Below, one piece after another: positions 1 to 64,000 of a stretch of DNA of 64,000 bases. The stretch's first letter is position 1, and the number at the start of each line of letters is the position of its first letter. The notes under the pieces are model-generated. The model was not told the DNA's origin and did no database searches. It was given only the letters and a program-made list of their open reading frames with translations. The DNA is from Hyphomicrobiaceae bacterium. GTDB lineage: Bacteria; Pseudomonadota; Alphaproteobacteria; Rhizobiales; Hyphomicrobiaceae. Both the position numbers and the translations under genes were made by a program. The stretch is taken from assembly GCA_021730785.1 (NCBI GenBank), contig JAKFWF010000028.1, positions 62,001 through 126,000 of the forward strand, written 5' to 3'.

Positions 1-303
1 ATCGCCGCGCGCTGGACCATCGAGTTCTCAGGCACCGGCGACGTGTTTTTGACGAAGCCAGGCCCCCTGGTCGACACTCTGGTGCAGGCGGTGATCGCGG
101 AAACAGGCCGCACGCCGGCCCTCACCACGGGTGGCGGCACGTCGGACGCGCGCTTCATCCAGGCGCACTGCCCCGTCGTCGAGTTCGGCCTCGTCAACGC
201 GACGATCCACCAGGTCGACGAGCGGGTGCCGGTTGCCGATCTGGTGCGCCTGACGGCGATCTACGAGCGGTTCATCGCCGGGTTCTTCAGCCGACCCGGT
301 TGA
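1..303 (+). CDS. dapE: Succinyl-diaminopimelate desuccinylase, C-terminal part
   Basis: The reading frame is open from the first base of the window and gives the last 100 residues of an M20-family metallopeptidase. TGGGTSDARF followed by CPVVEFGL and an HQVDERV segment is the typical C-terminal metal-binding and dimer region of DapE, which releases succinate from N-succinyl-LL-diaminopimelate in lysine and peptidoglycan synthesis in the cytoplasm. The start lies outside the window. Its last 17 bases overlap the convergent hisN gene. Another M20 deacylase is possible but the motif spacing fits DapE best. Confidence 0.88.
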   Translation: MAARWTIEFSGTGDVFLTKPGPLVDTLVQAVIAETGRTPALTTGGGTSDARFIQAHCPVVEFGLVNATIHQVDERVPVADLVRLTAIYERFIAGFFSRPG

Positions 304-1096
304 GGATTTCGAGTGCGGCTGCATGCACGCGGGCATCGCCAGCGGCAATCACGTTGCCGCCGCGCGCTGCCGAACCGCCTGACCAGGACGTGCAGACCCC
401 GCCGGCGCCTTCGATGATCGGAATCAAGGGGGCGATGTCGTAGGACTGCAGTCCAGCCTCGACCACAAGGTCCACGTGGCCGGCGGCCAGCATGCAATAG
501 GCGTAGCAGTCACCGCCATAGCGGGTGCTGCGGGTGGCGGCCCGAATCGCCTCGAAGCCTGAGCGCTCGGCATCCGTTTTGAATAGCTCCGGCGCGGTGG
601 TCATGAACATCGCCTCGGCGAGCGCGGGACACTTGCGTGCTTTTAGGCTGTGCTCCATGCCATCGGGCCCGCGGAACATGGCAGCGGTTTCCCCCGACCA
701 GAACCGCTCGGACGTGAATGGCTGGTTCATCATGCCGAAAACCGGGGATTCGCCGTGTACGAGCCCGATCAGCGTGCCCCAGGTGGGCAACCCCAGGATG
801 AACGCCCGCGTGCCGTCGATCGGGTCGATGATCCAGCGATACGGCGAGGCCCCTGCATGCGCCCCGTACTCCTCGCCTTCGATACCGTGTTCGGGCCACG
901 CCCGGCGCAGATGCTCCAGGATCGCCCGTTCGGCGGCGCGGTCGGCAACCGTTACGGGGTCGAATTTGCCCGCCTCCGCCTTGTTGTCGATCTGCATGGC
1001 ACATCGAAAATGCGGACGTATCGCCTCGGCAGAGGCAGCTGCCAGAGCGTGCGCGGTGGCCAGCAGCGCGGCGTGCGGAATCGTCTCAAGTGCCAT
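287..1096 (-). CDS. hisN: Histidinol-phosphatase, inositol monophosphatase type (HisN)
   Basis: A 269-residue member of the inositol monophosphatase superfamily. Visible metal-site motifs are GEEYG near residue 76, IDPIDGTRAF near 90 and a C-terminal GGDCYAY...YDIAPLIPIIEGAGG block; the WGTLIGL segment after the DGT motif is typical of HisN, the Mg-dependent phosphatase that makes L-histidinol in the histidine pathway. SuhB-type inositol phosphatase is the alternative. An in-frame extension of 41 residues upstream exists, but the start at MALETIP is preferred because the extension is low-complexity and unlike the family. It converges on dapE. Confidence 0.85.
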   Translation of the reverse strand: MALETIPHAALLATAHALAAASAEAIRPHFRCAMQIDNKAEAGKFDPVTVADRAAERAILEHLRRAWPEHGIEGEEYGAHAGASPYRWIIDPIDGTRAFILGLPTWGTLIGLVHGESPVFGMMNQPFTSERFWSGETAAMFRGPDGMEHSLKARKCPALAEAMFMTTAPELFKTDAERSGFEAIRAATRSTRYGGDCYAYCMLAAGHVDLVVEAGLQSYDIAPLIPIIEGAGGVCTSWSGGSAARGGNVIAAGDARVHAAALEILNRVG

Positions 1097-1261
1097 GGCA
1101 GTTCGCGATCCTGTTCGAGTCAACGGCGATGATGCGTGAATATCACAATGTAGCGCGTCCGCAACAAATGACATGTCATGTGGACACCCAGTCCATGGGG
1201 AACTTGCAGTTCGCGGCAAATTCCATCAACGTTCAGAACAGCCGCAGGTGGTCTTCATCCC

Positions 1262-1335
1262 GGCTCCCGACTCCCATTTTCGGGTGAATTCCTCCCTAAA
1301 CTTTTCGCCGCTCGCTCGCGAGCGGCCTTTTTTTT
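1262..1335 (+). ncRNA. mmgR: mmgR/suhB (alpha-r8)-like small RNA, copy 1
   Basis: In the 520-bp gap between hisN and the next gene there is a small RNA-like architecture: a short hairpin (1266-1284, arms CCCGA/TCGGG), a single-stranded stretch containing TTCCTCCCTAAACTT (1289-1303), then a terminator with an 8-bp stem (1307-1326) and eight T. A conserved unpaired UUCCUCCCU followed by a terminator is the hallmark of the Rhizobiales suhB/mmgR RNA family, named for its position next to an inositol-monophosphatase-type gene, as here. In Sinorhizobium mmgR limits polyhydroxybutyrate storage. Assignment rests on motif and context only; the 5' end is estimated. Confidence 0.6.
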
Positions 1336-1499
1336 GCCGGTTACACCGAATGCACGAAAATTGGTACCGCATGGGAGGCAATGGATCAAAAATCAAGCAG
1401 GATGCTTCGCAAACCTGTTCATGCTGCTCTGCAAAAAACGCAGTTGCGTTTTGTGCACCGCACCCTTAATTGTCTGTTGCGGCCTGGGGGAGATTTTCT

Positions 1500-1575
1500 C
1501 GCCTACCGCAGCCCTCCTTGGGCGTTTCCTCCCTAGACTTGGGGCCACCTTCAAAAGTGGTCCCCTTTTCTTTTG
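1500..1575 (+). ncRNA. mmgR/suhB (alpha-r8)-like small RNA, copy 2
   Basis: A second copy of the same layout lies about 200 bp downstream: hairpin GCCC/GGGC (1511-1523), unpaired TTCCTCCCTAGACTT (1526-1540; 14 of 15 bases equal to copy 1), then a stem GGGGCCAC...GTGGTCCCC (1541-1565) followed by TTTTCTTTT. The pyrimidine motif and its spacing to the terminator are kept while the stems differ in sequence but keep pairing, which argues for a functional RNA rather than chance. Ends are estimated. Confidence 0.58.
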
Positions 1576-1618
1576 CAGCATCGCCACGCTCTCGCGGCGC
1601 GGCAACTGGGCCTGCCGG

Positions 1619-2524
1619 TCATTCCGCCGCCATGCGCCCTGGAAACACCGTCGACAGATCGCGCATCATGCGCGCCGCAGCGCTCGCCAGTCCGGCGCGC
1701 AGCTGGTCGAAGGACGGCAACGGGTCCAAAGTCGCCTCATCGAGATAGAGCGAGCGATTGATCTCGATCTGCAATGCGTGCACGCCGTCGTAGGGACGGC
1801 CGTAGTGCTCGGTGATGTAGCCGCCGGCATAGGGGCGGTTCAACTGCACGTTGAGCCCCAGCGCGCTGAGTGCCTCCCGGGCAGCCCTCGTCACGCGCGC
1901 ATCGCAGCTCGCGCCGAACCGATCGCCGAGCACGATATCCGGCCGATTGCCCGAGCCCGGACGCGCCATCGACGTGGACGGCATGGAGTGACAGTCGACC
2001 AGCACCGCAGTACCGAAATGGCGGCGCGTCGCCGTGATCAGCCCCTGCAGCGCGGCGTGGAAGGGCGTATACAGCAGCTCGATGCGCTGCAGCGCGGCGC
2101 CGAGACTTGGACGGCCGTCGCGCGGATAAATCTCCTCGGCATCCGCCACCACCCGCGCAATCGTGCCGAGCCCGCCGGCGACGCGCATGGACTGACTGTT
2201 GGCGAACGGCGGCAGCGGCCCCTCGAACAGCTCGGGATCGAGTTCGTAAGGCTCACGATTGACGTCGACGAAGGCGCGCGGGAAACGCGCGGAAATCAGC
2301 GGCGCACCCAGTGCTGGGACGCCCGAAAACAGCTGGTCGACCAGCACGTCTTCCGACTTGCGCAGGGCGTGCCGGTCGAGCCGGGCAGCGGCAATGAAAG
2401 CGCGCGGATAGACGGCACCCGAATGCGGCGAGCAGAACACGAACGGCACGCGCTGTGCATGGGGGGCCAGGATCTGGAACGGAGGGGTGAGTTCCTCCAG
2501 AATCGATTGTCGCTCGGCCAGCAT
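1619..2524 (-). CDS. N-formylglutamate amidohydrolase family protein
   Basis: A 301-residue protein with the family's N-terminal FVFCSPHSGAVYP block, a SEDVLVDQLF segment, DVNREPYELDP, the metal-site segment VLVDCHSMPS near residue 170, and the C-terminal ALQIEINRSLYLDE motif. Family members hydrolyse N-formyl-L-glutamate at the end of histidine degradation, but many alphaproteobacterial paralogues outside hut operons have no proven substrate, and no hut gene is visible here. Full length. Divergent from cpdR, with about 190 bp between them for promoters. Confidence 0.82.
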   Translation of the reverse strand: MLAERQSILEELTPPFQILAPHAQRVPFVFCSPHSGAVYPRAFIAAARLDRHALRKSEDVLVDQLFSGVPALGAPLISARFPRAFVDVNREPYELDPELFEGPLPPFANSQSMRVAGGLGTIARVVADAEEIYPRDGRPSLGAALQRIELLYTPFHAALQGLITATRRHFGTAVLVDCHSMPSTSMARPGSGNRPDIVLGDRFGASCDARVTRAAREALSALGLNVQLNRPYAGGYITEHYGRPYDGVHALQIEINRSLYLDEATLDPLPSFDQLRAGLASAAARMMRDLSTVFPGRMAAE

Positions 2525-2722
2525 TCAGCGGGAATCCGTTCTCATGGAGCCACACTGTGCCAACCCCGCGCCTGTGTGTCTATGGTTGTTCGCGACGAGA
2601 GCCCTCCGCCAAATTTTACTCCTGGGGAATTCATGCGTCGTTTACCAAATTCGCATCACAATAAACTGGCGATCACCGGGCAGAAGCACTAAGCGTGTCC
2701 GGAAAAAGGGGTGCTTGATTCC

Positions 2723-3124
2723 ATGACCACGAACCCGCCTCCCTCGTTTCCGGCCGAAGCGCAGGTTGCGCGCATTCTCCTGGCCGAGGACGACGAATCG
2801 ATGCGCGGCTTTCTCGAGCGCGCGCTGCAACGGGCCGGCCATCAGGTCACCGCCTTCGCCAACGGCGAAGAAGCGTTCGAGTGCCTTAAAACCGAGCCAT
2901 TTTCTCTGCTCCTGACCGACATCGTCATGCCGCGCATGGACGGCATCGAACTCGCCCGCCGCGCGAGCGAGATCGATCCCAAGCTCAAGATCATGTTCAT
3001 TACCGGATTTGCGGCGGTCACCTTGAATAACGACCAGACGGCGCCGAAGGATGCGCGCGTGCTGTCGAAGCCCTTCCACCTGAAGGACCTCGTGCGCGAG
3101 GTTGATCGCCTGCTGACCGGCTGA
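2723..3124 (+). CDS. cpdR: Single-domain response regulator CpdR
   Basis: A receiver-only protein of 133 residues. RILLAEDDESM holds the acidic pocket, LLTDIVMPRMDG the phospho-accepting Asp, FITGFAAV the switch Thr and VLSKPFHLKDL the conserved Lys. Sequence and lack of an output domain match CpdR, which when unphosphorylated recruits ClpXP to degrade CtrA and other cell-cycle proteins. A GTG 12 bases upstream is an alternative start; the ATG is preferred since homologues begin close to the receiver fold. It is host DNA and lies 99 bp upstream of the tRNA used by the prophage. Confidence 0.87.
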   Translation: MTTNPPPSFPAEAQVARILLAEDDESMRGFLERALQRAGHQVTAFANGEEAFECLKTEPFSLLLTDIVMPRMDGIELARRASEIDPKLKIMFITGFAAVTLNNDQTAPKDARVLSKPFHLKDLVREVDRLLTG

Positions 3125-3223
3125 ACCAGAAATAATCTGCAGCCGTGGCCAAAGCCGTGCTTGCCACCGCTGAACCCGGTCAGTATAGGAAGTCTCCCGT
3201 TTCCGCTCCCCAAAGGGCGGCAT

Positions 3224-3298
3224 GGGCGCGTAGCTCAGCGGTAGAGCACTACCTTGACATGGTAGGGGTCACAGGTTCGATCCCTGTCGCGCCCACCA
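3224..3298 (+). tRNA. tRNA-Val (anticodon GAC)
   Basis: A 75-base cloverleaf with encoded CCA. The acceptor arm is GGGCGCG paired with CGCGCCC; the D arm contains TAGCTCAGCGGTAGAGC; the anticodon stem CTACC/GGTAG (3249-3265) encloses TTGACAT with anticodon GAC at 3256-3258; the T arm contains GGTTCGATCC. It is intact, as expected when a phage attP restores the 3' half of its target tRNA on integration. Confidence 0.97.
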
Positions 3299-4418
3299 CT
3301 TTAACCCCCTGTAACTCGGGGGTTTTTTCTTGTTCAACGCCGATGACCACATTCGAGGTGATTGCTGGTTGTGTGTCATTCGTGTCCCCGAGCAGCTTCG
3401 CCCCGAGATCTGATTGGATCATGTTGGCGAGCCCTCGTTCCTGGTGACCATAGGCTGCTGATACAATCTGAATGCCGGACCAGCCGCCAGAAACCATCAC
3501 GGTCTGAAGCGTGCCGCCGGAAGCAAGTATCATGCCGGCGAACGCATGCCGGCCGCACTTGTGCGAAGAAAGATACCTGATGCCCTGACGGGCACATGCG
3601 CGCTCAAGCGCTTGATTGACGCTCCACCGCGCCGCATAGCCGAATACCTTGCCGCCGGGCTCGGCCACCATCTGCCGCATCATGTGCAGCAGCGCTGGCG
3701 CCACGGTCACTGTCCTGGCGTTGCCGTTTTTGGTGATGCGCAGCGTCACGTCGCCGGTCGCCCAGTTGACATCCGCTTCCAACACCCGGCAGGCCTCGCC
3801 GACCCGGGCGCCAGTGGATGCCAGGAACATGACGACAGTTACTATCCGCTGGTTTTCGTCGGCGGCGAGCCGCAGCAGCCAATCCCGATCGGCGTAATCG
3901 ACCGCTGGCTTGGTGCCGACCGTCGGCGGCTGAAAACGCAGATGCGGGCACATCTTGAGCTTGTCGGCGCCGTAGTTGATCAAGGCGTTGAGCGGGGTGT
4001 AGAGTTCGCGCTTACGGGTGCCGGGCTCCTTATGCCCGTAGTGCTCAGTCTCAAACCGGGCAACATCCTCGTGGCTCAAATCGACGACTTTGGTGTCGCC
4101 GAATTTCAGAATGATCGGTCTGAGGTAGCCGAGATCAGGGCTTCTCCAGTCGGGTATCGACTTGCGGCGCTCCTTCTGCTTATCGGCCAGTCGGTCCATA
4201 TACCGCTCGGCGACCTCACCCACCGTCGCCAACTGGCTGCGTGGCGTCTTCAACCTTTCGGTCTCAACCCTGATCTTGTCGGCAAGCCATTCTACTGCAT
4301 CAGGTTTTCGAGTTTTTCCAGTGCTCTCGCGGATGCCGACAGTTCCCCACGGGGTTTTTTCGTAGCCTTCGACCTGCCAGATCTTGCCTTTTCCACGGGT
4401 ATAGAGTCGGAACGGCAT
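3249..4418 (-). CDS. int: Tyrosine-type phage integrase
   Basis: A 389-residue site-specific recombinase. The catalytic set is visible: Arg205 (STGARVGEAC), Lys230 on the beta hairpin (ITKNGNART), His286 and Arg290 (SHKCGRHAF), Trp313 in the second His/Trp position, and Tyr323 (SAAYGHQ) as nucleophile. Residues 60-150 form the core-binding domain. The last 15 residues (ending GIEPVTPTMSR) are encoded by the antisense strand of tRNA-Val and its stop lies in the anticodon stem, so recombination at the tRNA keeps the gene intact. It overlaps the upstream excisionase-like gene by 127 bases, which suggests joint control of integration and excision. Confidence 0.95.
   Translation of the reverse strand: MPFRLYTRGKGKIWQVEGYEKTPWGTVGIRESTGKTRKPDAVEWLADKIRVETERLKTPRSQLATVGEVAERYMDRLADKQKERRKSIPDWRSPDLGYLRPIILKFGDTKVVDLSHEDVARFETEHYGHKEPGTRKRELYTPLNALINYGADKLKMCPHLRFQPPTVGTKPAVDYADRDWLLRLAADENQRIVTVVMFLASTGARVGEACRVLEADVNWATGDVTLRITKNGNARTVTVAPALLHMMRQMVAEPGGKVFGYAARWSVNQALERACARQGIRYLSSHKCGRHAFAGMILASGGTLQTVMVSGGWSGIQIVSAAYGHQERGLANMIQSDLGAKLLGDTNDTQPAITSNVVIGVEQEKTPELQGVKVVGATGIEPVTPTMSR
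3252..3298 (+). other. Inferred prophage attachment site (attL) within the tRNA 3' half
   Basis: The leftmost prophage gene, an integrase, ends inside this tRNA on the opposite strand, the usual arrangement when a tyrosine recombinase uses a tRNA 3' half as attB. The exact core cannot be fixed because the matching attR copy lies beyond the window; the interval given is the tRNA 3' half from the anticodon loop to CCA. Confidence 0.55.
3303..3328 (+). terminator. Rho-independent terminator of tRNA-Val
   Basis: AACCCCC (3303-3309) pairs with GGGGGTT (3318-3324) and is followed by a run of T to 3328, five bases after the tRNA. It lies inside the antisense integrase reading frame. Confidence 0.8.
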
Positions 4419-4591
4419 TTGAGTGTCTCCACGTAGTCGGCTAGTTGCTCTTCACTGAGCCTGATATTGTGCCCATTGAGGTAGCAAAGTCCAAGCCGGC
4501 GCACCTCGGACCGGAATGCGCGCTCGGCCTTCTTGACTGGCAACCGCCCCAAGCACTCCGCCACGGTCAGATATTTCGTTTGCTCGGTCAT
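4292..4591 (-). CDS. Excisionase-like small DNA-binding protein
   Basis: A 99-residue protein starting at an ATG behind GGTGAAACC. Residues 5-60 (TVAECLGRL ... FRSEVRRLGLCYLNG ... LSEEQLADYVETL) look like a winged-helix DNA reader of the MerR/Xis type; the C-terminal third is basic. Position directly upstream of int and a long overlap with it support a recombination-directionality factor. It ends with TAG. Confident as a gene, moderate for the role. Confidence 0.68.
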   Translation of the reverse strand: MTEQTKYLTVAECLGRLPVKKAERAFRSEVRRLGLCYLNGHNIRLSEEQLADYVETLKCRSDSIPVEKARSGRSKATKKPRGELSASARALEKLENLMQ

Positions 4592-4682
4592 GGTTTCACC
4601 GGTTCCACTGCTGGAATTGGCTGGAATTTTACTGAAATCACAAAGCGATAGACGCAGTTGTGCCGTTGTTTGTTGATGTCCG

Positions 4683-5873
4683 TCACGCTGCAAGCTCCAA
4701 ACTGGCGACTCCGGCGAACCGCACCAGTTCTCGCGCCCAACGCAGTTTTGTCCGCTCGACATACCGGTCCTTGATCTGGACGACGGGGTCTAAGTCGCGC
4801 GCAGTGATGACGCGGGCACGGGTACGGCCCAACAGCAGCGGGTGCTGCTCGCCAGCCTGGTAAACCCGGATGACATTGGCATCGCGCACGATCTGCTGTT
4901 CTTCTCCGGCCGCCATCGCGAGGGCGAGCCCGGTCAGTTGATCCAGGGCTGGCGTGTCGTCAATGTAGAGGCACAGATCGGCGAGTCGCTTGCCGCCGCG
5001 CTCGGCCAGTGTGATGTCGAGTTGATGGGCGCCGATGCCGGCCAATGACCCGCCACGCTCGATCAGAAGATCAAGCGATGCACCTTCGAGGCGGACGGTT
5101 TCGCCGCGGGCGAACTTCGAAACGTCTGACGCCGGCAGGACGCGAAGCGCCGTGCGCAGCGCTCGCTTCACCACGCGCCGCCTGGTCGAGATCTGCTTCG
5201 GCGACAGCGTGAAGCGTTTCAGTGGGCAGCCCCGCTCTTTCCAGAACGCGCGTTCGTTCAACTGCCGTGCAATGATGCGCTCCGCCTCGATGCGCTGCCG
5301 CCAGCGGTCGACGATCTCTGTGCTGTCATCCGTCATCTCGACCGCCGCCAGTATCCGCCGCGCGTCGGCGGCGAATGTCGAACTCTCGCGCTCGGCCGCA
5401 ACCTTGCGGCGCATGAATTCTTGGGTATGGATGAGCGCCCAGACCTTCCGGAATGGACGGCCATCGGGATGAAGGCGGGGCTTTGCAAGCCAAGGCTCCA
5501 ATGCACCGCCGGTGGTCTGATCCTCGAAAGAGGTGCTGGCGTAGAACCACGCCAAACTCATGGCCAGCCGTTCAAGCCATTTGAGCCGCAACGTCGAGAC
5601 CGCGCGCCGCTCTGCCACGTCTAGCCCGGCGATCGCTGTGTCGGCGAGTACGGTCAGATCGGCAGCAAAAGTTCGTTTACCAGCGAGCGTGCCAGTTCTG
5701 GGATGACAGCGGCGCTGCTCATAGGTCTCCATGTCGTCGAACAGGCGGGCGGCATCCGCATGTGGTAGCCGGGCCAGGATCACGATGTAAGTGCCCTGGT
5801 CGATCAGGTTGTCGTCGCATAGCGTATCAAGAACGACGTAGGCGTGCAGCGGCAGGGAAAGAAGCTCGGTCAC
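4683..5873 (-). CDS. Phage protein of unknown function (396 aa)
   Basis: A soluble, arginine-rich 396-residue protein with no motif I recognise. Residues 190-245 are a basic helical stretch (RRRVVKRALRTALRVL), and the segment after it (LDLLIERGGSLAGIGAHQLD) is mixed alpha/beta. It is the largest gene of the leftward early operon, two bases after the preceding stop, and lies next to the excision/integration genes. A DNA-binding or lysogeny-related role is possible from composition and position only. Confidence 0.75.
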   Translation of the reverse strand: MTELLSLPLHAYVVLDTLCDDNLIDQGTYIVILARLPHADAARLFDDMETYEQRRCHPRTGTLAGKRTFAADLTVLADTAIAGLDVAERRAVSTLRLKWLERLAMSLAWFYASTSFEDQTTGGALEPWLAKPRLHPDGRPFRKVWALIHTQEFMRRKVAAERESSTFAADARRILAAVEMTDDSTEIVDRWRQRIEAERIIARQLNERAFWKERGCPLKRFTLSPKQISTRRRVVKRALRTALRVLPASDVSKFARGETVRLEGASLDLLIERGGSLAGIGAHQLDITLAERGGKRLADLCLYIDDTPALDQLTGLALAMAAGEEQQIVRDANVIRVYQAGEQHPLLLGRTRARVITARDLDPVVQIKDRYVERTKLRWARELVRFAGVASLELAA

Positions 5874-5875
5874 GG

Positions 5876-6259
5876 TCAGCCTCCCCGCCGAGGTGCAACG
5901 CCGACAGTATGGTTATCGGCGACTTCGCGTGGCGATTTGGCACGCCGCACACTGCCGCGCGCGAGCGGCTGGGCTGGCGACGGCGCCACATCACCGAGCC
6001 CGTCCGACACGAACTTCGCCAGATCGGCATCCGGGATCGACACCGCGCGCGCCGCGCGCGCCTGCTCGGCACTCTCGACCTTGATCGGCTTTTTGCGCTT
6101 GTCGGGCTTGCCGGCCTTCGTCATCGGCACGATGAAGAACGACACGCCGGCCGCCATCTTCTTTTCGATGATCGCCATCATGGCTTCGTCGTTTTCAGGC
6201 TCCCAAGTAATCGAGGTGTCGCCGGACTGGTTGAGCATGGTAAGTGAACGGGTGATCAT
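5876..6259 (-). CDS. Hypothetical phage protein (127 aa)
   Basis: Starts by ATGA overlap with the preceding gene. The N-terminal half has an acidic strand-helix segment (TSITWEPENDEAMMAIIEKK), the middle is Lys/Arg-rich (KAGKPDKRKKPIKV) and the C-terminus is disordered. No family recognised. Confidence 0.7.
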   Translation of the reverse strand: MITRSLTMLNQSGDTSITWEPENDEAMMAIIEKKMAAGVSFFIVPMTKAGKPDKRKKPIKVESAEQARAARAVSIPDADLAKFVSDGLGDVAPSPAQPLARGSVRRAKSPREVADNHTVGVAPRRGG

Positions 6260-6975
6260 GCCTCCGCCTCGGCATTCTCTTTGGTATCCGCCGGCAGCCG
6301 AACGGCGTGCTTGTCGTCACGTTTCGGCATCCTCATTGGCATCACCAAGCCATCGCCGCCGTCGAACTCAAACCGGTGTGGAGCGCCGTCGAACGGCCGT
6401 AAATCAAGCTTCAAGCCCGGCAGCGTCTGAAGCTTTGGGATGACCTCGTCAGAGAAGAACAGTCCGGGCGCGATCTCGATCGGCAGGAGCTTGTAATCAT
6501 CGACGATCACACCTTCGCCGTCGCAATCTTCGCACGGTATAGCGTCGGCGTGATCCTTCGCAATGGACGGTTTGCCGTCGATGACCATCACGTCGAGAAC
6601 GCCTGACCCATCGCAGTGCTCGCACTCGCATTCGTGGCCACAGGCATAGCAGTCGGTCTCGCCTTGGCCTTGGCAGTGCGAGCACTGCTTGATGTAGCCT
6701 AATCCATCGCAGTCCTTGCACGGCCGCAGCGGCTTCGGTCCGCGCGGTGGCACCACTACGGCTGGAAACGGCTGCATGTTGACCGCTGGCGCCGTACTCG
6801 ACATCAACTTCTCGAAGTCAGGCCCTTCCTCGTTTGTGACGTCTGCAATCCGCGGCACGCGCACACCGATGTAGGCGTCGGTGGCATAGGTGAAATCACC
6901 TCGCGAGAATGGGGCGCGCAAATAATATCGCGTATCTTTGTCGCTGCAAAACTTCTGCAAATCGGCTGGCGTCAT
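6256..6975 (-). CDS. DnaJ-type cysteine-rich zinc protein
   Basis: A 239-residue protein starting at an ATG behind GAGGTG. Residues 86-155 contain repeated CxxCxGxG units (CKDCDGLG, CSHCQGQG, CEHCDGSG, CEDCDGEG), the zinc-binding repeat of the DnaJ central domain, without any J domain (no HPD). The flanks form beta-rich segments that may be a separate single-strand or protein-binding fold. It may act as a stand-alone zinc-binding adaptor or chaperone; the partner is unknown. Confidence 0.72.
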   Translation of the reverse strand: MTPADLQKFCSDKDTRYYLRAPFSRGDFTYATDAYIGVRVPRIADVTNEEGPDFEKLMSSTAPAVNMQPFPAVVVPPRGPKPLRPCKDCDGLGYIKQCSHCQGQGETDCYACGHECECEHCDGSGVLDVMVIDGKPSIAKDHADAIPCEDCDGEGVIVDDYKLLPIEIAPGLFFSDEVIPKLQTLPGLKLDLRPFDGAPHRFEFDGGDGLVMPMRMPKRDDKHAVRLPADTKENAEAEA

Positions 6976-7045
6976 GGTTGCACCTCGTTCCAAAAGTCCC
7001 GGCGAAACCGCGCACACACACGGTTCCGCCTTCCCCGCCCCGGTC

Positions 7046-7459
7046 TTATTCCGCTGCGACGAGCTTCGCCGGCGGCGCCAAGCTGCGCTCGATCGCGGCC
7101 ATCAGCATCTGCGCGGCTGGAATTTTGGTCGCCTCGATCTTCTCCATCACCTTCCGCGCAGCCTTGAGCTTCGTCTTGCCGTCGGCGGTGATGGTGACCC
7201 GGTAGGCCCGCGCGTCTTCCTTGGGGCGTTTCCGGGTGACGAGGCCCTTCTTGTTGAGCCGGCGGACGAGATCCGACAGCGTCGAGCGGTCGACGCCGGT
7301 CTTGGCGATCAGTTCGGTCTGGTTTGGGGAATGGGCGCCGAAGTCGACGATCGACTGCATGACGAGCACCTGCCGCGTCGTGACGTCGAGTTCCTTCAGG
7401 CCCGCCATGTGCTGGCCTTCGACCTGTTGCAGCATGCGCTGCAGTTGTTCTACGAGCAT
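7046..7459 (-). CDS. MarR-family transcriptional regulator
   Basis: A 137-residue winged helix-turn-helix protein. The start is the ATG behind AAGGAAAAAA. The core TRQVLVMQSIVDFG ... NQTELIAKTGVDRSTLSDLVRRL ... KKGLVTRKR ... DARAYRVTITADGK gives helix 1, HTH and wing of the MarR fold; flanking helices would form the dimer. Phage MarR proteins can adjust early-to-late switching; targets are unknown. Confidence 0.8.
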   Translation of the reverse strand: MLVEQLQRMLQQVEGQHMAGLKELDVTTRQVLVMQSIVDFGAHSPNQTELIAKTGVDRSTLSDLVRRLNKKGLVTRKRPKEDARAYRVTITADGKTKLKAARKVMEKIEATKIPAAQMLMAAIERSLAPPAKLVAAE

Positions 7460-7476
7460 TTTTTTTCCTTCATGGT

Positions 7477-7749
7477 TCACGGGATAAGCTCCCAAATTAT
7501 CAAACGGCGGCCGGTCTTCTCGCGACCTATTCTTCGGATGTGGCCGGCCAACATCAGTCCGTCGAGAACCTGCTTTGCCAAGTTCGGTGACGTGTCGAGC
7601 TTCTTGGCGATCGCCACGGTCGGCGGGAACGGATTACCACGCGCGATTTCCACCCGGATAAAGCAGAGAGTGCGTGTCCGGTGGCTGGTCAAAGCCCATA
7701 TCTTCGGACGCTCCTGCTGTACGCTGTATGTTTTGCTCGACGCCCACAC
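7477..7749 (-). CDS. Winged-helix DNA-binding protein (90 aa)
   Basis: The start is a GTG behind AAGGAG with a 7-base gap, well supported. The second half (FPPTVAIAKKLDTSPNLAKQ, then GLMLAGHIRRIG) reads as helix-turn-helix plus wing, similar in layout to the neighbouring MarR gene. Function not known. Confidence 0.62.
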   Translation of the reverse strand: MWASSKTYSVQQERPKIWALTSHRTRTLCFIRVEIARGNPFPPTVAIAKKLDTSPNLAKQVLDGLMLAGHIRRIGREKTGRRLIIWELIP

Positions 7750-7762
7750 GACGAATCTCCTT

Positions 7763-8026
7763 TCAGCCTTCCGACAGTCGATTGTAGACAAACTTCAACT
7801 TCCGAAACCGCGCGAACTGTGCCGGCGGCATGTATCGGCCAGCATCCTTGATCGCCTGCATTTTCCAGAGCTCTTGCGCGACCTCACCAAGCGACATGTT
7901 CTCGACCGGCTTGAACGACTGAACCTCGCCGCCAATGGTCTCGACTTTGTACTCGCGCGCCGGCGCCCGCTTGCCGCCACGGGCAAAACCGAGCCCGCCA
8001 CCGCCATCACGATATCTGCTGTTCAC
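7763..8026 (-). CDS. Hypothetical phage protein (87 aa)
   Basis: A GTG start behind GGAAGGAG defines it; upstream in-frame sequence is arginine/proline-rich and unlike protein. It has a glycine-rich N-terminus and a helical C-terminal half (SLGEVAQELWKMQAIKD). It overlaps the preceding gene by 20 bases. No family recognised. Confidence 0.62.
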   Translation of the reverse strand: MNSRYRDGGGGLGFARGGKRAPAREYKVETIGGEVQSFKPVENMSLGEVAQELWKMQAIKDAGRYMPPAQFARFRKLKFVYNRLSEG

Positions 8027-8231
8027 GGCCGCACTCCTTCCGCTGCTGAATTCGTTTCGTTCTGGCCTTGTTGCGAGCCCTGGTCCGACCACGGGCGACG
8101 AGCGTGGCGCGCTCGGCGGCGAGCAGGACTCGGCGCTCGTCGATCGTCTTGATCTCCTTGTCGAGCAGTCGCACCCGCGCTGCTTCGTAGGGGTTGAGTT
8201 CGGAGTGCCAATCCCAGACCTGGTTCGTCAT
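8007..8231 (-). CDS. Small basic coiled protein (74 aa)
   Basis: Residues 12-50 form one amphipathic helix (AARVRLLDKEIKTIDERRVL) and residues 48-70 are strongly basic, suggesting nucleic-acid contact. Translationally coupled by overlap with both neighbours. No family recognised. Confidence 0.65.
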   Translation of the reverse strand: MTNQVWDWHSELNPYEAARVRLLDKEIKTIDERRVLLAAERATLVARGRTRARNKARTKRIQQRKECGREQQIS

Positions 8232-8431
8232 AGGTGACCGTCCTTCCAGGCTTTGCGGAAGTCCTCGACCTCGCAGCGAACATCGCTCCAAGCCCACCAG
8301 AACGCGCGTCCAAATTCGATGACGAGGCGGGAGAAGTATGCCCACAGCAGGATCAGCGGGAATGATATCGTCGTTCCCAAGAAGGCAACGCGCTCCGGCC
8401 ATGGTCCGTTGCGGCGGATGAGCTTTGTCAT
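8228..8431 (-). CDS. Small membrane protein (67 aa)
   Basis: A basic N-terminus (TKLIRRNGPWPER) precedes one transmembrane helix (VAFLGTTISFPLILLWAYF) and an aromatic amphipathic tail. Overlaps its upstream neighbour by ATGA. Function unknown. Confidence 0.65.
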   Translation of the reverse strand: MTKLIRRNGPWPERVAFLGTTISFPLILLWAYFSRLVIEFGRAFWWAWSDVRCEVEDFRKAWKDGHL

Positions 8432-8844
8432 GGCTTGTTCTCCCAGTGAGCGGCGAGCACACGTTTCATCTGTTCGTTGTCGCCGGTTACGCCCCACAGA
8501 TCGGCGGCCAAAAGGTGCGGATCGATCCCGCGCGCGAGAAACCACGCCTGCTCGTTGCGTGATCCGGCACCATGGGCATCGTCGTGGTCGGCACGGCAGA
8601 CCGGAACGGTGTGCTTGTCGGTCGAGCGCAGCCCGCCGCCAGCCTCTCCCGTGCCGCTGCGCAAGTGGTGTGGATCGTTCGGCGCCGGCTTGCGGCAGAC
8701 GCAGCACGGCAGTTGCCGGATCAGCGCCAAGTGCTCTTCCGACATGCCCGGGCGTTTCTTGAAATTCTCCGAGTTCTTGTGCGGCTTCTTCGCCCCGCGG
8801 ACGCGGAAGTTGGCAATCTTGCGTTCACCGAGATAAGCCATCAT
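8428..8844 (-). CDS. HNH-type nuclease-like protein (DUF968-like)
   Basis: A 138-residue protein with a zinc-finger nuclease layout: CCVCRKPAPNDPHHLRSG near residue 47, then HTVPVCRADHDDAHG, where the paired Cys, the PHH and the H/D residues match phage Holliday-junction or recombination nucleases of the HNH/DUF968 kind. It is encoded with RecT in the same operon, which fits recombination. Starts by ATGA overlap with the preceding gene. Confidence 0.72.
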   Translation of the reverse strand: MMAYLGERKIANFRVRGAKKPHKNSENFKKRPGMSEEHLALIRQLPCCVCRKPAPNDPHHLRSGTGEAGGGLRSTDKHTVPVCRADHDDAHGAGSRNEQAWFLARGIDPHLLAADLWGVTGDNEQMKRVLAAHWENKP

Positions 8845-9398
8845 GCGGTCTCCACTTTGCTGACCAGCAGATCTTCGATGCGACAGCCGATGATGTGCTC
8901 GATCTCGCCGAAAACCTTGTCCTTGATCGGCCGGAAATCGAGTTCATCAAGGGTGTCCCAGTCCATCGACTTCGGCACGAATGCCCGCATCGCCGGTCCA
9001 CCATCGACGGTGCCTTGGCGAACGAAAGCAAATGTGTCCTCGGACCTGACGCGCTCGATCAGTTTGACGATTCCTGACACCGCCGCAGCATCGACAACGG
9101 CGTTGCCACTGAGCGGAAAGTCGAACACGTCGCAGTAGCGCACTCGGCATAGCAGCCACGCCCGCAGCATTTCTTCATCCCCGTCGGCGGGGTGTGGGTC
9201 GTGTCCAGGTGGCCAGTGTTTCAGGGCTTTGGCGATGACCTGGAAAAATGTCTGATGCGTCTTCGGCATCCGTGGCCGGCTGATCCGGACCGATAGGATG
9301 GTTTCCGGCGGCAACGCCAGAATGCGTGCTTCGTCATCGGCGCCCACCGGTAGTAGGGCGCGGCCCGATCGCCGCATCTGGATTGCCGCCTTGGCCAT
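8841..9398 (-). CDS. DUF1367-like phage protein
   Basis: A 185-residue protein. The N-terminal half (LLPVGADDEARILALPPE ... RPRMPKTHQTFFQVIAKALK) resembles the DUF1367 layout found in lambdoid nin-region recombination genes. It overlaps both neighbours, including TGATG coupling with the gene upstream. Function of the family is not established. Confidence 0.6.
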   Translation of the reverse strand: MAKAAIQMRRSGRALLPVGADDEARILALPPETILSVRISRPRMPKTHQTFFQVIAKALKHWPPGHDPHPADGDEEMLRAWLLCRVRYCDVFDFPLSGNAVVDAAAVSGIVKLIERVRSEDTFAFVRQGTVDGGPAMRAFVPKSMDWDTLDELDFRPIKDKVFGEIEHIIGCRIEDLLVSKVETA

Positions 9399-9648
9399 CA
9401 GACCCGAGCCTCGATACGGGCGACGCGCGGCCAGGCGGCCGGTTTGCGCACGTTGATCGGTGCCACTTCAGTGGCGAGACGAAGCCCCCGACGCGCGCAA
9501 TCGCGATCAGAGTCACGGCATGTGGGTAGCACGTCACCTTGGTCCGCATCTTGGTGATGGTGGTCGGCGACAGGCCATACCGCCGTGCGATCACTGAGGC
9601 TTTGAGATCGCGCACGGCATGGAGTACCTCGAACATGAGGCGATCCAA
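9398..9648 (-). pseudogene. Helix-turn-helix regulator with apparent frameshift
   Basis: The N-terminal frame encodes an HTH (LKASVIARRYGLSPTTITKM) and runs to ...LIAIARVGG; the next frame continues with GLRLATEVAPINVRKPAAW and stops with TGA overlapping the ATG of the next gene, the same coupling used throughout this operon. The frames join at a run of five C on the plus strand (9485-9489); one more base would give a continuous 83-residue protein. Either a real mutation, a sequencing indel, or a -1 slip on the G run of the mRNA. The start is TTG 9648 or ATG 9636. Confidence 0.6.
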
Positions 9649-9708
9649 TTCTCTGCGGACGAGGGTGTGCTTTTTTCACGCTGGTACTCCGGTTGATGGA
9701 AAGTTGGT

Positions 9709-10593
9709 TCAGTCTTCGTCGGCCAGGATCTCTTGAGCGTATTCCTGTGCAGGCCCCGGAAGCCGCGTGATCGCGTCGGCGCGGTTTTCGCGGAGGTCGA
9801 TCAGATCCTGATCCGAAGCGCATAGCCGACGCTCGGCGCGCAGATCTTCAAGGAAGTCGTGCACTTTGAGTGCGTTGCCGTCTTCCCTGGTGTCGTCAAC
9901 TTGGTCGGCAGCCGCTGTCACCGGGTCTGATACGGTAGTGACAGCCGGTGTCTCGTCTTCCTCTTCGGGGATGTCGGGCGCCACTGCATGCTCGATGGCT
10001 TTCGATGGCGCTGCTGGCAGCCGCGATAGTTGGCCAGATTGCCACTGCTCAAACTCGTCGTAATCCATCACACCGGCGAAGCCGATCGAGTAGCGGGCGC
10101 CTTGGGTCAGCGTGCGGTGCCGCAGCATCCGGCGCTCGGTCTTCAACCACGGCACCGAATTTCCTTTGCACTCCGACATGTACTCGGTGACTTTGGTCGG
10201 ACGCGACCGGTCCTTGCGATAGATGATGATCGTGCACGCCGTCATCTTGCCGTCTTCGTCGATGTGATCCTCGAACTCCATGCCGTCGAACTGCGGGTGC
10301 TTGTTGAGTTTCTTCACCCAGCCGTCGACGCTGACGATCGGCTGGATGATTCCGCTCTTCGTCCGCATGAAGTAGATTTCTTTGGTCAGCGGATTGAGGT
10401 CGTGTTCATTGGCGACCACGAGGCAGGAGATCAGTTCCTCTCTGCTGCAATCCGGCTTGCCGTCCTTCTGCGGCATGGCGACGGCCGCCATGGTGCGCTC
10501 GAACACATCGGCGGCAAGCCCGTACTTGCGCGACATGGTCGCGAGCAGACCGGCCTCTTGCGGTGCGAACCTAACTGCTGCGGTCGATGTCAT
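9709..10593 (-). CDS. recT: RecT/Bet-family single-strand annealing protein
   Basis: A 294-residue recombinase. The core LVVANEHDLNPLTKEIYFM, IQPIVSVDGWVKKLNKHPQF, PWLKTERRMLRHRTLTQGAR and YSIGFAGVMDYDE is the Bet/RecT signature; the acidic C-terminal third is the variable tail. It anneals complementary single strands during phage recombination. No RecE or lambda-type exonuclease is recognisable beside it. Confidence 0.88.
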   Translation of the reverse strand: MTSTAAVRFAPQEAGLLATMSRKYGLAADVFERTMAAVAMPQKDGKPDCSREELISCLVVANEHDLNPLTKEIYFMRTKSGIIQPIVSVDGWVKKLNKHPQFDGMEFEDHIDEDGKMTACTIIIYRKDRSRPTKVTEYMSECKGNSVPWLKTERRMLRHRTLTQGARYSIGFAGVMDYDEFEQWQSGQLSRLPAAPSKAIEHAVAPDIPEEEDETPAVTTVSDPVTAAADQVDDTREDGNALKVHDFLEDLRAERRLCASDQDLIDLRENRADAITRLPGPAQEYAQEILADED

Positions 10594-10889
10594 GACTGCC
10601 CTCGGGCTTTTGCAATAGCGGCATCGATCTTGGCGCGCGCGACGGATGGAATGCCGACATTGCCGTTCATTTTGTTATCGGTGTCGGCATCGCGAACCAT
10701 TTCCAGAGCCTCAATGAGGTCTGGCGCAGCGGTTATGAGTCGCGCATTGGCTTCCGCTTCACCTTGCGTTCTGGCTCGCATGCCGCAGTGGGCAATGCCG
10801 CATCCGGCATCTTCCCATCCGGGATCAATCGGACCGCCGACGCAAACCGAATTTATGAGAAACCAAGGGCCTGGGGTATGCTCGCTCAT
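10590..10889 (-). CDS. Conserved small phage protein (99 aa)
   Basis: The pattern HTPGPW at the N-terminus and EANARLITAAPDLIEALE in the middle is seen in many phages and prophages of Proteobacteria, without known function. Four-base overlap with its neighbours. Confidence 0.72.
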   Translation of the reverse strand: MSEHTPGPWFLINSVCVGGPIDPGWEDAGCGIAHCGMRARTQGEAEANARLITAAPDLIEALEMVRDADTDNKMNGNVGIPSVARAKIDAAIAKARGQS

Positions 10890-11038
10890 GCCAAAGCCCT
10901 CTTCGCCCGATCTTTCAAAACCCCCAGCACAACATGCGGGTGTTCACGTTCAAGCCAGTTGGTATTGCGGTCGATTTCGAGTTCAGCCCGCCCTTTGGCG
11001 ATGGCGCGGAACTCGCGGTAGCGTCGAAACCATTTCAT
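10886..11038 (-). CDS. Small basic protein (50 aa)
   Basis: ATG behind AGGAG; encodes MKWFRRYREFRAIAKGRAEL and a helical tail, and its TGA overlaps the next ATG. Overlaps the upstream gene by 56 bases in another frame. No family recognised. Confidence 0.55.
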   Translation of the reverse strand: MKWFRRYREFRAIAKGRAELEIDRNTNWLEREHPHVVLGVLKDRAKRALA

Positions 11039-11204
11039 GGCCCAGCTCCTGATTTTGGTTGTCGGCCCTGGTCGCGTTCACTTCGGCGATTATCTTGTTG
11101 GCGTCGCGCATCTGCATGTGGCATTTGAAGGCGATCTCGGTTGCCGGGTGACCGCCGAGCGCCAGCCACTTTGCAGCCATCAAGCGCGGATCGAAGTAGC
11201 TCAT
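10983..11204 (-). CDS. Hypothetical phage protein (73 aa)
   Basis: Starts by ATGA overlap with the preceding gene. Helical N-terminus (SYFDPRLMAAKWLALGGHP); the arginine-rich last 15 residues may be a by-product of the overlap with the next gene. Confidence 0.52.
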   Translation of the reverse strand: MSYFDPRLMAAKWLALGGHPATEIAFKCHMQMRDANKIIAEVNATRADNQNQELGHEMVSTLPRVPRHRQRAG

Positions 11205-11404
11205 TCGCCAGCATCGACCTTGGTCAGATGCAGTTCGGAATTGACGTAATTCCAGACGCGTTCGGCCGTCAGCGTCTGATCCCTGGCCTTGCCTAGGATG
11301 GCGAGCACGGTGGCTAGCGCCTCGGTGACGTTCTCGTTCTCCTTGATCAGTGTCGCGATTTTTATGTCGCGCCGTCTGATCTCCCAATCCAACTTGTTTG
11401 GCAT
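11201..11404 (-). CDS. Hypothetical helical phage protein (67 aa)
   Basis: The ATG has GGAG eight bases upstream, inside the end of the preceding gene. Residues 5-45 are predicted coiled coil (WEIRRRDIKIATLIKENENV). No family recognised. Confidence 0.6.
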   Translation of the reverse strand: MPNKLDWEIRRRDIKIATLIKENENVTEALATVLAILGKARDQTLTAERVWNYVNSELHLTKVDAGE

Positions 11405-11409
11405 GACGC

Positions 11410-12762
11410 TCACTCCGCAGCTTGTTGATACGAGAGGGTGCAGCCAGGAAACGCCGTTTTGGCCTTGGCGGCTGCATCCGCACGCTTCTGGATGAGCTTG
11501 ATCAGATCCTGATCTTGGATGCTTGCGAGGTAAGCAGCGGCCTTGGCCAGATCGGTGATCATGGCAGTTGGCGCCGCTTCCTTCACCGACCGGCGCGCTC
11601 CTTGCGTGCCGATCATCACCTTCGGCACCGAAGCCAAAACAGGGGTCGCCACTGGTGGCAGTGGCAGTAGCTTCGGTGCCTCGGGTAGTGGTGATGCCAG
11701 AGCCGCAACCGGGTCGACCTTCATCAGTTTGGCATGCTCTGCCTCTTCGGCGGCGCGCTGTTTGGCAACGGCCTCGTTCGCAATCCGGGTGGCCTCGCGT
11801 TGCTTATCAAGCAACAACTGTGCTTCAGCCGCAGCAGCGGCGCGCTTGCGCTTGGTCTCGGCCTCAGCCCATGCGTCGATGATGACCGTCATGGCGTCGG
11901 ATTGAGCTTTGGCACCGGTAACGAGCGGCTTCCAGCGGTTGTCGATCTCTTCAAGCAGGGCTTCGAGCGGCTTCTTTTCCTCGCGCCGCTTCAGATCTGC
12001 ATCTTTTCCGGCCGCCGCGATCCGCTTGCGCCAATTCTCGGCCTTGTGCATTTCGAGTTCGGTGGTGATCTTGTTCTTGGCGTAGTAAGCCTTGGCCTCG
12101 ACGATATCGCTGTCGATCGTCACCTTGGTGTTGCGGAACAGGACGAGCGCCAGCGCATCAGATTTCAGTTCGGCGAAACTGGCTGTTTCACCGGAGTTGT
12201 GGCCTGGAACTGAGCCGGCAGCGGCTGGAACTGCCGGTTCCGGCATCGATTCCAGTTTGAGATCGAGTGCAGGAGGTGCCGTCAGCTTGGCGATCCGCTC
12301 ATCCTCGGCCTTCTTCGCAGCAGCCTTCACTTCCTTGTCGGCGACGACTTCCGGCTCGTCCGGCCATTTGCCGTTGGCCTTGTGGAAGTCGCGCTCGGCC
12401 TTGGTAATCGCCTTGGCGCCAACCCAGCGCTTCAGGATGTAGTCCTGATCGACGTTTTGGGTGTGGTCGAGCAGGCCGGCGAGTTTCAGGCCGGGCTTCC
12501 AAGTCTGGACTGGCACGTCGCGGTTGTCGTCGTAGAGCCATATTTGCAGCGGCTTATGGATCGAGCCCGCGCGCTTGTTCGACGGATTGACATACCCGGC
12601 CCAGACCTTCCACAGCCCGCACTGCGGATCCTCGTCGTGGCCATGTCCGCTGTCCTTCACGCTCGGGAACGCCGTCGGTAGGATGACGGTCGGCTTGCTC
12701 GGGTCCGGTTTGATCGCGCGGTTCCAGGTGGAATAAACGGATTGTCCGGTGAGGTCTGACAT
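11410..12762 (-). CDS. Large coiled-coil early protein (450 aa)
   Basis: Residues 1-110 are a globular WxxW-rich domain (LWKVWAGYVNPSNKRAG, then QIWLYDDNRD); residues 180-350 are long alternating Lys/Glu/Ala helices (MHKAENWRKRIAAAGKDADL) and resemble phage proteins encoded beside RecT and single-strand binding genes. The start with GGAG six bases upstream is chosen; an ATG four codons earlier overlaps the preceding stop. Role in recombination is inferred from position only. Confidence 0.7.
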   Translation of the reverse strand: MSDLTGQSVYSTWNRAIKPDPSKPTVILPTAFPSVKDSGHGHDEDPQCGLWKVWAGYVNPSNKRAGSIHKPLQIWLYDDNRDVPVQTWKPGLKLAGLLDHTQNVDQDYILKRWVGAKAITKAERDFHKANGKWPDEPEVVADKEVKAAAKKAEDERIAKLTAPPALDLKLESMPEPAVPAAAGSVPGHNSGETASFAELKSDALALVLFRNTKVTIDSDIVEAKAYYAKNKITTELEMHKAENWRKRIAAAGKDADLKRREEKKPLEALLEEIDNRWKPLVTGAKAQSDAMTVIIDAWAEAETKRKRAAAAAEAQLLLDKQREATRIANEAVAKQRAAEEAEHAKLMKVDPVAALASPLPEAPKLLPLPPVATPVLASVPKVMIGTQGARRSVKEAAPTAMITDLAKAAAYLASIQDQDLIKLIQKRADAAAKAKTAFPGCTLSYQQAAE

Positions 12763-12773
12763 CATGGGCTCCA

Positions 12774-13049
12774 TCAGTTCGGGAATTTGTTCGCAGCCTT
12801 GCGGGCTTCGATGGCTTCGGCTTCGACTCTCGCAGCCGTCCACTCGGTGCCGCCGATCGCCGCCATCTTCAGGCGCAGCATCGTCAGGTTGAGTTGCATC
12901 TGATTCATCATGCCGGCGCGCTCGCGCTCGGCGTTTGCAGATTGGATGTCTGTCGGCTGCTTCGGCCGGTCGCGGAACGACTTCAGCCGATCGGCGAACT
13001 CGCCTTCCGGTAGCGGGCTCGGGACTGGTGTCAGGTGCCGGCGCTTCAT
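12774..13049 (-). CDS. Hypothetical phage protein (91 aa)
   Basis: Proline-rich first 20 residues then a helical segment (MMNQMQLNLTMLRLKMAAIG). ATGA overlap with the gene upstream. No family recognised. Confidence 0.6.
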   Translation of the reverse strand: MKRRHLTPVPSPLPEGEFADRLKSFRDRPKQPTDIQSANAERERAGMMNQMQLNLTMLRLKMAAIGGTEWTAARVEAEAIEARKAANKFPN

Positions 13050-13309
13050 GACGCCACCGCCAGCGGTTCAGCCCACAGCGCGTCGATGTCGCGGCGGTGC
13101 GTGGTCAACAGCCACAGCATCAATGGATCGTGCATCCAGTGACCAGCAGAAAGGGTCGCGCTGCTGCCGTCGATGCGGTGGATCATAATGCGGCTGACGG
13201 TCCAATAGGTGCCACGGTCGGTCTTGCGCCAGACCGTTTCGGCCTCACCCAAGATTAATGCGAACGGCAGTCCATGAAGCTCTGGGCAGTAGCAGAACTG
13301 GAACTTCAT
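13046..13309 (-). CDS. First gene of the leftward early operon (87 aa)
   Basis: A small mixed alpha/beta protein (FCYCPELHGLPFALILGEAE ... MIHRIDGSS). The start lies behind GAGGGGGG. About 95 bases separate it from a likely leftward promoter, so it heads the run of overlapping genes that ends with the integrase. No family recognised. Confidence 0.65.
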   Translation of the reverse strand: MKFQFCYCPELHGLPFALILGEAETVWRKTDRGTYWTVSRIMIHRIDGSSATLSAGHWMHDPLMLWLLTTHRRDIDALWAEPLAVAS

Positions 13310-13409
13310 GATTGATCCCCCCTCGAAGGTGGCGGACCGGTGCTTCCCGCAAATCACCGGCCCGCTTTGGTCCTCAGCGCCCCCGATGTCTTGTGCTGAG
13401 TAAACCCAT

Positions 13410-13436
13410 CTTTTAGAATATCGCAAAGGTTGTCAA
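13410..13436 (-). promoter_or_regulatory. Candidate leftward early promoter
   Basis: On the minus strand a perfect TTGACA (13431-13436) is followed 15 bases on by TAAAAG (13410-13415). A CTGACA-GA-TGTCAG inverted repeat at 13479-13492 just upstream is a candidate operator. Spacing is short, so only moderate support. Confidence 0.42.
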
Positions 13437-13538
13437 CCAAAAACTTTCCGAAATTCCAAAAAGGACTTCGGCCGCGGTCTGACAGATGTCAGTTTTGCAC
13501 ATGATATTCATGGGGCGCTAAGGGGGGGGGAGCGCTTG

Positions 13539-14168
13539 TCAGCGCCGGAACTGACGATAAACGCCGATGAGCACGCCGACCACGGTGATGTTCGGGGCTG
13601 GGAACTTGGTCGATTTTTTCTTGGTGCCGTTGATGGCATCGGTGTCGAGCCAGACTTGCCCTGCAACAATTCGCACGCGCCTGGCGCTGTTCTCAACGAG
13701 GTCGGCTTTGCTCGTTTTTACGTGGACGATGTCGTCGTGGACGAGATTGTCATCCGGTCCGAGTTGGAAAAAGTGACCGTACTCACCGACGAGCAGATCA
13801 GTCACGTCGGCCGAGCCGACGAGCATGGAATACTGTTTTCGATCAGCATAGCGGGGATCAGGCGCCAATGGAAAAATGTGCTTTCCAAGCGGCCGGGTAC
13901 TGACGCCGGCCTCATTCCACGATCCAGTCATCAGCACCCCCACTACATCTACGATTTGGTTGTCAGTGTAAGCTGATAGACCATGGGTAGGAAGGGGTAG
14001 TCCTAGGTATGCTGCAATATCCGGCAGGGTCGCCGCCGGAATCTGCTGCTTGCCCTGGACCATGAGCGTGATCGCGGATGGTGACTTGCCTAGGTGTCTA
14101 GCCAGTCCAGACCTGGTCTTTTTCGGACCAAGTCTATCCAGGGCATCGCTGAGCCATTTTTGATACAT
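13539..14168 (-). CDS. CI-type repressor: HTH plus S24/LexA-like domain
   Basis: A 209-residue protein. Residues 14-65 are an XRE-type HTH (SGLARHLGKSPSAITLMVQG); residues 110-209 follow the LexA/CI C-terminal layout ending in VVGVLIGVYRQF. The usual GDSM around the catalytic serine is replaced by VGSADV, so self-cleavage may be lost or altered. Longer in-frame starts exist at 14252 and 14258, but they fall in the divergent promoter. It sits between the leftward and rightward early operons, the classical immunity position. Confidence 0.82.
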   Translation of the reverse strand: MYQKWLSDALDRLGPKKTRSGLARHLGKSPSAITLMVQGKQQIPAATLPDIAAYLGLPLPTHGLSAYTDNQIVDVVGVLMTGSWNEAGVSTRPLGKHIFPLAPDPRYADRKQYSMLVGSADVTDLLVGEYGHFFQLGPDDNLVHDDIVHVKTSKADLVENSARRVRIVAGQVWLDTDAINGTKKKSTKFPAPNITVVGVLIGVYRQFRR

Positions 14169-14222
14169 GGCTCTTGCTATGCCGTGAATCTCCAGCCCCC
14201 TGCCATCCCAGAATTCACAACG

Positions 14223-14281
14223 TGCGATTTGTGTATCGCATAAAGCCGACATTGACAATCATTTAGATTTTCGGCAAATCT
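14223..14281. promoter_or_regulatory. Immunity region: repressor promoter and operator candidates
   Basis: Two inverted repeats flank the divergent start sites: TGCGAT-N6-ATCGCA (14223-14240) and AGATTT-N5-AAATCT (14265-14281). On the minus strand TTGTCA (14253-14258) and TACACA (14230-14235), 17 bases apart, could drive the repressor, with the first repeat over its -10. The rightward gene starts eight bases after the second repeat with no clear ribosome site, so it may be leaderless. Confidence 0.5.
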
Positions 14282-14288
14282 TGTCACC

Positions 14289-14630
14289 ATGTCGAACAGC
14301 GTCACACAGCTCGAACCGGCCAGATCGATCCTGCTCAAAGTGGGAGCGGCTGTCGTGCCGCATGTCGCTGAGCACTTTTATATGGTCGCTGGCATTCGCA
14401 AGATCTGCGAGTTGACCGGCCGAAAAGAGGGGTCCGTCTACCGATGGATGTATCCAAAAGAGCGCGGTGGAGCCGACGGCTGGGTGCCGCCGGAGGATGC
14501 CGTGATCATACTTGGATGGGCTGTGGATGTCCGAGCGGACATCGACGCCGAGGATTTTCTGCCGCCGTCGAAATCGAAAGCGGTAGGAGGGGTGAAGTCG
14601 AGGGTGAGGGGTTGTCAGCACGTAGGCTGA
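14289..14630 (+). CDS. Cro/CII-like HTH regulator (113 aa)
   Basis: Residues 28-75 contain a helix-turn-helix (GIRKICELTGRKEGSVYRWM) followed by a GWVPPEDAVIILGWA segment typical of small phage regulators that face the repressor. First gene rightward of the immunity region. Whether it acts as Cro or as an activator cannot be told from sequence. Confidence 0.72.
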   Translation: MSNSVTQLEPARSILLKVGAAVVPHVAEHFYMVAGIRKICELTGRKEGSVYRWMYPKERGGADGWVPPEDAVIILGWAVDVRADIDAEDFLPPSKSKAVGGVKSRVRGCQHVG

Positions 14631-14693
14631 TGCAGGGGTAGGCTTTCGTTCCGCGTAATGAGCCGCCAAAACCGTGAAAGCGGGAGAGCGACC

Positions 14694-15323
14694 ATGCGCG
14701 GATTTTTGCGCTCGAAAATTTCGAATTGGGTTGGCGCCTGGGGGGTGCCTGCTCATGTTAGGACCGAGTCGAGAGATGGGCGTCTCCGCGACTCGGCCCG
14801 TTGGATTCCTGATCCGGCAACTGAGATCACAAAATGTGATCTGTCGCCGGACTGTGACGAACTCACTGACCTGCTGCCTAGTCGTCTCGATCAGGAGCGG
14901 CGCGCGGACGAACTCGGGATCACTCTGCCGTCGTATCGAACCTATGCCGATCTGGATCGTGCGACCGCCGCCATCAGAGCCCAGTTCGAAGTCGAAATTG
15001 CGGCGCCGGTCATCGGTGTCCTGCCCGATTCGCATCTGGCATCGGCGCTGCCGCCAGAAATGGCCGCACAACAGTTCGTCGATTGGCTGCGCGCGCGCGC
15101 CGAATATGGTCCGCTCGGCGACAAGGATCTGATCCGGCTCTACTCCGAGCACTGCGCTGAAATCCGCGTCGAGGAAACACCTCAGAACACGTTGCGGCCA
15201 GTGATGAATCGCTGCCCCGGCGTGTTCAAGCGTCAGTTTGATCTGCGCGGAGACAATGGCCGGCGCGTGCGCCCGTTCATGTGGGAGATTTCTGCTCCCA
15301 CCATATCGAGAATGGCGGCCTAA
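14694..15323 (+). CDS. Early phage protein, possible DNA-binding (209 aa)
   Basis: The ATG behind GGGAG is preferred over one 36 bases upstream. The C-terminal 80 residues (FVDWLRARAEYGPLGDKDLI ... VFKRQFDLRGDNGRRVRPFM) look like a winged-helix domain as in some phage primase-like or regulatory proteins; the N-terminus is not recognisable. Followed at once by a terminator. Confidence 0.6.
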   Translation: MRGFLRSKISNWVGAWGVPAHVRTESRDGRLRDSARWIPDPATEITKCDLSPDCDELTDLLPSRLDQERRADELGITLPSYRTYADLDRATAAIRAQFEVEIAAPVIGVLPDSHLASALPPEMAAQQFVDWLRARAEYGPLGDKDLIRLYSEHCAEIRVEETPQNTLRPVMNRCPGVFKRQFDLRGDNGRRVRPFMWEISAPTISRMAA

Positions 15324-15327
15324 AAGC

Positions 15328-15359
15328 AAAACCCCGCGCCTGCCAGGGCACGGGGTTTT
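15328..15359 (+). terminator. Rho-independent terminator
   Basis: AAAACCCCG (15328-15336) pairs with CGGGGTTTT (15351-15359) around a GC-rich loop. It separates the regulatory genes from dnaB, so dnaB expression probably needs antitermination or its own promoter. Confidence 0.7.
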
Positions 15360-15408
15360 CCGATGAACCAGTCTCGCCCTCCGCCAAGAGCAAACGAGAC
15401 GCAAAGAA

Positions 15409-16875
15409 GTGACAACCACGAACATGTATATGCCCGATCAGCGCGATCTCGTCAACACGGAATCAACAGGTAGTCCAGCGGTTTCTACACCGCACAACAT
15501 CGAGGCCGAGCAGGCTCTGTTGGGCGCGATGCTGCTCAACAACGAAGTCTGGGATCGGCTACCACCGATCGACGCGGTGCACTTCTACGATCCGCTGCAC
15601 GGCCAGATCTTTACCGCCATCATCGAACGGATCAAGTCGGGGAAGCCAGCCGACCCGGTGACTCTCGGCCCGGCCTTCACCAAGCATCAGGCGATCAACG
15701 AATTCCTGACCGTGCCGCAGTACCTCGGCCGGCTCGCCGCCAGTGCGGTCAGCATCGTCAATGCTGTCGACTACACCCGCGAGATAACCGAGCACGCCGC
15801 GCAACGCCGCATCATCGACGTCGGCATGCGCCTCGTCGAGCAGGCGAGCGATGGTGTTCCGTCAAAAGAGATCGTCGAAGAGGCAGAGAGGTTCCTACTC
15901 GACGTCTCCGAGGCAGGGGGTGCCAGTACGTGGCAGACGTTCAAGTCAGCCGTTTCCAGCGTCATCGAGGAAGCCAACGACGCCTACCGACAAGGCGGAC
16001 GTCCACGGGGCATGTCGACCGGTCTGATTGATCTCGACAAGAAGCTCGGCGGCCTCGTCAACGGCAACCTGGTCGTGATCGCCGGCAGACCTGGAATCGG
16101 CAAAACTGCACTTGCTGTCAATATCGCATGGCATCTCGCCAAACTGTACCAGACGTCTGGCGGCAAAGAGGGCTGTGTCGTCCAGTTCGATTCGATGGAA
16201 ATGCAGGCGCGCGAGCTCGCCGGCCGGGTGCTGGCGACTGAGTGTGGGATACCGGCGAGCCGGATCGCAACCGGCGACGTCGATGACCGCGAAATCGAGA
16301 TGGTCAACCGCACCGCGCTCGACATTGAGGCGACGCCGCTCAACATCGACGATGCCGGCGGCCTGACGCTCGGCCGACTGGCGTCGAGAGCGCGGCGGAT
16401 CAAGCGCAAAACCGGGTTCGGGCTGCTGGTGATCGACTATTTGCAGCTGATCATGGGGTCGAGCGGCAATTCAGGAAATCGAGTGCAGGACGTGACTGAG
16501 ATCACGGTCGGGCTCAAAGCGCTGGCCAAGGAACTGAATGTTCCGATCATCGCGCTGTCGCAACTTTCCCGCAAGGTCGAAGAACGCGCCGACAAGCGCC
16601 CGCAGCTTTCCGATCTTCGCGAATCTGGCTCGATCGAGCAGGACGCCGACGTCGTGATGTTCGTGTTCCGCGAGGAATACTACGTCGAGCGCGAACGTCC
16701 AGGCGAGGACGATCTATCCAAGTTTTCCGACTGGCAACGCAAACTTAGCACGGTCTCCGGCCGCGGCGAAGTGATTCTCGGCAAGAACCGCGCCGGCGAG
16801 TCCGGTGTGCTCGTTCCTGTCGCCTGGGATGGCCGACTGACCAAGTTTTCAAATCTGACGTCGAGGGGGTTTTGA
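15409..16875 (+). CDS. dnaB: Replicative DNA helicase DnaB
   Basis: A full-length 488-residue hexameric helicase. The N-terminal domain begins PHNIEAEQALLGAMLLN; Walker A is GRPGIGKTA (226-234); Walker B is LLVIDYLQL; ALSQLSRKVEER and LSDLRESGSIEQDADVV are the later helicase motifs. The GTG start is chosen for homologous length; an ATG five codons on is possible. Its stop overlaps the next short frame. With the initiator gene two frames downstream it forms the phage replication module. Confidence 0.95.
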   Translation: MTTTNMYMPDQRDLVNTESTGSPAVSTPHNIEAEQALLGAMLLNNEVWDRLPPIDAVHFYDPLHGQIFTAIIERIKSGKPADPVTLGPAFTKHQAINEFLTVPQYLGRLAASAVSIVNAVDYTREITEHAAQRRIIDVGMRLVEQASDGVPSKEIVEEAERFLLDVSEAGGASTWQTFKSAVSSVIEEANDAYRQGGRPRGMSTGLIDLDKKLGGLVNGNLVVIAGRPGIGKTALAVNIAWHLAKLYQTSGGKEGCVVQFDSMEMQARELAGRVLATECGIPASRIATGDVDDREIEMVNRTALDIEATPLNIDDAGGLTLGRLASRARRIKRKTGFGLLVIDYLQLIMGSSGNSGNRVQDVTEITVGLKALAKELNVPIIALSQLSRKVEERADKRPQLSDLRESGSIEQDADVVMFVFREEYYVERERPGEDDLSKFSDWQRKLSTVSGRGEVILGKNRAGESGVLVPVAWDGRLTKFSNLTSRGF

Positions 16876-16899
16876 TGACAGGCGCTATCGAGAACGAGG

Positions 16900-17061
16900 A
16901 TGGCCCGCGTTGGGATGCTGACGATCCACGCGCTGCCAGTCACCCTGGGCGGAACGGACGATATCGCCAATTTGGTGCCTGCGTGCGCTTCGTGCAACGG
17001 GAAAAAGGGCGTGAAAACCATGGTCCAGTTTATCGGCAATGGGGGTTATAATGCGTCTTGA
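16900..17061 (+). pseudogene. HNH endonuclease remnant
   Basis: A 53-residue frame preserves only the second half of an HNH nuclease (HALPVTLGGTDDIANLVPAC followed by ASCNGKKG). The first Cys pair and the start region are missing. A different frame coupled to the dnaB stop (16875, 58 codons) shows no protein-like pattern. Probably a decayed homing-type nuclease. Confidence 0.6.
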
Positions 17062-17287
17062 TCCAGACCACGTTCAAAAGCTGTCTCGTGCCATCGAAGA
17101 ATCTCCGAATGGGCCGGAGGTGAAATTCGACTTGGCGTTCATGAATGAAGCCAAGCGCCGCCTGTCGCTTTGGGAGATGGGTCTACTCACCCACGCCCTG
17201 ACGCGCGCCAGCATCGCAAAGCGCCGCAGCGTCGAGCAGCGCGCCCTGCTGGCGCTGTTCGTGCACGATGGCGGTGAAGCAACATGA
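17051..17287 (+). CDS. Hypothetical phage protein (78 aa)
   Basis: The ATG is behind GGGGG. Helical, charged (KFDLAFMNEAKRRLSLWEMG), and coupled to the next gene by ATGA. Lies between helicase and initiator; a loader role is conceivable but nothing in the sequence proves it. Confidence 0.65.
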   Translation: MRLDPDHVQKLSRAIEESPNGPEVKFDLAFMNEAKRRLSLWEMGLLTHALTRASIAKRRSVEQRALLALFVHDGGEAT

Positions 17288-18483
17288 CCGACCTCATCGG
17301 ACACAATAATCCGCCGATCGAGACGGCGGCTGATCTGCCGTCTGGAATGCCCAAGATGCACTACTTCAAGTGCGACATTGCAGCGGCGCGCAAGGCAACT
17401 TTCGACAAGCCGCTGGACGTGCGCGGTGCGTTCTGGTCGGCAATGCTCGCCATGTACGAGTACATGGAGCCGCTGCCAGCCGACGACAGCATGGCGCAGA
17501 TGCGCCTGGGCATCAAAGACGTGCGGACGTATCGCGCCGTCAAGAAGATCATGCTCAACCTCGGCATGCTCTATCAGCTGCCGAGCGGCCGGCTATCGAA
17601 TCAGCGGTTCGAAGACGAGATCGCAGCCTATGTAACTGAGTTCCGGAACCGCCAGGAGGCGGCGAAAATCCGTGAAGAGAAGGCACGAGTTGCAAGGGGC
17701 ACTCGGGGGAATCGACCGGGAATCGACCGGGAATCGACTTCGAATCGACCTCGAATCGACCTCAAATCTCCGGCCAATCGACCACCGATTGAGGATCGAT
17801 TGAACGTCGATCTTTCCAAAAAAACCAATGAAAACAAGGGGGACGCCACCACAATTGTGCCAGAGCACACACCACAAACAGACCACGAGGCGCCGCTACG
17901 CGCGCGCGTCTTAGAGTTAGAGTTAGACTCTAAAGGTAAGAAAGAAAGAGAATACGCCCCCCCCCACACCACCCGTATGCCGCGGCGTGACGATCGTGAT
18001 CTTCCGCCTGTGGACGTGTGGGTGTGCCGTCCCGGCGAAGAAGAAATTCAGCCTGGCCTGTTCGTAAACTGCAATATGATCAGGCACCGCGGGTTCACGG
18101 TGTCGATTGACAGCGTGGCGATGCAGTTGGCCACCGCTAGCATCGGCATTCCGAAAGAGGACGTGCCGACAATAGCTCGCAACGAGTCGATCGCTCAGGC
18201 CATGCAATGGGCGGCGGACTACGATGCTGGCCGTCAGTCCAACATCCCGACGAACACCGCGAATTATGTCCGCGGTGTCGTCATCGCGGCCCAAAACAAA
18301 AAGGCCGCCCACACCAATTCTATGAGCAAGTCGACGCCATATCGACCGAGCTCGTACGGCCGGGAAAAGCCAGACCCGCAAGCCGCCGCACTCGACGCTC
18401 TCGAAGAGGTTAACCGCCGCAAAGAGGCGAAAAAGGCTCAGGCCGATTTCATCGACGGCACGTTCACGAGGATCGACCGATGA
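17284..18483 (+). CDS. Replication initiator-like protein carrying an internal origin
   Basis: A 399-residue protein. Residues 25-110 (HYFKCDIAAARKATFDK ... GAFWSAMLAMYEYM) resemble DUF1376-type winged-helix domains of phage replication proteins. Residues 140-175 are a low-complexity, charged linker encoded by an array of 11-bp DNA repeats; the C-terminal half (VDVWVCRPGEEEIQPGL onward) is globular. A linker coding for origin iterons is the lambda O arrangement. It follows dnaB and overlaps the next gene by ATGA. Initiator assignment is inference from domain and DNA repeats. Confidence 0.68.
   Translation: MTDLIGHNNPPIETAADLPSGMPKMHYFKCDIAAARKATFDKPLDVRGAFWSAMLAMYEYMEPLPADDSMAQMRLGIKDVRTYRAVKKIMLNLGMLYQLPSGRLSNQRFEDEIAAYVTEFRNRQEAAKIREEKARVARGTRGNRPGIDRESTSNRPRIDLKSPANRPPIEDRLNVDLSKKTNENKGDATTIVPEHTPQTDHEAPLRARVLELELDSKGKKEREYAPPHTTRMPRRDDRDLPPVDVWVCRPGEEEIQPGLFVNCNMIRHRGFTVSIDSVAMQLATASIGIPKEDVPTIARNESIAQAMQWAADYDAGRQSNIPTNTANYVRGVVIAAQNKKAAHTNSMSKSTPYRPSSYGREKPDPQAAALDALEEVNRRKEAKKAQADFIDGTFTRIDR
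17710..17808 (+). repeat. Nine 11-bp iterons, candidate phage origin of replication
   Basis: Nine units repeat with exact 11-bp register starting at 17710, 17721, 17732, 17743, 17754, 17765, 17776, 17787 and 17798. The first five are AATCGACCGGG twice, then AATCGACTTCG, AATCGACCTCG and AATCGACCTCA; the last four are more diverged. An A-rich run (17815-17837) follows directly, as in origins with an unwinding element. Because 11 is not a multiple of 3 the encoded peptide does not repeat in step, so selection is on DNA. A TTAGAG tandem with a 7-bp inverted repeat lies at 17911-17933. Confidence 0.72.
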
Positions 18484-19616
18484 GCAGCAACATCACGACG
18501 TTCAAGCCCGGTGCGCCGCTTGCGAAGCCGGTCGGTCCGGTCATTGAAAGCGCTGAAATGGTGGCGTTCGTGGCGGCCGAGTTGCCGCCCAAGCTCGCCG
18601 CTGGCGCTTCGCTGGCGGATTGGCTTGAACGCACCGAGCGCAGCATCGGCAAGCATCCCCGCGCAGTGCTGGCGGAAGCGGCGGAATCAATCACTTCGGT
18701 GTTCAAGTTCCCGCCGACCAAAGCTGAGATGGTCGACCACATCCTTGATGCCTATCAGCGGCTCGGTGTGGCGCTGTCAGACGATGCTAAGCGGCACCTG
18801 TCGTACCGCAAGAAAATGCCGGCCCGGTACACGCTCAACAACGACGGCATCAAGCGATTCGCCGATGACGCCAAGGTCACGCTGGTCGGGTTTTTCACCG
18901 TCCAGGGACCGCAAGCAAACATCATTTTGGACAGGCTTAATTCGGAAGGCTGTGACGCAAGGATCGAGGACGTCGAGAAGGCGATCGGCCCGGTCGTCAA
19001 GGCTTTCGACGGTCGCGAGAAGGTTTCCGGCGACGAGGTGCTCGAACGGTTCCGGTCGGAGACGATCGTGCAGACCGCCTATCGGCTGCACGGTGATCCG
19101 GCGCAGCAGTGCGGCGGCACGGTCGGTGCCGTTGCCCGGCGCTCGAAGATGTTGCCGCTGACCTCGACCTGGCTGGCGGTATCCGAGGCGTTCACGAACT
19201 CGATGCGCGACGCCTATCCGTTCGCCCGGCTCCGCGATGACCCGCACTCATGGGCCAACGCGATGAAGGAAGCTTTCCTCAATGCGGTTCGAGTTGCCGA
19301 TCACGCCAAGTACGGGATCGGGCTGCAGCAGGAATCGGAAGCGCTGATCCAGCGCACGATGGCCGATTTCAACGTCACCGGCCGGTCGGAGATCGCCAGG
19401 GCGCTCAAATTCCAGTCGCGGGCGACACCGACCAACATCGCCGTCATCGAGGTCGCCGAAGGCCGTCTCAGGGCCGGCGAGACCGTCGGCACCGTGATCA
19501 CCATCGACGAAGAGTCGATCATGCTCGACAGCCTGGACAACTGCGCTGTGGCACGTCGCAAGGTCGAGACGTTCGCTGCGAAAATCGAAGCGGGGATCAA
19601 GGAGGTTGGGCAGTGA
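18480..19616 (+). CDS. Hypothetical protein of the replication operon (378 aa)
   Basis: Soluble, all-alpha-looking 378-residue protein with no motif I recognise; the middle (YRKKMPARYTLNNDGIKRFA) and the C-terminal ADFNVTGRSEIARALKF stretch are its most structured parts. Overlaps both neighbours by a few bases, so it is translated with the initiator and GcrA. Function unknown. Confidence 0.75.
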   Translation: MSSNITTFKPGAPLAKPVGPVIESAEMVAFVAAELPPKLAAGASLADWLERTERSIGKHPRAVLAEAAESITSVFKFPPTKAEMVDHILDAYQRLGVALSDDAKRHLSYRKKMPARYTLNNDGIKRFADDAKVTLVGFFTVQGPQANIILDRLNSEGCDARIEDVEKAIGPVVKAFDGREKVSGDEVLERFRSETIVQTAYRLHGDPAQQCGGTVGAVARRSKMLPLTSTWLAVSEAFTNSMRDAYPFARLRDDPHSWANAMKEAFLNAVRVADHAKYGIGLQQESEALIQRTMADFNVTGRSEIARALKFQSRATPTNIAVIEVAEGRLRAGETVGTVITIDEESIMLDSLDNCAVARRKVETFAAKIEAGIKEVGQ

Positions 19617-20194
19617 GTTGGAACGACGAACGAATCGCGTTGCTGGCTAAGTTGTGGGCAGAAGGCTTGAGTGCGAGCCAGATCGCCAGCCGACTGAAGG
19701 GCGTCAGCCGTAACGGGGTGATTGGCAAGGTTCACAGACTCGGACTGCCCGGCCGGGCGAAGACTTCGCGGATGAAAAGCCATCGGCCGCGCAAGATGCG
19801 CACGACGGCGCCGAAGACGCAGACGGCACAGCAGACCATGTTGAAGCCGCCGTTGGCTGGGTGGCGCGCATTTGCCGCCCAGAAACGCCTGGGAAGCTCA
19901 CAGGAGCCGAAACTCGATGGTCCCCTACAAATCGTCGAGGAACTAGACATCCCGCTCAAAGAGCGCCGTAAGCTCGTGGATTTGACCGATAAGGACTGCA
20001 AGTGGCCGATCGGTGATCCTCAACACGACGATTTCCACTTTTGCAACCGGGATCGGGTGCATGGAATCGCATACTGTGAGCACCACGCGCGACGGGCATA
20101 TCAGGTGCCGCCGCCCCTGAAACCGCGCATTCCACCGGCTTTCAAACATGAAACTCCGGTTCCAGCCAAGCAGGAGCGGGAGGACGTGGCTTGA
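19613..20194 (+). CDS. gcrA: GcrA-family cell-cycle regulator, phage-encoded
   Basis: A 193-residue protein starting at GTG behind AAGGAGG. The N-terminus (SWNDERIALLAKLWAEGLSA, then QIASRLKGVSRNGVIGKVHR) is the GcrA DNA-binding domain, and the C-terminus (CKWPIGDP ... FCNRDRVHGIAYCEHHAR) is the sigma-70-interacting, Cys-rich end. GcrA recruits sigma-70 polymerase to promoters with methylated GANTC sites in alphaproteobacteria. A phage copy could redirect host S-phase transcription or activate phage promoters. Confidence 0.88.
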   Translation: MSWNDERIALLAKLWAEGLSASQIASRLKGVSRNGVIGKVHRLGLPGRAKTSRMKSHRPRKMRTTAPKTQTAQQTMLKPPLAGWRAFAAQKRLGSSQEPKLDGPLQIVEELDIPLKERRKLVDLTDKDCKWPIGDPQHDDFHFCNRDRVHGIAYCEHHARRAYQVPPPLKPRIPPAFKHETPVPAKQEREDVA

Positions 20195-20481
20195 GCGACC
20201 GCAATCAGCAGATCATCGAGGCTGTGTCGGCCGGCAAGAGGCCGATCGACGTCGCCGGCGTGCTCTGGCGCCGGCGGCAACGAGCGGAGCCGAAGCCGCA
20301 GCGCGAGCCGTTCCCTACTGCGGCAGAGATCGCCGCGAGAATGATCATTGACGGCGCGACCGTCGAAGACGTCATGGCGCGTTTCGGTTGGACGCGGCGC
20401 CACACGATCAACATGATCGCTCGTGGCCGCGACTACGACGCGTTCCGAGCGCAGCAACGAGCCAGGAGGATGCGGGGATGA
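20191..20481 (+). CDS. HTH protein, paralogue 1 (96 aa)
   Basis: TTG start behind GGGAGG. The C-terminal half carries VEDVMARFGWTRRHTINMIA, a helix-turn-helix-like segment repeated in the next gene. The arginine-rich middle links to a short N-terminal helix. Likely DNA-binding; no family name recognised. Confidence 0.65.
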   Translation: MSDRNQQIIEAVSAGKRPIDVAGVLWRRRQRAEPKPQREPFPTAAEIAARMIIDGATVEDVMARFGWTRRHTINMIARGRDYDAFRAQQRARRMRG

Positions 20482-20912
20482 GCACCGCCACCGAAGCTGC
20501 TGCGATGCGTGATGCCGGCGCCAGCATCGAAGATATCATGATAAAGTTCGGGTGGGCGCGGACCTACGCCTACAACCGGATTGCTCAAGGTCGAGGCGGC
20601 AATCAGAAAGAAAAACGCAGGGCTGCGTATGCAGCGCGCAATCGCGAAATTGCTGATGCGGCGCTCGGCGGCGAATCATATGTAGAACTCAGCAAGCGTC
20701 ACAATATGAGCGTGCCAAGTGTGGCGCGTGCGTGTCACAGTGCTGGTGTGCGCGTGTCACAGGTGCCGATTTTGGTTGGCCGGCGTCTTTCGAATATCGC
20801 AAAAGCACAGGTCAGGGCATGGGCTGATCCTGAGAATCGGGCCCGTCGTATCGCCAGTTTGCGTGCAGCCGCGTCTCCGGCTTTGAGAATATCGAAACAG
20901 CGTTCCGAGTAA
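20478..20912 (+). CDS. HTH protein, paralogue 2 (144 aa)
   Basis: ATGA overlap with paralogue 1. The segment IEDIMIKFGWARTYAYNRIA corresponds to the preceding gene's motif; a second HTH-like stretch (YVELSKRHNMSVPSVARACH) follows. The basic C-terminus supports DNA binding. Last gene before a terminator. Confidence 0.65.
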   Translation: MSTATEAAAMRDAGASIEDIMIKFGWARTYAYNRIAQGRGGNQKEKRRAAYAARNREIADAALGGESYVELSKRHNMSVPSVARACHSAGVRVSQVPILVGRRLSNIAKAQVRAWADPENRARRIASLRAAASPALRISKQRSE

Positions 20913-20945
20913 GTGGCGCGGCCATCGGCCGGCGCACTGATTTTT
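20913..20945 (+). terminator. Rho-independent terminator
   Basis: GTG-CGC-GGCC arms pair across ATC (20913-20937, one bulge on each side) and are followed by five T (20941-20945). It closes the replication operon right before the porin-like gene. Confidence 0.65.
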
Positions 20946-20996
20946 GCGTAACGGCGCGTAGATGCCGATCAAACAACCGCCAAGAAGGGATAACCA

Positions 20997-21722
20997 ATGA
21001 CACGTACCAAGAAGCTGCTCGCCGGATTGGCAGTGGCTGCCGCGTTCGGAACTGCATTCGCCATTGTCGGGCTCGCACCTGCAAAGGCTGCCGATCTCGG
21101 CGGCAATTGCTGCGCGGATCTCGATGAGCGCGTTGCCGAACTCGAAGCGACCACGGCCCGCAAGGGCGGCCGGAAGATGAGCCTCACGGTGTTCGGCCAG
21201 ATCAACGAGTCGCTGCTGTGGGTCGATGCTCCCGGCAACACCAAAACGACGATTACCGGCAACGGCAATTCGCAGACGCGGTTCGGGTTCAAGGGCGAAG
21301 CCAAGATCGGCACCGGCATGACGGCCGGTTACCTGCTCGAAATCGGCACGGCGACGGCGAGCGATACCGGCGTCGTCGGATATGGTCTCGGCATCCGTCT
21401 TGCCGGTGGCATCGGCTATCGCAAGGAAGACGACCTCGCCAATCCTGGCAAGAAGTCGGCGACCGTCAACGGTTCCGGTTCCCTCGTGCACGTCGAGACC
21501 GGCCTGTTCGTCAACGCCAGTTACGGCGCAACCGCTTAGACGACGCTGCCGATTGCCGACATCAAGGCGACCCACATCCAGGCCGGCATTGAGCGCAACT
21601 GGTTCGGCTTCGGCATGGTCCAGGGCATCGATGCTGCTGCGATGGATCTCTACATCGGGGCTCGCAAGTACAAGGACTTCGATATCCAGGCTGTGACCGC
21701 AGGCGCGATCATACGCTTCTGA
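20997..21722 (+). pseudogene. Porin (alphaproteobacterial Porin_2-like) with in-frame amber
   Basis: ATG behind AAGGGA. A signal peptide (RTKKLLAGLAVAAAFGTAFA ... APAKA) precedes a mature N-terminus ADLGGNCCADLDERVAELEA and SLTVFGQINESLLW, as in Bradyrhizobium-type porins. The frame meets TAG at 21537-21539 after 180 codons, then continues open for 60 codons to a natural barrel end (TAGAIIRF, terminal Phe). Without suppression the last strands and the terminal aromatic are lost. The whole is shorter than typical porins. Terminators lie on both sides, so it is a self-contained moron-like unit. Confidence 0.72.
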
Positions 21723-21748
21723 TCCAGTTCGGGGCGGGGGAGAGTGAT

Positions 21749-21785
21749 GGGCGCTACCGGCGAAATGTTGGTAGCGCCCGTTTTT
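21749..21785 (+). terminator. Rho-independent terminator after the porin-like gene
   Basis: GGGCGCTACC (21749-21758) pairs perfectly with GGTAGCGCCC (21770-21779) and five T follow. Confidence 0.85.
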
Positions 21786-21801
21786 GCAAGTGGAGATGGC
21801 A

Positions 21802-22092
21802 GTGGCACATGACATTCCAATCGGTAGATCAGCATTGCTCAAGAGCGCGTTCGAAGCCGAGCCAGAAGCGGTTTCGCATCCGTCCCACTACGGCGGAAAA
21901 GACAATCAGTATGAAGTTATCAAGGTGCTGGAAGCGTGGCTGACGCCTGAAGAATTCGCCGGCTTCTGCAAGGGAAACGTAATCAAATATCAGGCGCGCG
22001 CTCGAATGAAGGGCGGCACACAGGATATCTCGAAAGCGGCATGGTACGCGAATCGTCTCGCAGACTTCGAAACACGGCGGGCCAAAGCGTGA
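21802..22092 (+). CDS. DUF3310 family protein
   Basis: A 96-residue protein with the DUF3310 pattern HPSHYGG, YEVIKVLEAWLTPEEF, FCKGNVIKYQARA and a KAAWYANRL end; common in phages, function unresolved (sometimes linked to nucleotide kinases). GTG start with GGAG six bases upstream is preferred over the ATG two codons before. Confidence 0.82.
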   Translation: MAHDIPIGRSALLKSAFEAEPEAVSHPSHYGGKDNQYEVIKVLEAWLTPEEFAGFCKGNVIKYQARARMKGGTQDISKAAWYANRLADFETRRAKA

Positions 22093-22277
22093 GCCACCAA
22101 GTCATCAAGATCCGCTGCCCTCACTGTGACGCTCAGTTCAGAGCCGATTTCGCTCCTGAACGTCGGATTTGCGACTGCCCGAGGTGCCTTCAAGGCGTGA
22201 TCAAGTCGCTCAATACAATTGATAAACCAAGAGGTGTGATCTCTTCGGAGTCGACGCAGCGGCGGAGGATATCGTGA
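22089..22277 (+). CDS. Small zinc-ribbon protein (62 aa)
   Basis: GTG start overlapping the preceding stop. IRCPHCDAQFRADF and ICDCPRC give two Cys pairs of a zinc ribbon. Likely nucleic-acid or protein binding. Confidence 0.65.
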   Translation: MSHQVIKIRCPHCDAQFRADFAPERRICDCPRCLQGVIKSLNTIDKPRGVISSESTQRRRIS

Positions 22278-22492
22278 CACTGAAGTCGGCATCGGTGATG
22301 GACGACGCGCTTGCGGTAGTCGCAATCGTCGGTCCGCGTCGAGGCCGTGGGTCACGTCAGAAGTGCAAGTGCTGCAAAAAGCTGGTGACGCATCAGCTAT
22401 TCGCGAACGGGATGTGCATGGGCCTCGCCGGATGCGAACTTCAGGTGTGGAAAGACAAGAGGGCGATCGAGAAGAAGCGGGGGTTCAGGTAA
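22274..22492 (+). CDS. Small cysteine-rich protein (72 aa)
   Basis: GTG start overlapping the previous stop. QKCKCCKKLVTHQLFANGMC and a later Cys could bind zinc. Coupled by TAATG to the next gene. No family recognised. Confidence 0.62.
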   Translation: MTLKSASVMDDALAVVAIVGPRRGRGSRQKCKCCKKLVTHQLFANGMCMGLAGCELQVWKDKRAIEKKRGFR

Positions 22493-22896
22493 TGTCGATG
22501 CAAACCACCGACCCCTCTCAATGCATGGTGTGCGGCAAGAACGGCAGCAGCACTGCCGGTCCCTGCCACCGATGCCTGCCAGGTCTGTGGGAGCGTTTCG
22601 ATATCGAGGTGTGGAGCGGTTGTTTGGCGTTCGACTGCACACCGATCTGCAATGTCAGAGGCGGACATGAAAGCCATCAGCATTCGCCAGCCCTGGGTCG
22701 CCGCAATCATATCCGCTGTGCCCGGCAATGGCATCGCTGCCGCGCCAATCTCGTCGACTGCGTAACGAAGTCCGACTCACCATGGTTCTTTGGTCCGTAT
22801 GGGTTCGTGCTCGAAGACGTATCTCCGCTGCCGTTCGTACGTATGAAGGGCGAGTTGGGGATCTTCGAGGTGCCAGAAAACGTGTGCGCGGCTTGA
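22492..22896 (+). CDS. Chimeric frame: zinc-binding N-terminus fused to an ASCH C-terminus
   Basis: A 134-codon frame. Residues 10-35 (SQCMVCGKNGSSTAGPCHRC) form a small zinc motif belonging to the local run of Cys-rich genes. From about residue 88 the frame enters the C-terminal half of an ASCH-domain protein (VDCVTKSDSPWFFGPYGF). The fusion appears to result from an internal deletion in the overlapping ASCH gene, not from an ancestral fusion. Whether a protein is made is unknown. Confidence 0.5.
   Translation: MSMQTTDPSQCMVCGKNGSSTAGPCHRCLPGLWERFDIEVWSGCLAFDCTPICNVRGGHESHQHSPALGRRNHIRCARQWHRCRANLVDCVTKSDSPWFFGPYGFVLEDVSPLPFVRMKGELGIFEVPENVCAA
22667..22896 (+). pseudogene. ASCH-domain protein, internally deleted
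   Basis: The ATG begins MKAISIRQPWVAAIIS, the canonical start of ASCH-domain proteins, but the frame stops after 32 codons. The family's C-terminal block (DSPWFFGPYGF, PLPFVRMKGELGIFEVPE) follows at once in another frame. The middle of the domain is missing, so a deletion plus frame change destroyed the gene. ASCH proteins bind RNA or modified nucleosides. Confidence 0.62.
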
Positions 22897-23104
22897 TTTT
22901 CGTTTTGCGATTTTCTAAAAGGTGTGGGATAGTGTGTTCGGATTCGCGTTCCCCGCTTCGGTTCATGGCTTCGACATGATCACCGCCGCTGTGTGATCAG
23001 TCATGATCTGCGTAGCGGGTTCCTATGTTCTGTTGCGTGGGTGTTCTTCGCCGATGTTGTCGGCGCTGGCAATTTGTCGTGTCTGGGGCTTTGCGGGAAG
23101 CGGA

Positions 23105-24457
23105 ATGGGTGCGCAGATCGACATCGAGGAAGCGATAGCGGCAACGGTCTCGACGTTCCTCGACGGACGCGTGACGCTGCACAGTGGCGATTGCTTGGCC
23201 GTCATGTCGAGCCTTCCTGAAAATTCAGTCGATGCGGTAATCTGTGATCCGCCGTACCATCTTCATTCCATAGTGAAGCGATTTTCAAAGACGGGGAGAA
23301 CCGATAGCACGGCAAGTAAGTCTGGGCCGCATCAGCGGACGGGAACCGGCTTCATGAACAAGACTTGGGATGGTGGCGACATAGCTTTCCAAGTGGACAC
23401 ATGGGAACGAGCATTCCGCGTTTTGAAGCCGGGCGGGTACATTCTGGCTTTTTCCTCGAGCCGCACATTTGGGCGCATGTCCGTTGCTATCGAAGACGCT
23501 GGCTTCATTACACATCCTATGGTCGGCTGGATGTTCGGGCAGGGCTTTCCCAAAGCGCACAAGGTAGCGCACCCAGATTGGAATGGATGGGCCTATGGCG
23601 GCCAAGCTCTGAAGCCTGCGTTCGAGCCGATTTACATGGGGCAGAAGCCATTCAGCGAAAAGAATGGGACACTGAATGTTTTGCGCTGGGGTGTCGGCGC
23701 ACTCAACATTGACGGCTGTCGCGTGCACGTTGATGGGGGTGAAGCGCACGAGCGCGAAGGCGAAACTAGCCAAGATCAGCGGTGCGACGAAAACGGAGCG
23801 GTGAACATTGCCGCCAAGCCTGGACGGCGGTACAAAGTGAAGCGCCTGATTTCAGGCGCTTCACTGAACAAGACCGGTGGCAACTGGCGCCCAGAAGATA
23901 GCGACGTGTACTACGAAGGCACACTGAAGCAGGGCAGACACCCTGCCAATTTGATGCATGATGGTAGCGCGTGCGTCGTTGCGATGTTCCCGAATTCAGA
24001 TGGGCAACAAGCCGACTTGAAGGGTGATGAACCAAGCCGACCAGCGCTCAATGTGTACGGTGAATACAAGGACAGGCGGCAGTTTGAAGCGCGCAATGAT
24101 AGCGGTTCTGCCGCTCGCTTCTTTTGGTCAAGCAAGGCTGCAGCCGATGACCGTCTTGGGTCCAAGCATCCGACGGTCAAGCCGATTGATCTCATGCAAG
24201 AGCTTGTGCGGCTGGTGACGCCAAAAGGCGGGACCGTGCTCGATCCGTTTTCCGGCACAGGCACGACAGGTGAAGCCGCATGGCGCGAAGGGATGAAGGC
24301 AATCCTGATCGAGCGCGAGCCGGAATATCAGGCGGATATCGCACGCCGGATGCAACTCGCCACGCAGCCGACGAAGCGTGCGGCTGTTGCAAAGTCCAAG
24401 AACCAACTCGACCGTCCAGAAGACATGCCGCTTTTCAACGTAGGGGAACCAAAATGA
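23105..24457 (+). CDS. Site-specific DNA methyltransferase (amino-methylating, beta order)
   Basis: A 450-residue enzyme. DPPY (48-51) is the catalytic motif IV, RVLKPGGYILAFSS follows, and the SAM-binding motif LDPFSGTGTTGEA lies near residue 385, so motif order is that of the beta group of N6-adenine/N4-cytosine enzymes. The ATG behind GGAAGCGGA is chosen; a longer frame upstream looks non-protein-like. It lacks the DPPYNLQL of CcrM and the target sequence is unknown. Found in many phages as solitary anti-restriction or epigenetic methylases. Confidence 0.85.
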   Translation: MGAQIDIEEAIAATVSTFLDGRVTLHSGDCLAVMSSLPENSVDAVICDPPYHLHSIVKRFSKTGRTDSTASKSGPHQRTGTGFMNKTWDGGDIAFQVDTWERAFRVLKPGGYILAFSSSRTFGRMSVAIEDAGFITHPMVGWMFGQGFPKAHKVAHPDWNGWAYGGQALKPAFEPIYMGQKPFSEKNGTLNVLRWGVGALNIDGCRVHVDGGEAHEREGETSQDQRCDENGAVNIAAKPGRRYKVKRLISGASLNKTGGNWRPEDSDVYYEGTLKQGRHPANLMHDGSACVVAMFPNSDGQQADLKGDEPSRPALNVYGEYKDRRQFEARNDSGSAARFFWSSKAAADDRLGSKHPTVKPIDLMQELVRLVTPKGGTVLDPFSGTGTTGEAAWREGMKAILIEREPEYQADIARRMQLATQPTKRAAVAKSKNQLDRPEDMPLFNVGEPK

Positions 24458-24780
24458 CCGACCAACCCGCACTCGTACCGGTGGCGAGAGAGATGATGGA
24501 TACATTCCTCTGTGCGGTGAAGTTCGCACAGCACGTCATCACCGTCGCCAGAAACGGCGAGCATATGGAGCCGTCTGAAGTGCTGGCGCACGCCCAGGAC
24601 TTCGGGCTGCAGACCAAGCGGCCGATCACCGACGAAGAACGGTCGGACCCGGTGCGGCTGCTGGAACTGCTCGGCATCGACGGCGGCTCGCTGCGGGTCG
24701 TGGAATTTTCGGCAGGTTTCGCCGACGTGCTGGGGAGCTTCACGCCAGACGAGGATGAACCGCAGGAAGCGGCGGAATGA
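24454..24780 (+). CDS. Hypothetical phage protein (108 aa)
   Basis: ATGA-coupled to the methylase. Helical N-terminal half (REMMDTFLCAVKFAQHVITV), acidic C-terminus (TPDEDEPQEAAE). No family recognised. Confidence 0.68.
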   Translation: MTDQPALVPVAREMMDTFLCAVKFAQHVITVARNGEHMEPSEVLAHAQDFGLQTKRPITDEERSDPVRLLELLGIDGGSLRVVEFSAGFADVLGSFTPDEDEPQEAAE

Positions 24781-24896
24781 ACGTGCGCCGGCCAGACGTC
24801 ATTGATGCGCTGATGTTCCTGCTTATCGGCCTCGTCATCCTGATCATGTGCTCGCCAGCAATTCTGGCGTTCCTCATACATAGGTTTGCCCCATGA
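24777..24896 (+). CDS. Single-pass membrane microprotein (39 aa)
   Basis: Overlaps the preceding stop (ATGA) and the next start (CCATGA). Residues 12-34 (LMFLLIGLVILIMCSPAILA) form one transmembrane helix. Tight coupling on both sides supports it as a gene. Confidence 0.62.
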   Translation: MNVRRPDVIDALMFLLIGLVILIMCSPAILAFLIHRFAP

Positions 24897-25189
24897 CAAC
24901 ACTTCAAGCCGCTGCACAAAACCAGCTTCGCCAGTTCGTCGAGCAGATCGAAAACCTCGAAGAGCAGAAGGCCTCGATCGGCGCTGATCTGCGAGATAAA
25001 ATGGCGGAAGCCAAATCGGTCGGCTTCGACGTCAAGGTGCTGCGCCAGATCGTGCGCTTGCGCAAGAAGACCCGAGATCAGCGCCAGCAAGAGGAAAGCA
25101 TCCTGGCCGTTTATATGCACGCTCTCGGCATGACGCCGATGGAAGAGCACATCGCCCAGTTGGCGGCACGGGAGATGGCCGACGCATGA
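24893..25189 (+). CDS. gapR: GapR-family (DUF2312) nucleoid-associated protein
   Basis: A 98-residue coiled-coil protein. QLRQFVEQIENLEEQKASI, MAEAKSVGFDVKVLRQIVRL and KTRDQRQQEESILAVYMHAL reproduce the GapR/DUF2312 pattern across its length. Host GapR clamps overtwisted DNA ahead of replication and transcription and stimulates topoisomerases. A phage homologue could aid phage replication or displace host GapR. Confidence 0.88.
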   Translation: MTTLQAAAQNQLRQFVEQIENLEEQKASIGADLRDKMAEAKSVGFDVKVLRQIVRLRKKTRDQRQQEESILAVYMHALGMTPMEEHIAQLAAREMADA

Positions 25190-25392
25190 TGAGCCCGCAC
25201 ATCAAGAACCTGCATCCAAATCTTCTCCAGCTGTCACCGCAGATGCAGCGCGTTCTCGATTTCGTTGACCGGGAATTGTCGGAAGGCCGGACATTTCCGG
25301 CACCGGCAGCAATCGCCCGGTTCATGGGATGGAAGACGGCAGACACTGCCAAGGACAGCCTGCAAAAGCTGCGCTGGCGCGGGCTGGTGTGA
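25186..25392 (+). CDS. LexA-like winged-helix fragment protein (68 aa)
   Basis: QMQRVLDFVDRELSEGRTFP and AAIARFMGWKTADTAKDSLQ then LRWRGLV match the layout of a LexA-type N-terminal DNA-binding domain, with no protease domain. ATGA-coupled to the GapR gene. Confidence 0.65.
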   Translation: MMSPHIKNLHPNLLQLSPQMQRVLDFVDRELSEGRTFPAPAAIARFMGWKTADTAKDSLQKLRWRGLV

Positions 25393-25448
25393 GTGGCTGC
25401 CGACTACTCATGGCAGCGGGTGACAACAAAACCAGACGGGGGGTCTGA

Positions 25449-25670
25449 ATGCACAATCCACCATCGATCGAGGCGACACTGACGCGCGGCGAGCGAGCGG
25501 CACCGTTCGCGCTGTCTGAAGAATTCGAGACCATCACCGGTCCGACCTGTCTCGACCTCGATATCGAGGAAAAAGACGACGCCATCCTTTTCGCCGAGAC
25601 CGACGTCGCCAGCGGCTACACGCTGCGCGTCGGAGATCTCGCTAACCGTCGGAGCAAGCACAATGCCTAG
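25449..25670 (+). CDS. Hypothetical phage protein (73 aa)
   Basis: An acidic small protein (LDLDIEEKDDAILFAETDVA) behind GGGGGG. No family recognised. Confidence 0.6.
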   Translation: MHNPPSIEATLTRGERAAPFALSEEFETITGPTCLDLDIEEKDDAILFAETDVASGYTLRVGDLANRRSKHNA

Positions 25671-25875
25671 TTTCGCAATGTGCGCCGACATCGGCTGCGA
25701 CATGCGGTCGGTGTGCCGACGCTACCGGGCACGCTCGAACGCCGACCAGACGCGGTTCGACCCGAGCCCGCGCGAACCGCAGTGGACCAGTTGCGAGTAT
25801 CTCGACCCAGTAACCCACGCCACCAAGGCCGGCATGCGAACCATGGAAGAAATTGAAGGCGAGGCTGTGGCGTGA
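25663..25875 (+). CDS. Hypothetical Cys-containing phage protein (70 aa)
   Basis: Residues 7-18 contain CADIGCDMRSVC and a later WTSCEY, a possible zinc site. Overlaps both neighbours. Confidence 0.62.
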   Translation: MPSFAMCADIGCDMRSVCRRYRARSNADQTRFDPSPREPQWTSCEYLDPVTHATKAGMRTMEEIEGEAVA

Positions 25876-26711
25876 AAATCCATGTCGTCTCCGACATCCA
25901 TCTGGAACTCGGCCACATCCCGCATCTGCCCGGCGGCGATCTGCTTTTGCTCTGCGGTGACACCGTCGTTGCTTACAAGCTGGCGCATGACATCGACGGC
26001 CATGCCGGTGTGTGCGAGACCTTCTTCACAAAGCAGGTTTCGAAATACGCCAGGATTCTGGTGCTGATGGGCAACCACGAGCACTACCACGGCGTAATCG
26101 ACGACACGCCGACGATCTATCGATCGTTTTTGGCCGAGTTCGCGCCGCACGCCCGTCTGCTCGACAACGATGTTGAAGTGATCGACGGCACCGCCTTTGT
26201 CGGATCGACGCTGTGGGCTCCGTGTCAACGCAACCGTGAGCCGTGGGTCGAATCCTATATCGGCGATGGCATGAACGACTTCCGCCTGATCAAGACTCTC
26301 GATGACGCGGAATCGTTTCCAGGCGTCCGCCGGTTCACTACAGCCGACGCGCGGGCGCGGCACAAGAAAGCAGTGGCTTGGATCAAGCGGATAGTGAAGA
26401 AACACGGCCGCGTAGTGGTGATGACGCATCACGCACCGAGTCTCGCTTGCAACACCAAATACAAAAGCAGCGGTCACCCGAGTGGCGATGTTCTGACGCC
26501 AGCATATTGCTCCGATCTCGAATCCATCATGCACCTCAATCCGCACATTTCGCATTGGCTGCATGGTCACACGCACCATGACACCGACATTCTGATCGGA
26601 AACACCAGAGTGATGTCAAACCAGCACGGATACTGGGGGCATGAGTATATCGCGCGCAATTTCGACGCGGCGCGCGGCGAGTTCGAAATCAAGCAAGAGG
26701 TGATGGCGTGA
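25872..26711 (+). CDS. Calcineurin-like metallophosphoesterase
   Basis: A 279-residue enzyme with all family motifs: SDIHLE (Asp8, His10), LCGDT (Asp30), MGNHEHYHG, VVMTHHAPS and HGHTHHDTD, which bind two metals. GTG start overlapping the previous stop. Substrate is unknown; phage members may act on nucleotides or 2',3'-cyclic phosphates. Confidence 0.88.
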   Translation: MKIHVVSDIHLELGHIPHLPGGDLLLLCGDTVVAYKLAHDIDGHAGVCETFFTKQVSKYARILVLMGNHEHYHGVIDDTPTIYRSFLAEFAPHARLLDNDVEVIDGTAFVGSTLWAPCQRNREPWVESYIGDGMNDFRLIKTLDDAESFPGVRRFTTADARARHKKAVAWIKRIVKKHGRVVVMTHHAPSLACNTKYKSSGHPSGDVLTPAYCSDLESIMHLNPHISHWLHGHTHHDTDILIGNTRVMSNQHGYWGHEYIARNFDAARGEFEIKQEVMA

Positions 26712-26938
26712 ACTTCAAACAGCAACTCGCCGATCTGATCCGCCGCGCCGAAGACCCCCGCCATCAACTGATGGTCGGACTGCTGCACGCCGTGTCGATC
26801 ATGGAAGACGCCAACCGCCGCGGCGCGGAAGAGGCGGCGGCCTACCTCAATGCGCTGATGAACCCCAACGCAGCCCCTAGACCATTGAGCGAAGCCGAAC
26901 TCGACGCGCAATTCCGCGGCAACCTTCCGAGGCACTGA
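26708..26938 (+). CDS. Hypothetical helical phage protein (76 aa)
   Basis: GTG start overlapping the phosphoesterase stop. Helical throughout (FKQQLADLIRRAEDPRHQLM). No family recognised. Confidence 0.65.
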   Translation: MNFKQQLADLIRRAEDPRHQLMVGLLHAVSIMEDANRRGAEEAAAYLNALMNPNAAPRPLSEAELDAQFRGNLPRH

Positions 26939-26942
26939 ACCC

Positions 26943-28007
26943 GTGAGCAATAGCGCCGTCATCCCCCTGCCTTCAGGGCGGGGAGCGATCACCCCGCCCT
27001 GGTACAAAACCGAAGACATGCCACCACCCTACACGGTCAACGTGAGGGTGATGTGGGATGGTCGTGAGTTCGTCGCCCGGCGCGGACGTCATCCGCAGAC
27101 CGGCAAAGACGTCTGGGCGGCGGTGAAGGCTGGCGGGCAACTGGAAGTGATCGGTGAGATCGGCGGCAGCTTTGAGCCGAGCCTTTGGCAGCCGCTGTTT
27201 CCTGACAAGTGGGCCGGCGTGCTACCGGAGCCGGTGACGCTGGCCGAGACCGGTCGCATGGTGGCGGAAAAAACCCGGTTCCTGGCCGTCGACGAGGCGA
27301 CTTCGGAAGAGCTTGCAATGGAGATGGAACGCGACCGCGAGGCGGCGCGCGTGCAAGCCAATCCACATGCGTTCCCCGTGAAACGTCATGTTTCACAGTT
27401 CTGGCGAGACATCACCCAGATCCGCTACGAGCCGCCTGGATCGGTAACGAAACGCAACTGCGAGGGCCGGGTGCTGCGCGCGGTGTCGTTCTGTGGCGGC
27501 AACAAGTTCGGCGGCATCAAGCGAGCACTGTCGGCTGATGCGTGGTCGGCGATCGCCGACGCGCACGCCAAGTGGCTCGAAGCCTTCGAAGCGCTGCGTA
27601 AGTCTGCAATCGCGGCCGGCCGCCCGGTTCCGGTGTGGGACACCGATGAAACTCGCAATTTCATGCGGCCACTGCCTGAAGACTTGAAAGATTTCGATTT
27701 TGCCATGGGCCTTTTTACCGCGCTCAATCCGGTGGAATTCTGGAAAGACGGCCGTAAGGCATGGGCTTTCAACAGGGCTCAGAAGGTAGTTTTCGCCCGT
27801 TCGCTGCCGAAGCCGCCGACTTTTGCTGATCTCGCAGGCGAGTACAACATCGGCGACAGATCGGCCGCTGCTGGCGAGCAACTCTATGACCGCGCGATCA
27901 ATCAGTGCGTCGCCGCTGCCAATGGCAAGCGTATCCACGCCAAGCCCGTGGTCGATCAGATCGCAGCCCTGAAAGAGCGCAATCGCGCTTATCGGAGGCA
28001 GCAATGA
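26943..28007 (+). CDS. Hypothetical phage protein (354 aa)
   Basis: An N-terminal 85-residue domain with MWDGREFVARRGRHPQTGKD and EPSLWQPLFPDKW, seen as a stand-alone unit in many prophages; the C-terminal part is helical and Trp-rich (LSADAWSAIADAHAKWLEAF). The 5' end of the gene contains GC-rich inverted repeats (26964-26999). Role unknown. Confidence 0.7.
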   Translation: MSNSAVIPLPSGRGAITPPWYKTEDMPPPYTVNVRVMWDGREFVARRGRHPQTGKDVWAAVKAGGQLEVIGEIGGSFEPSLWQPLFPDKWAGVLPEPVTLAETGRMVAEKTRFLAVDEATSEELAMEMERDREAARVQANPHAFPVKRHVSQFWRDITQIRYEPPGSVTKRNCEGRVLRAVSFCGGNKFGGIKRALSADAWSAIADAHAKWLEAFEALRKSAIAAGRPVPVWDTDETRNFMRPLPEDLKDFDFAMGLFTALNPVEFWKDGRKAWAFNRAQKVVFARSLPKPPTFADLAGEYNIGDRSAAAGEQLYDRAINQCVAAANGKRIHAKPVVDQIAALKERNRAYRRQQ

Positions 28008-28525
28008 AGGATGATCTCACGCTCGAAAGGCTGCGTCAGCTTCTGCTCTATATTCCTGAAACCGGCAAATTCATTTGGCTGACTTCTGGGAAAGGGAAGC
28101 AGGCATTCGCCAAGGCTGGACGTATCAATAACGGATATCGAAGCATCAAAATCGATCAGACTGTGTACTACGCCCATAGGCTGGCGTGGCTGTGGACGCA
28201 CGGCGAGTGGCCAACAGGCTACCTCGACCACATCAACCTTGATCGTTCGGACAACAGGATTTGCAATCTGAGGCTTGCAACGCACTCGCAGAATTCATTC
28301 AACCGTAAGCTGCTCAGTAACAACAAGAGCGGTTTTCAAGGGGTTTGCTGGATTAAGTCAGCCAAGCGGTGGCGAGCCAGCATTCGGACCAATGGGCGTC
28401 GTATTAACCTTGGTCAATTCCGAACTTTGGAAGAGGCCAGCGCTGCTTATAGAGATGCGGCTGAAACGCATTTTGGCGACTTCGCAAACAAGAACTCCGT
28501 TGCTCGCAAGGAAAGCGCGCGATGA
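28004..28525 (+). CDS. HNH endonuclease with AP2 DNA-binding domain
   Basis: A 173-residue homing-type nuclease. YYAHRLAWLWTHGEWPTGYL and DHINLDRSDNRICNLRLAT form the HNH core; NNKSGFQGVCWIKSAKRW and LGQFRTLEEASAAYRDAA form the AP2 domain. Free-standing in the operon and slightly less GC-rich than neighbours, consistent with a mobile gene. Confidence 0.88.
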   Translation: MKDDLTLERLRQLLLYIPETGKFIWLTSGKGKQAFAKAGRINNGYRSIKIDQTVYYAHRLAWLWTHGEWPTGYLDHINLDRSDNRICNLRLATHSQNSFNRKLLSNNKSGFQGVCWIKSAKRWRASIRTNGRRINLGQFRTLEEASAAYRDAAETHFGDFANKNSVARKESAR

Positions 28526-29046
28526 AGATATCGAAGCGTGAAATGGATATTGAGTTTCGAGAGATCGAAAGACGGTCCAATGGAGCAAATGCGGCAAGGC
28601 GCAATGCCAAGGCGAGTCTGGATTTTGTGATGGTTTGTTTGGTGGGCTACGAGCGGCCTATGCCGATGGCGTTCCATGACAACCAGGGCGCGATCGCGGT
28701 TCGCGTCCACACCACCAAGCCCGGCAACTATCGCGGGCTGATGAAGAAGCTGCAGGCCGAGCAGGCGCTGTGCCGGCTGAAAAGGTGGGGCCACGTTTGG
28801 GTCGGTTCTGACCAGCACGCCAAGCGCCTGAAAGGGCGTCTCGACGTCGGCCTGATCGGCAACGCAAGCCAGGAACTGCTGGAACACTGGAAGGATCTGG
28901 CCGACCCGGAACTGTTCTGGCCGATCCTGCTCGACCAGGCGGTGCAGGAGATCCGTGCAGGCGGAGAAAGCATCGAATTCTACGATGACGATGACGTCGA
29001 GCGCGCGATGCGGTCGAAAATGTTTGGGGGGCAGCATGCGCGATAG
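28522..29046 (+). CDS. Hypothetical phage protein (174 aa)
   Basis: ATGA-coupled to the HNH gene. KISKREMDIEFREIERRSNG is a basic helix; RLKRWGHVWVGSDQHAKRLK and an acidic C-terminal DDDDVE stretch are notable. No family recognised. Confidence 0.65.
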   Translation: MKISKREMDIEFREIERRSNGANAARRNAKASLDFVMVCLVGYERPMPMAFHDNQGAIAVRVHTTKPGNYRGLMKKLQAEQALCRLKRWGHVWVGSDQHAKRLKGRLDVGLIGNASQELLEHWKDLADPELFWPILLDQAVQEIRAGGESIEFYDDDDVERAMRSKMFGGQHAR

Positions 29047-29278
29047 GCGGATCGGCATATTCAAAATCTCCTTCGACGCCATCAACGATCGTCCCGACGA
29101 GGTTCGCCGCATGCTTGCCGGCGTGATCGTTGTCCGTGCAGAGGCGATGTTTGTTGGCAACGAGATTTCATACGTCGGGATCTGCGACCAGTTTGAACCG
29201 GTGGAGCCTGGGGCATCGTGGCCGCAATACACGGCGGTTGTCGAGGGCAATGCCATGTCGTGGAGAAAGCTGTCGTGA
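29036..29278 (+). CDS. Hypothetical phage protein (80 aa)
   Basis: ATG behind GGGGGG, overlapping the previous gene by 11 bases. Beta-rich (FVGNEISYVGICDQFEPVE). No family recognised. Confidence 0.6.
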   Translation: MRDRRIGIFKISFDAINDRPDEVRRMLAGVIVVRAEAMFVGNEISYVGICDQFEPVEPGASWPQYTAVVEGNAMSWRKLS

Positions 29279-29511
29279 GCAAGTCGACTTCCGAACTGTT
29301 CAAGGAACACGTCGACGCGCTCGTGGCGCTCAGCGAGGGCGGCGATCTGATGGCCCGCAAGAGCCTCGCTTGTCTGTCCCTGCTCGCCGAGGGCTGGCGC
29401 TACGGCGATCCTGATCCTGTTGATCCGCCTGATGGCGGTGGTGAAGAGGCTGACGACAACGTCATCCAATTCTGGCCATACGACGCATGTTATTTGAAGA
29501 GGGCGGCATAG
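29275..29511 (+). CDS. Hypothetical phage protein (78 aa)
   Basis: GTG start overlapping the previous stop. Helical first half, acidic linker (DPVDPPDGGGEEADDNVI), aromatic end (QFWPYDACY). No family recognised. Confidence 0.6.
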   Translation: MSKSTSELFKEHVDALVALSEGGDLMARKSLACLSLLAEGWRYGDPDPVDPPDGGGEEADDNVIQFWPYDACYLKRAA

Positions 29512-29513
29512 CC

Positions 29514-30083
29514 ATGTACCAGCACAAGCCATTCACCGGCGCCGAAATGGTGCGCGGCAATATCGATATTCCGCAGTCGATCAAAATTCACGTCAGCGGC
29601 TCCGTCGACCCGCACTTTGGCGTCGGCTGGTTCGATCCGCCAAAAACCGTGCTGCGATTCCAGCGCCTGCCACATGCCGGCGACCTGCCGCTGCCATCCC
29701 GTGCCAAGCCAGGAGATGCAGGGCTTGATCTCTGCTCGGCAGTCGATGCCATCGTCCACATGCCGGATGGTGTCGCGATGATCCCGACAGGCTTCGCGAT
29801 GGCGATACCTGCCGGTCACGTCGGTCTGATCATGCCGCGCTCTGGACTCGCGACAAAGTACGGCATCACACTGGCGAATTCGGTCGGGGTGGTCGACTCT
29901 GGATACCGCGGCGAAATCATCGTCGCCTTGAAAAACGGTGGACCGAGAGATTTCAAGGTTCGCCGGGGTGAGCGAATCGCGCAATTGCTGGTCATGCCTT
30001 TTGCGATTTTCGAAAACGTCGAGGTTGAAGCCCTGGACGAGACCGAGCGAGGGCAAGGCGGGTTTGGCAGTACCGGGGGGTGA
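29514..30083 (+). CDS. dut: dUTP diphosphatase
   Basis: A 189-residue trimeric dUTPase with the five motifs: AGLDLCSA, PRSGLATKYG, GVVDSGYRGEI, GERIAQLLV and the C-terminal RGQGGFGSTG arm that closes the active site. Compared with the usual 150 residues it has a 50-residue N-terminal extension rich in Pro/Val. It hydrolyses dUTP and so keeps uracil out of phage DNA. Confidence 0.92.
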   Translation: MYQHKPFTGAEMVRGNIDIPQSIKIHVSGSVDPHFGVGWFDPPKTVLRFQRLPHAGDLPLPSRAKPGDAGLDLCSAVDAIVHMPDGVAMIPTGFAMAIPAGHVGLIMPRSGLATKYGITLANSVGVVDSGYRGEIIVALKNGGPRDFKVRRGERIAQLLVMPFAIFENVEVEALDETERGQGGFGSTGG

Positions 30084-30085
30084 CA

Positions 30086-30274
30086 ATGTCGAGGCTCTAC
30101 GAGGACGTCATTGATGGCTACGGCATCAAGCGCCGCATGTCGAAGTCGCGCGACGGCACGAAGTGGTTCGGCTCGATCAGCTTCGTCGATCCCGACACCG
30201 GCAAGGAAGAGCCGATGTGGATCACGCTTCCTTCCGACGTCGTCCGTCTTGCGAATTCAGAAAAGGCCGCGTGA
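30086..30274 (+). CDS. Hypothetical phage protein (62 aa)
   Basis: ATG behind GGGGGG. SKSRDGTKWFGSISFVDPDT suggests a small beta sheet. No family recognised. Confidence 0.6.
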   Translation: MSRLYEDVIDGYGIKRRMSKSRDGTKWFGSISFVDPDTGKEEPMWITLPSDVVRLANSEKAA

Positions 30275-30275
30275 C

Positions 30276-30566
30276 ATGGAGCTTCTCGCGCTCGCCTCGT
30301 TGTGCCTGGCCGCGTTCGGTTTCCTAGAAATCTTGATCGCAGCCAAGTTGCGCCGCGACGCCCACGCGATCGCCGATGATGCCGCGCGCGACTACTCCGA
30401 TCTGGTCGTCGAGTTCGAGCGTCTCGGCAAGGTATCTGCCGCGCTCGAAGCTGATCACGCCAGTTGCGTCCACTCGCTCAATACTTTCGTCGAGCTTTGG
30501 AATGACGGGCTCAATGACCGGGCCGTCGAAGTTCTGAAAGCCGCTGGCTTTAGGATGGCGTCATGA
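30276..30566 (+). CDS. Membrane-anchored helical protein (96 aa)
   Basis: The first 20 residues (ELLALASLCLAAFGFLEILI) form a transmembrane anchor; the rest is a long helix (EFERLGKVSAALEADHASCV). Follows the previous stop by one base. Confidence 0.62.
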   Translation: MELLALASLCLAAFGFLEILIAAKLRRDAHAIADDAARDYSDLVVEFERLGKVSAALEADHASCVHSLNTFVELWNDGLNDRAVEVLKAAGFRMAS

Positions 30567-30745
30567 GCACGGTCAAAAATGGACTGCTTCCGCAGTACGC
30601 CGGCACCACATGCCCGTACTGCAACGGCACCATGGACGCCACGTTCTGGCGGCAGCCGACGCGCGAACACGTCATCCCGAAGTATCGCGGCGGACCAGAT
30701 CGCTTTGCAGATCTGGTCTGTGACCTGCTTGGGGTGCCAGCATGA
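30563..30745 (+). CDS. Truncated HNH-type protein (60 aa)
   Basis: CPYCNGTMDATFWRQPTREH and VIPKYRGG are the first half of an HNH nuclease (zinc Cys pair plus the first His). The second Cys pair and catalytic HNH tail are absent; the frame ends with 15 unrelated residues just as the next gene begins. Probably inactive as a nuclease. Confidence 0.58.
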   Translation: MSTVKNGLLPQYAGTTCPYCNGTMDATFWRQPTREHVIPKYRGGPDRFADLVCDLLGVPA

Positions 30746-31557
30746 CTCTCAAATGCTTCAAGGTTGAAGGCGAAGGATGCGACGCCGAAGACATCCAGAT
30801 CACCTTCGCCAAGTCGTCGATCGAGGCCAAGCGGCGCTGGTCGAACGAGCATTGGGACGGCGAGACGATCTCAGGCATCAGCGCCCAACGGCAGCCGCAT
30901 TGGGACCAGCACGCGCCTGGGCCGGTGCCGGCGCTCGAACTGATCGATGCGGGTTGGTATTTCGAGTGCCACGGCTGCCGCACGCAGATCAGCAACAACT
31001 ACATCGGCACGACTGAGCGCAGCGGCTTCGATGAGGATGAATTCGCGCTTGATAGCGAGTACGGGCCTGATCTGACGATTCCAAAGATGCAGCCGGTCGA
31101 GCTCAAGCATCAGCGCGTGTTCTGCACGCAAGCCTGCTGCGACCGTCACGAGTTGGAGCGCAGCCGCATCAAGCGGATGACGAGCCGCGCGCTCAAGGTG
31201 ATGCAGGCCGCCATACTCAGGCGATTCCCGACTGGCGTGACGTTCCACGACAAGGACGCCGGCTACTGGTCACCGCACGTCTCGGTATCGCGCGGCAATC
31301 ACGGCTATCTTCTGATCAACGCCGTGAATGTGACCTTCCTCGGTCCAGGGTTGAAGCACGGGGCGAGCTTGCGCAGCAACGACGACAAGTGGCGTTACGC
31401 CCGCGTCAAGACCGACCGCTGGTCACGCTCCTATGGTGACTACCGTCTGAGGCCATTGCCGCTGTCCGAGCGCACGCGCGACACGGGATATTCCGTTGCC
31501 GGCGGTGACCGGGAAGTCTTTGAGGCATGGGCCGCCAAGGTGAAGGAGCCAGCCTGA
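30742..31557 (+). CDS. Hypothetical phage protein (271 aa)
   Basis: ATGA-coupled to the preceding gene. Two Cys pairs (FECHGC and FCTQACC) may bind zinc; the C-terminal half (GVTFHDKDAGYWSPHVSVSR) is beta-rich. No family recognised. Confidence 0.68.
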   Translation: MTLKCFKVEGEGCDAEDIQITFAKSSIEAKRRWSNEHWDGETISGISAQRQPHWDQHAPGPVPALELIDAGWYFECHGCRTQISNNYIGTTERSGFDEDEFALDSEYGPDLTIPKMQPVELKHQRVFCTQACCDRHELERSRIKRMTSRALKVMQAAILRRFPTGVTFHDKDAGYWSPHVSVSRGNHGYLLINAVNVTFLGPGLKHGASLRSNDDKWRYARVKTDRWSRSYGDYRLRPLPLSERTRDTGYSVAGGDREVFEAWAAKVKEPA

Positions 31558-31605
31558 TGCCATCCTTCCACCCACTACCAAACCCCGTAAAATGAAGGCT
31601 TCCAG

Positions 31606-31623
31606 CCCCTGCCATAGCAGGGG
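31606..31623 (+). other. RNA hairpin upstream of the cytosine methylase
   Basis: CCCCTGC (31606-31612) and GCAGGGG (31617-31623) form a perfect 7-bp stem with a CATA loop, about 27 bases before the methylase start. No T tract follows, so it is more likely an mRNA-stability or translation element than a terminator. Confidence 0.5.
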
Positions 31624-31650
31624 AGATGAAGCAGATGGGCTGGCACTGTG

Positions 31651-33126
31651 ATGAAGTTTGGCGAGGTATGTGCTGGCATTTCTGCGGCTTCACTGGCATG
31701 GGCGCCACTCGGCTGGTCGGCGGCGTGGTTCGCCGAGGTTAATCCGTTCGCCAGTGCCGTCCTGAAGCATCACCACGCCGACGTGCCCAACCACGGCAAC
31801 ATGGTCAAACTGATCGATCGCCTTCTGACCGAGCCATCGGATGACACCGCCGACATATGGGGCATCGACGCTCTGATGGGAGGTTGTCCGTGTCAAGATT
31901 TTTCTATCAGTGGTCTCCGGGCGTCTCTGTCCGGCGACCGTGGCAACCTCACCCTCGAATTCATAAGGCTCGCCGATGCAGTTGACGATATTCGACGCGC
32001 TCATGGGCTTGCCCCCATCTGGATCGTCTACGAGAACGTGCCCGGACTCCACAGCGTCGCGGACAACGCGTTCGGTTCCTTCATGGGCGGATTGGTCGGC
32101 AGTGATGCAGCCGTCAAGCCGCTACCAAAGCGCGGATGGACCGGTGCTGGTGTGGTTTCTGGACCCCGCCGAAGCGCCGCATGGCGGCTCAGTGACGCCC
32201 AGTACCACGGCTTGGCCCAGCGACGGAACCGCATCTTTGTCGTCGCTGGCGGAAGTGCTGGAACATGGGGACCACCTGACGCCCTACTGCCTATCATCGA
32301 AAGCATGTCTTGGCATTCTGCGCCGCGCCGAGAAACGGGGAAAGAAGTTGCCGGCAGCATTGCAGCGCGCACTAAGGGCGGCGGCGGGGCTGGACAGGCA
32401 TTCGGCGGAAACAACTCGGGGGGGGCAATTGAAGTAGCGACTGCCTGCAACGCCAAGGGCGGCTCCGGCCGCATGGACTTCGAGACCGAGACTTTCGTCA
32501 CGCACGCACTGAAGGCTGAAGGATTTGACGCATCTGAAGATGGCACGGGACGAGGGGTTCCCCTCGTCCCGATGACGATCGGGGCACTGGGGGCTAGCAT
32601 GGGCGGCGTAAGCGGAAAAGACAGTCCACTGATTGCCGGCACGATCGGCGCCGGCAAGAAGTCGGCAACATCTGGCACGACGCAGGATGCGTTCGCCGGT
32701 CTATTGGTGCCGGTGGCCTTCGACGCAACGCAAATCACGAGCCAGGACAATCGATCAAACCCACAGCCGGGCGACCCATGTCATCCACTGGCTGCCAAGG
32801 GTCGTCCGCCAGCGATCGCCTACCGCACGACTGGCAACGATGGCTGCTACGAGACCGGTGAAGTGGTCGGCGCATTGAACACGGCGACCGATCAGAACCA
32901 GTCGGTGGTGACGACACCGACGGCGGCTGTGCGCCGATTGACTCCATGCGAGTGCGAGGCACTTCAAGGATTTCCGCGAGGTTATACCGACGTGCCGTAT
33001 CGGAAGAAGAAGGCAGCCGATGGCCCGAGATACCGAGCATTGGGCAACAGCATCGCCGTACCGGTTTTGCATGCGGTAGGGGCTGGCATCGAGCGGGTGC
33101 GGAGGCAAAATGATCCGTGTGGTTGA
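31651..33126 (+). CDS. C5-cytosine DNA methyltransferase
   Basis: A 491-residue enzyme. FGEVCAGISAASLAW is the SAM-binding motif I, GGCPCQDFS holds catalytic Cys81, YENVPG is motif VI, LAQRRNRIFVVAG motif VIII, RRLTPCECEALQGFP motif IX and RYRALGNSIAVPV motif X. About 200 residues of Gly/Thr-rich repeats lie between motifs VIII and IX, longer than in a simple Dcm, and may hold one or more target-recognition units. No cognate endonuclease is visible, so an anti-restriction role is likely. Confidence 0.9.
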   Translation: MKFGEVCAGISAASLAWAPLGWSAAWFAEVNPFASAVLKHHHADVPNHGNMVKLIDRLLTEPSDDTADIWGIDALMGGCPCQDFSISGLRASLSGDRGNLTLEFIRLADAVDDIRRAHGLAPIWIVYENVPGLHSVADNAFGSFMGGLVGSDAAVKPLPKRGWTGAGVVSGPRRSAAWRLSDAQYHGLAQRRNRIFVVAGGSAGTWGPPDALLPIIESMSWHSAPRRETGKEVAGSIAARTKGGGGAGQAFGGNNSGGAIEVATACNAKGGSGRMDFETETFVTHALKAEGFDASEDGTGRGVPLVPMTIGALGASMGGVSGKDSPLIAGTIGAGKKSATSGTTQDAFAGLLVPVAFDATQITSQDNRSNPQPGDPCHPLAAKGRPPAIAYRTTGNDGCYETGEVVGALNTATDQNQSVVTTPTAAVRRLTPCECEALQGFPRGYTDVPYRKKKAADGPRYRALGNSIAVPVLHAVGAGIERVRRQNDPCG

Positions 33127-33808
33127 CGTGGAATCTACAGGGGTGGACCACACCAAGGACCGAGTAATCCAGATCGGTTCGGTTGATCTGACCAAAACCG
33201 GTGTGATCAACATCCAGCAGACGCTGGTTTCACTGCCGGAAGGAATGACGATCCCATATCAAGCCAGTGCGGTGCATCATATCACCGACGGCGACCTAGC
33301 CGGCGCCCCGCCGTTCGAGCAGGCGGTCGAGTAGTTCAAGGGGGCTGACTACTACGTCGCTTTCAACTCAAAATTCGACGCAGGCTTCCTTTCAGATGCG
33401 CTCGGCACGAAGCCCGAGCAATGGATCTGCGTCTACAAAGCGGCGTTGCGGGCGTTTCCCGATCTCGTATCGCACTCCAATCAGGCGGTCCGCTACATGC
33501 TCGGCGAGATTGAGCCTTTCGGTTTCACCCGAGCGGAACTGCCATCCCATGCCGCCGCTTCAGATTGTATAGTCACCGCAGCGATATTCCACCGGTTGCT
33601 GAAGACTGAAGGGGTGACGTTTGCGCTGATGAAGCAGTGGAGTGCGGAGCCGGCGCTGTTCACCGTGATGAACTTCGGCAAGCATGCCGGAACACGATAC
33701 GATCAGATCCCGGCAGACTATCTCGAATGGATGATCAAGCAGCATGACATGGATGAAAGCAAGAAGTTCTCGGCGCGGTACTGGCTCGATAAGCGCGCGG
33801 AAAAGTGA
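33110..33808 (+). pseudogene. DEDD 3'-5' exonuclease (PolIII-epsilon-like) with in-frame amber
   Basis: Starts MIRVVDVESTGVDHTKDRVI (ExoI acidic pair) and overlaps the methylase end. After 74 codons a TAG (33332-33334) stops it; the same frame then continues with YYVAFNSKFDAGFL (ExoII) and HAAASDCIVTAAI (ExoIII-like) to a normal stop. A single base change restores a 232-residue exonuclease. Readthrough would be needed for activity; restart at a later ATG would lose ExoI. Confidence 0.75.
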
Positions 33809-33815
33809 TTTCACG

Positions 33816-33905
33816 CCGTGGAACTACAGTTCCACGGTGAAACTGCGGTCCCAGTACGCTAAAAGTACGCTAAACCAGATGGGATTTTGGCGTCGCAGCG
33901 TACTT
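33816..33905. promoter_or_regulatory. Inverted repeat plus AGTACGCT repeat cluster
   Basis: CCGTGGAACT-AC-AGTTCCACGG is a perfect inverted repeat (33816-33837) with TTTCAC/GTGAAA flanks. Next come two tandem AGTACGCTAAA units (33853-33874) and an inverted AGCGTACTT (33897-33905). The cluster sits between convergent gene blocks in a 287-bp gap and looks like a protein-binding site. Confidence 0.5.
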
Positions 33906-33911
33906 CAGGCG

Positions 33912-33943
33912 AAAAAAAGCCCGACACGCGTGAGCGGCCGGGC
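33912..33943 (-). terminator. Minus-strand terminator (distal)
   Basis: On the minus strand a GCCCG/CGGGC stem is followed by seven T (plus-strand A run 33912-33918). Second of two terminators closing the leftward microgene block. Confidence 0.6.
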
Positions 33944-34047
33944 GGGAAGTCCAGGGAGGAAACGCCGGATGAAGGGCAATTAGTGAAACTACGTGGTTCG
34001 TTCAGTTTCATGTTGGAATTCCGGTGCGACAAAATGGGATCGAGGCT

Positions 34048-34080
34048 AAAAAAAAGCCCCCGGCGTTTCCGCCGAGGGCT
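34048..34080 (-). terminator. Minus-strand terminator (proximal)
   Basis: On the minus strand AGCCCTCGGC and GCCGGGGGCT arms pair across GGAAAC, followed by eight T (plus-strand A run 34048-34055). It lies 16 bases after the stop of the leftward membrane gene. Confidence 0.85.
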
Positions 34081-34095
34081 CTGTAGTCCAGGAAG

Positions 34096-34956
34096 TCACG
34101 ACGCTGCCTTCAAACGACGCCAGCTCGTGGTGCGCGACAGGTTGGGGAACGCCTGCTGTACGTCCTTGATCTGCGGGTCGCGACCGTGTTTCACGCGGTA
34201 TGCACGCACGAATTCGGTCGGGTCTTCCACCGGCAGTTCGGCCGGCGGCAATGGCTCCACATCGTTTGCTGGCCTTGCGGCACGGCGGTGGTTGATCTTG
34301 GCTGACGTGGCGAACCACACCAGTGCCCAGATCACGATGTCGAGCCCGAGCCCGAACGACAGAACGGAACCCTTTCGGATCGCCTCGGCAGATATACCAG
34401 TCTGCGCCAAAGCCCAGGCCCAGACCTCGGAGCCGGTGTCACCCAGCTTCGCTGCCGGTGCGCCGCCAAGCTCCTTGCGGAGCGCGTCGACGCGTGCCTG
34501 CCGTTCCTTCTCGGTACGCTCCCAGCCCTTGCAGTTGTCGGAATACGAAGCCCTGGCGCATGCTGCCTTGGCATCCTTACCCGCGAGGTCGAGCCGTTCT
34601 TGTGCACGGACGAGCTCGGCCTCGAGGAGCTTGCGCCCTTCGCCCGACTGCTTCGCCTCTGCGACCTTGACTTCCTTGATCTCGCCCGTGCGACCCACCG
34701 TGGCAGGGAGTGAGTACGCCAGAAAGGCGACGAAGGCGACGAACAGCGCCATCGCTATGCCGCGGGCTTTCGACCGCAGCGCGCCTTCGATGAACACTGG
34801 GAGAAGTGCCAGTGTGATCATCGCGAGAACCATGCTGGCTTTTGTGAACGGCGAGCCACCTTCAGTGTATTCCAGACCGCCGACAATCTGGAGCAGCAGG
34901 AGCACGCCGGCCAGAGCCATTGCGCCATACTGCGTAACCGTGGTAGTTGTCTTCAT
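34096..34956 (-). CDS. Polytopic membrane protein with cytoplasmic coil (286 aa)
   Basis: Starts at ATG behind GGAGGAG. Three helices near the N-terminus (MALAGVLLLLQIVGG, VLAMITLALLPVFI, IAMALFVAFVAFLAYSL) are followed by a charged helical region (RKLLEAELVRAQERLDLAGK), a fourth helix (FGLGLDIVIWALVWFATS) and a basic C-terminus with an HTH-like end (IKDVQQAFPNLSRTTSWRRL). The layout suggests a membrane-linked sensor or DNA-tethering protein. Terminal gene of the leftward block. Confidence 0.7.
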   Translation of the reverse strand: MKTTTTVTQYGAMALAGVLLLLQIVGGLEYTEGGSPFTKASMVLAMITLALLPVFIEGALRSKARGIAMALFVAFVAFLAYSLPATVGRTGEIKEVKVAEAKQSGEGRKLLEAELVRAQERLDLAGKDAKAACARASYSDNCKGWERTEKERQARVDALRKELGGAPAAKLGDTGSEVWAWALAQTGISAEAIRKGSVLSFGLGLDIVIWALVWFATSAKINHRRAARPANDVEPLPPAELPVEDPTEFVRAYRVKHGRDPQIKDVQQAFPNLSRTTSWRRLKAAS

Positions 34957-35087
34957 CTGCTTTTTCTCCTCCAGGGTTTTAGCAGACACAATTCGGCCCG
35001 TCACGTTTGCCGCGTGGCGGGCCGGCGCGCTTTTGGAAGCACGCACGCCGAAGCCCGAGTCACGCTTTCGCGCGCCCGGGCTGGTAT

Positions 35088-35186
35088 TCATTCGTCGATG
35101 TAGTTCACGATCATCCCGATCATGCCGATGGTTATCCCGACGGCACCGAACGCGTAGAGGATCGAGTGGAGCACGAGTGCTTCCAT
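35088..35186 (-). CDS. Membrane microprotein (32 aa)
   Basis: ATG behind GGAGAG. A single hydrophobic helix (LYAFGAVGITIGMIGMIVNY). Too short for family assignment; position within a run of similar microgenes supports it. Confidence 0.55.
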   Translation of the reverse strand: MEALVLHSILYAFGAVGITIGMIGMIVNYIDE

Positions 35187-35298
35187 GTGTTCTCTCCAAG
35201 GTTTTGAGGTACGCTCACACTCCGAGCGTTTGCCGCGCCCGGCCTGGCTGAGCAGGCCAACCGCCTGTCAAGGAATACTTGACAGGCGGGTAGGCTGA

Positions 35299-35511
35299 TC
35301 AGATCCGATGAATGTAGGTGTCGTCGATCTCGTCACGCACGACTATCGAGGCGAGATACCCCTCTGGACGGGGCACCGTGACGTGCAGGACTGAGATGGT
35401 GATGAGTTCCCCACCATACTCAGATTCGAGGCGATCCACTGCGGTTTGTCTGTCGACGTCGCCGCAAATGTTCCCGACCTCGTTCGTGGCCAGATAGAAA
35501 GTCTGCTGCAT
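35299..35511 (-). CDS. Small phage protein (70 aa)
   Basis: ATG behind GGAGG. Beta-alpha pattern (QQTFYLATNEVGNICGDVDR ... YLASIVVRDEIDDTY). Similar overall plan to the 95-aa gene three genes upstream. Confidence 0.62.
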   Translation of the reverse strand: MQQTFYLATNEVGNICGDVDRQTAVDRLESEYGGELITISVLHVTVPRPEGYLASIVVRDEIDDTYIHRI

Positions 35512-35603
35512 TTGCTGCCTCCGGTAGCCTCTCACGCACTCAGCCCGACGCACGATTGCTCGTGGCCGGGCTGGGGGTCACATATTCGTCGCTTCAGATC
35601 TCC

Positions 35604-35762
35604 TCACGAATTCCTGTCCCGCAGCCAGTCCAGTCCTAACAAAGCCAGGAACAAGGCGGCAGCCCCTAGACTCGAGATCCAGAGATTGCCGCCTATCGCC
35701 CATCCAAGAGCGAGGCCGACAACGGCTGTCAGGGCCATGAATGTGATATTGACGATTGGCAT
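35604..35762 (-). CDS. Two-helix membrane microprotein (52 aa)
   Basis: ATG behind AAAGGA. Two transmembrane helices (FMALTAVVGLALGWAIGG and ISSLGAAALFLALLGL) with a short charged tail. Function unknown. Confidence 0.6.
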   Translation of the reverse strand: MPIVNITFMALTAVVGLALGWAIGGNLWISSLGAAALFLALLGLDWLRDRNS

Positions 35763-35892
35763 GGTAGTCCTTTCTGGTGGCCAAGGGGTGCCACCTACGC
35801 CAAAGCCCCTGTCACCGGTTGTCTGGTGCAGGGGCTCCAGTTGCTACTAACGACTTAGGCCCCGGAACACCTTGCGGTGCCGGGGCCGGTCG

Positions 35893-36180
35893 TCACTGCG
35901 ACTTCGTTTCGAAAGACACTTCAGCAGCCTTGCGGCAGAGAGACAGGACGCGTCCGATTTCGGCTTCATCCTGTCCGTTCTCGACTTCTCGCCAGCCAGC
36001 AGGAGCCTCAAACACAACGTAACCACTGCTGTTCGAGAACGGCAGTTGTGTTACCTCGTGTTCGCGATCCTGGCTGCCGAGCTCTCGGTCAATGGCGGCG
36101 CAGGCTTCAACCGGGCTGTCGGCGTTGACTTCGCCCCAGACAAATCCGCTGTTGTTGTCGATGAGAGCGTAGTGGGTCAT
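35893..36180 (-). CDS. Small phage protein (95 aa)
   Basis: THYALIDNNSGFVWGEVNAD and VEACAAIDRELGS give a beta-alpha fold like that of small phage accessory proteins. Codon use is host-like. No family recognised. Confidence 0.65.
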   Translation of the reverse strand: MTHYALIDNNSGFVWGEVNADSPVEACAAIDRELGSQDREHEVTQLPFSNSSGYVVFEAPAGWREVENGQDEAEIGRVLSLCRKAAEVSFETKSQ

Positions 36181-36308
36181 GATTTATTCTCCATTTGCTT
36201 CTAACGACTACGGCCCGCTTGCCGATTGCTCGGGGTTGGCGGGGGTAGTAGGCTCATCAGTCGGGGTTTCTCATCCCCGAGACCGCCCGATATTCAGGGC
36301 GGTTTCGC

Positions 36309-36494
36309 CTATAAAGTTGTCTTTCGTGACCATGCCCACTGCCAAGCCTCTTTCGCCATCATACAGAACATGACCGCGTTGAATGCGGCAAGTACTTTGA
36401 AGAAGATCGAGTGGTCCCAGGCTATTATGTGTACGGCCGTTGCTATGGCCACGATGAAAAAAAACGACATCGTGGCTGCGATCACGTAGCGCAT
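36309..36494 (-). CDS. Two-helix membrane protein (61 aa)
   Basis: Helices VIAATMSFFFIVAIATAVHI and FFKVLAAFNAVMFCMMA, then a short basic tail. Function unknown. Confidence 0.6.
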   Translation of the reverse strand: MRYVIAATMSFFFIVAIATAVHIIAWDHSIFFKVLAAFNAVMFCMMAKEAWQWAWSRKTTL

Positions 36495-36584
36495 GCTGAT
36501 TTACTCCGGTTGGCGTTTACTTGGCTCATCAGCGGCAGTATCTCTCTGCCGGACACGGTGATTTGCGCCACCGTGTTTCGCCAC

Positions 36585-36815
36585 TTACGCATCTTCACTT
36601 TCGAGAACCGCATCGGCCCATTCGTCGAAGTTTGCATATCCACTGATCAGCATCGCCGACACGATCAGGTTGGTGCTGGGATCTAGTCCAGCACGCCGCC
36701 CTGCTTCGGAAAACCCCATGTCGTAGCGGAAGTACTTACCGTTCCAACTCGAATCCCTGATCGCGTAGGTGTCCTTGATAGCCTGTGCGAGTTCGCGCTT
36801 GCCTTGTGCGTTCAT
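36585..36815 (-). CDS. Small phage protein (76 aa)
   Basis: ATG with GGAG upstream. NAQGKRELAQAIKDTYAIRD and LDPSTNLIVSAMLISGYANF are helical. First clear gene of the leftward microgene block. Confidence 0.62.
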   Translation of the reverse strand: MNAQGKRELAQAIKDTYAIRDSSWNGKYFRYDMGFSEAGRRAGLDPSTNLIVSAMLISGYANFDEWADAVLESEDA

Positions 36816-37153
36816 ATTGCAGTCTCCGTTGGCTCATCAGACCAGCAGTCAGCTGGTGACCGACCAAAGCCGGTTTCGCCATTTGACGCGACCGGCATAT
36901 ACCGCCGGAATTCCCGAGCACATCCCCAATGCCATTGAAGAACGGCATAGCTTCGCCATTCCCTGCTTTGGGGTTGTGTTCGGCTTTCAAGGAGTCCCGT
37001 CCTTCGGCTTGACCATCTCCCACCATGCTCCCGGCATCTGGTCCGGGGTGCCTCGTCGGCTTGGTCGCCAATTGCTTTCGACCATCTTGGGGGTAGCGGG
37101 GCCTCACGGTGGAAGGTGAGGCATGAGGGGCTTGATCACGTCTTGATAATGTA
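36816..37153 (-). other. Leader region of the leftward block, no clear gene
   Basis: Between the promoter and the first clear gene lie about 330 bases. Possible short frames on the minus strand include one of 32 codons (36987-37085, begins MVESNWRPSRRG) without a convincing ribosome site. A long leader RNA is the alternative. Confidence 0.35.
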
Positions 37154-37182
37154 AATATAGGATATCTGCGTATATACGTCAA
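37154..37182 (-). promoter_or_regulatory. Sigma-70-like promoter driving the leftward microgene block
   Basis: On the minus strand TTGACG (37177-37182) and TATATT (37154-37159) are separated by 17 bases in an AT-rich island that stands out from the GC-rich surroundings. Best promoter match I found in the prophage. Confidence 0.65.
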
Positions 37183-37265
37183 GGGGCGACAACAGATTAT
37201 TGTTCACTTTGTCGTGACCATACGTGACTATTGACGTGTGTCTGTGGCAATGCTACGTCAGATCC

Positions 37266-37436
37266 ATGGAAAATCGTCTCGCCATTGGCCTTAAATTGCC
37301 TCCATCGCTTGTCGATAGGCTTGATGACGCGCGCAAGCGAATGCCGGCGCCCCCAACCAGAACCGCATGCATTGAGGCGGCGATTGAGCAATGGGTTGCG
37401 CAGTTTGAGCGCAAGCGAGAGAGGGTGAAGCCATGA
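37266..37436 (+). CDS. Ribbon-helix-helix protein (56 aa)
   Basis: RLAIGLKLPPSLVDRLDDAR then TRTACIEAAIEQWVAQFER is the strand-helix-helix pattern of Arc/CopG-type regulators. It stands divergent to the leftward promoter, so it may control both directions. Confidence 0.7.
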   Translation: MENRLAIGLKLPPSLVDRLDDARKRMPAPPTRTACIEAAIEQWVAQFERKRERVKP

Positions 37437-37603
37437 CCATGCGAACCGCTACACAGTTCAAAGCCGAGTGCATGCGCCGTCTGCGCGAGAAGTATCCAGA
37501 GCCAACACCGAAAGACCAGTGGATCATTATCTGCGGCGACTGCTTCGATCGTGGCAAGGACGCTGCGCTTGCAGATCATCATGCCGGCTTGAAGCCGAAC
37601 TGA
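37433..37603 (+). CDS. Hypothetical phage protein (56 aa)
   Basis: ATGA-coupled to the RHH gene. Contains KYPEPTPKDQWIIICGDCFD. No family recognised. Confidence 0.58.
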   Translation: MTMRTATQFKAECMRRLREKYPEPTPKDQWIIICGDCFDRGKDAALADHHAGLKPN

Positions 37604-37612
37604 GGACTTGGA

Positions 37613-37765
37613 ATGGCCAGACAACGAGAGACTATCGGCACCGTTATGGCTGTGGCTTTCGGAGCTTTCGCAATGGCGTGTGCTGGCAATGAAGGGTCGG
37701 TGACGGCATGGGTCGGAATTTTCGCAGCATTCGCCAGTGGCGCAATATGCGCAATACCCCCATGA
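37613..37765 (+). CDS. Small membrane protein (50 aa)
   Basis: Two hydrophobic stretches (TVMAVAFGAFAMACAG and AWVGIFAAFASGAICAI). Its stop overlaps the next start (ATGA). Confidence 0.55.
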   Translation: MARQRETIGTVMAVAFGAFAMACAGNEGSVTAWVGIFAAFASGAICAIPP

Positions 37766-37926
37766 CCGCGCTTCGCCAGTTCCTCGCCCGAGCGATCGTG
37801 ATCGACTACATCATCTATCGAGACCTTTGGGACAAGTACGTTCTACGGGTGCCTAAACGGAAAATATCCCGGCCACGCGCCAGAGATGGGTCTCTGCAGG
37901 CGTGGGTGAATAAGAATTGGATGTGA
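37762..37926 (+). CDS. Small basic protein (54 aa)
   Basis: LRQFLARAIVIDYIIYRDLW then a basic tail (LRVPKRKISRPRARDG). Its stop codon lies in the left arm of the long palindrome that follows. An ATG 54 bases upstream is possible; the coupled start is preferred. Confidence 0.55.
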   Translation: MTALRQFLARAIVIDYIIYRDLWDKYVLRVPKRKISRPRARDGSLQAWVNKNWM

Positions 37927-37973
37927 AGTTTATCGAAGTTATCAAAAAAATCATAACTTCGATAAACTTCACA
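37922..37973. repeat. Perfect long inverted repeat (21-bp arms, 10-base loop)
   Basis: Bases 37922-37942 are the exact reverse complement of 37953-37973, with the loop CAAAAAAATC. Each arm contains related half-sites GAAGTTTATC and GAAGTTATC. AT-rich in a GC-rich phage. The T-less flanks argue against a simple terminator; a hairpin this strong could block transcription, process RNA or bind a dimeric protein. Confidence 0.85.
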
Positions 37974-38105
37974 CGCGACGTTGAATAAGCTGTGAATTAT
38001 TGACGCGTTTGCAGGACGCTATCGGTCGCGCCGCCTGCTAGCGCAAGAGGCTCGCACTATCAGCGCCACCGACCTCGCTACACTTGGCGCCGGCTCCGCG
38101 CCGGC

Positions 38106-38140
38106 TGCGACATCTTGTCATATGTCATTGTCTGCTCTTG
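38106..38140 (+). repeat. Noncoding copy of a segment of the 59763 gene
   Basis: TGCGACATCTTGTCATAT is identical to the segment starting at 59775, and after an imperfect stretch GCTCTTGCGGTG is again identical. Here no start codon opens the frame (CDILSY can be read but only after a stop at 38001 with no usable start), so this looks like a partial duplicate or a shared nucleic-acid element. The region 37974-38346 holds no other gene I can support. Confidence 0.5.
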
Positions 38141-38346
38141 CGGTGTGGCCGCGCCGCATGTATCCCTAGACCTACAGTCACACACTGTGCCTCGATATCG
38201 GGGACCGTGATCTGTTCTGGCGCTTGTCCTAACGACAACAGCGCGTAGCACCACGCAGACCCCAAAATCTACGGTTGCTCAACGCCTGTAAGTCTAGGCT
38301 TTTGCTGGTATTTTTGCCCTGATATCCAATCGTCAGGAGCATTCAA

Positions 38347-38448
38347 ATGGCTTCCTTCAGACGCGCATCGCTTGTTTCTCAGCCCATGACCGACGAGGTC
38401 CGGTGGCTAGCGGAACGCATGCGCTCAAGCTGGCCAAGTAGCATCTGA
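38347..38448 (+). CDS. Microprotein (33 aa)
   Basis: ATG behind CAGGAG. One charged helix (PMTDEVRWLAERMRSSW). Directly followed by a terminator, forming a tiny transcription unit. Confidence 0.42.
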   Translation: MASFRRASLVSQPMTDEVRWLAERMRSSWPSSI

Positions 38449-38471
38449 CTCTCGATCTGTTCCATCCCCAA

Positions 38472-38504
38472 CGCCTCGGGCTGCGTATCGCCCGGGGCGT
38501 TTTT
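38472..38504 (+). terminator. Rho-independent terminator
   Basis: CGCCTCGGGC (38472-38481) pairs with GCCCGGGGCG (38490-38499) and five T follow. It isolates the small genes before it from the late operon. Confidence 0.85.
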
Positions 38505-38520
38505 CGTTCTGGAGCGCCCC

Positions 38521-38607
38521 TTGCTCAACGAATTAGTCATCCTGTTCGTGATCGTCCTCGTCGCCTGTTCGGCGATGAACGCACGAGATCCCTTCGATGG
38601 CATGTAA
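38521..38607 (+). CDS. Lipoprotein-like microprotein (28 aa)
   Basis: TTG start behind GGAG. LVILFVIVLVACSAM is a hydrophobic signal ending in a lipobox-like VAC. It could be a small lipoprotein such as an outer spanin, but there is no partner in the usual nested arrangement. Confidence 0.42.
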   Translation: MLNELVILFVIVLVACSAMNARDPFDGM

Positions 38608-38764
38608 GTGTGCGGAGATACGTCGCGATCTCGGCTCTGCCACCCGTCGCGGCTCGCTCACTGACGCGGCAAGGGCTGCCGGTAATGGTGCGGTCGAAAT
38701 GCTGAAACAGGCGAAGACGCTGGCACCCCCTGCCGTCACTCGCATCATATCTGGCAGGCGCTGA
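38597..38764 (+). CDS. Small basic protein (55 aa)
   Basis: Overlaps the preceding gene by 11 bases. ACKCAEIRRDLGSATRRGSL then a helical tail. A Cys pair near the N-terminus. No family recognised. Confidence 0.5.
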   Translation: MACKCAEIRRDLGSATRRGSLTDAARAAGNGAVEMLKQAKTLAPPAVTRIISGRR

Positions 38765-38814
38765 CATTAACGTCTTCCCCGCCCTAAGGGTCGGGGTTTC
38801 TCGGATAAGATTAG

Positions 38815-41800
38815 ATGACAGCCGAATCCGATAAGCGCGATGACAAGAAGATTCTGGCCCCGGTCGGGGCGCTTTTCGTTGGCATGGTCGCCGCGAAAAA
38901 CCTCGCCAAGCAGGGCGACGATCGTCCGCTGAAGGCGATGGAGCGCGCCGAGCGGCTGCGCAAGGCTGGCGCTCACGAGACGAAAATCTACGCCGAAACC
39001 AACAAGATGCTCGCCAACTCGCCCTATGCCGGCGTGAGCTACGGTGCCGACAAGAAGCCGCGCTTCGAGATCAGCGATCACGATTCGAAGTTGCGCGCAA
39101 CAGGTTTGCCGTCATCCGGCCGCGGCCACATGGGCGACCTCGTTGCTCACGAGACCTACTTCAAGGCACATCCTGACGCTCGCCTGCTCGAAGTCGAGAA
39201 GGTCGACGGTCGCGGTGGGAGTTATGACGGCCGCAAGATCACCATCGGCGAGAACCAGTTCGCTCCCAAGCGGCTTATGGGGCGCCCGGTGGCCAAGCCT
39301 GCTGCGAAGGGCGTTGCCCTGCATGAACTGCAGCACCATGCCCAGAGCATCGAGGGACATACTCCAGGCGGCTCGCCGAACGATTTCAGGAACCGCGTTT
39401 CCGATCCTAACATGCGGACCGCCCTCTACAACTCGCTCGCCGGCGAGGTCGAGGCCGAGAACACCCGCAAGCGCCAGATGATGACGCCGGCAGAGCGCCG
39501 GGCAACCCATCCAGACAAGACCGCCTCGTTGCCGCGCGCCGAGCAGATCGTCACCGATCAGCATGGTCGAGTGCAGGAAATTTTCGATCCCAAGTCGATC
39601 AAGGTCACCAAGATTCATACTGGCGCTGCGATCAAGTTCGACTACGACCGCGATACGGTCGCCGATTTCAAGAAGCAGTTTCCCAAGGCTAAGTGGTCTC
39701 AGGACACCAAGACTTGGCACGTGCCAGGAAAACTCGCTGGCAGTCGCGCCGATCGGTGGCTAGCAGCACAGATGGACACGGCTGGCAAACTCGCCAAGGC
39801 GGACGCCATTGCCCGTGATGCAGTTGCGTTCGACGGCGCTCCGAAAAGCAAGTACGTGCGACCGTTACCGCAAGGATATCGCGTTCAAACCGGCTACGAT
39901 GCCGATATCGTCAAAGCGCTCAAGGCGATCCCGGGCAGTTCGTGGGAGGCGCAGAGCAAGACGTGGATGATTCCTCATCGCAGTGCCAACGAGCTCAAGG
40001 CGGCATTGCCAGCGATCGAGCATCTGGCCGACAAGATCGTTGCTGAAGAGAAGGCAAAGCAGGGTAAGCGGGCGGCCGATAAGGAAACTCAGCGCAAGCA
40101 ATGGGCGGCCGAGCGCGCTGCTTCGACTGCGGCCCGCGACACCGAGATGGCCAAGGTCCGCGCTTCTCGAATTGCGATTCAGGGCAGCGATAACGTGAAA
40201 ATCGGCGACGCCGTCATGCTGGGTGGCAAGGTCGCCGTTGTCGAGAGTTTTGGCAAGGTGTTTCGTACTGACGAAAGCTTCTCGTCCTTGCATGGTAGCC
40301 GTTGGCTTGGCCAAGAGGGCGAACTCGCCCGCTACGCCTACACTAGAGAAGCTACGCCGACCGAAGTTGCGACGTTTCGTGCCAAGGAAGCTGCGGCGAA
40401 GGCAGAATCAGAGGTCAGAGCGCGCCTGCACAAGGCAGCGTCAGATGCGAAAGCCAGCATCGAGTCCAAGTTCGCCGAAAATGCTACACCGAAGCGGAAG
40501 TTTGCTGCGATCCCCCAAGGCGAAACGCTGGCGCATTTTGGACGGCAGAACGCGATCTATGGCGGCGGCACAGAATACCGCCTCAGCGCTGACGGCAAGA
40601 CGATCTGGCGCATCATGGGTAATGGTGCTGATGGCGACAATTGGAGCGCCAACAATGCCCCTGGCTCGATCCTCAGCAAGATCAAAGCAACCAAAGACGC
40701 CGTATCTAAACTTCGCGCGCTCAACGTGATCGAATCGAGCGGCCTGCGCGGGACGCAGAACCCGGATAACCTTCGCGCGATACTTGAAGGCAAGGCGGCG
40801 CGTGGCAAGCAGACGGTACGCATCCAGGAGATGGTGGAGCCGCCCGACATCCGTTCCTCTGGCAAGCGCCACGCCATGGCGATGTCAGAGGCGAAGGCCA
40901 AGGCACCACAGCAGAGCACACTCACCAAGCCGACCCCGGGCGCGAACCTTGTTCAGCGCGGAGTCGAGCGTCCGAACCAGTCCAAGCGCTACGTCACGCT
41001 CGGAGATGGCCGCAAGGTTACGCTTGGCCAGTACACCGAAGCCTGGAAGATGGCTAAGTCGCTCCCGCCGTCGACCAAGGTGCGCGGCTCGCCCGATTCC
41101 CCCTTTCGAGACGCCCCCAACACGGCAGGCGATGCTGTCCAGCAATTCCGCCGCGCGCTCAACGACAGGATCAACCAGAAGACCCCCGGCTTTGAGCAGG
41201 GCCGCAAGTGGGATCAGACTTGGCAGAACGACGCCCGCCGCCTCGCCGAGACCCTGAAGATGAAAAGCGAAGTTCCAGCCGGTCAGGCACACCCGGTTGA
41301 CCTTCGCGCCAAGATCGCAGATCGTCTTGAGCCGGGCACCAAGATCCCTCCCGCCAAGGGGACACGAGTCCCAAGAAAACTGATGGGCCTTCTGGCACCC
41401 GTTGCCATCGGCGCGGCAGCCCTTGTCGCCATGAACGAGAGTGCCAAGGCAGGCGAGACCGGAATCAGTCAGGCCAAGGCCGGCGCGATCGAGGCTGGCA
41501 AGGGTGTCGCCGTCATGGGTGGCTTCGTTGCTGGTACTACGCTCGCCACCAAGGGGCTGCTCAAGGCCGGCATGAGGCTCGCGACCGCTGTTCCCGTCGT
41601 CCAGGCTGCAATGATCGCTGGTGGAGCCGTTTACGGTGCTGCTACCGCCAAGCCAGGCGAACGTCTGAAGGGTGCCGCCAAAGGCGCTTTCGACATGAGC
41701 CTGCCCGGTATGGTGGTCAACACCGGTATCGCCGCCCACGAGGCCTACAAATCCACCTCGGAGCGCATCGGCGCCGCACCGTCGCGCCTGAACGTGGTGC

Positions 41801-41949
41801 AGCAGTCAGAATTCGCGGCCGCCAACGCCGCCTACAAGTCCAAGCAATCAGGTCCAATCGTTGTGAAACAGTTCGAACGGACCCACCGCTTGCCTTCCGG
41901 TCAAATGGTTACTGAGATCATCCCAACTCACACGCGCAAGCGCGCCTGA
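38815..41949 (+). CDS. Giant polyvalent-type protein A: HExxH peptidase, HARP-like repeats, shared C-terminal module
   Basis: A 1044-residue protein. Residues 160-250 match the zincin found in polyvalent phage proteins: LHELQHHAQ (His170, Glu171, His174), GGSPNDF, LAGEVEAEN and MTPAERRATHPD. Residues 272-305 and 354-389 are tandem units ending KTWHVP and KTWMIP, resembling the HARP DNA-annealing motif. An SSGLRGTQNPDN motif lies at 641-652. Residues 857-980 are a Gly/Ala-rich hydrophobic module also present in the 48226 gene, followed by the tag RLNVVQQSEFAAANAAY. It directly precedes the lysis-like and terminase genes. Likely a virion protein injected with DNA (inference). Confidence 0.78.
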   Translation: MTAESDKRDDKKILAPVGALFVGMVAAKNLAKQGDDRPLKAMERAERLRKAGAHETKIYAETNKMLANSPYAGVSYGADKKPRFEISDHDSKLRATGLPSSGRGHMGDLVAHETYFKAHPDARLLEVEKVDGRGGSYDGRKITIGENQFAPKRLMGRPVAKPAAKGVALHELQHHAQSIEGHTPGGSPNDFRNRVSDPNMRTALYNSLAGEVEAENTRKRQMMTPAERRATHPDKTASLPRAEQIVTDQHGRVQEIFDPKSIKVTKIHTGAAIKFDYDRDTVADFKKQFPKAKWSQDTKTWHVPGKLAGSRADRWLAAQMDTAGKLAKADAIARDAVAFDGAPKSKYVRPLPQGYRVQTGYDADIVKALKAIPGSSWEAQSKTWMIPHRSANELKAALPAIEHLADKIVAEEKAKQGKRAADKETQRKQWAAERAASTAARDTEMAKVRASRIAIQGSDNVKIGDAVMLGGKVAVVESFGKVFRTDESFSSLHGSRWLGQEGELARYAYTREATPTEVATFRAKEAAAKAESEVRARLHKAASDAKASIESKFAENATPKRKFAAIPQGETLAHFGRQNAIYGGGTEYRLSADGKTIWRIMGNGADGDNWSANNAPGSILSKIKATKDAVSKLRALNVIESSGLRGTQNPDNLRAILEGKAARGKQTVRIQEMVEPPDIRSSGKRHAMAMSEAKAKAPQQSTLTKPTPGANLVQRGVERPNQSKRYVTLGDGRKVTLGQYTEAWKMAKSLPPSTKVRGSPDSPFRDAPNTAGDAVQQFRRALNDRINQKTPGFEQGRKWDQTWQNDARRLAETLKMKSEVPAGQAHPVDLRAKIADRLEPGTKIPPAKGTRVPRKLMGLLAPVAIGAAALVAMNESAKAGETGISQAKAGAIEAGKGVAVMGGFVAGTTLATKGLLKAGMRLATAVPVVQAAMIAGGAVYGAATAKPGERLKGAAKGAFDMSLPGMVVNTGIAAHEAYKSTSERIGAAPSRLNVVQQSEFAAANAAYKSKQSGPIVVKQFERTHRLPSGQMVTEIIPTHTRKRA

Positions 41950-41965
41950 TATGGAGACATAGGCG

Positions 41966-42367
41966 ATGGATTTTAAAGTCTGGTACGCTGCGGCACAGTT
42001 TGGAACATCGGTGATGCTGATCATGCTGGCTGTACTGCAGGTTGCACGCTGGCGGAACGCTGACCGTTACGGTCATCTCGTCACAATAAATCCACACACA
42101 ATGGTGCTCTACGCCTCGCTGCTGTTCGTGGCCGGTGTCAAGCAGTTGATCTGGACGGTGCGCGGCACCATCCGCGCCGCCGGCATGATCGATCACGGTC
42201 TACTAGACCCCTCCCCTGTGACGATAGTTTTAAATATTGCAATGGTGGGGATTGGCGTTGCTATTTTCTGCGTAGTTGCCCGCACTAGAGCCGAGGTGCG
42301 AACGATCATAGCATGCGCTATGTGTCTCGGCGTTGCAGCAGTTCTTGTTGGAAGTTATCATGGATGA
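41966..42367 (+). CDS. Polytopic membrane protein, possible holin (133 aa)
   Basis: Four hydrophobic helices (FGTSVMLIMLAVLQVA, HTMVLYASLLFVAGV, VTIVLNIAMVGIGVAIF, IIACAMCLGVAAVLVG). Position between the giant protein and terminase and the following small membrane genes suggest a lysis cassette; no endolysin is recognised beside it. Confidence 0.6.
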   Translation: MDFKVWYAAAQFGTSVMLIMLAVLQVARWRNADRYGHLVTINPHTMVLYASLLFVAGVKQLIWTVRGTIRAAGMIDHGLLDPSPVTIVLNIAMVGIGVAIFCVVARTRAEVRTIIACAMCLGVAAVLVGSYHG

Positions 42368-42660
42368 CAAATTCAGGCGCACGCAAGCCATCTCTCAATG
42401 GGTGGAATGGCGAAGACAGAACCCTGACCCTATGGGTGGCAGTGTTCGGAATCGATGGAACGAATGGCCTCAAGGGCACGACCAAGGAGCACGCCAAGGC
42501 GCTGAAGAACCTTCAGGCATGGCAATCGAATGTCGACAACATCCTATCCCTGACGAAGTGGGCGGCTCTAGGCTTCGCCAGTCTCAGCGGTTTTCTGTTC
42601 ACCGACACCTTCGCGAAGATATTGAAGACAGTGCTCATAATGACAGGAAACAAGCCATGA
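42364..42660 (+). CDS. Membrane-anchored protein (98 aa)
   Basis: ATGA-coupled to the preceding gene. LTLWVAVFGIDGTNGLKG then a helical middle (EHAKALKNLQAWQSNVDNIL) and one hydrophobic helix (WAALGFASLSGFLFTDTF). A spanin- or holin-accessory role is possible. Confidence 0.6.
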   Translation: MTNSGARKPSLNGWNGEDRTLTLWVAVFGIDGTNGLKGTTKEHAKALKNLQAWQSNVDNILSLTKWAALGFASLSGFLFTDTFAKILKTVLIMTGNKP

Positions 42661-42797
42661 CCAATGACTACTTATTCATTCTAGCCTGCTTTTGCAGTGT
42701 CGTCTTCTTTTCGGCCACGGTCGTCATCAAGACGATTGATCTCGCTCGTGCGGATGAGCAGAAGGTGGAAGTCCGTGCAACACAGCCTAGACAGTAG
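42657..42797 (+). CDS. Single-pass membrane protein (46 aa)
   Basis: ATGA-coupled. N-terminal transmembrane helix (YLFILACFCSVVFFSATVVI) and a short charged tail; ends in TAG. Third member of the membrane gene triplet. Confidence 0.58.
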   Translation: MTNDYLFILACFCSVVFFSATVVIKTIDLARADEQKVEVRATQPRQ

Positions 42798-42806
42798 AAC
42801 AAGATT

Positions 42807-43010
42807 CTACATTACAACGACCCAGTACGAATAGAATTCCAACTCAACAGCCTGCAAGGACGCCAGCGTCAACCCGATCTTCACCGACGGGCCCATGATG
42901 CCGTTCTTGGTGAAGGCCGCGACCCAGTAGGAATAGAAAACCACAAACAGAAGGACGAACCCCCCGGCGCTTCCCCCACGCCGATGACGGTTTCGAATGG
43001 AGACCACCAA
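42807..43010 (-). CDS. Possible antisense membrane protein (67 aa)
   Basis: An open frame with host-like third positions fills the gap between the membrane genes and the terminase on the opposite strand. It has two FYSYWV segments, around FVLLFVVFYSYWVAAF and at the C-terminus. The matching DNA is a 17-of-18-base direct repeat. Start codon (TTG or GTG) and ribosome site are unclear, so this is tentative. Confidence 0.38.
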   Translation of the reverse strand: MVVSIRNRHRRGGSAGGFVLLFVVFYSYWVAAFTKNGIMGPSVKIGLTLASLQAVELEFYSYWVVVM

Positions 43011-43732
43011 TGGCCAAGATCAACGGCCTGACCAAGGCACAGCACAAGTTCGTGGAGCACTACGCTCTCCATCGCAACGCCGCAGAGGCATATGGTGCCG
43101 CCTATCCCAAGAGCCGAAAGAACGTGGCGCAATACAGGTCCAAAAAGGGTCGAGCACTCCTGAAAAAGGGGCTAATTAGGGACCGGCTCACGCAACGCAC
43201 TGAAATCGTTGAACGAAAAGCGAACGAAATGTTCTCTATTACAGCCCATACAGTGCTGCAAGAGATCGCAGCGATGGCGTTCGCGAATGCAGACTCGTAC
43301 TTCGAGTGGGGATCTTCCGAACGCCCGGCTTACAAGAGAAACGGTGACCCGATTATCGATCATTCGACCGGTGAGCAGCGCATGGACACCGTGCCGTATG
43401 TCCGGATCAAGCCGTCAAGCGATCTGACCCGAGTGCAGAAGGCCGCGATCGTCGCGGCAGAGGAAACGATCTCAAAGACTGGCGATCGCGTGATCTCGGT
43501 GAAGCTCGGTAACAAGCTTGGCGCGCTCACCAAACTTGGCGATCACCTCCGGCTGTTCTCCGCCCCGGCTGATGGTGGCATGCCAGCAGGTGCAATCATC
43601 AATGGCAACGTGACGGTGAACAACCTGACCCCGAAGGACGTTGCCGGCATCGACGACAAGCGCGATGCGCTGAAAGCTTTCGAGGCGATGCGGAATCGGG
43701 CCATAACGGTCGAGCCTTCACCGACAGGATGA
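43010..43732 (+). CDS. Terminase small subunit
   Basis: A 240-residue protein. GLTKAQHKFVEHYALHRNAA and AEAYGAAYPKS form the N-terminal DNA-binding helix-turn-helix; the middle (ITAHTVLQEIAAMAFANADS) is the oligomerisation region typical of terS of this kind. It recognises packaging sites on phage DNA. Directly followed by the large subunit. Confidence 0.85.
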   Translation: MAKINGLTKAQHKFVEHYALHRNAAEAYGAAYPKSRKNVAQYRSKKGRALLKKGLIRDRLTQRTEIVERKANEMFSITAHTVLQEIAAMAFANADSYFEWGSSERPAYKRNGDPIIDHSTGEQRMDTVPYVRIKPSSDLTRVQKAAIVAAEETISKTGDRVISVKLGNKLGALTKLGDHLRLFSAPADGGMPAGAIINGNVTVNNLTPKDVAGIDDKRDALKAFEAMRNRAITVEPSPTG

Positions 43733-43735
43733 TGC

Positions 43736-45292
43736 GTGCTCTGGCCCCCGAGATTTCAGGCTGAACTGGCAAGACGACTCGACCTGGAACTGGCGATCAG
43801 GTCCGACCCAAAAATGTTGGCGGCGGCGAAGCTGTACTACGCCAACGGTGCCGACGGGCTCGTGGCGTTCGTCAGTGACTGTGTGTGGGTGACGGAGCCG
43901 CGCAACGCCAACAAGGGCGAGCCTACCCGCATCCCGGTGGTGCCGTTCCCACGACAAGCCGACTTCCTTCGGTGGATGGTGGAGCGGTTCGAGACGCACA
44001 CATCGGCGCCGGTCGAGAAGAGCCGCGACAGTGGCGCTACGTGGATGGCGGCAGCGTTCGCGGTTTGGCTGTGGCTGTTCTATCCCGGGTCCTCGATCGG
44101 GTTCGGCAGTCGTAAAGAAATGCTTGTCGACCGCTCCGGCGACATGAACTCGATCTTCGGCAAGGTCCGTGCGATCATCGACCAGTTGCCGAAATACATG
44201 GTCCCGGTCGGGTGGAACCCAAAGTCTCACTCGAACTACATGAAGATCCTGAACCCGGAAAACGAGGCCGTAATAATCGGTGAGGCTGGCAACAACATCG
44301 GCCGCGGCGGTCGAACGTCGGTAACGATCATCGACGAAGCGGCCTTCCTTGAACATCCGCAACTCGTCGAAGCGGCTCTGACCGCCAACACAGACTGTCG
44401 CATCGACATATCGTCGCCTCGCATCGGCACGGTGTTCAACGAGTGGCTCGCCACTTCGACGCTGAAGTTCATTTTCGACGTCGATGAGATCCCTTGGCAT
44501 ACCAAGGAATGGAAAGAGCAGAAGGAAAATGACCTGAAGGCCAAAGGGCTTGGCCATCTGTTCGCGCAAGAGTATTTGCGCGATGGGTCAGCCGGCATCG
44601 AAGGTCAGTTGATCCCGGCCGCATGGGTTCAAGCCGCGATCGACGCCGACAAGGCGCTCGGGCTCATCCCCAAGGGCATCAAGACGGCGGCGCTTGACGT
44701 TGCCGATGGTGGCCAGGACCGCAGCGCGCTCGCTCATCGTCACGGACTGCTGTGTCGCGACGTCAAGACGCGCGGTGACTGCACCGCTGATGTGTCTGGC
44801 ACATGGGGGCACGGTCTCGCACTGCTCGCCGGCTGCGCATCCCTTCGATATGACAGCATCGGTGTCGGTGCCGGCGCTGGCGCCATGATCAAGCACAAGA
44901 AGGACGTCGCCTGCACGGGCTGGAACGCTTCTGGATCGGTCGTCGATCCGTCACAGGTCGTCGAGGGCACCAGGATCAAGAACGAGGACTTCTTCGCTAA
45001 CGCCAAATCGCAGGGCTGGTGGTGTCTGCGGTCGATGTTCTATGAGACCTATAAGGCCGTGGTCGAGAAGAAGCCATACGACGTCGAGAAGATCATCAGC
45101 CTGTCGAGCCAGATCAGCGAGCTTCGTGAGCTCAAGACGGAACTGTCGCAGGTGACATACAAGCACAATCCAGCCGGCCAGGTCTTGATCAACAAGGCAC
45201 CGGATGGCACGCGTTCGCCGAACCGGGCCGACGCAGTCATGATCTGCTATGCGCCGTTCGCGCGCGGTGTTCAGGTGCTCGGGATGTTCTAA
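43736..45292 (+). CDS. Terminase large subunit
   Basis: A 518-residue packaging motor. EKSRDSGATW (94-103) is the Walker A-like motif, VTIIDEAA (196-203) Walker B plus catalytic Glu, and ALDVADGGQDRS near residue 320 begins the RNase H-like nuclease domain, which ends with NRADAVMICYA. GTG start behind AGGA. Full length. Confidence 0.93.
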   Translation: MLWPPRFQAELARRLDLELAIRSDPKMLAAAKLYYANGADGLVAFVSDCVWVTEPRNANKGEPTRIPVVPFPRQADFLRWMVERFETHTSAPVEKSRDSGATWMAAAFAVWLWLFYPGSSIGFGSRKEMLVDRSGDMNSIFGKVRAIIDQLPKYMVPVGWNPKSHSNYMKILNPENEAVIIGEAGNNIGRGGRTSVTIIDEAAFLEHPQLVEAALTANTDCRIDISSPRIGTVFNEWLATSTLKFIFDVDEIPWHTKEWKEQKENDLKAKGLGHLFAQEYLRDGSAGIEGQLIPAAWVQAAIDADKALGLIPKGIKTAALDVADGGQDRSALAHRHGLLCRDVKTRGDCTADVSGTWGHGLALLAGCASLRYDSIGVGAGAGAMIKHKKDVACTGWNASGSVVDPSQVVEGTRIKNEDFFANAKSQGWWCLRSMFYETYKAVVEKKPYDVEKIISLSSQISELRELKTELSQVTYKHNPAGQVLINKAPDGTRSPNRADAVMICYAPFARGVQVLGMF

Positions 45293-45327
45293 CCCGCTGA
45301 TGTGACAATTCTTTCCCATGTCAAGCC

Positions 45328-45356
45328 TTGACTTCCATGTCGCGCCGACGTAGCCA
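45328..45356 (+). promoter_or_regulatory. Possible promoter before the 45427 gene
   Basis: TTGACT (45328-45333) and TAGCCA (45351-45356) with 17-base spacing in the 134-bp gap after terL. Weak -10; tentative. Confidence 0.28.
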
Positions 45357-45426
45357 GACAACGTCGCAGTGATTCGCGCGCATGAATTCGTGCACCTTCG
45401 ACAACCCCAAAATCCGGTGACACCTG

Positions 45427-46497
45427 ATGTCCGACGCAGCTTCCAAGCCGCGCCGCTCGGTAGAGCGCGCAAGCCAAGTGCTCGACCGCGCCGCCCGCAT
45501 GTCGTCGTTCAAGCCGGGCTTCCTCGATCGCCGCCTGTTCGATACGCAGATGCGGACGCCGGGCAAAGTCGATGCCCCGTTCTCGATGAACTCGCTCGAT
45601 CCGAAGCTGCTCAAGGCGCGCGGCGAGCAGATGATACCGATCGCCAAGGTCCGGTCGGAACAGCCCACGGTCTCGCTTGCCGGCGCCAAGTCGAAGCTGA
45701 CCAGCCCAACCGGATCGTCGAAGTTGCCGCTGATGGTTCAGCACAACGGCACTTATTGGGTGGCGGACGGTAACCACCGTGTCACCGCCGCACGCGCGCT
45801 CGGCGAAACCCACATCAGGGCTCAAGTCGCCGACCTCAATGCCCAGATCAAAGGGCCGCTGATCAAGCCTGGCACTGTGGGCAAGGGTATCGGGATGGCC
45901 GCCAACATCGCCGGGCCCGTCGCCGTTGCGGCGAACGCCACCATGGCGTTCAAGGCTGCACAGAATGCAGGTAAGTCCGACGCTGCCGCGGCACTCGATG
46001 CCACGTTCGCCGGCACCCGCACGGCAGTCACTGGCATCGCGATCGGTGGCACGGTCAAGGCGCTGGCACAGGCTGGCGTCAAGGGCGCCACACTTCTCGG
46101 CCGTGCCGCCGTGCCGCTCTCGATCGCAGGTCACGCCGCCGCCTACGGCATCGCTGCCGCCCGTCGTGGTGAAGACGGCCTCGGTGTTCTTCGTGCAGTT
46201 GGCTGGGGCGCCATCAACGGTGCCGTGCCGATCGATCTCACCACTCAGGCCATCATATCAATGCGGTCGCCGAAGTCGCAGGCGAGCGCCGCGCCTGCCG
46301 GCGGTGACAGCCGCATGTCGGCCGCGCAATCGAAGCAATTCGCCGAGGCCAATTCCGCGTTCATGACCGGCCAGAGCCACAAGATCGGCCAGGCCGAGCC
46401 TGACAACGGCAACACCAAGCGCGGCACGCAGAACGCCGCCAACATCGAAGCGATCAACAAGGGCCGCGCTGCCCGCGCTGCCGCCAACCAGACCTGA
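45427..46497 (+). CDS. Tagged protein B: ParB-like domain plus hydrophobic core (356 aa)
   Basis: Residues 65-135 include a ParB/Srx-type segment (YWVADGNHRVTAARALGE, Asp114 to Arg118). Residues 150-280 are Ala/Gly-rich hydrophobic helices like those of the polyvalent proteins. The C-terminus carries the shared tag RMSAAQSKQFAEANSAF and then KRGTQNAANIEAI, ending four residues after AAAN-type repeats. Lies between terminase and portal, so a head-associated or injected role is likely (inference). Confidence 0.72.
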   Translation: MSDAASKPRRSVERASQVLDRAARMSSFKPGFLDRRLFDTQMRTPGKVDAPFSMNSLDPKLLKARGEQMIPIAKVRSEQPTVSLAGAKSKLTSPTGSSKLPLMVQHNGTYWVADGNHRVTAARALGETHIRAQVADLNAQIKGPLIKPGTVGKGIGMAANIAGPVAVAANATMAFKAAQNAGKSDAAAALDATFAGTRTAVTGIAIGGTVKALAQAGVKGATLLGRAAVPLSIAGHAAAYGIAAARRGEDGLGVLRAVGWGAINGAVPIDLTTQAIISMRSPKSQASAAPAGGDSRMSAAQSKQFAEANSAFMTGQSHKIGQAEPDNGNTKRGTQNAANIEAINKGRAARAAANQT

Positions 46498-46508
46498 TCG
46501 GATCAGAT

Positions 46509-46781
46509 ATGACCGCAATGACCGCTACGGCAGCCCCCGCTGCCGCCTGGACGCTTGTCTACACCGCAGCCGGCGCCGTCACCATCAACGCGCACAACCC
46601 GAGCCAGAGCACGAAGCTGCGGGTTCGCATTGGCGCTGCTGTCGTCATCGGCGACGCGCTAACCGCCGCATCCATCATCCTGCAGTGCGAGGACACCAAG
46701 CCTTACACGCTCGCCATCGGCGACAAGGTCATGGTCCAACCGGTCGGCCCAGATGCTGGCTCCGTCCTGATCTGGGCCTGA
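46509..46781 (+). CDS. Small structural protein (90 aa)
   Basis: Thr/Ala-rich beta protein (WTLVYTAAGAVTINAHNPSQ ... IGDKVMVQPVGPDAGSVLIW). Placed next to the portal; could be a head decoration or connector accessory. No family recognised. Confidence 0.58.
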   Translation: MTAMTATAAPAAAWTLVYTAAGAVTINAHNPSQSTKLRVRIGAAVVIGDALTAASIILQCEDTKPYTLAIGDKVMVQPVGPDAGSVLIWA

Positions 46782-46802
46782 TCGGCACGAGGGACACAGC
46801 AG

Positions 46803-48239
46803 ATGTCGACAGCATGGTCCCGGTTCCGCGCCGGATTTGAAGGAAAGTCGTACGCTCCGGCGCCGCTGTCAGCACAGTCGTCTCCGATGCAGTACCTGAC
46901 ATCCCTGTCGGGATCAACGATCACGCCGTATCAGGCATGGATGCTCTACAAGAACGTGTCGGCGTTTGCCAAGGTCGTGGATCTGATCGCCGATATCGTT
47001 GCTTCTCTGGTTCCGGTGGTGAAAGAGAACGGCAAGATAGTCGACGGCCATCCGGTCGCGCTGTTTCTCGCCCGTCCAGGCTTCAACCGCACCCGTCGGC
47101 GCCTGATCAAAGAGGCGGCCGTTCAATACCTCGTCACCGGAACCGCCTACTTCCACAGCTACGGCGAGATCAACCGGCCGCCGATTGCCGTCGATATCCT
47201 GAAGAGTCACTTCATCACCAATACGCCCGGCGCCGACATGTGGCCGATGATGATGAACTACTCCGAGGGCTCGCGGAACGTCCGGTTCGTCCGCGACGAG
47301 AACCCCAGGGACTTCCGGTTCGTCGACAGCCAAGGCGCGCTGGCCGAACTGGTGTCGGTCTACGACATGGACGGCGATTTCAGGGGCACCGGTTTGCCCC
47401 GCTTGAACGCGATCCGCACCGACGTCGAGCTGCGCATGAAGGGCATCCAGCACAACAATTCGATGCTCGACAAGGGCGCCCGCATGTCCGGCATCCTGTC
47501 GTTCAAAGAGTCGATGACGGAAGAGCAGGAAGAGCTCGTCCGCAACATGTTCATGCAGCGGGCCACCGGGGCTGATAACGCCGGTGGCGTGCTTGTGACA
47601 TCGGGCGGCGCCATGGAATTCCAGCAACTGTCGCAGTCGATGAAGGACATGGACTTCGCCAATCTGATCCAGATCGTCGAGGATGCGATCGTCACCCGCT
47701 ACAACGTGCCGATCACGCTGTTCCGGATCGAGGCGCAGACCGACAACAACTACGATACGGCGTGGCGGGTGCTCTATGACCTGTCGATCCTGCCGTGCTT
47801 CCAGATCCTCTATTCTGGTCTTGGTACGATGTTCTCGAACCGGCTCGGCGTCGACATCGAATTCGAGCACGACGCCTTGACCAATGGCGTGCTCGCCAAG
47901 GCCGCCGTCGACCGTGCGCGCGGACTGTTCGGCTCGAACCTCGTCAGCCGTAACGAAGCCCGTCAGATCACCGGCTATGAGCCGGTGCTGGGTGGCGATA
48001 TCATCTACGGTTCGGCCGGCACGGTGCCGCAGGGCGAAGACCTGTTCACCGGAATTGATGGTTTACACGCCGAAGGTCCGGGCACTGCCGCCCCGATCGT
48101 GCTGCATCCGCAGTCACAGCAGACCCAGATCGAAGACGACACGGCCGAGAAGGCGGACCTAGTCAAGAAGGCGATCGACCGGCTGTCGCTCGTGGTCGAC
48201 AACCTCACACAGAAGCGGATGGCTGATGGACAAGCGTGA
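46803..48239 (+). CDS. Portal protein (HK97 family)
   Basis: A 478-residue protein. MYxLTSLS-like start with ITPYQAWMLYKNVSAFAKVV, ADIVASLVPVVKENGK, HPVALFLARPGFNRTRRRLI, YLVTGTAYFHSYG and the clip/stem region (SMLDKGARMSGILSFK) match the phage portal family that forms the DNA-entry vertex. It overlaps the next gene by 14 bases. Confidence 0.9.
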   Translation: MSTAWSRFRAGFEGKSYAPAPLSAQSSPMQYLTSLSGSTITPYQAWMLYKNVSAFAKVVDLIADIVASLVPVVKENGKIVDGHPVALFLARPGFNRTRRRLIKEAAVQYLVTGTAYFHSYGEINRPPIAVDILKSHFITNTPGADMWPMMMNYSEGSRNVRFVRDENPRDFRFVDSQGALAELVSVYDMDGDFRGTGLPRLNAIRTDVELRMKGIQHNNSMLDKGARMSGILSFKESMTEEQEELVRNMFMQRATGADNAGGVLVTSGGAMEFQQLSQSMKDMDFANLIQIVEDAIVTRYNVPITLFRIEAQTDNNYDTAWRVLYDLSILPCFQILYSGLGTMFSNRLGVDIEFEHDALTNGVLAKAAVDRARGLFGSNLVSRNEARQITGYEPVLGGDIIYGSAGTVPQGEDLFTGIDGLHAEGPGTAAPIVLHPQSQQTQIEDDTAEKADLVKKAIDRLSLVVDNLTQKRMADGQA

Positions 48240-51200
48240 CGTCGAGATTGCGGCCGGTGGTGCGGCAGCAGGTGCCGGTGGTTTGCTCGGCTATCGTGCG
48301 TGGCGCAGTTCGACTGAGCGGGATCTGCTCGACGGCAAGGCCGTATCGCTGAAGCGGCTGGACCCGCGCAACATCTCGGTCGACCCCGACACGTTCCAGT
48401 TCAAGAGCGGTGGCGATGCCAAGGGCGTCACCGATCGGCTGAAGAACGTCACCAAGTGGAACCCGACCGCTGCCGGCAAGGCGATGGTGTTCGAGAAGGC
48501 GGATGGCACCCACGTCATCGCCGACGGCCATCAACGCCACGGGCTGGCAACGCGCTTGGCAGGGACTGGCCAGAAGATCGCGATGGATGCCATCGTGATG
48601 CGCGAGAAGGATGGCTGGACAGCAAAGGACGTCCGCGCCTACGCGGCTATCAAAAACATACACGAGAGTTCAGGCCAGAGCCTGGACATGGCGAAGGTCG
48701 TTCGCGACCGCCCGGACCTCGTGAACGGCTCGCTGCCGCTGTCGGACTCGAAGGTCAAGGATGCAATGAGCCTGTCGAAACTGTCCGATTCCGCTTTCAA
48801 GGCGGTGGTCGGTGGCGTCGTCAAGCCGGAACATGCCGCCGCGATCGGCGAGCAGGTGGTGGACAAAGGCCGGCACGAGGGCCTGATCAAGGAGATGGCC
48901 AAGGCCGAGATCCAGAGCGCGCAGCACGCACGCCTGTACGTCTCGCAGGCGATGGCCGCTCCCCAGCACACGGAATCGAACTTCTCCCTGTTCGGCGAAG
49001 AGACCAACACCCGTTCACTGCTGAAAGAGCGGGCGCAGGTGCTCGACAAAGCGCTGACCGCGCTCAAGAGCGACAAGCGCATCTTCGGTCTGTTGCAGCG
49101 TGAGGCTGGCAACATCGAGTCGGTCGGCAACAAGTTGTCTCACGAGGCAAATACGGCGAAGGCTGAGGGCGCCGGCCAGACGGCGGCGCTGATCGAGAAG
49201 CTGTCGACCAGCCGCGGCGCGGTGTCGAGCATGATCGACCAGGCGGCGAAGGCGGTGGTGGAAGGTAAGAAGCCGTCTGCGGCCGCTCGCGCTTTCATCA
49301 AGCAAGTTGGTGACACCTTGAAGAGCGGCGGCATCAACGCCCTGATGAGCGACCAGCCCCGAACTCAGGAGATGATCGGCTTCGGCAAGAAGGGCGGCAC
49401 TCCGCAAGTGTCGGCCGGGGAACTCGCGATCGCCCGCGAGAAGATCAAGGGTACGAGTCCAGAAGCGATGGGGAAGTGGGGAAAGATCCTCGACAACATG
49501 CCGGGCGACAAGAAGGAATCGGCACGTCGGGATAGGGTCAAGGCTGAAGCGGCCAACAAGCAGAACCCGGTGCGAGTTCAGCGGATGGAAGACCCCAAGG
49601 GCAAGCAGGCCGGCATGTTCGGCGAAGCCACGATGGCCGACAAGATCGCGGTCGCCAATCGTGCGATAGACGCCAAGGGCCGCACTGGCGATCCGATGAA
49701 TGAAGGGCTGTTCGGTTCGGGCAAGCTCCAGGCCGACCTCGTCGATATGGCGAAAAAGCAGCCCGAGCGCGGCGTTCACCTCGCCAACAGCCTCGTGCCT
49801 TGGAACCAGAACGCCGAGGCTGCGAAGATCTCTGGCATGTCCGACAAGGAACTTGCCCAGCTAGAGCGCACCAACAGTTCCCGCGCCACGCCGAATGTGG
49901 CCGCACGTCACAAGCTCGCGGTTGCCGAGATCGAAGCGCGCAAGGCAAACCCTGGCTGGTCAGACTCCGCTCGTAGCGCATCAGCAGAGGCGAGGAAGGC
50001 AGACATGAAGCCGGAAGCGCTGACACCAGCCGAGATGAAGACGCTCGAACGCGCGATGACCTCTGGTCGCGGCGAAAAGGTGTCCAAGCAGCACGCGGCC
50101 ATGATCGCACGCGCATCGAACGAACAGGTCCTCGCGCTTGACGACAAGGCGATGGCTGCTCGCCGGGCAAATGCGGTGTCGGATGCTGATTTCAATCGCC
50201 TGCAAGACTTCCGTTCGCAGTTTCGAGAGCACGCCAAGAAAACGTCCAACACTGACTTCAACGCCTCTATTGGCAGGAGCGAACCCGCAGTGGCAAAGAA
50301 CCCCGTCTCCGAGGCCGAGCGCGCTGGCCGCATCAACCGTCTCCAGAACCGTGCTGGTGCTGGTGGGCTGAGCGGCAAGGAAGCTGAAAAGTATGTTGCT
50401 TCGAACCTCACCAAGCTCGAAGCGCTTGATGCGCAGCGGGCGGGAACTACTGCACAGGCACCAGCCGCTCCGAAGGCAGCCGCGAAGCCGCGTGCTGCTG
50501 CCAAAAAAGCTACACCTAATACAAACAGTCCGCACACTGTCACGGCATCGGATTTCGACAAACCGGCTGCGAAGGCTGCTCTCGAACGCCTGAATGGACT
50601 CAACAAGTCGCAGTTGAGCGACGTTGCGAAGGAGATGGGGGTAATCCCCGGCAAAACCGTGGCCAAGACCAAGATTGCGGTCGGTCAGGAGATTCATCGC
50701 CGGTCGCATGCGGCGTTCAAGGGGCAGATGGCTGGCCAATTAGGCGGCGCCTGGGGCGGTACGAGCGACGCCAGCACGGACAAGGCAGTGTTGGCTCAGA
50801 AACAGGCGCGCGCTGCCGCTGAAGCAAAGTTGCACGCTGCGATCGATAGGGTCGCACAATCGCCACTGGAGACTTCCGGCCTTCGTGGTACGGCGAACGC
50901 TGCGAACCGTGACGCCATCATTAAGAACAGGAAGGCAAACGCAGCACCGAAGGTGTCGCGGTCAGACATCCTGAAGATGGCGAATGACGGTATTCCAAAG
51001 GGGCAGCCATCTTCGGAACTCTATGATCGTGCGCTCAAGGCCAAGCCCACCAGCGCGCTTGATCGCCTAGAAGCACGTCAAGGAGACTTCGCAGGGGCAG
51101 AGAAGAAGCCGACCTCCGGCCTTCGCGGCACTCAGAACGCTGCGAAGCCAATGGACGCGCCAACCGGACAACCATCTGCGCCTGCGGCCAAATCAGGCAG

Positions 51201-51882
51201 CAAGAAACCCGGCGGCGGCAGAGCACTCGGTCTACTTGCGCCGGTCGCACTAGCTGCTGCTGCCCTTGTTGCAGCCAATCGGTCGGCAGAAGCAGGTGAA
51301 TCGAAGACCAAGCAGGCCGCGGCAGCGGGTGCCGAGGTCGGCAAGGGTGCTGTTGTCATGGGCGGCTTCATGGCAGGCACCGCAGGGGCAACGGCTGGCC
51401 TCCTGAAACTCGGTGTGCGTGCGGCGACCGCAATCCCTGTCGTCCAGGGCGCTCTGATCGCCGGCGGTGCGATCCATGGCGCGATCACGGCCAAACCCGG
51501 CGAACGCTTGGCCGGTGCGACCCGGGGCGCGTGGGATATGAGCCTGCCTGGCATGGTCGTGAACACCGGCCTTGCGGTCAAGGAAGCGGTCGACTCGACC
51601 AAGGCTCGATCGGCGGCCCCGGTCAACGGTCGACTGGCGGCAGATCAGCAGAAGGCTTTCGCCAGCGCCAACATGAACTACCACGCCAAGGCGGCGGCTG
51701 CTCAGAATGACGACCGGGTGAACCATTCCAAGGGCTGGTCGAATGAAGCCCGCATCAAGGCATATCAGGCCAAGGCCGAGAAACGCGGCTTCGACCCGAA
51801 GAACGTCCCCTACGGTGGCAAGCAGTCGGAAGGCCCATCGCAGTGGGTGTCCAATCCCGACCTGAGCAAGAAGCGCAATTGA
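48226..51882 (+). CDS. Giant polyvalent-type protein C: DdrB-like ParB domain, SAP-like segment, shared C-terminal module
   Basis: A 1218-residue protein. Residues 35-365 match the DdrB-like ParB domain of polyvalent phage proteins: VIADGHQRHGLATRL (97-111), KNIHESSGQSLDMAKVVRD, SLFGEETNTRSLLKERAQVL and IFGLLQREAGNIESVGNKL. Residues 780-830 resemble a SAP/Rho-N DNA-binding segment. TSGLRGTANAANRDAI (883-898) and TSGLRGTQNAAK (963-974) are motif copies. Residues 1001-1130 match protein A's C-terminal module, then the tag RLAADQQKAFASANMNY. Lies between portal and MuF-like genes. A DNA-protecting, co-injected virion protein is inferred. Confidence 0.78.
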   Translation: MDKRDVEIAAGGAAAGAGGLLGYRAWRSSTERDLLDGKAVSLKRLDPRNISVDPDTFQFKSGGDAKGVTDRLKNVTKWNPTAAGKAMVFEKADGTHVIADGHQRHGLATRLAGTGQKIAMDAIVMREKDGWTAKDVRAYAAIKNIHESSGQSLDMAKVVRDRPDLVNGSLPLSDSKVKDAMSLSKLSDSAFKAVVGGVVKPEHAAAIGEQVVDKGRHEGLIKEMAKAEIQSAQHARLYVSQAMAAPQHTESNFSLFGEETNTRSLLKERAQVLDKALTALKSDKRIFGLLQREAGNIESVGNKLSHEANTAKAEGAGQTAALIEKLSTSRGAVSSMIDQAAKAVVEGKKPSAAARAFIKQVGDTLKSGGINALMSDQPRTQEMIGFGKKGGTPQVSAGELAIAREKIKGTSPEAMGKWGKILDNMPGDKKESARRDRVKAEAANKQNPVRVQRMEDPKGKQAGMFGEATMADKIAVANRAIDAKGRTGDPMNEGLFGSGKLQADLVDMAKKQPERGVHLANSLVPWNQNAEAAKISGMSDKELAQLERTNSSRATPNVAARHKLAVAEIEARKANPGWSDSARSASAEARKADMKPEALTPAEMKTLERAMTSGRGEKVSKQHAAMIARASNEQVLALDDKAMAARRANAVSDADFNRLQDFRSQFREHAKKTSNTDFNASIGRSEPAVAKNPVSEAERAGRINRLQNRAGAGGLSGKEAEKYVASNLTKLEALDAQRAGTTAQAPAAPKAAAKPRAAAKKATPNTNSPHTVTASDFDKPAAKAALERLNGLNKSQLSDVAKEMGVIPGKTVAKTKIAVGQEIHRRSHAAFKGQMAGQLGGAWGGTSDASTDKAVLAQKQARAAAEAKLHAAIDRVAQSPLETSGLRGTANAANRDAIIKNRKANAAPKVSRSDILKMANDGIPKGQPSSELYDRALKAKPTSALDRLEARQGDFAGAEKKPTSGLRGTQNAAKPMDAPTGQPSAPAAKSGSKKPGGGRALGLLAPVALAAAALVAANRSAEAGESKTKQAAAAGAEVGKGAVVMGGFMAGTAGATAGLLKLGVRAATAIPVVQGALIAGGAIHGAITAKPGERLAGATRGAWDMSLPGMVVNTGLAVKEAVDSTKARSAAPVNGRLAADQQKAFASANMNYHAKAAAAQNDDRVNHSKGWSNEARIKAYQAKAEKRGFDPKNVPYGGKQSEGPSQWVSNPDLSKKRN

Positions 51883-52994
51883 TGGACCCGATGCTGGCCG
51901 CCAAGCTCGCGCTTGAGCAGGAGGTGGCAGCCCCCCTGTTCACGGCCTGCTCGCTCTACATCGCAGAGTGGCGCGACTATCAAGGGAACCTTCCCTACTT
52001 CGCCCGTCTCCAGCACACGAGCGCGATAGAGGCTATCCTGACCCGGCACTATGCCCGGGTGGTGATGGTGGTGACCGGACGCAAGCCAGACCAGGAGGGG
52101 CGCCTCGAAGACGCAGCCCTCAACTACCTGCACGCCCAGCGGCTCCAGACCCGAGCCCGCGAGCAAGCGGCAATGATCATCGCCGGCGTCGACCGTGAGA
52201 TCGCCAAGGCCCGCCTCTCCGTCCAGGAGGGCAAGACCGAAGACATCCAGATGGAGACGAAGGAGAGCTTCGTCACCTTCACCATCCGAATGGCGACCTC
52301 GTTCATTGAAACGGCGAAGAAGGCAGTCCAAGCCCTCGCTGCCAAGATCGGTGCGATCGCCAACGTCCAGACCCAAGGCCCGGCAGAAGAGGCCGTGATC
52401 GAATGGGTCGACGACAACAAGGACGCCGACAGCACGATCTTCAACGTATGGGTGACGATGAAGGACGACAGAGTGCGCGATTGGCACTCTGAGGCGGAAG
52501 GCCAGGAGCGCCGGCTGAACGTTCCGTTCGACGTCGGCGGCGAGCAGTTGCGCTATCCCGGAGACGCAAGCCTAGGCGCATCACTCCGCAACTTGATCAA
52601 TTGCCGGTGCAGCCTGAGTTTCATCGCGGTCGATGCCAACGGCAACCGGCGAGACTTGAACCTGCCGACGCCGCACGCACCGACCCGCTCGACCCGCACC
52701 CCAGGCCAACCGCTGACATCTAACAACGGCCGGTTCCAACCGACCGAACTCGTGACTTTGAACGGCACCACACGGGCGCGGATCGTGCTCGGCGACGGCA
52801 AGACCTTGGCCAATTTGAGGCAAGTCAAGCCAGACACGGTTGTCATCAGCATCAACCGCAAGCCGATCGCCCGGGCGACATTCAAGAACGGCAAGATCAC
52901 TTCGATGCAGGTCGACCCGAAGCACCAGTCTCAAGGCATCGGAGAGATGATTCGTCGATCAGTCGCCAATTCGTTCAACCGCGGCAACCGATAG
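51882..52994 (+). CDS. MuF-like minor head protein with GNAT-like C-terminus
   Basis: A 370-residue protein. The centre (DDRVRDWHSEAEGQERR, NVPFDVGGEQLRYPGD, NLINCRCSLSFI) is the Mu gpF/SPP1 gp7 domain found behind portals. The last 60 residues (KPIARATFKNGKITSMQV, DPKHQSQGIGEMIRRSV) read as the beta4-alpha3 acetyl-CoA loop of a GNAT enzyme. The start overlaps the previous stop (TGATG). Such C-terminal extensions on MuF proteins can be effectors; activity here is unproven and the domain is short. Confidence 0.8.
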   Translation: MDPMLAAKLALEQEVAAPLFTACSLYIAEWRDYQGNLPYFARLQHTSAIEAILTRHYARVVMVVTGRKPDQEGRLEDAALNYLHAQRLQTRAREQAAMIIAGVDREIAKARLSVQEGKTEDIQMETKESFVTFTIRMATSFIETAKKAVQALAAKIGAIANVQTQGPAEEAVIEWVDDNKDADSTIFNVWVTMKDDRVRDWHSEAEGQERRLNVPFDVGGEQLRYPGDASLGASLRNLINCRCSLSFIAVDANGNRRDLNLPTPHAPTRSTRTPGQPLTSNNGRFQPTELVTLNGTTRARIVLGDGKTLANLRQVKPDTVVISINRKPIARATFKNGKITSMQVDPKHQSQGIGEMIRRSVANSFNRGNR

Positions 52995-53253
52995 GTCGCT
53001 CATGTCGAAAAAACTCTTTCACGACCAAGTCGACAGCTTCTTTGCAGGTTACCGGAAGCGGACATCTCAGCTGACACCTTAGCCGTCTATAGCCTTCTTG
53101 GTTGTGCGGGAGCAGCACATCGAAAAAAGCGCTGCTCTCGGTAAACTTTTTGCCGTGGCGCGCTATGAAGGTTTCTAGTGTCGGGATCACGACTTCGTAG
53201 CCGATTACGCGGTGAACCTCGGCCCTGACCTTCTCGGCTTCAAATGCTGTCAT
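52975..53253 (-). CDS. Reverse-strand moron-like gene (92 aa)
   Basis: A protein-like frame on the opposite strand within the head operon (TAFEAEKVRAEVHRVIGYEV and FIARHGKKFTESSAFFDVLL). It overlaps the end of the MuF-like gene by 20 bases; no rightward gene occupies the 430 bases around it. No family recognised. An upstream promoter candidate supports independent expression in the lysogen. Confidence 0.52.
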   Translation of the reverse strand: MTAFEAEKVRAEVHRVIGYEVVIPTLETFIARHGKKFTESSAFFDVLLPHNQEGYRRLRCQLRCPLPVTCKEAVDLVVKEFFRHERPIGCRG

Positions 53254-53287
53254 GTGCCCGCGATCTCAGGTTTGGTACTGGCTTCCC

Positions 53288-53316
53288 AAGCCTAGCATGG
53301 CAACTAAACCATCGCA
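53288..53316 (-). promoter_or_regulatory. Candidate promoter of the reverse-strand moron-like gene
   Basis: On the minus strand TTGCGA (53311-53316) and TAGGCT (53288-53293) with a 17-base spacer, 35 bases before the gene's ATG. Moderate match only. Confidence 0.33.
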
Positions 53317-53425
53317 ATTCCGACTTTTACTAACCCGTCGCGCCTCGCCAGCGCCGACGGTCATTCGCGTTTTGCGCGGCGGCGAAGCGCGATCACCACA
53401 CCAAAACCGAAAGAGGAACTGCCAC

Positions 53426-54514
53426 ATGGCACGCAAGATGTTTGACACTTGGTCCGGCCTCAGCGGATTCATTGAGGAAGGCGAGACCAAGGCTATCCGC
53501 GAGGAAGAGACCTGCTACCGCCTCACCGGGTACGCTGCGACCTGGGACAGCGACAAGATCCGCGACCAGATCCAGCCCGGCGCCTTCAAGAAGAGCCTTG
53601 AGCGCCGCGTGGCCGAGGATGACGACGTCCAACTCTACTACAACCACAAGACCGACGACGTTCCGATCGGTCGGATCGTCAAGATTGGCGAGGACCGCAA
53701 GGGCCTGCGCTACGAAGCCGAGATGTCCAAGGATGACGAATTCGTCGTCAAGCGGATCGCGCCGGCCATCAAGAGCCGGGCTCTCAAGTCGAATTCGTTC
53801 GGCTTCCGCACCATCAAGTCGTCGCCGCGGCAGGGTGGAGGCCGAGTGCTGCACGAGCTCGAACTGATCGAGATCAGCGTTGTCAACACCCCTTGCAACG
53901 CGCGGGCGAACATCGAGGGCATCAAAGGCTTCATTGGCTTCCAGGATCTCCCGGTCGACGCCAAGACCAGCGCCTGGGACGCTGCTGCTGCTCTCGCCCG
54001 TATCCGTTCGCACTTCGGATCGAACACTGACGAACTCAAGAGCGCGTTCCTCTTCGTCGATGAAGAAAAGTCGGCAGACGAATGGGACGCTCGCCTCCTG
54101 ATCGCAGATATTGTCGACGGACGCCTTGTTGCGAATCGTGTCGCACTATACAAAGCGAATGCGGCGCTTTGCGGCGCTAGAGGCGGAGTGGTTCTACCAG
54201 AAGAAGTCGGCGATGAGGTCAAGAGACACATCGGTCGTTACTTCACACGGATGAGCATCGAGTCCCCCGTCGAGAAGTTTTCAGTTGTCGAGTATGATGC
54301 CCTGGAGGACGGCGAGCGGGAAGCTCGTCTTCGATCCCTCGGCCTCAGCCAGTCTCTGGCAAAGAAGTTCATTTCTGGTCACCGGGACGGTGATCGCAAG
54401 ACCCAACGGGATGTCGGGTCGATCTCGGACGTGTCCGAGCTCTTCAACGCTGTACGGCTCATTAGCGCCGCAGCGGATGCGATCAAGCCTAAACCCCCCG
54501 CAACCGGAAAATGA
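53426..54514 (+). CDS. HK97-family prohead protease with C-terminal extension
   Basis: A 362-residue protein with the start behind AGAGGAAC. Residues 28-165 are the U35 protease: LTGYAATWDSD, PGAFKKSL, catalytic His74 (LYYNHKTDDVPIG) and Ser124 (KSNSFGFR), and LELIEISVVNTPCN. It matures the capsid and probably internal proteins. The 190-residue C-terminal part (AWDAAAALARIRSHFG, FLFVDEEKSADEWDARLLIA) is a second domain often attached to such proteases, of unknown role. Confidence 0.9.
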   Translation: MARKMFDTWSGLSGFIEEGETKAIREEETCYRLTGYAATWDSDKIRDQIQPGAFKKSLERRVAEDDDVQLYYNHKTDDVPIGRIVKIGEDRKGLRYEAEMSKDDEFVVKRIAPAIKSRALKSNSFGFRTIKSSPRQGGGRVLHELELIEISVVNTPCNARANIEGIKGFIGFQDLPVDAKTSAWDAAAALARIRSHFGSNTDELKSAFLFVDEEKSADEWDARLLIADIVDGRLVANRVALYKANAALCGARGGVVLPEEVGDEVKRHIGRYFTRMSIESPVEKFSVVEYDALEDGEREARLRSLGLSQSLAKKFISGHRDGDRKTQRDVGSISDVSELFNAVRLISAAADAIKPKPPATGK

Positions 54515-54520
54515 CATCCC

Positions 54521-55822
54521 ATGTCTGCGACCCCAGACCTTTCGGCCGAACTGGCCAAAATGAACACCGAAGTGAAGAGCGCGCTCGCGCAGCTTCACGG
54601 CGCGGTTGACGCCAAGCAGGCAGAGACCGTGAAGAACATCGAAGAGAAGTTCTTCAAGAAATACGACGAACTCGCCGCCAAGCATCAGGACGCGATCCTG
54701 GCGCATGCCAAGGAGAAGACCGAGGCCGAAGAGAAGGCCAAGGAAATCCGCGCGATGTTCGAGAAGTCCGATGCCAAGTCGATCGACCTCGAGAAGCGCG
54801 TCAACGACCTCCTGATGACGCTGGCATCGGGCGCCAGCAAGAAGGACGCGGACCCGCGCGATACGGAGCACTACAAGGCGTCGATGGAGGCCTTCAAGGC
54901 CGACCAGAAGATGTGGGACTTCGTGGTCCAGAAGAACCACAAGATCCTGATGGATACGCCGGAAATGAAGACCCTTCGCACCGACGTCGGCGCCGCCGGC
55001 GGATTCCTTGTGCCCCAGGTCATGGACTCCGAGATCCGCAAGAAGATCACCGAGACCTCGCCGGTCCGCATGCTCTGCCGCAACCGGACGATCCCGAACA
55101 AGTCGATGGACGTGCCGATCCGCGACGTGCTGCAGTCGTCTTGGTACGAAGGCGAGGCCGAGCCCGCCCAGGACACCAACTCAAAGTACGCCCAGGAGCA
55201 AGTCACCACGTTCCGGCACACCTGCCGTGTCGACGTGACTCTCGACCAGTTGATGTCGACGCCGTTCAACCTCGAAATGGAGATCAGCTCGGACGCATCC
55301 GAGTCGTTCGCCAAGACCGAGGGCGTCAAATTTTTGAAGGGATCCGGCAACCGTGAGCCGCAGGGCATTCTGAAGGACAGTCGGATCGTGTCCGTTGCCA
55401 CGGCGAATTCTGGTGTTCTGACATTCGACGACATCGCCAAGCTGATTGGCGAGTTGAAGAGCGGCTATCAGGGCGTCCTTGGTTTCAACCGTAAGACATT
55501 GGCCGGTCTGCGCCAGATCAAGGACGGCTACGGCCGTCCGCTGTGGACGCCGGTCACCGACGGTGCGCCCGCCGCAATCTGGGGCGAGCCCTACACTGAT
55601 CGGATGATCGACCTCGACAGCTACAACGACGGCTCGGGCTCGAAGCCGATCGTCTATGCCGACTGGATGCGGACCCTCGAAGTTTTCGATATGGTCGGCA
55701 TGATGGTCGTTCGTGACGACTTGACCCTCGCGACCAACGCCAAGGTCCGGTTCATCTTCCGCCGCTGGAACACCTCACGGGTGCTGATGCCCGAGGCCGC
55801 CAAGATCCTCGTGATCCAGTAA
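54521..55822 (+). CDS. Major capsid protein (HK97 fold)
   Basis: A 433-residue protein. Residues 1-125 form a charged coiled-coil scaffold (delta) domain (EEKFFKKYDELAAKHQDAIL) normally removed by the protease; the mature part begins near KTLRTDVGAAGGFLVPQVMD and contains MDVPIRDVL, the P-domain and RVDVTLDQLM, typical of HK97 capsids, ending in VRFIFRRWN and AAKILVIQ. Next to the protease, as usual. Confidence 0.93.
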   Translation: MSATPDLSAELAKMNTEVKSALAQLHGAVDAKQAETVKNIEEKFFKKYDELAAKHQDAILAHAKEKTEAEEKAKEIRAMFEKSDAKSIDLEKRVNDLLMTLASGASKKDADPRDTEHYKASMEAFKADQKMWDFVVQKNHKILMDTPEMKTLRTDVGAAGGFLVPQVMDSEIRKKITETSPVRMLCRNRTIPNKSMDVPIRDVLQSSWYEGEAEPAQDTNSKYAQEQVTTFRHTCRVDVTLDQLMSTPFNLEMEISSDASESFAKTEGVKFLKGSGNREPQGILKDSRIVSVATANSGVLTFDDIAKLIGELKSGYQGVLGFNRKTLAGLRQIKDGYGRPLWTPVTDGAPAAIWGEPYTDRMIDLDSYNDGSGSKPIVYADWMRTLEVFDMVGMMVVRDDLTLATNAKVRFIFRRWNTSRVLMPEAAKILVIQ

Positions 55823-55828
55823 CCGGCG

Positions 55829-55855
55829 CGCGGTCGGCTCAAACTGCCGGCCGCG
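55829..55855 (+). other. mRNA hairpin after the capsid gene
   Basis: CGCGGTCGGC (55829-55838) pairs with GCCGGCCGCG (55846-55855) around TCAAACT. No T tract, so it more likely protects the abundant capsid mRNA or attenuates downstream expression. Confidence 0.55.
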
Positions 55856-55901
55856 TCCCACTACAATCTCATCCTATCATCAGGTCTACTGGAGAAGAAT
55901 C

Positions 55902-56312
55902 ATGTCTCTTGAATACGATCGCGCATCCCGCCAACGCGTTGTCCTCGGCACCGCCGCTGCGGTTGCCATGGACGGCACAGCCTTCACGCCGTGGATTGAC
56001 ACCGACGCCTACGGTGGCAAGTCCCTCACCATGATCGCCGTCATCTCTGCCGTCGCGGCCTACAGCGCCGTGTCGTGGGTGTGGCAGGAGTCTGAGGACA
56101 ACGGCACGACGTCGAACGTGATCGATGCCGAGAAGATCATCACGCCGGCGCAGACGCCCACCTCGACCACGTCGCGCGTGTTCCACTCCGGCATCGTGTC
56201 GAAGAAGCGATACGTCCGCGCGGCCTTCAACGCAGGCGGTGCCCAGACCGGTCAGATCACCTCGATCCTCGACCATCTGATGTCAGACCCTGTATTCACG
56301 ACCGGCGTCTGA
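55902..56312 (+). CDS. Small virion protein (136 aa)
   Basis: A beta-rich Ala/Ser/Thr protein (LTMIAVISAVAAYSAVSW, VWQESEDNGTTSNVI, RYVRAAFNAGGAQTGQ) directly behind the capsid, the usual place for head-decoration or head-stabilising proteins. No family recognised. Confidence 0.62.
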   Translation: MSLEYDRASRQRVVLGTAAAVAMDGTAFTPWIDTDAYGGKSLTMIAVISAVAAYSAVSWVWQESEDNGTTSNVIDAEKIITPAQTPTSTTSRVFHSGIVSKKRYVRAAFNAGGAQTGQITSILDHLMSDPVFTTGV

Positions 56313-56322
56313 TGATCAACCA

Positions 56323-56349
56323 GTTCCCGCCGGGATGACCGGCGGGAAC
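56323..56349 (+). other. mRNA hairpin after the 136-aa virion gene
   Basis: GTTCCCGCCGG (56323-56333) and CCGGCGGGAAC (56339-56349) form a perfect 11-bp stem with loop GATGA; no T tract. Confidence 0.55.
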
Positions 56350-56366
56350 CTGTCAGGGGGAAACCG

Positions 56367-56708
56367 ATGGCAACCTACATCCAGAGCTTTGAGAACAACC
56401 GCTGGTGCGTGAACAACGAGCCGCGCGAGATCCAGGCTGGCGAGGTCGTGGCATTCGAGTTGGCGTATGAAGCCGAGCATTTTACGACGCTGAGACGTGC
56501 GGGCCTGATCGGCGAGTTTGGCAGCGACGAAGAGGCGATGCGCCACCTCGAAGTCATTATCGCCCAAGCGGCGAAGCAGCAGGAAGAGGAAGAAGCGCGG
56601 GCGGCCGCCGCAGAAGCCGCGGCGGTCGCGTCCAATCCAGATCCACAGGCATCGAACGAAGCCAACGTCGTCGCGATGACGAAGAAGAAGAAGGCAACCA
56701 AGTCATGA
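56367..56708 (+). CDS. Hypothetical virion-region protein (113 aa)
   Basis: An N-terminal beta domain (TYIQSFENNRWCVNNEPREI, AGEVVAFELAYEAEHFTTLR) and a Glu/Ala-rich tail ending in KKKKATK. Behind GGGGG. No family recognised. Confidence 0.62.
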   Translation: MATYIQSFENNRWCVNNEPREIQAGEVVAFELAYEAEHFTTLRRAGLIGEFGSDEEAMRHLEVIIAQAAKQQEEEEARAAAAEAAAVASNPDPQASNEANVVAMTKKKKATKS

Positions 56709-56986
56709 TGAAGCCGCCGAAGAAGGCCGAGAACAAGATGATGCCGCCATCGCACACTGCTGCACCGACGAAGGGCGAGGCTGGAAAGATCAAGGCCGAA
56801 GCCGCAAAGAAAATGACGGCTGCCGAGTGGGAGAAGTCGGCGACCGACGCTCGCCAGGATCGCGCCAACGCCAAGAAGGCCGGCATGACGATGAAGCAGT
56901 GGGAGGACAGCCCCGGTGACAAGAAGGCCGACGCCAAGGGGTTGAAGGCGCACAACGCCAAGGTCGCAGCCAAGGGCAAGAAGTGA
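56705..56986 (+). CDS. Lys/Ala-rich basic protein (93 aa)
   Basis: A histone-H1-like composition (KIKAEAAKKMTAAEWEKSAT, KKADAKGLKAHNAKVAAKGK). ATGA-coupled. Could neutralise packaged DNA or be disordered; composition only. Confidence 0.6.
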   Translation: MMKPPKKAENKMMPPSHTAAPTKGEAGKIKAEAAKKMTAAEWEKSATDARQDRANAKKAGMTMKQWEDSPGDKKADAKGLKAHNAKVAAKGKK

Positions 56987-56987
56987 G

Positions 56988-57173
56988 ATGCCCAAAGCCC
57001 CGATCAAGATCAAGATCAAGAAATCGCATGAGGGCTTGCTGCACAAGAAGGCCGGCGTTCCCGAAAGCGAGAAGATCCCGGTCAAGAAGCTGGAGCAGAT
57101 GAAGAAGTCGCCCGATCCGTCAACCCGGAAACAGGCGACGTTCGCTCTCAACGCGCGCAACTGGAAGCACTGA
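56988..57173 (+). CDS. Conserved small phage protein (61 aa)
   Basis: IKIKKSHEGLLHKKAGVPES and ATFALNARNWKH follow a pattern I recall from small basic proteins next to capsid genes in several phages. One base after the preceding stop. Confidence 0.6.
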   Translation: MPKAPIKIKIKKSHEGLLHKKAGVPESEKIPVKKLEQMKKSPDPSTRKQATFALNARNWKH

Positions 57174-57176
57174 CCC

Positions 57177-58067
57177 ATGGCCGGCGTCGTCAAGCGAGGT
57201 TTGAGCCGAGACGAACTACTCGGCGACGGCACGCCTGCCTCTCCCCGTGGCCGGTCGATGCCACGCGACGACCGCGCTCCACCAGAGAAGTCCAAGACCT
57301 CCCGCGGTATCGATGCCGCAGTCGGTGGCGCGACGATCGCGGCGGCAGCATACGACGTCAAGCAGTATTCGGCACAGGCGGCTGGAGCCGTCACGGGGGG
57401 CGCTCGCAACGCTCAGAAGGCGGCAAAGGGTGCCGGCAAACTGGCAGCCCGTGGCGCATCCGGTGCTGCAAAGGGTCTTGGGATCGCAAATGCCGCAGCC
57501 AAGGCGGCGCAGAGCCCGGCCGCAGCCGTTGCCGGCAAGATCTTGAATTCTCCTCTCGTCAACGGTCTGAGCCGAGTTGCCCTGCCGATCCTTGCTGCAC
57601 GCGCAGCCTACAATGCATATCAGGGCTATCAAAAGGACGGAGTAAGGGGTGCTGTTCTTGGTGCCGCTGATGCGGCGACTTTTGGATTGGCTAGTGTCGG
57701 GTTTGACAAGGCCAAGAGCGCCTATAACACGGCGTTTGGTGGCCCAAGCAATGGTGGACTAGATCCGACGGCTAAGGCTCTGGTCGAAACAACATCGCCA
57801 GGCAAGCAGTTTTCAGATCTTACGCGTCCGGCTTTTCAACCGCCGGGCGGATCTCCCAGGATTACAACGGCGCAGGCAGAAAGATACTCGGCCGCCAACG
57901 GCAAGTTTTCCGCAGGCGCGCAGGAGAAAGGTGAAGGCGACAAGCAGGCCACAGGCGGTCCTCGAGGGTTTGCCAACCCGGCGACGCAGTTCGCAGCACA
58001 GTCAGCGCGTGGCGTACGCAACATTTCGGATTGGGCACGAGATGGGGATTCCAAAGGCAAGCTATGA
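57177..58067 (+). CDS. Tagged protein D: Gly/Ala-rich hydrophobic protein (296 aa)
   Basis: Residues 45-180 are Ala/Gly-rich helices (ALPILAARAAYNAYQGYQKD) and resemble the shared hydrophobic modules. The C-terminus has the variant tag RITTAQAERYSAANGKF (228-244) and GGPRGFANPATQF (260-272) in place of RGTQN. Placed between head genes and connector. Virion-internal role is inferred. Confidence 0.65.
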   Translation: MAGVVKRGLSRDELLGDGTPASPRGRSMPRDDRAPPEKSKTSRGIDAAVGGATIAAAAYDVKQYSAQAAGAVTGGARNAQKAAKGAGKLAARGASGAAKGLGIANAAAKAAQSPAAAVAGKILNSPLVNGLSRVALPILAARAAYNAYQGYQKDGVRGAVLGAADAATFGLASVGFDKAKSAYNTAFGGPSNGGLDPTAKALVETTSPGKQFSDLTRPAFQPPGGSPRITTAQAERYSAANGKFSAGAQEKGEGDKQATGGPRGFANPATQFAAQSARGVRNISDWARDGDSKGKL

Positions 58068-58123
58068 GCAGGCAAAAGGTAGAAGACAGTCAAGTTTAAT
58101 ATGACGCATAAGGATAAAGGAAA

Positions 58124-58702
58124 ATGGGAAACAAGAGAAACACGGCCACCGGCACCAAATTCGATGGGCAAGCCTCCAGATCTAAAACAAGCCAGCGTTC
58201 CGTGGATAAAGGGCAGCGTGCAATGAAAACTGGGTTAGGCGTCGCAATTACAGGAACCGCAATCAAAGGGGTGGCAACTGGCGCCGGGCTTGTTGGATTG
58301 GCAACTGCGAATGTTCCGCAAGCCGTTCTCGGGTATTTGGGGAGGCAATTCGGGCATGGAATTAATGCTGCTGGAATGGGGATTTACAACGCTGGTCAAA
58401 GACGTGTGACTTTTGCCAATGGTTTGGACGGATTAGTTTCCAAATCTAATGGCAACTCTGCCGCACTTGGAATGCGTAGAATTCAGCGCGCCATGCCACA
58501 GCAGGAGTCGCGCTTGTCGCCGGCAGAACAATCTAAATTCGCGGCAGAAAACAAGGAATACGGTCAGCAGCATGTTGCCGCCGAGCCAGCCGACAAAGGC
58601 ACTGGCAACAAGAAACGCGGCACTCAGAACGAGAAAAATCAACAGGCCATCATTGCGGCCCGCCAAGCCAAGGCTGCTGCCAACGGTGGTGGTGACAAGT
58701 AA
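58124..58702 (+). CDS. Tagged protein E: short hydrophobic protein (192 aa)
   Basis: A basic N-terminus, hydrophobic helices (GVAITGTAIKGVATGAGL, LVGLATANVPQAVLGYLG), then tag RLSPAEQSKFAAENKEYG (130-147) and KKRGTQNEKNQQAI (163-176), ending like protein B with a helix rich in Ala and Arg. The 58060-58540 stretch is visibly less GC-rich and uses more A/T third bases than neighbours, suggesting separate ancestry. Confidence 0.68.
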   Translation: MGNKRNTATGTKFDGQASRSKTSQRSVDKGQRAMKTGLGVAITGTAIKGVATGAGLVGLATANVPQAVLGYLGRQFGHGINAAGMGIYNAGQRRVTFANGLDGLVSKSNGNSAALGMRRIQRAMPQQESRLSPAEQSKFAAENKEYGQQHVAAEPADKGTGNKKRGTQNEKNQQAIIAARQAKAAANGGGDK

Positions 58703-59394
58703 TGTTCTCCGCTCGCCCTCAATTGTCGATAGCACCGGCAGCGATCGTGTCATGGAAGAAGGTCTCCCAGGGCGACCCGTTGGCGGTGTCGCTCGACGAC
58801 GTGAAGACGTTCGTCAATCGCCCGATCGAGGATACGTTCTGGGATGCTGAATATACGACATTCATCAAAGTGGCGGCTGCTGAAATCGAGCGCGTCGCTC
58901 GGATTGATCTGACGGCCAAGACCTGGGTCGGCACGCTGCCGCAGTTCTACGATCGCATCGCGCTCAACAAGCGGCCGTTCGTGACTGTCGATCGTCTGCA
59001 ATACGTGGCAGCCGCTACCGGCGAGATCCTCGACGTCGACGCGACGATCTATCAAGCCCTGCCGATGCATCAGTTGTGCGGCATGCTGTTCCTCGGCGAC
59101 GGTCTCCGGTGGCCAAACACGGCCCTTCGGATGGACGCGGTCCGCATCACGGTCAAGAGCGGCTTCGCAGTGACAAAAACGGATGAGGCTGCGGGTTATC
59201 CCGATCTGCCAGATGAGATCAAGCATGCGCTCTTGATGACGATTGCCGCGATGGACAACAAGCGTGGCGACGATACTGGCGGAGTTCGGGCAACGACGGT
59301 CTACGCGATGAAGAATGCCCGCGGCGGCTCGCTCATTCCTCCCGAGGCCAAGAGCCTGATTGCCGACTACGTCTACCGGTGGGTCACGGCGTAA
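58702..59394 (+). CDS. Head-tail connector protein (HK97 gp6-like)
   Basis: A 230-residue protein. LAVSLDDVKTFVNRPIEDTF, YTTFIKVAAAEIERVARIDL and a DEIKHALLMTIAAM helix give the helical fold of gp6-type connectors that extend the portal. Its start overlaps the end of the tagged protein gene. Confidence 0.78.
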   Translation: MFSARPQLSIAPAAIVSWKKVSQGDPLAVSLDDVKTFVNRPIEDTFWDAEYTTFIKVAAAEIERVARIDLTAKTWVGTLPQFYDRIALNKRPFVTVDRLQYVAAATGEILDVDATIYQALPMHQLCGMLFLGDGLRWPNTALRMDAVRITVKSGFAVTKTDEAAGYPDLPDEIKHALLMTIAAMDNKRGDDTGGVRATTVYAMKNARGGSLIPPEAKSLIADYVYRWVTA

Positions 59395-59759
59395 TGGGCA
59401 AGGGGTCGATCTCAGAAAAGCAGGTGACCATCGAAGTGGTGCGGCGCTCGCTCGTGGCGCCAGCGCCTGGCTCGGCCGAGGCGCGACACGACTACACGAG
59501 GGTGTTCCATACCCGAGCATCGGTCAAGTCGGCAGGCATGAACTCGGAATGGGCGATGGTCGACATCAACGGAAAGCGCCCGACGCACACATTTACGATC
59601 CGCTTCACGACGATACCATTCGACAGTCGCGATCGTGTGCGGGATGCGACCGGTCACCTGTTCCAGATCCTCAACGTCGACAACGTCGATCTGCGTAACA
59701 AGGAACTCCGCATCGTAACGTCCAACCAGGGTGATGAAAACACCCAGGCAGCAAGGTAA
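59394..59759 (+). CDS. Head closure / head-tail joining protein (121 aa)
   Basis: A small beta protein (QVTIEVVRRSLVAPAPGSAE ... THTFTIRFTTIPFDSRDRVR, HLFQILNVDNVDLRNKELRI) of the stopper type seen after gp6-like connectors. TAATG coupling. Confidence 0.75.
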   Translation: MGKGSISEKQVTIEVVRRSLVAPAPGSAEARHDYTRVFHTRASVKSAGMNSEWAMVDINGKRPTHTFTIRFTTIPFDSRDRVRDATGHLFQILNVDNVDLRNKELRIVTSNQGDENTQAAR

Positions 59760-59762
59760 GTC

Positions 59763-59906
59763 ATGGCCCGCACCTGCGACATCTTGTCATATATCGCGAT
59801 CCGCTCTTGCGGTGCAGACCCGGCGCGGGTATGCACATCGTTAGGTTCCCCAAATGCGCTCGTGGCCGATCGGCTTGCGGGCGCATTGTCGTTTGAGGGG
59901 CTGTGA
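59763..59906 (+). CDS. Microprotein between neck genes (47 aa)
   Basis: An ATG three bases after the preceding stop and a TGA that overlaps the next ATG place it tightly in the operon. It encodes TCDILSYIAIRSCGADPARV and an Ala/Leu tail. A 35-base segment recurs, noncoding, at 38106. No family recognised. Confidence 0.55.
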   Translation: MARTCDILSYIAIRSCGADPARVCTSLGSPNALVADRLAGALSFEGL

Positions 59907-60349
59907 TGGCTGGTGGCTTCTCCGAACAGGGCGAAGGCAAGGCACTGGGGTCGCTCCAGGGGCTGCCAATGCGGTTTCGCATCGGTGTGGCAGCGGCAGC
60001 CGACATGGTCGGCAAGGTCCTGGTCACGACCAACCGTAGCGGCATGGAAGCGAGCGGCAGCGGGCGGATGTATCCGAACCAGCCGCGGCAGTCTTCGGCA
60101 CCCGGCAACTACCCGGCAGTGCAGTCCGGACAGCTGCTAGGCTCCGTCGACTATGCGGTTCAGGGCATGTGGTTGGAATTCGGCTCCAAGGGCGCTTTCA
60201 ACAATGGCTTCGACTACGCCATCGCCCAGAATCAGGGCACATCGAAGATGGCGGCCCGTCCCTTCCTGGAATTGACCGTCAACAAGACCAAGGCCAAAAT
60301 CGAGAGCATTCTCGGCGAAGTGGTCTGGCGCAAGACCATCGGCGGGTGA
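59906..60349 (+). CDS. Neck / tail-completion protein (HK97 gp10-like, 147 aa)
   Basis: RFRIGVAAAADMVGKVLVTT, YPAVQSGQLLGSVDYAV and MAARPFLELTVNKTKAKIES fit the gp10-like neck family that links head and tail. A GTG one codon upstream is an alternative start. Confidence 0.75.
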   Translation: MAGGFSEQGEGKALGSLQGLPMRFRIGVAAAADMVGKVLVTTNRSGMEASGSGRMYPNQPRQSSAPGNYPAVQSGQLLGSVDYAVQGMWLEFGSKGAFNNGFDYAIAQNQGTSKMAARPFLELTVNKTKAKIESILGEVVWRKTIGG

Positions 60350-60350
60350 C

Positions 60351-61550
60351 ATGAAGATCACCCCCCTCGTCCTGCACGGCGGCGTCAATATCCCAAAGTG
60401 GACGTCTGTGTTCTCGGATCCATTCCCGGTGACGCAGATTTCTGTCGTCGCCAACCGCCAATGCACCATCACTTGCCCGTCAGCACACGGCGTGCAAATC
60501 GGCGACAAGATCGGGGTTTCGATCACCGACGCCAATACGCCAAACGCCATCACTGCGGCGGCAGTGCTCGGCAGCGGTGATGTTCTGATCACCACGTCCT
60601 TCGATCACGATCTGACGACTACGCCAGATCCTAACTTATCGGCCGCCTGGAGCCTCGTTTCCAATCTGACGGGGTTCTCTTCGAATTGGCTGAATGGCAA
60701 CCGACAGTTGGTCGAGGTCCGATCGGCGCGGCAGTTCGTGGTTCGGCCCGGCAGTGAGATCTCAACGATCACGCTCACAGGTTCGGAGAAATTGCTCGAG
60801 CGGCTCGAAGCCGAACTTATTGGCTGGCATTCGGCAACCGCCACATCAGCGACAACGCTGACGTTCCGCACACCAGACTCGGTGATGCGCTCTTATACGG
60901 TGCTGACGCCAATCGTCGTCCGCAACATCCGTATCTTCGGCGCGCTCAACCCGGAGGTCGCCTACCGCCAGTACACACAGGATGACGCCAAGTTCACTCC
61001 CTCCTACTCGGCGATGTTCGTCTGTCCAGAAGCCACGGTCAATGCGGTCCGGGCGTCGGGCTCGAAGAGCGGTGCGGTCGCCGACATCGGCCCCGGCACC
61101 GACTATCGGCAGATGTTAACTGACGGTTTCGAGATCGTCGTGTTCATTCCGTCCGCCAACTCGTCGGCCCACGTCAAAGCGATTGACCTTGCTCAGGGAG
61201 AAGTGTTCAAGGCAGTGCTGCGGTCGTTCTACGGATTGAAACTGGAGCGCTCCGAGCTCGTAGACGGCGGATCATACGCCTCGGTGTTCTTCGCGCACGG
61301 CGGGGCGAGCTCGACCAACAATGCGGTCTACTCGCACCGGTACACCTTCCAGTCATCGGCCTACCTGACCAACGCCGATGCGATCGCGCCTTGGAACTGG
61401 TCGCAGATCGACGATACCGCGATCGCAGCCGGCACACCGCCAGAAACGGTTCTGCCGATCGGCGTTCCATCGTTCCACGAACTAGACTTCACCGGCATCC
61501 TGCATGACGGGAAGCCGCAACCTCTGCTGGGGAGCTTCAAGACGTCATGA
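60351..61550 (+). CDS. Structural protein, neck or tail (399 aa)
   Basis: A beta-rich 399-residue protein (VTQISVVANRQCTITCPSAH, SDGEVVxI-like repeats, FEIVVFIPSANSSAHVKAID). Position between the gp10-like and sheath genes suggests a tail terminator or neck fibre. No family recognised. Confidence 0.62.
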   Translation: MKITPLVLHGGVNIPKWTSVFSDPFPVTQISVVANRQCTITCPSAHGVQIGDKIGVSITDANTPNAITAAAVLGSGDVLITTSFDHDLTTTPDPNLSAAWSLVSNLTGFSSNWLNGNRQLVEVRSARQFVVRPGSEISTITLTGSEKLLERLEAELIGWHSATATSATTLTFRTPDSVMRSYTVLTPIVVRNIRIFGALNPEVAYRQYTQDDAKFTPSYSAMFVCPEATVNAVRASGSKSGAVADIGPGTDYRQMLTDGFEIVVFIPSANSSAHVKAIDLAQGEVFKAVLRSFYGLKLERSELVDGGSYASVFFAHGGASSTNNAVYSHRYTFQSSAYLTNADAIAPWNWSQIDDTAIAAGTPPETVLPIGVPSFHELDFTGILHDGKPQPLLGSFKTS

Positions 61551-61789
61551 TCGAAAAGATCGCGCTCAAGGTCGAGGCCCAGGTGACAACGGGTGGCAAG
61601 CTGCCGGGCCAGACCTTCCGGGTCAATGCCATCGACGGTCAGCCGGCCGATCTCTACTGGCGCTCGCGCATCGCCGACGGCGCCGTGATTGTCGTCCCTG
61701 ACGAGTTCGCAACTGCTGCCGATCCTGTCGAGAGTGCGGCGCCCTCCCTCAAAGGCGCCCCCAAGGCGGCCAACAAGCAGAAGGACTGA
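61547..61789 (+). CDS. DUF2635-like protein upstream of the sheath (80 aa)
   Basis: KLPGQTFRVNAIDGQPADLY and WRSRIADGAVIVV follow the DUF2635 (Mu gp38-like) pattern, a small protein encoded just before the sheath in many contractile phages. ATGA-coupled. Confidence 0.62.
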   Translation: MIEKIALKVEAQVTTGGKLPGQTFRVNAIDGQPADLYWRSRIADGAVIVVPDEFATAADPVESAAPSLKGAPKAANKQKD

Positions 61790-61795
61790 CGCATC

Positions 61796-63364
61796 ATGTC
61801 ATTCGTTTCGAACCCAGTAGTCACCCTCAATATCATCCCGCGAGACGCGCAGGTTGGTCTAGAGGATCGCCGCGCGCTGTTGATCGGGCAGACCACGACA
61901 GCCGGCGCCTGGACGACGGGCCTCTATCGTGACATGCCGCGCACCGCGGCCGAGATCAACGCCCTGTTCGGCGCCCGATCGCACTTGGCGCAGATAGCTC
62001 GTGCCTTCCGCGAGGTGAACCCGGTCACGAATGTGGACGCCATCGCGCTTGCTGACAACGGCGCCGGCACGGCTGGCACTGCGGTTTGCGTCTTTGCCGG
62101 CACCGCAACGACGGCTCGCACAATCTATGTCTCGGTTGCGTCTGCCGAGAACGACCGCTACGAGATCGACGTCGAGATCGGCGACACGGCGGCGGCGGTC
62201 GGCGCCAAGCTGCTGGCGCTCGCTCAAGCCGACACCTGGGCACCGTTCACCGCTGTGCTTGAGGCTTCGTCTGTGACATTCACCGCGGCCAACAAGGGGA
62301 CGGCGTGCAACACGTGGCTGATCTCAGTCCTCGATCAGTATGACCGCCCTGCCATCGTCCCGGGCCTGACCTACACCCTGACCGGATGGGCAGGCGGTGC
62401 GACCAACCCGATCCTGACGACGTTGTTCGACGAGGTCCAGAATCTCCGTTACCAGGACATCGTCTATCCGGAAGCCTACACGTCGAGCTATCTCTACAAT
62501 TTCATCAACTCCCGCAAGAACGTCGACAACGACGTCAAGGACGGCACGGCCTATCGATACGTCACCGACACGTTCTCGAACGTGAAAGAGCTGGCGCTAA
62601 GTCTCAACTCTTCGGAAATCGTCCTGCTCTCGAACAAGGCGAACTCGGCCCCGTACTGGATCGGCCCGCACATCCCCGAGATGCCGGACGTTCAGGCCGC
62701 TCGTTTCGCTGCCGCGGTCTCTCGCCGCTTTGAGGACCAGATCTCGATCTCCGATCTCGTCGTCACCAACGAGCCGCTCGACCAGTTCGGCGGCATGGAC
62801 AAGGCGGCGCTACCGCTGTTCAACACGCCACTCCTCTACACCCGAGTTCCGCTCAAGGGCTCTGGCTACTCGGAGCCAGAGCAGCGCGAGTTGCAGGACA
62901 GCGGCATCACCGTGATCGGCGGCAACCGCCAGAACAACGCGGTGATCATGGGCGTGGTGGTTACGACTTGGCAGAACGACTCTGCCGGCAATGCCGACGA
63001 CACCTGGAAGTACCTCGAATGGCGCCAGACGCACGGTGTGATCCGCGAGTATCTTGTCCGCAACTGCCGCAAGCAATTCAGCCAGTACCGCCTGTCGTCC
63101 GGCATCCCGGTCCCCGGCTACTCAATCGCGACCGAGGCCGTTATCCGCGCCTTCCTGTACTTGCTCTACGATCAGCTTTCCGACCTCGCGCTGACGGTTA
63201 AGGGCCGTGATGCCCGCAAGTATTTCGAGGACAATCTCGTCGTCACCATCAAGCCAGCACTGCGACGGGTCGAGATCTCGGCTGACGCTCCGATGATGAG
63301 TCAACTCGGTGCGATCATCGGCAGCGTCAAGTTCAACTTCGCTCCTGGCGGCACAACGGCCTGA
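61796..63364 (+). CDS. Contractile tail sheath protein
   Basis: A 522-residue protein. NIIPRDAQVGLEDRRALLIG, YRDMPRTAAEINALFGARSH, the variable outer domain, and the conserved C-terminus (TWKYLEWRQTHGVIREYLVR ... KFNFAPGGTT) match Mu gpL-like sheaths. It forms the contractile outer tube, so the virion is of myovirus form. Confidence 0.93.
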   Translation: MSFVSNPVVTLNIIPRDAQVGLEDRRALLIGQTTTAGAWTTGLYRDMPRTAAEINALFGARSHLAQIARAFREVNPVTNVDAIALADNGAGTAGTAVCVFAGTATTARTIYVSVASAENDRYEIDVEIGDTAAAVGAKLLALAQADTWAPFTAVLEASSVTFTAANKGTACNTWLISVLDQYDRPAIVPGLTYTLTGWAGGATNPILTTLFDEVQNLRYQDIVYPEAYTSSYLYNFINSRKNVDNDVKDGTAYRYVTDTFSNVKELALSLNSSEIVLLSNKANSAPYWIGPHIPEMPDVQAARFAAAVSRRFEDQISISDLVVTNEPLDQFGGMDKAALPLFNTPLLYTRVPLKGSGYSEPEQRELQDSGITVIGGNRQNNAVIMGVVVTTWQNDSAGNADDTWKYLEWRQTHGVIREYLVRNCRKQFSQYRLSSGIPVPGYSIATEAVIRAFLYLLYDQLSDLALTVKGRDARKYFEDNLVVTIKPALRRVEISADAPMMSQLGAIIGSVKFNFAPGGTTA

Positions 63365-63394
63365 TCTAAAACAAGTAAGGAATGGTGACGAGAC

Positions 63395-63796
63395 ATGGCT
63401 ACACTTGAGCAAACACGCGTCCTAGCGACGCCGACCGTCATGATCAATGGTCGAATCATCAAGATCGTTCCTGGCACGCTCAACGAAGAAGGCGGCGGTG
63501 AAGGCAAGGTTCGAACCGTTTCGGCTGGTGGCCATGCCTTTGAGATCGTCCACGGTGTCGACGCCAAGCAGTTCATGACCTCGATCAAATTCGAGGTCGC
63601 CAACACTGCCGAGATGCAGGACTTCGTCGCGCAGTTTCATGCCGACAGTTCGGACGGCATCTCTGCTACATTGCTGATCGTGAACGACACGAAGCAGCGA
63701 GCTTTCAGCGAGGTATACATGACGAATAAGTTCATGGCCAAGTACGAAGCCGAGGGCAACATCCAGGTCGAGTGCATGGGCAAGTTCGTTCCGTGA
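63395..63796 (+). CDS. Tail tube protein
   Basis: A 133-residue protein. TPTVMINGRIIKIVPGTLNE, VSAGGHAFEIVHGVDAKQFM and FMAKYEAEGNIQVECMGKF are typical of the tube subunit encoded right after the sheath in Mu-like contractile tails. Confidence 0.85.
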   Translation: MATLEQTRVLATPTVMINGRIIKIVPGTLNEEGGGEGKVRTVSAGGHAFEIVHGVDAKQFMTSIKFEVANTAEMQDFVAQFHADSSDGISATLLIVNDTKQRAFSEVYMTNKFMAKYEAEGNIQVECMGKFVP

Positions 63797-63864
63797 TCGG
63801 TGGGGGCCCAATACGGGTTCCCATACGGTTGTTCCACTGAAACATCGCAACTGAGGGGGCTCAT

Positions 63865-64000
63865 ATGCGCGGCGAAAAAACCATTACGTTCGATTTTGAA
63901 TTCCAGTATTCGAGTGCCGGCACGTTCATGCCGGCAAACACGATCACGGTGCGGGCGCCTAGTCTAGACCAATACAAGGTGCACTCCATCATGCAGGGAT
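63865..64000 (+). CDS. Probable tail assembly chaperone, N-terminal part
   Basis: ATG behind GAGGGGG; 45 codons to the window end (RGEKTITFDFEFQYSSAGTF, TITVRAPSLDQYKVH). Its position after the tube is where tail assembly chaperones, often with a -1 frameshift, are found. Incomplete. Confidence 0.5.
   Translation, partial: MRGEKTITFDFEFQYSSAGTFMPANTITVRAPSLDQYKVHSIMQG

Follow-up and report, generated by a model that had tools for sequence, protein, structure and literature searches.

A candidate C-terminal capsid-targeting module on five otherwise different head-region proteins of a prophage from a Hyphomicrobiaceae bacterium

The stretch of DNA analyzed here, referred to as the window, comprises 64,000 nt of contig JAKFWF010000028.1 (GCA_021730785.1; positions 62,001 to 126,000, forward strand) from a Hyphomicrobiaceae bacterium. 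It contains a prophage whose head-gene stretch encodes five differing proteins, designated P1 to P5, each with a C-terminal 17-residue tag. The initial annotation had reported five ORFs of 192 to 1,218 aa among terminase, portal, protease, and capsid genes; the ORF list agrees, and the same gene slots are used in a second phage. The P1 gene ends 1.1 kb upstream of the terminase small subunit (TerS) gene, P3 overlaps the portal gene by 14 nt and the MuF gene by 40 nt, and the P5 and head-tail adaptor genes have 1 nt in common. The features are as follows (window coordinates).

38815..41949, +, P1 (1044 aa): zincin-like N-terminal domain, HARP-like stretch, internal RGTQN, hydrophobic domain, tag
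40747..40806, +, P1 internal RGTQN motif (aa 645-664), present too in the P1 counterpart of a third phage
41377..41769, +, P1 hydrophobic Gly/Ala-rich domain (aa 855-985), 62% identity to the P3 domain
41785..41835, +, P1 tag RLNVVQQSEFAAANAAY, with no G(T/F/W) motif downstream
43010..43732, +, TerS (context)
43736..45292, +, terminase large subunit, TerL (context)
45427..46497, +, P2 (356 aa), between TerL and portal: weak ParB-like match, hydrophobic domain, tag, RGTQN
46312..46362, +, P2 tag RMSAAQSKQFAEANSAF
46420..46479, +, P2 RGTQN motif, 19 residues past the tag
46803..48239, +, portal (context)
48226..51882, +, P3 (1218 aa): predicted ParB/Noc fold, internal GWSD and RGTAN, hydrophobic domain, tag, KGWSN
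48376..49263, +, P3 predicted ParB-fold domain (aa 51-346), phrog_10691
51631..51681, +, P3 tag RLAADQQKAFASANMNY
51730..51789, +, P3 KGWSN motif, 16 residues past the tag
51843..52994, +, MuF-like head protein (context)
53252..54514, +, head maturation protease (context)
54521..55822, +, major capsid protein (context)
57177..58067, +, P4 (296 aa), between capsid and head-tail adaptor: hydrophobic region, tag, RGFAN
57858..57908, +, P4 tag RITTAQAERYSAANGKF, the weakest of the tags in leave-one-out analysis
57963..58022, +, P4 RGFAN motif, 18 residues past the tag
58124..58702, +, P5 (192 aa): tag and RGTQN; hydrophobic domain not clearly present
58511..58561, +, P5 tag RLSPAEQSKFAAENKEY
58616..58675, +, P5 RGTQN motif, 18 residues past the tag
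58702..59394, +, head-tail adaptor (context)
61796..63364, +, tail sheath (context)

The tag occupies residues 991 to 1007 of P1, 296 to 312 of P2, 1136 to 1152 of P3, 228 to 244 of P4, and 130 to 146 of P5, leaving 37, 44, 66, 52, and 46 residues, respectively, to the C terminus; positions R1, F10, A13, and Y17 are constant. A regular expression for the tag, composed post hoc, matched exactly the five known sites in six frames of the window and had no match in 20,000 shuffles of P1 to P5. Leave-one-protein-out HMMs are the fairer test. Here, the top match was correctly placed in all six tagged proteins (P1 to P5 and the P4 of a sister phage), and the tag score was reached in 0 (P1), 0 (P2), 1 (P3), 3 (P5), and 0 (sister P4) of 1,000 shuffles. 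P4 is weak by this measure (60 of 1,000), and with that qualification the models bear out the common signature first proposed. The only profile that covers a tag in P1 to P5 is phrog_24986 (P2 residues 243 to 341; E = 0.021; function unknown), among Pfam and PHROGs at E values up to 1 and NCBIfam at E values up to 10. In the literature, we found no description of the tag among the matches listed, and none for RGTQN or for C-terminal capsid-targeting phrases.

The tag is part of a larger C-terminal module, not a lone 17-mer. The order of its parts is a Gly/Ala-rich hydrophobic domain, the tag, a linker of 16 to 19 residues, and a G(T/F/W) motif that, like the tag, is predicted to be helical. 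The initial annotation had noted RGTQN or RGTAN followed by N..AI in four proteins and RGFAN in the fifth; we find the former in P1, P2, P3, and P5 and the latter in P4, but the P1 (residue 645) and P3 (residue 887) copies are internal and precede the tag. These copies, together with a partial one in P3 at residue 967, sit between domains and are unaccompanied by a tag, and the C-terminal end of P1 has no such motif. The tag-to-motif distance, 16 to 19 residues in P2 to P5, is 19 in sister P4 and 14 to 24 in the third phage. In leave-one-out searches with the RG motif on seven proteins, no score was reached by any of 1,000 shuffles per protein; in the case of sister P3, the result refers to an internal copy, which the held-out model preferred over the C-terminal RGWAN copy. 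The G(T/F/W) pattern, defined post hoc, occurs 24 times in 14 sequences versus a mean of 2.5 and a maximum of 9 in 500 shuffles, and does not occur in 16 other proteins from the same stretch. A likeness of this motif to NUMOD3 was considered and rejected, there being no Pfam match at E values up to 1.

P1 and P3 have approximately 160 residues in common at 62% identity, so the shared part exceeds a tag. The hydrophobic domain is recognized in P1 to P4 and not clearly in P5. With a model of all relatives, a hydrophobic region before the tag was recovered in 12 of 13 proteins, in which 0 to 3 of 500 shuffles scored as well (3 for t1 and 2 for t5 of the third phage, 0 for the rest; 256 for P5). 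Because shuffles preserve composition but not hydropathy, these counts flatter the homology of the region; smaller models did not link P4 to P1 and P3 (494 of 500 shuffles). A model of P4 and sister P4 recovered the P5 region with 2 of 500 shuffles, and P5 is not a firm domain-free exception.

The module is present in two metagenomic relatives, the sister and the third phage. The third-phage contig was retrieved through its ParB domain, independently of the tag. In gene slots corresponding to those of the window it encodes six tagged proteins, whose N-terminal parts differ from the window ones. A tag model from window and sister placed its top match at the expected position in all six (0, 2, 0, 0, 1, and 0 of 1,000 shuffles), and the corresponding module model, run on 11,340 ORFs of 92 loci, detected t1 (E = 2.2e-8) and t2 (E = 3.4e-7). 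Across the whole 97.7-kb contig, module matches were confined to 51 to 76 kb. A plain contig search with the tag-only model reported three of the six tags, and the reverse model was weak (56 of 1,000 shuffles for P1 and 97 for P5). Just two sister proteins match, P3 and P4. Sister P3 contains the motif, and its tag is in doubt (35 of 1,000 shuffles); the module model gives this protein an E value of 7.3e-8. Its C-terminal half is closest to P1 (30% over 376 aa), and the C terminus of sister P4 is closest to P2 (33% over 150 aa). None of the four ORFs in the sister TerL-portal slot carries the module, and the whole upstream sister contig (24.4 kb) has no tag or module match. Tag similarity is 0.35 for four ortholog pairs, one of which (P5-t5) is paired by position only, versus 0.351 for non-ortholog pairs; that orthologous tags are no closer than others fits a short docking consensus. 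Likeness within one phage is just slightly higher (162 of 5,000 permutations).

Outside this lineage of phages, no credible copy of the tag turned up. A search of 397 order-level, 385 class-level, and 299 phylum-level genomes, samples that overlap, gave three marginal module matches outside these phages, and tblastn of two tails against 50,697 phage records gave none. No relative was confirmed in viral contigs scanned with P3, TerL, or the major capsid protein, each alone, or in genome contigs scanned with the hydrophobic domain (105 stretches) or the portal (97 stretches). The P1 scan of viral contigs yielded nine distant loci with neither tag nor motif. TerL relatives in four genomes (L074-L078) had no credible tag or module. 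A search for C termini shared within a locus covered eight capsid-relative loci plus three named phage regions and found nothing comparable; this search recovered the set in the window but overlooked that of the sister.

Residues 77 to 252 of P1 form a zincin-like domain with the sequence HELQH, and HE(L/V)QH with a conserved downstream GE.EA occurs in the window, sister, and third phage. This combination of HExxH and a downstream Glu is that of zincin metallopeptidases, of which P1 would be a putative member; the domain matched no solved structure (best E = 0.15, to an unrelated one). The annotation of another phage protein that contains this domain reads "putative internal virion polymerase." The P3 N-terminal domain (AlphaFold2 mean pLDDT, 85) is predicted to have a ParB-CTPase fold: its best 13 Foldseek matches are all Noc, ParB, KorB, or Spo0J (best match, E = 4.5e-6; TM, 0.41/0.55; rmsd, 5.8), with no Pfam match at E values up to 1. 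Two further genes encode this domain: one directly precedes a "virion structural protein" (locus L089), and the other, 11.7 kb long, belongs to Ruegeria phage 45A6. In the sister, the zincin-like and ParB domains lie on one chain, and t1 combines a zincin-like domain with a GNAT-like match below the cut-off. For P2, the ParB-like match is weak (best E = 0.0008) and the predicted model poor (mean pLDDT, 49). Pfam scores for LPD23 (14.2 bits; cut-off, 27) and HARP (21.5; cut-off, 25) fall under their cut-offs. Two candidate relationships were rejected: P3 is not similar to DdrB, and only the HEL.H stretch of P1 aligns with the N4 virion RNA polymerase (E = 0.077).

A tag on five head-region proteins, and on six in the same places of a relative, looks like an address label for head loading. 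We think it somewhat probable that P1 to P5 are ejected, polyvalent-type proteins bearing a lineage-specific C-terminal capsid-targeting module. What we infer about virion location, binding partner, injection, and the roles of the module parts runs as follows. P1 to P5 would reside inside the head and exit the virion together with the DNA, the module having directed them to the prohead. Both the tag and the G(T/F/W) motif may bind a single shared partner within the growing head, candidates being the scaffolding part of the capsid protein, the portal, or MuF; by such binding, any protein fused to the module would be loaded. The hydrophobic domain more likely serves ejection, by entering or crossing a membrane. 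The N-terminal parts would be polyvalent-type cargo (zincin-like and ParB-fold domains, with a GNAT-like one in a relative) whose targets are incoming DNA or the defenses of the host. More tentatively, and as a possibility short of probable, a two-part address of tag helix and G(T/F/W) helix at near-fixed spacing may load five or six different, exchangeable effectors into the head in one phage lineage, with the hydrophobic translocation domain as a standard component; such a cargo platform would be unlike the short N-terminal signals of T4 and bacteriophage P1.

The frequency and conservation of the hydrophobic region are also what one would expect if it were an ejection or membrane module that the proteins share, one that acts at infection, forming or lining a membrane channel or anchoring the cargo at the inner membrane; the tag would then be a structural element of this module, and the loading signal would lie elsewhere. 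The ejected gp51 of phage N4 is described as ending in a hydrophobic stretch that may cross the inner membrane (PMC12633501). We consider this reading rather unlikely: P5 has tag and motif without a clear domain (though the P4-based model tempers this), the apparent homology is flattered by the shuffles and P4 stays apart in small models, and a hydrophobic stretch similar to that of P1 (34% over 92 aa; E = 0.003) occurs in locus L083, which yielded no match in a tag search. In most of the tagged proteins the tag is paired with this domain, so a single ancestral ejection protein could account for it. On a descent-only reading, one ancestor would have been duplicated and its N-terminal parts swapped, the tag being retained with no role in itself. 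The mosaic relations of the sister C termini to P1 and P2 favor this, but it appears improbable given the narrow range of linker lengths and the retention of the consensus in orthologous tags that are as divergent from each other as non-orthologous ones are.

The initial annotation had also suggested a protease-processing signal, for which we found no specific support. Such a protease would cut the tag or the RG motif and so free cargo after loading. A head protease is encoded, and G(T/F/W) motifs also lie between domains within P1 and within P3; however, the internal motifs lack a tag, and neither the capsid protein nor the protease has a tag-like match at E values up to 5, making this very improbable. 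Scarcely credible is that P1 to P5 are membrane proteins with a part in lysogeny or superinfection exclusion, encoded within the head operon only by chance. Their hydrophobic segments would suit such a role, but the recurrence of the slots in a second phage, the gene overlaps with portal, MuF, and adaptor, and the cargo domains in proteins annotated as, or adjoining, virion proteins argue against it. In the capsid-targeting reading, the common C-terminal element on different proteins proposed at the outset stands, and the lone tag gives way to a multipart module in which RGTQN is separate.

How head-borne proteins are selected is known for few phage cases. A short C-terminal module of this kind would be a search key for unknown injected effectors, any bearer being a candidate, and could serve as a handle for loading engineered capsids of laboratory phages.

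Polyvalent proteins, as described by Iyer et al. 2017 (PMC5512222), are multidomain proteins of phages with portal and terminase genes, contain metallopeptidase and ParB domains, and are predicted to be packaged. P1 and P3 may be akin to them, with their zincin-like and predicted ParB-fold domains and their portal/terminase context; P1 to P5 differ in their common C-terminal tag, which is not described in the passages of PMC5512222 consulted. No Pfam polyvalent-domain cut-off is reached by P1 to P5.

Like P1, the N4 virion RNA polymerase and the giant proteins of the type found in F116, a podovirus, have an HExxH domain. These giants are single chains of short-tailed phages, whereas the window has several smaller tagged chains and a tail sheath gene; domains of giant virion proteins are here split onto tagged chains or fused. 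In the giant ejected protein of N4, the HExxH domain is reported within the C1 domain, residues 2124 to 2375 (PMC12633501), and a C-terminal region of the N4 polymerase, 1,400 aa long, is required for encapsidation (PMC5512222).

The short signals described for T4 and bacteriophage P1 are N-terminal, unlike this long C-terminal region. DarB of bacteriophage P1, a myovirus, has an N-terminal packaging signal of 30 residues, and a short peptide suffices for reporter loading; the Dar proteins are head proteins, and DarB is thought to enter the cell (PMC9024508). The tag of the window proteins is C-terminal instead, and it had no match in the 32 kb scanned of the 94.8-kb bacteriophage P1 genome. 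In T4, one short N-terminal signal is described on several unrelated internal proteins, Ip1 to Ip3, that are packaged and injected (PMC12373910, PMC9024508). The tag of P1 to P5, by comparison, lies 37 to 66 residues from the C terminus and is joined by a second motif and mostly by a hydrophobic domain. Both systems nevertheless place a short peptide on several otherwise different proteins, packaging being somewhat probable for P1 to P5, and the module is best read as a C-terminal counterpart of the N-terminal signals in the T4 internal proteins and DarB.

A tRNA-Val gene (window positions 3224-3298) adjoins an integrase-like gene, called by eye, of the window prophage; no attR was found, since 16-mers taken from the tRNA region have no second copy in the window or in the remaining 12.5 kb of the contig. 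The head module runs from 43 kb with genes for TerS, TerL, portal, a MuF-like protein, protease, capsid protein, head-tail adaptor, and tail sheath. The five tagged ORFs described in the initial annotation were confirmed, and we refer to their products as P1 to P5. The P3 gene shares 14 nt with the portal gene and 40 nt with the MuF gene, and the overlap between P5 and the adaptor gene is 1 nt. By eye, the prophage also contains:
20997-21539, porin-like ORF with a signal-peptide-like start, early region, a possible moron
23003-24457 and 31648-33126, two DNA-methyltransferase-like genes

The short C-terminal tag reported for these proteins is indeed common to all five but is part of a larger module, in which a Gly/Ala-rich hydrophobic stretch precedes the tag and an R/K-G-(T/F/W)-x-N motif (RG motif) follows it. 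The motif lies 19, 16, 18, and 18 residues beyond the tag in P2, P3, P4, and P5, and 19 residues beyond it in the P4 counterpart of a related metagenomic phage (sister P4); P1 has no such motif downstream of its tag. In the predicted structure of P2, a low-confidence model (mean pLDDT, 49), helices cover the tag (residues 299 to 321) and the motif (337 to 355), and these score highest (73 and 76), with only block 121-130 also reaching 73.

A regular expression for the tag, composed after the fact from the initially reported pattern, had the five tags as its sole matches in the window and matched none of 20,000 shuffled sets. Leave-one-out tag models placed their best match correctly in each of six tagged proteins, with scores reached by 0 (P1), 0 (P2), 1 (P3), 60 (P4), 3 (P5), and 0 (sister P4) of 1,000 shuffles; the P4 tag taken alone is weak. 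RG motif models were reached by 0/1,000 shuffles in each of seven proteins, the result for sister P3 resting on its internal copy.

Searching with the hydrophobic domain identified one sister contig, L049, whose P4 counterpart carries tag and motif and whose P3 counterpart carries the motif and a doubtful tag (module model, E = 7.3e-8). A second contig, L084, is probably the upstream part of this sister phage, because it comes from the same metagenome and its final 51 bases are identical to the start of L049. Its last ORF (L084 7083-8837) joins the zincin-like domain of P1 (35%) and the ParB domain of P3 (63%) in one chain, by sequence a natural fusion of domains carried by two separate tagged window proteins. 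The four ORFs of the sister's TerL-portal slot all lack the tag, and neither tag nor module was matched anywhere in the 24.4 kb of L084; both results count against a uniform picture.

A search with the P3 ParB domain returned viral loci, and among the best 80 of 185, in which 12 of the 80 ParB-domain ORFs extend beyond their locus (including the sister's L084 and L085), tag or module occurred in one, L082. Its contig (G820, 97.7 kb), from a third, metagenomic phage, encodes six tagged proteins in the order t1, TerS, TerL (62%), t2, portal (60%), t3, two small ORFs, MuF, protease, MCP, a gp55902 counterpart, an unmatched ORF, t4a, t4b, t5, and the adaptor counterpart. These slots are those of the window, with three genes (t4a, t4b, t5) replacing P4 and P5. 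The window-plus-sister tag model placed its best match as expected in 6/6 (0, 2, 0, 0, 1, and 0 of 1,000 shuffles for t1, t2, t3, t4a, t4b, and t5; the t3 position was set by eye at a module-model match). The reverse model found P2, P3, P4, and sister P4 (0/1,000 each) and was weak on P1 (56/1,000), P5 (97/1,000), and sister P3 (35/1,000); a plain contig search with the tag model reported three of the six third-phage tags. The module model matched seven places on this contig, all at 51 to 76 kb (two of its rows are part of the model), and none in five other records searched beside it. Across 12 tags, the most constant positions are F/Y10 (12), A13 (11), Y/F17 (11), R1 (9), and A11 (9), and a PYGG element is additionally present in five of the six third-phage proteins and in P3.

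t1 combines the P1 domain (55%) with a GNAT-like stretch under the Pfam cut-off. Other features of these loci are as follows.
L172 3772-5535, minus strand: third-phage t4b, with a stretch that we take to resemble ADP-ribosyltransferase, for which Pfam gave no match
L082 12600-14582: third-phage MuF-like head protein, probably carrying an intein, to judge from residues 262 to 527 (Pfam Intein_splicing, 31.5 bits; cut-off, 35.8), which fall within an inserted segment that the MuF of the window lacks
L083 7809-10322: ParB domain 61% identical to that of P3 and a P1-like hydrophobic stretch, with a different C-terminal end, VQEYTRNDGTRVASYKRV, perhaps a different tag, loosely like the last residues of P1 by eye
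L003 10028-11059: P3's ParB domain (37%) in the record named Dunaliella viridis virus SI2 (Caudoviricetes), whose stated algal host looks doubtful

The hydrophobic stretches of P1 and P3 are 62% identical. In shuffles that preserve composition, not hydropathy, a small model of P1, P3, and sister P3 linked P2 (0/500) and did not link P4 (494/500), sister P4 (51/500), or P5 (434/500), while one of P4 and sister P4 linked sister P3 and P5 (2/500 each) and did not link P1 (414/500), P2 (195/500), or P3 (265/500). With all relatives included, 12 of 13 proteins were recovered at 0 to 3/500 shuffles of this kind, P5 being the exception (256/500); recovery of P4 may be owed to sister P4.

Outside this lineage the tag is rare. 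Among overlapping genome samples, the tag model matched 130 of 397 order genomes at E ≤ 0.5, no more than chance would give; beyond the genome itself, the top match had an E value of 0.0046 (20.5 bits), and the five own-genome matches (E ~1e-10) are the model's training set. In 385 class genomes, the module model found the own genome and two marginal matches (0.008). A wider module model found the own genome (four of five proteins, missing P1, which lacks the motif) and one match with an internal stop (7.8e-4) in the order genomes, and only the own genome in 299 phylum genomes. tblastn of the P2 tail and sister P4 against 50,697 phage records gave no match better than E = 7. The tag is therefore not widespread in unrelated non-phage proteins across these samples.

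The N-terminal domains have relatives in very large phage genes. The P1 domain matches phrog_21376 and is also part of the product of an 11.4-kb Pseudomonas phage gene, whose annotation reads "putative internal virion polymerase"; among the 30 of 42 records listed, annotations are mostly hypothetical, with two "structural protein." HE(L/V)QH and GE.EA are conserved in this zincin-like domain in three phages. The C1 domain of N4 vRNAP has an HExxH, and alignment of P1 with N4 vRNAP is confined to that stretch (E = 0.077). The P3 domain has a ParB/Noc fold, matches phrog_10691 (3925 positions), and occurs in Ruegeria phage 45A6 within an 11.7-kb gene whose product is labelled hypothetical; in viral locus L089, a tail protein gene, an unmatched 741-aa ORF, and the P3-domain gene are followed directly by "virion structural protein." Annotation and context, short of proof, suggest a virion location for both domain types.

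We propose that tag and motif would form a docking element for one common prohead partner, that the hydrophobic domain would serve at ejection, and that the N-terminal parts would be effectors. P5 has tag and motif without a clear hydrophobic domain, which suggests that the tag is separable from it. Tag identity across phages is equal for orthologs (0.35; four pairs, P5-t5 paired by position only) and nonorthologs (0.351), and tags of one phage resemble each other slightly more (162/5,000 label permutations). This pattern, a small effect in few proteins, is as would be expected of a short consensus for each phage's own partner.

Known packaging signals offer a comparison. T4 Ip1-3 have only an N-terminal leader in common, and the first 30 residues of phage P1 DarB load a reporter; in contrast, the window proteins share a C-terminal tag, a putative packaging signal. 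Iyer et al. predicted packaging of polyvalent proteins in phages with portal-terminase packaging and cite a requirement for the C-terminal 1,400 residues of the N4 protein in encapsidation. A literature search, with most subscription journals beyond its coverage, turned up no account of a short tag common to several proteins at the C-terminus.
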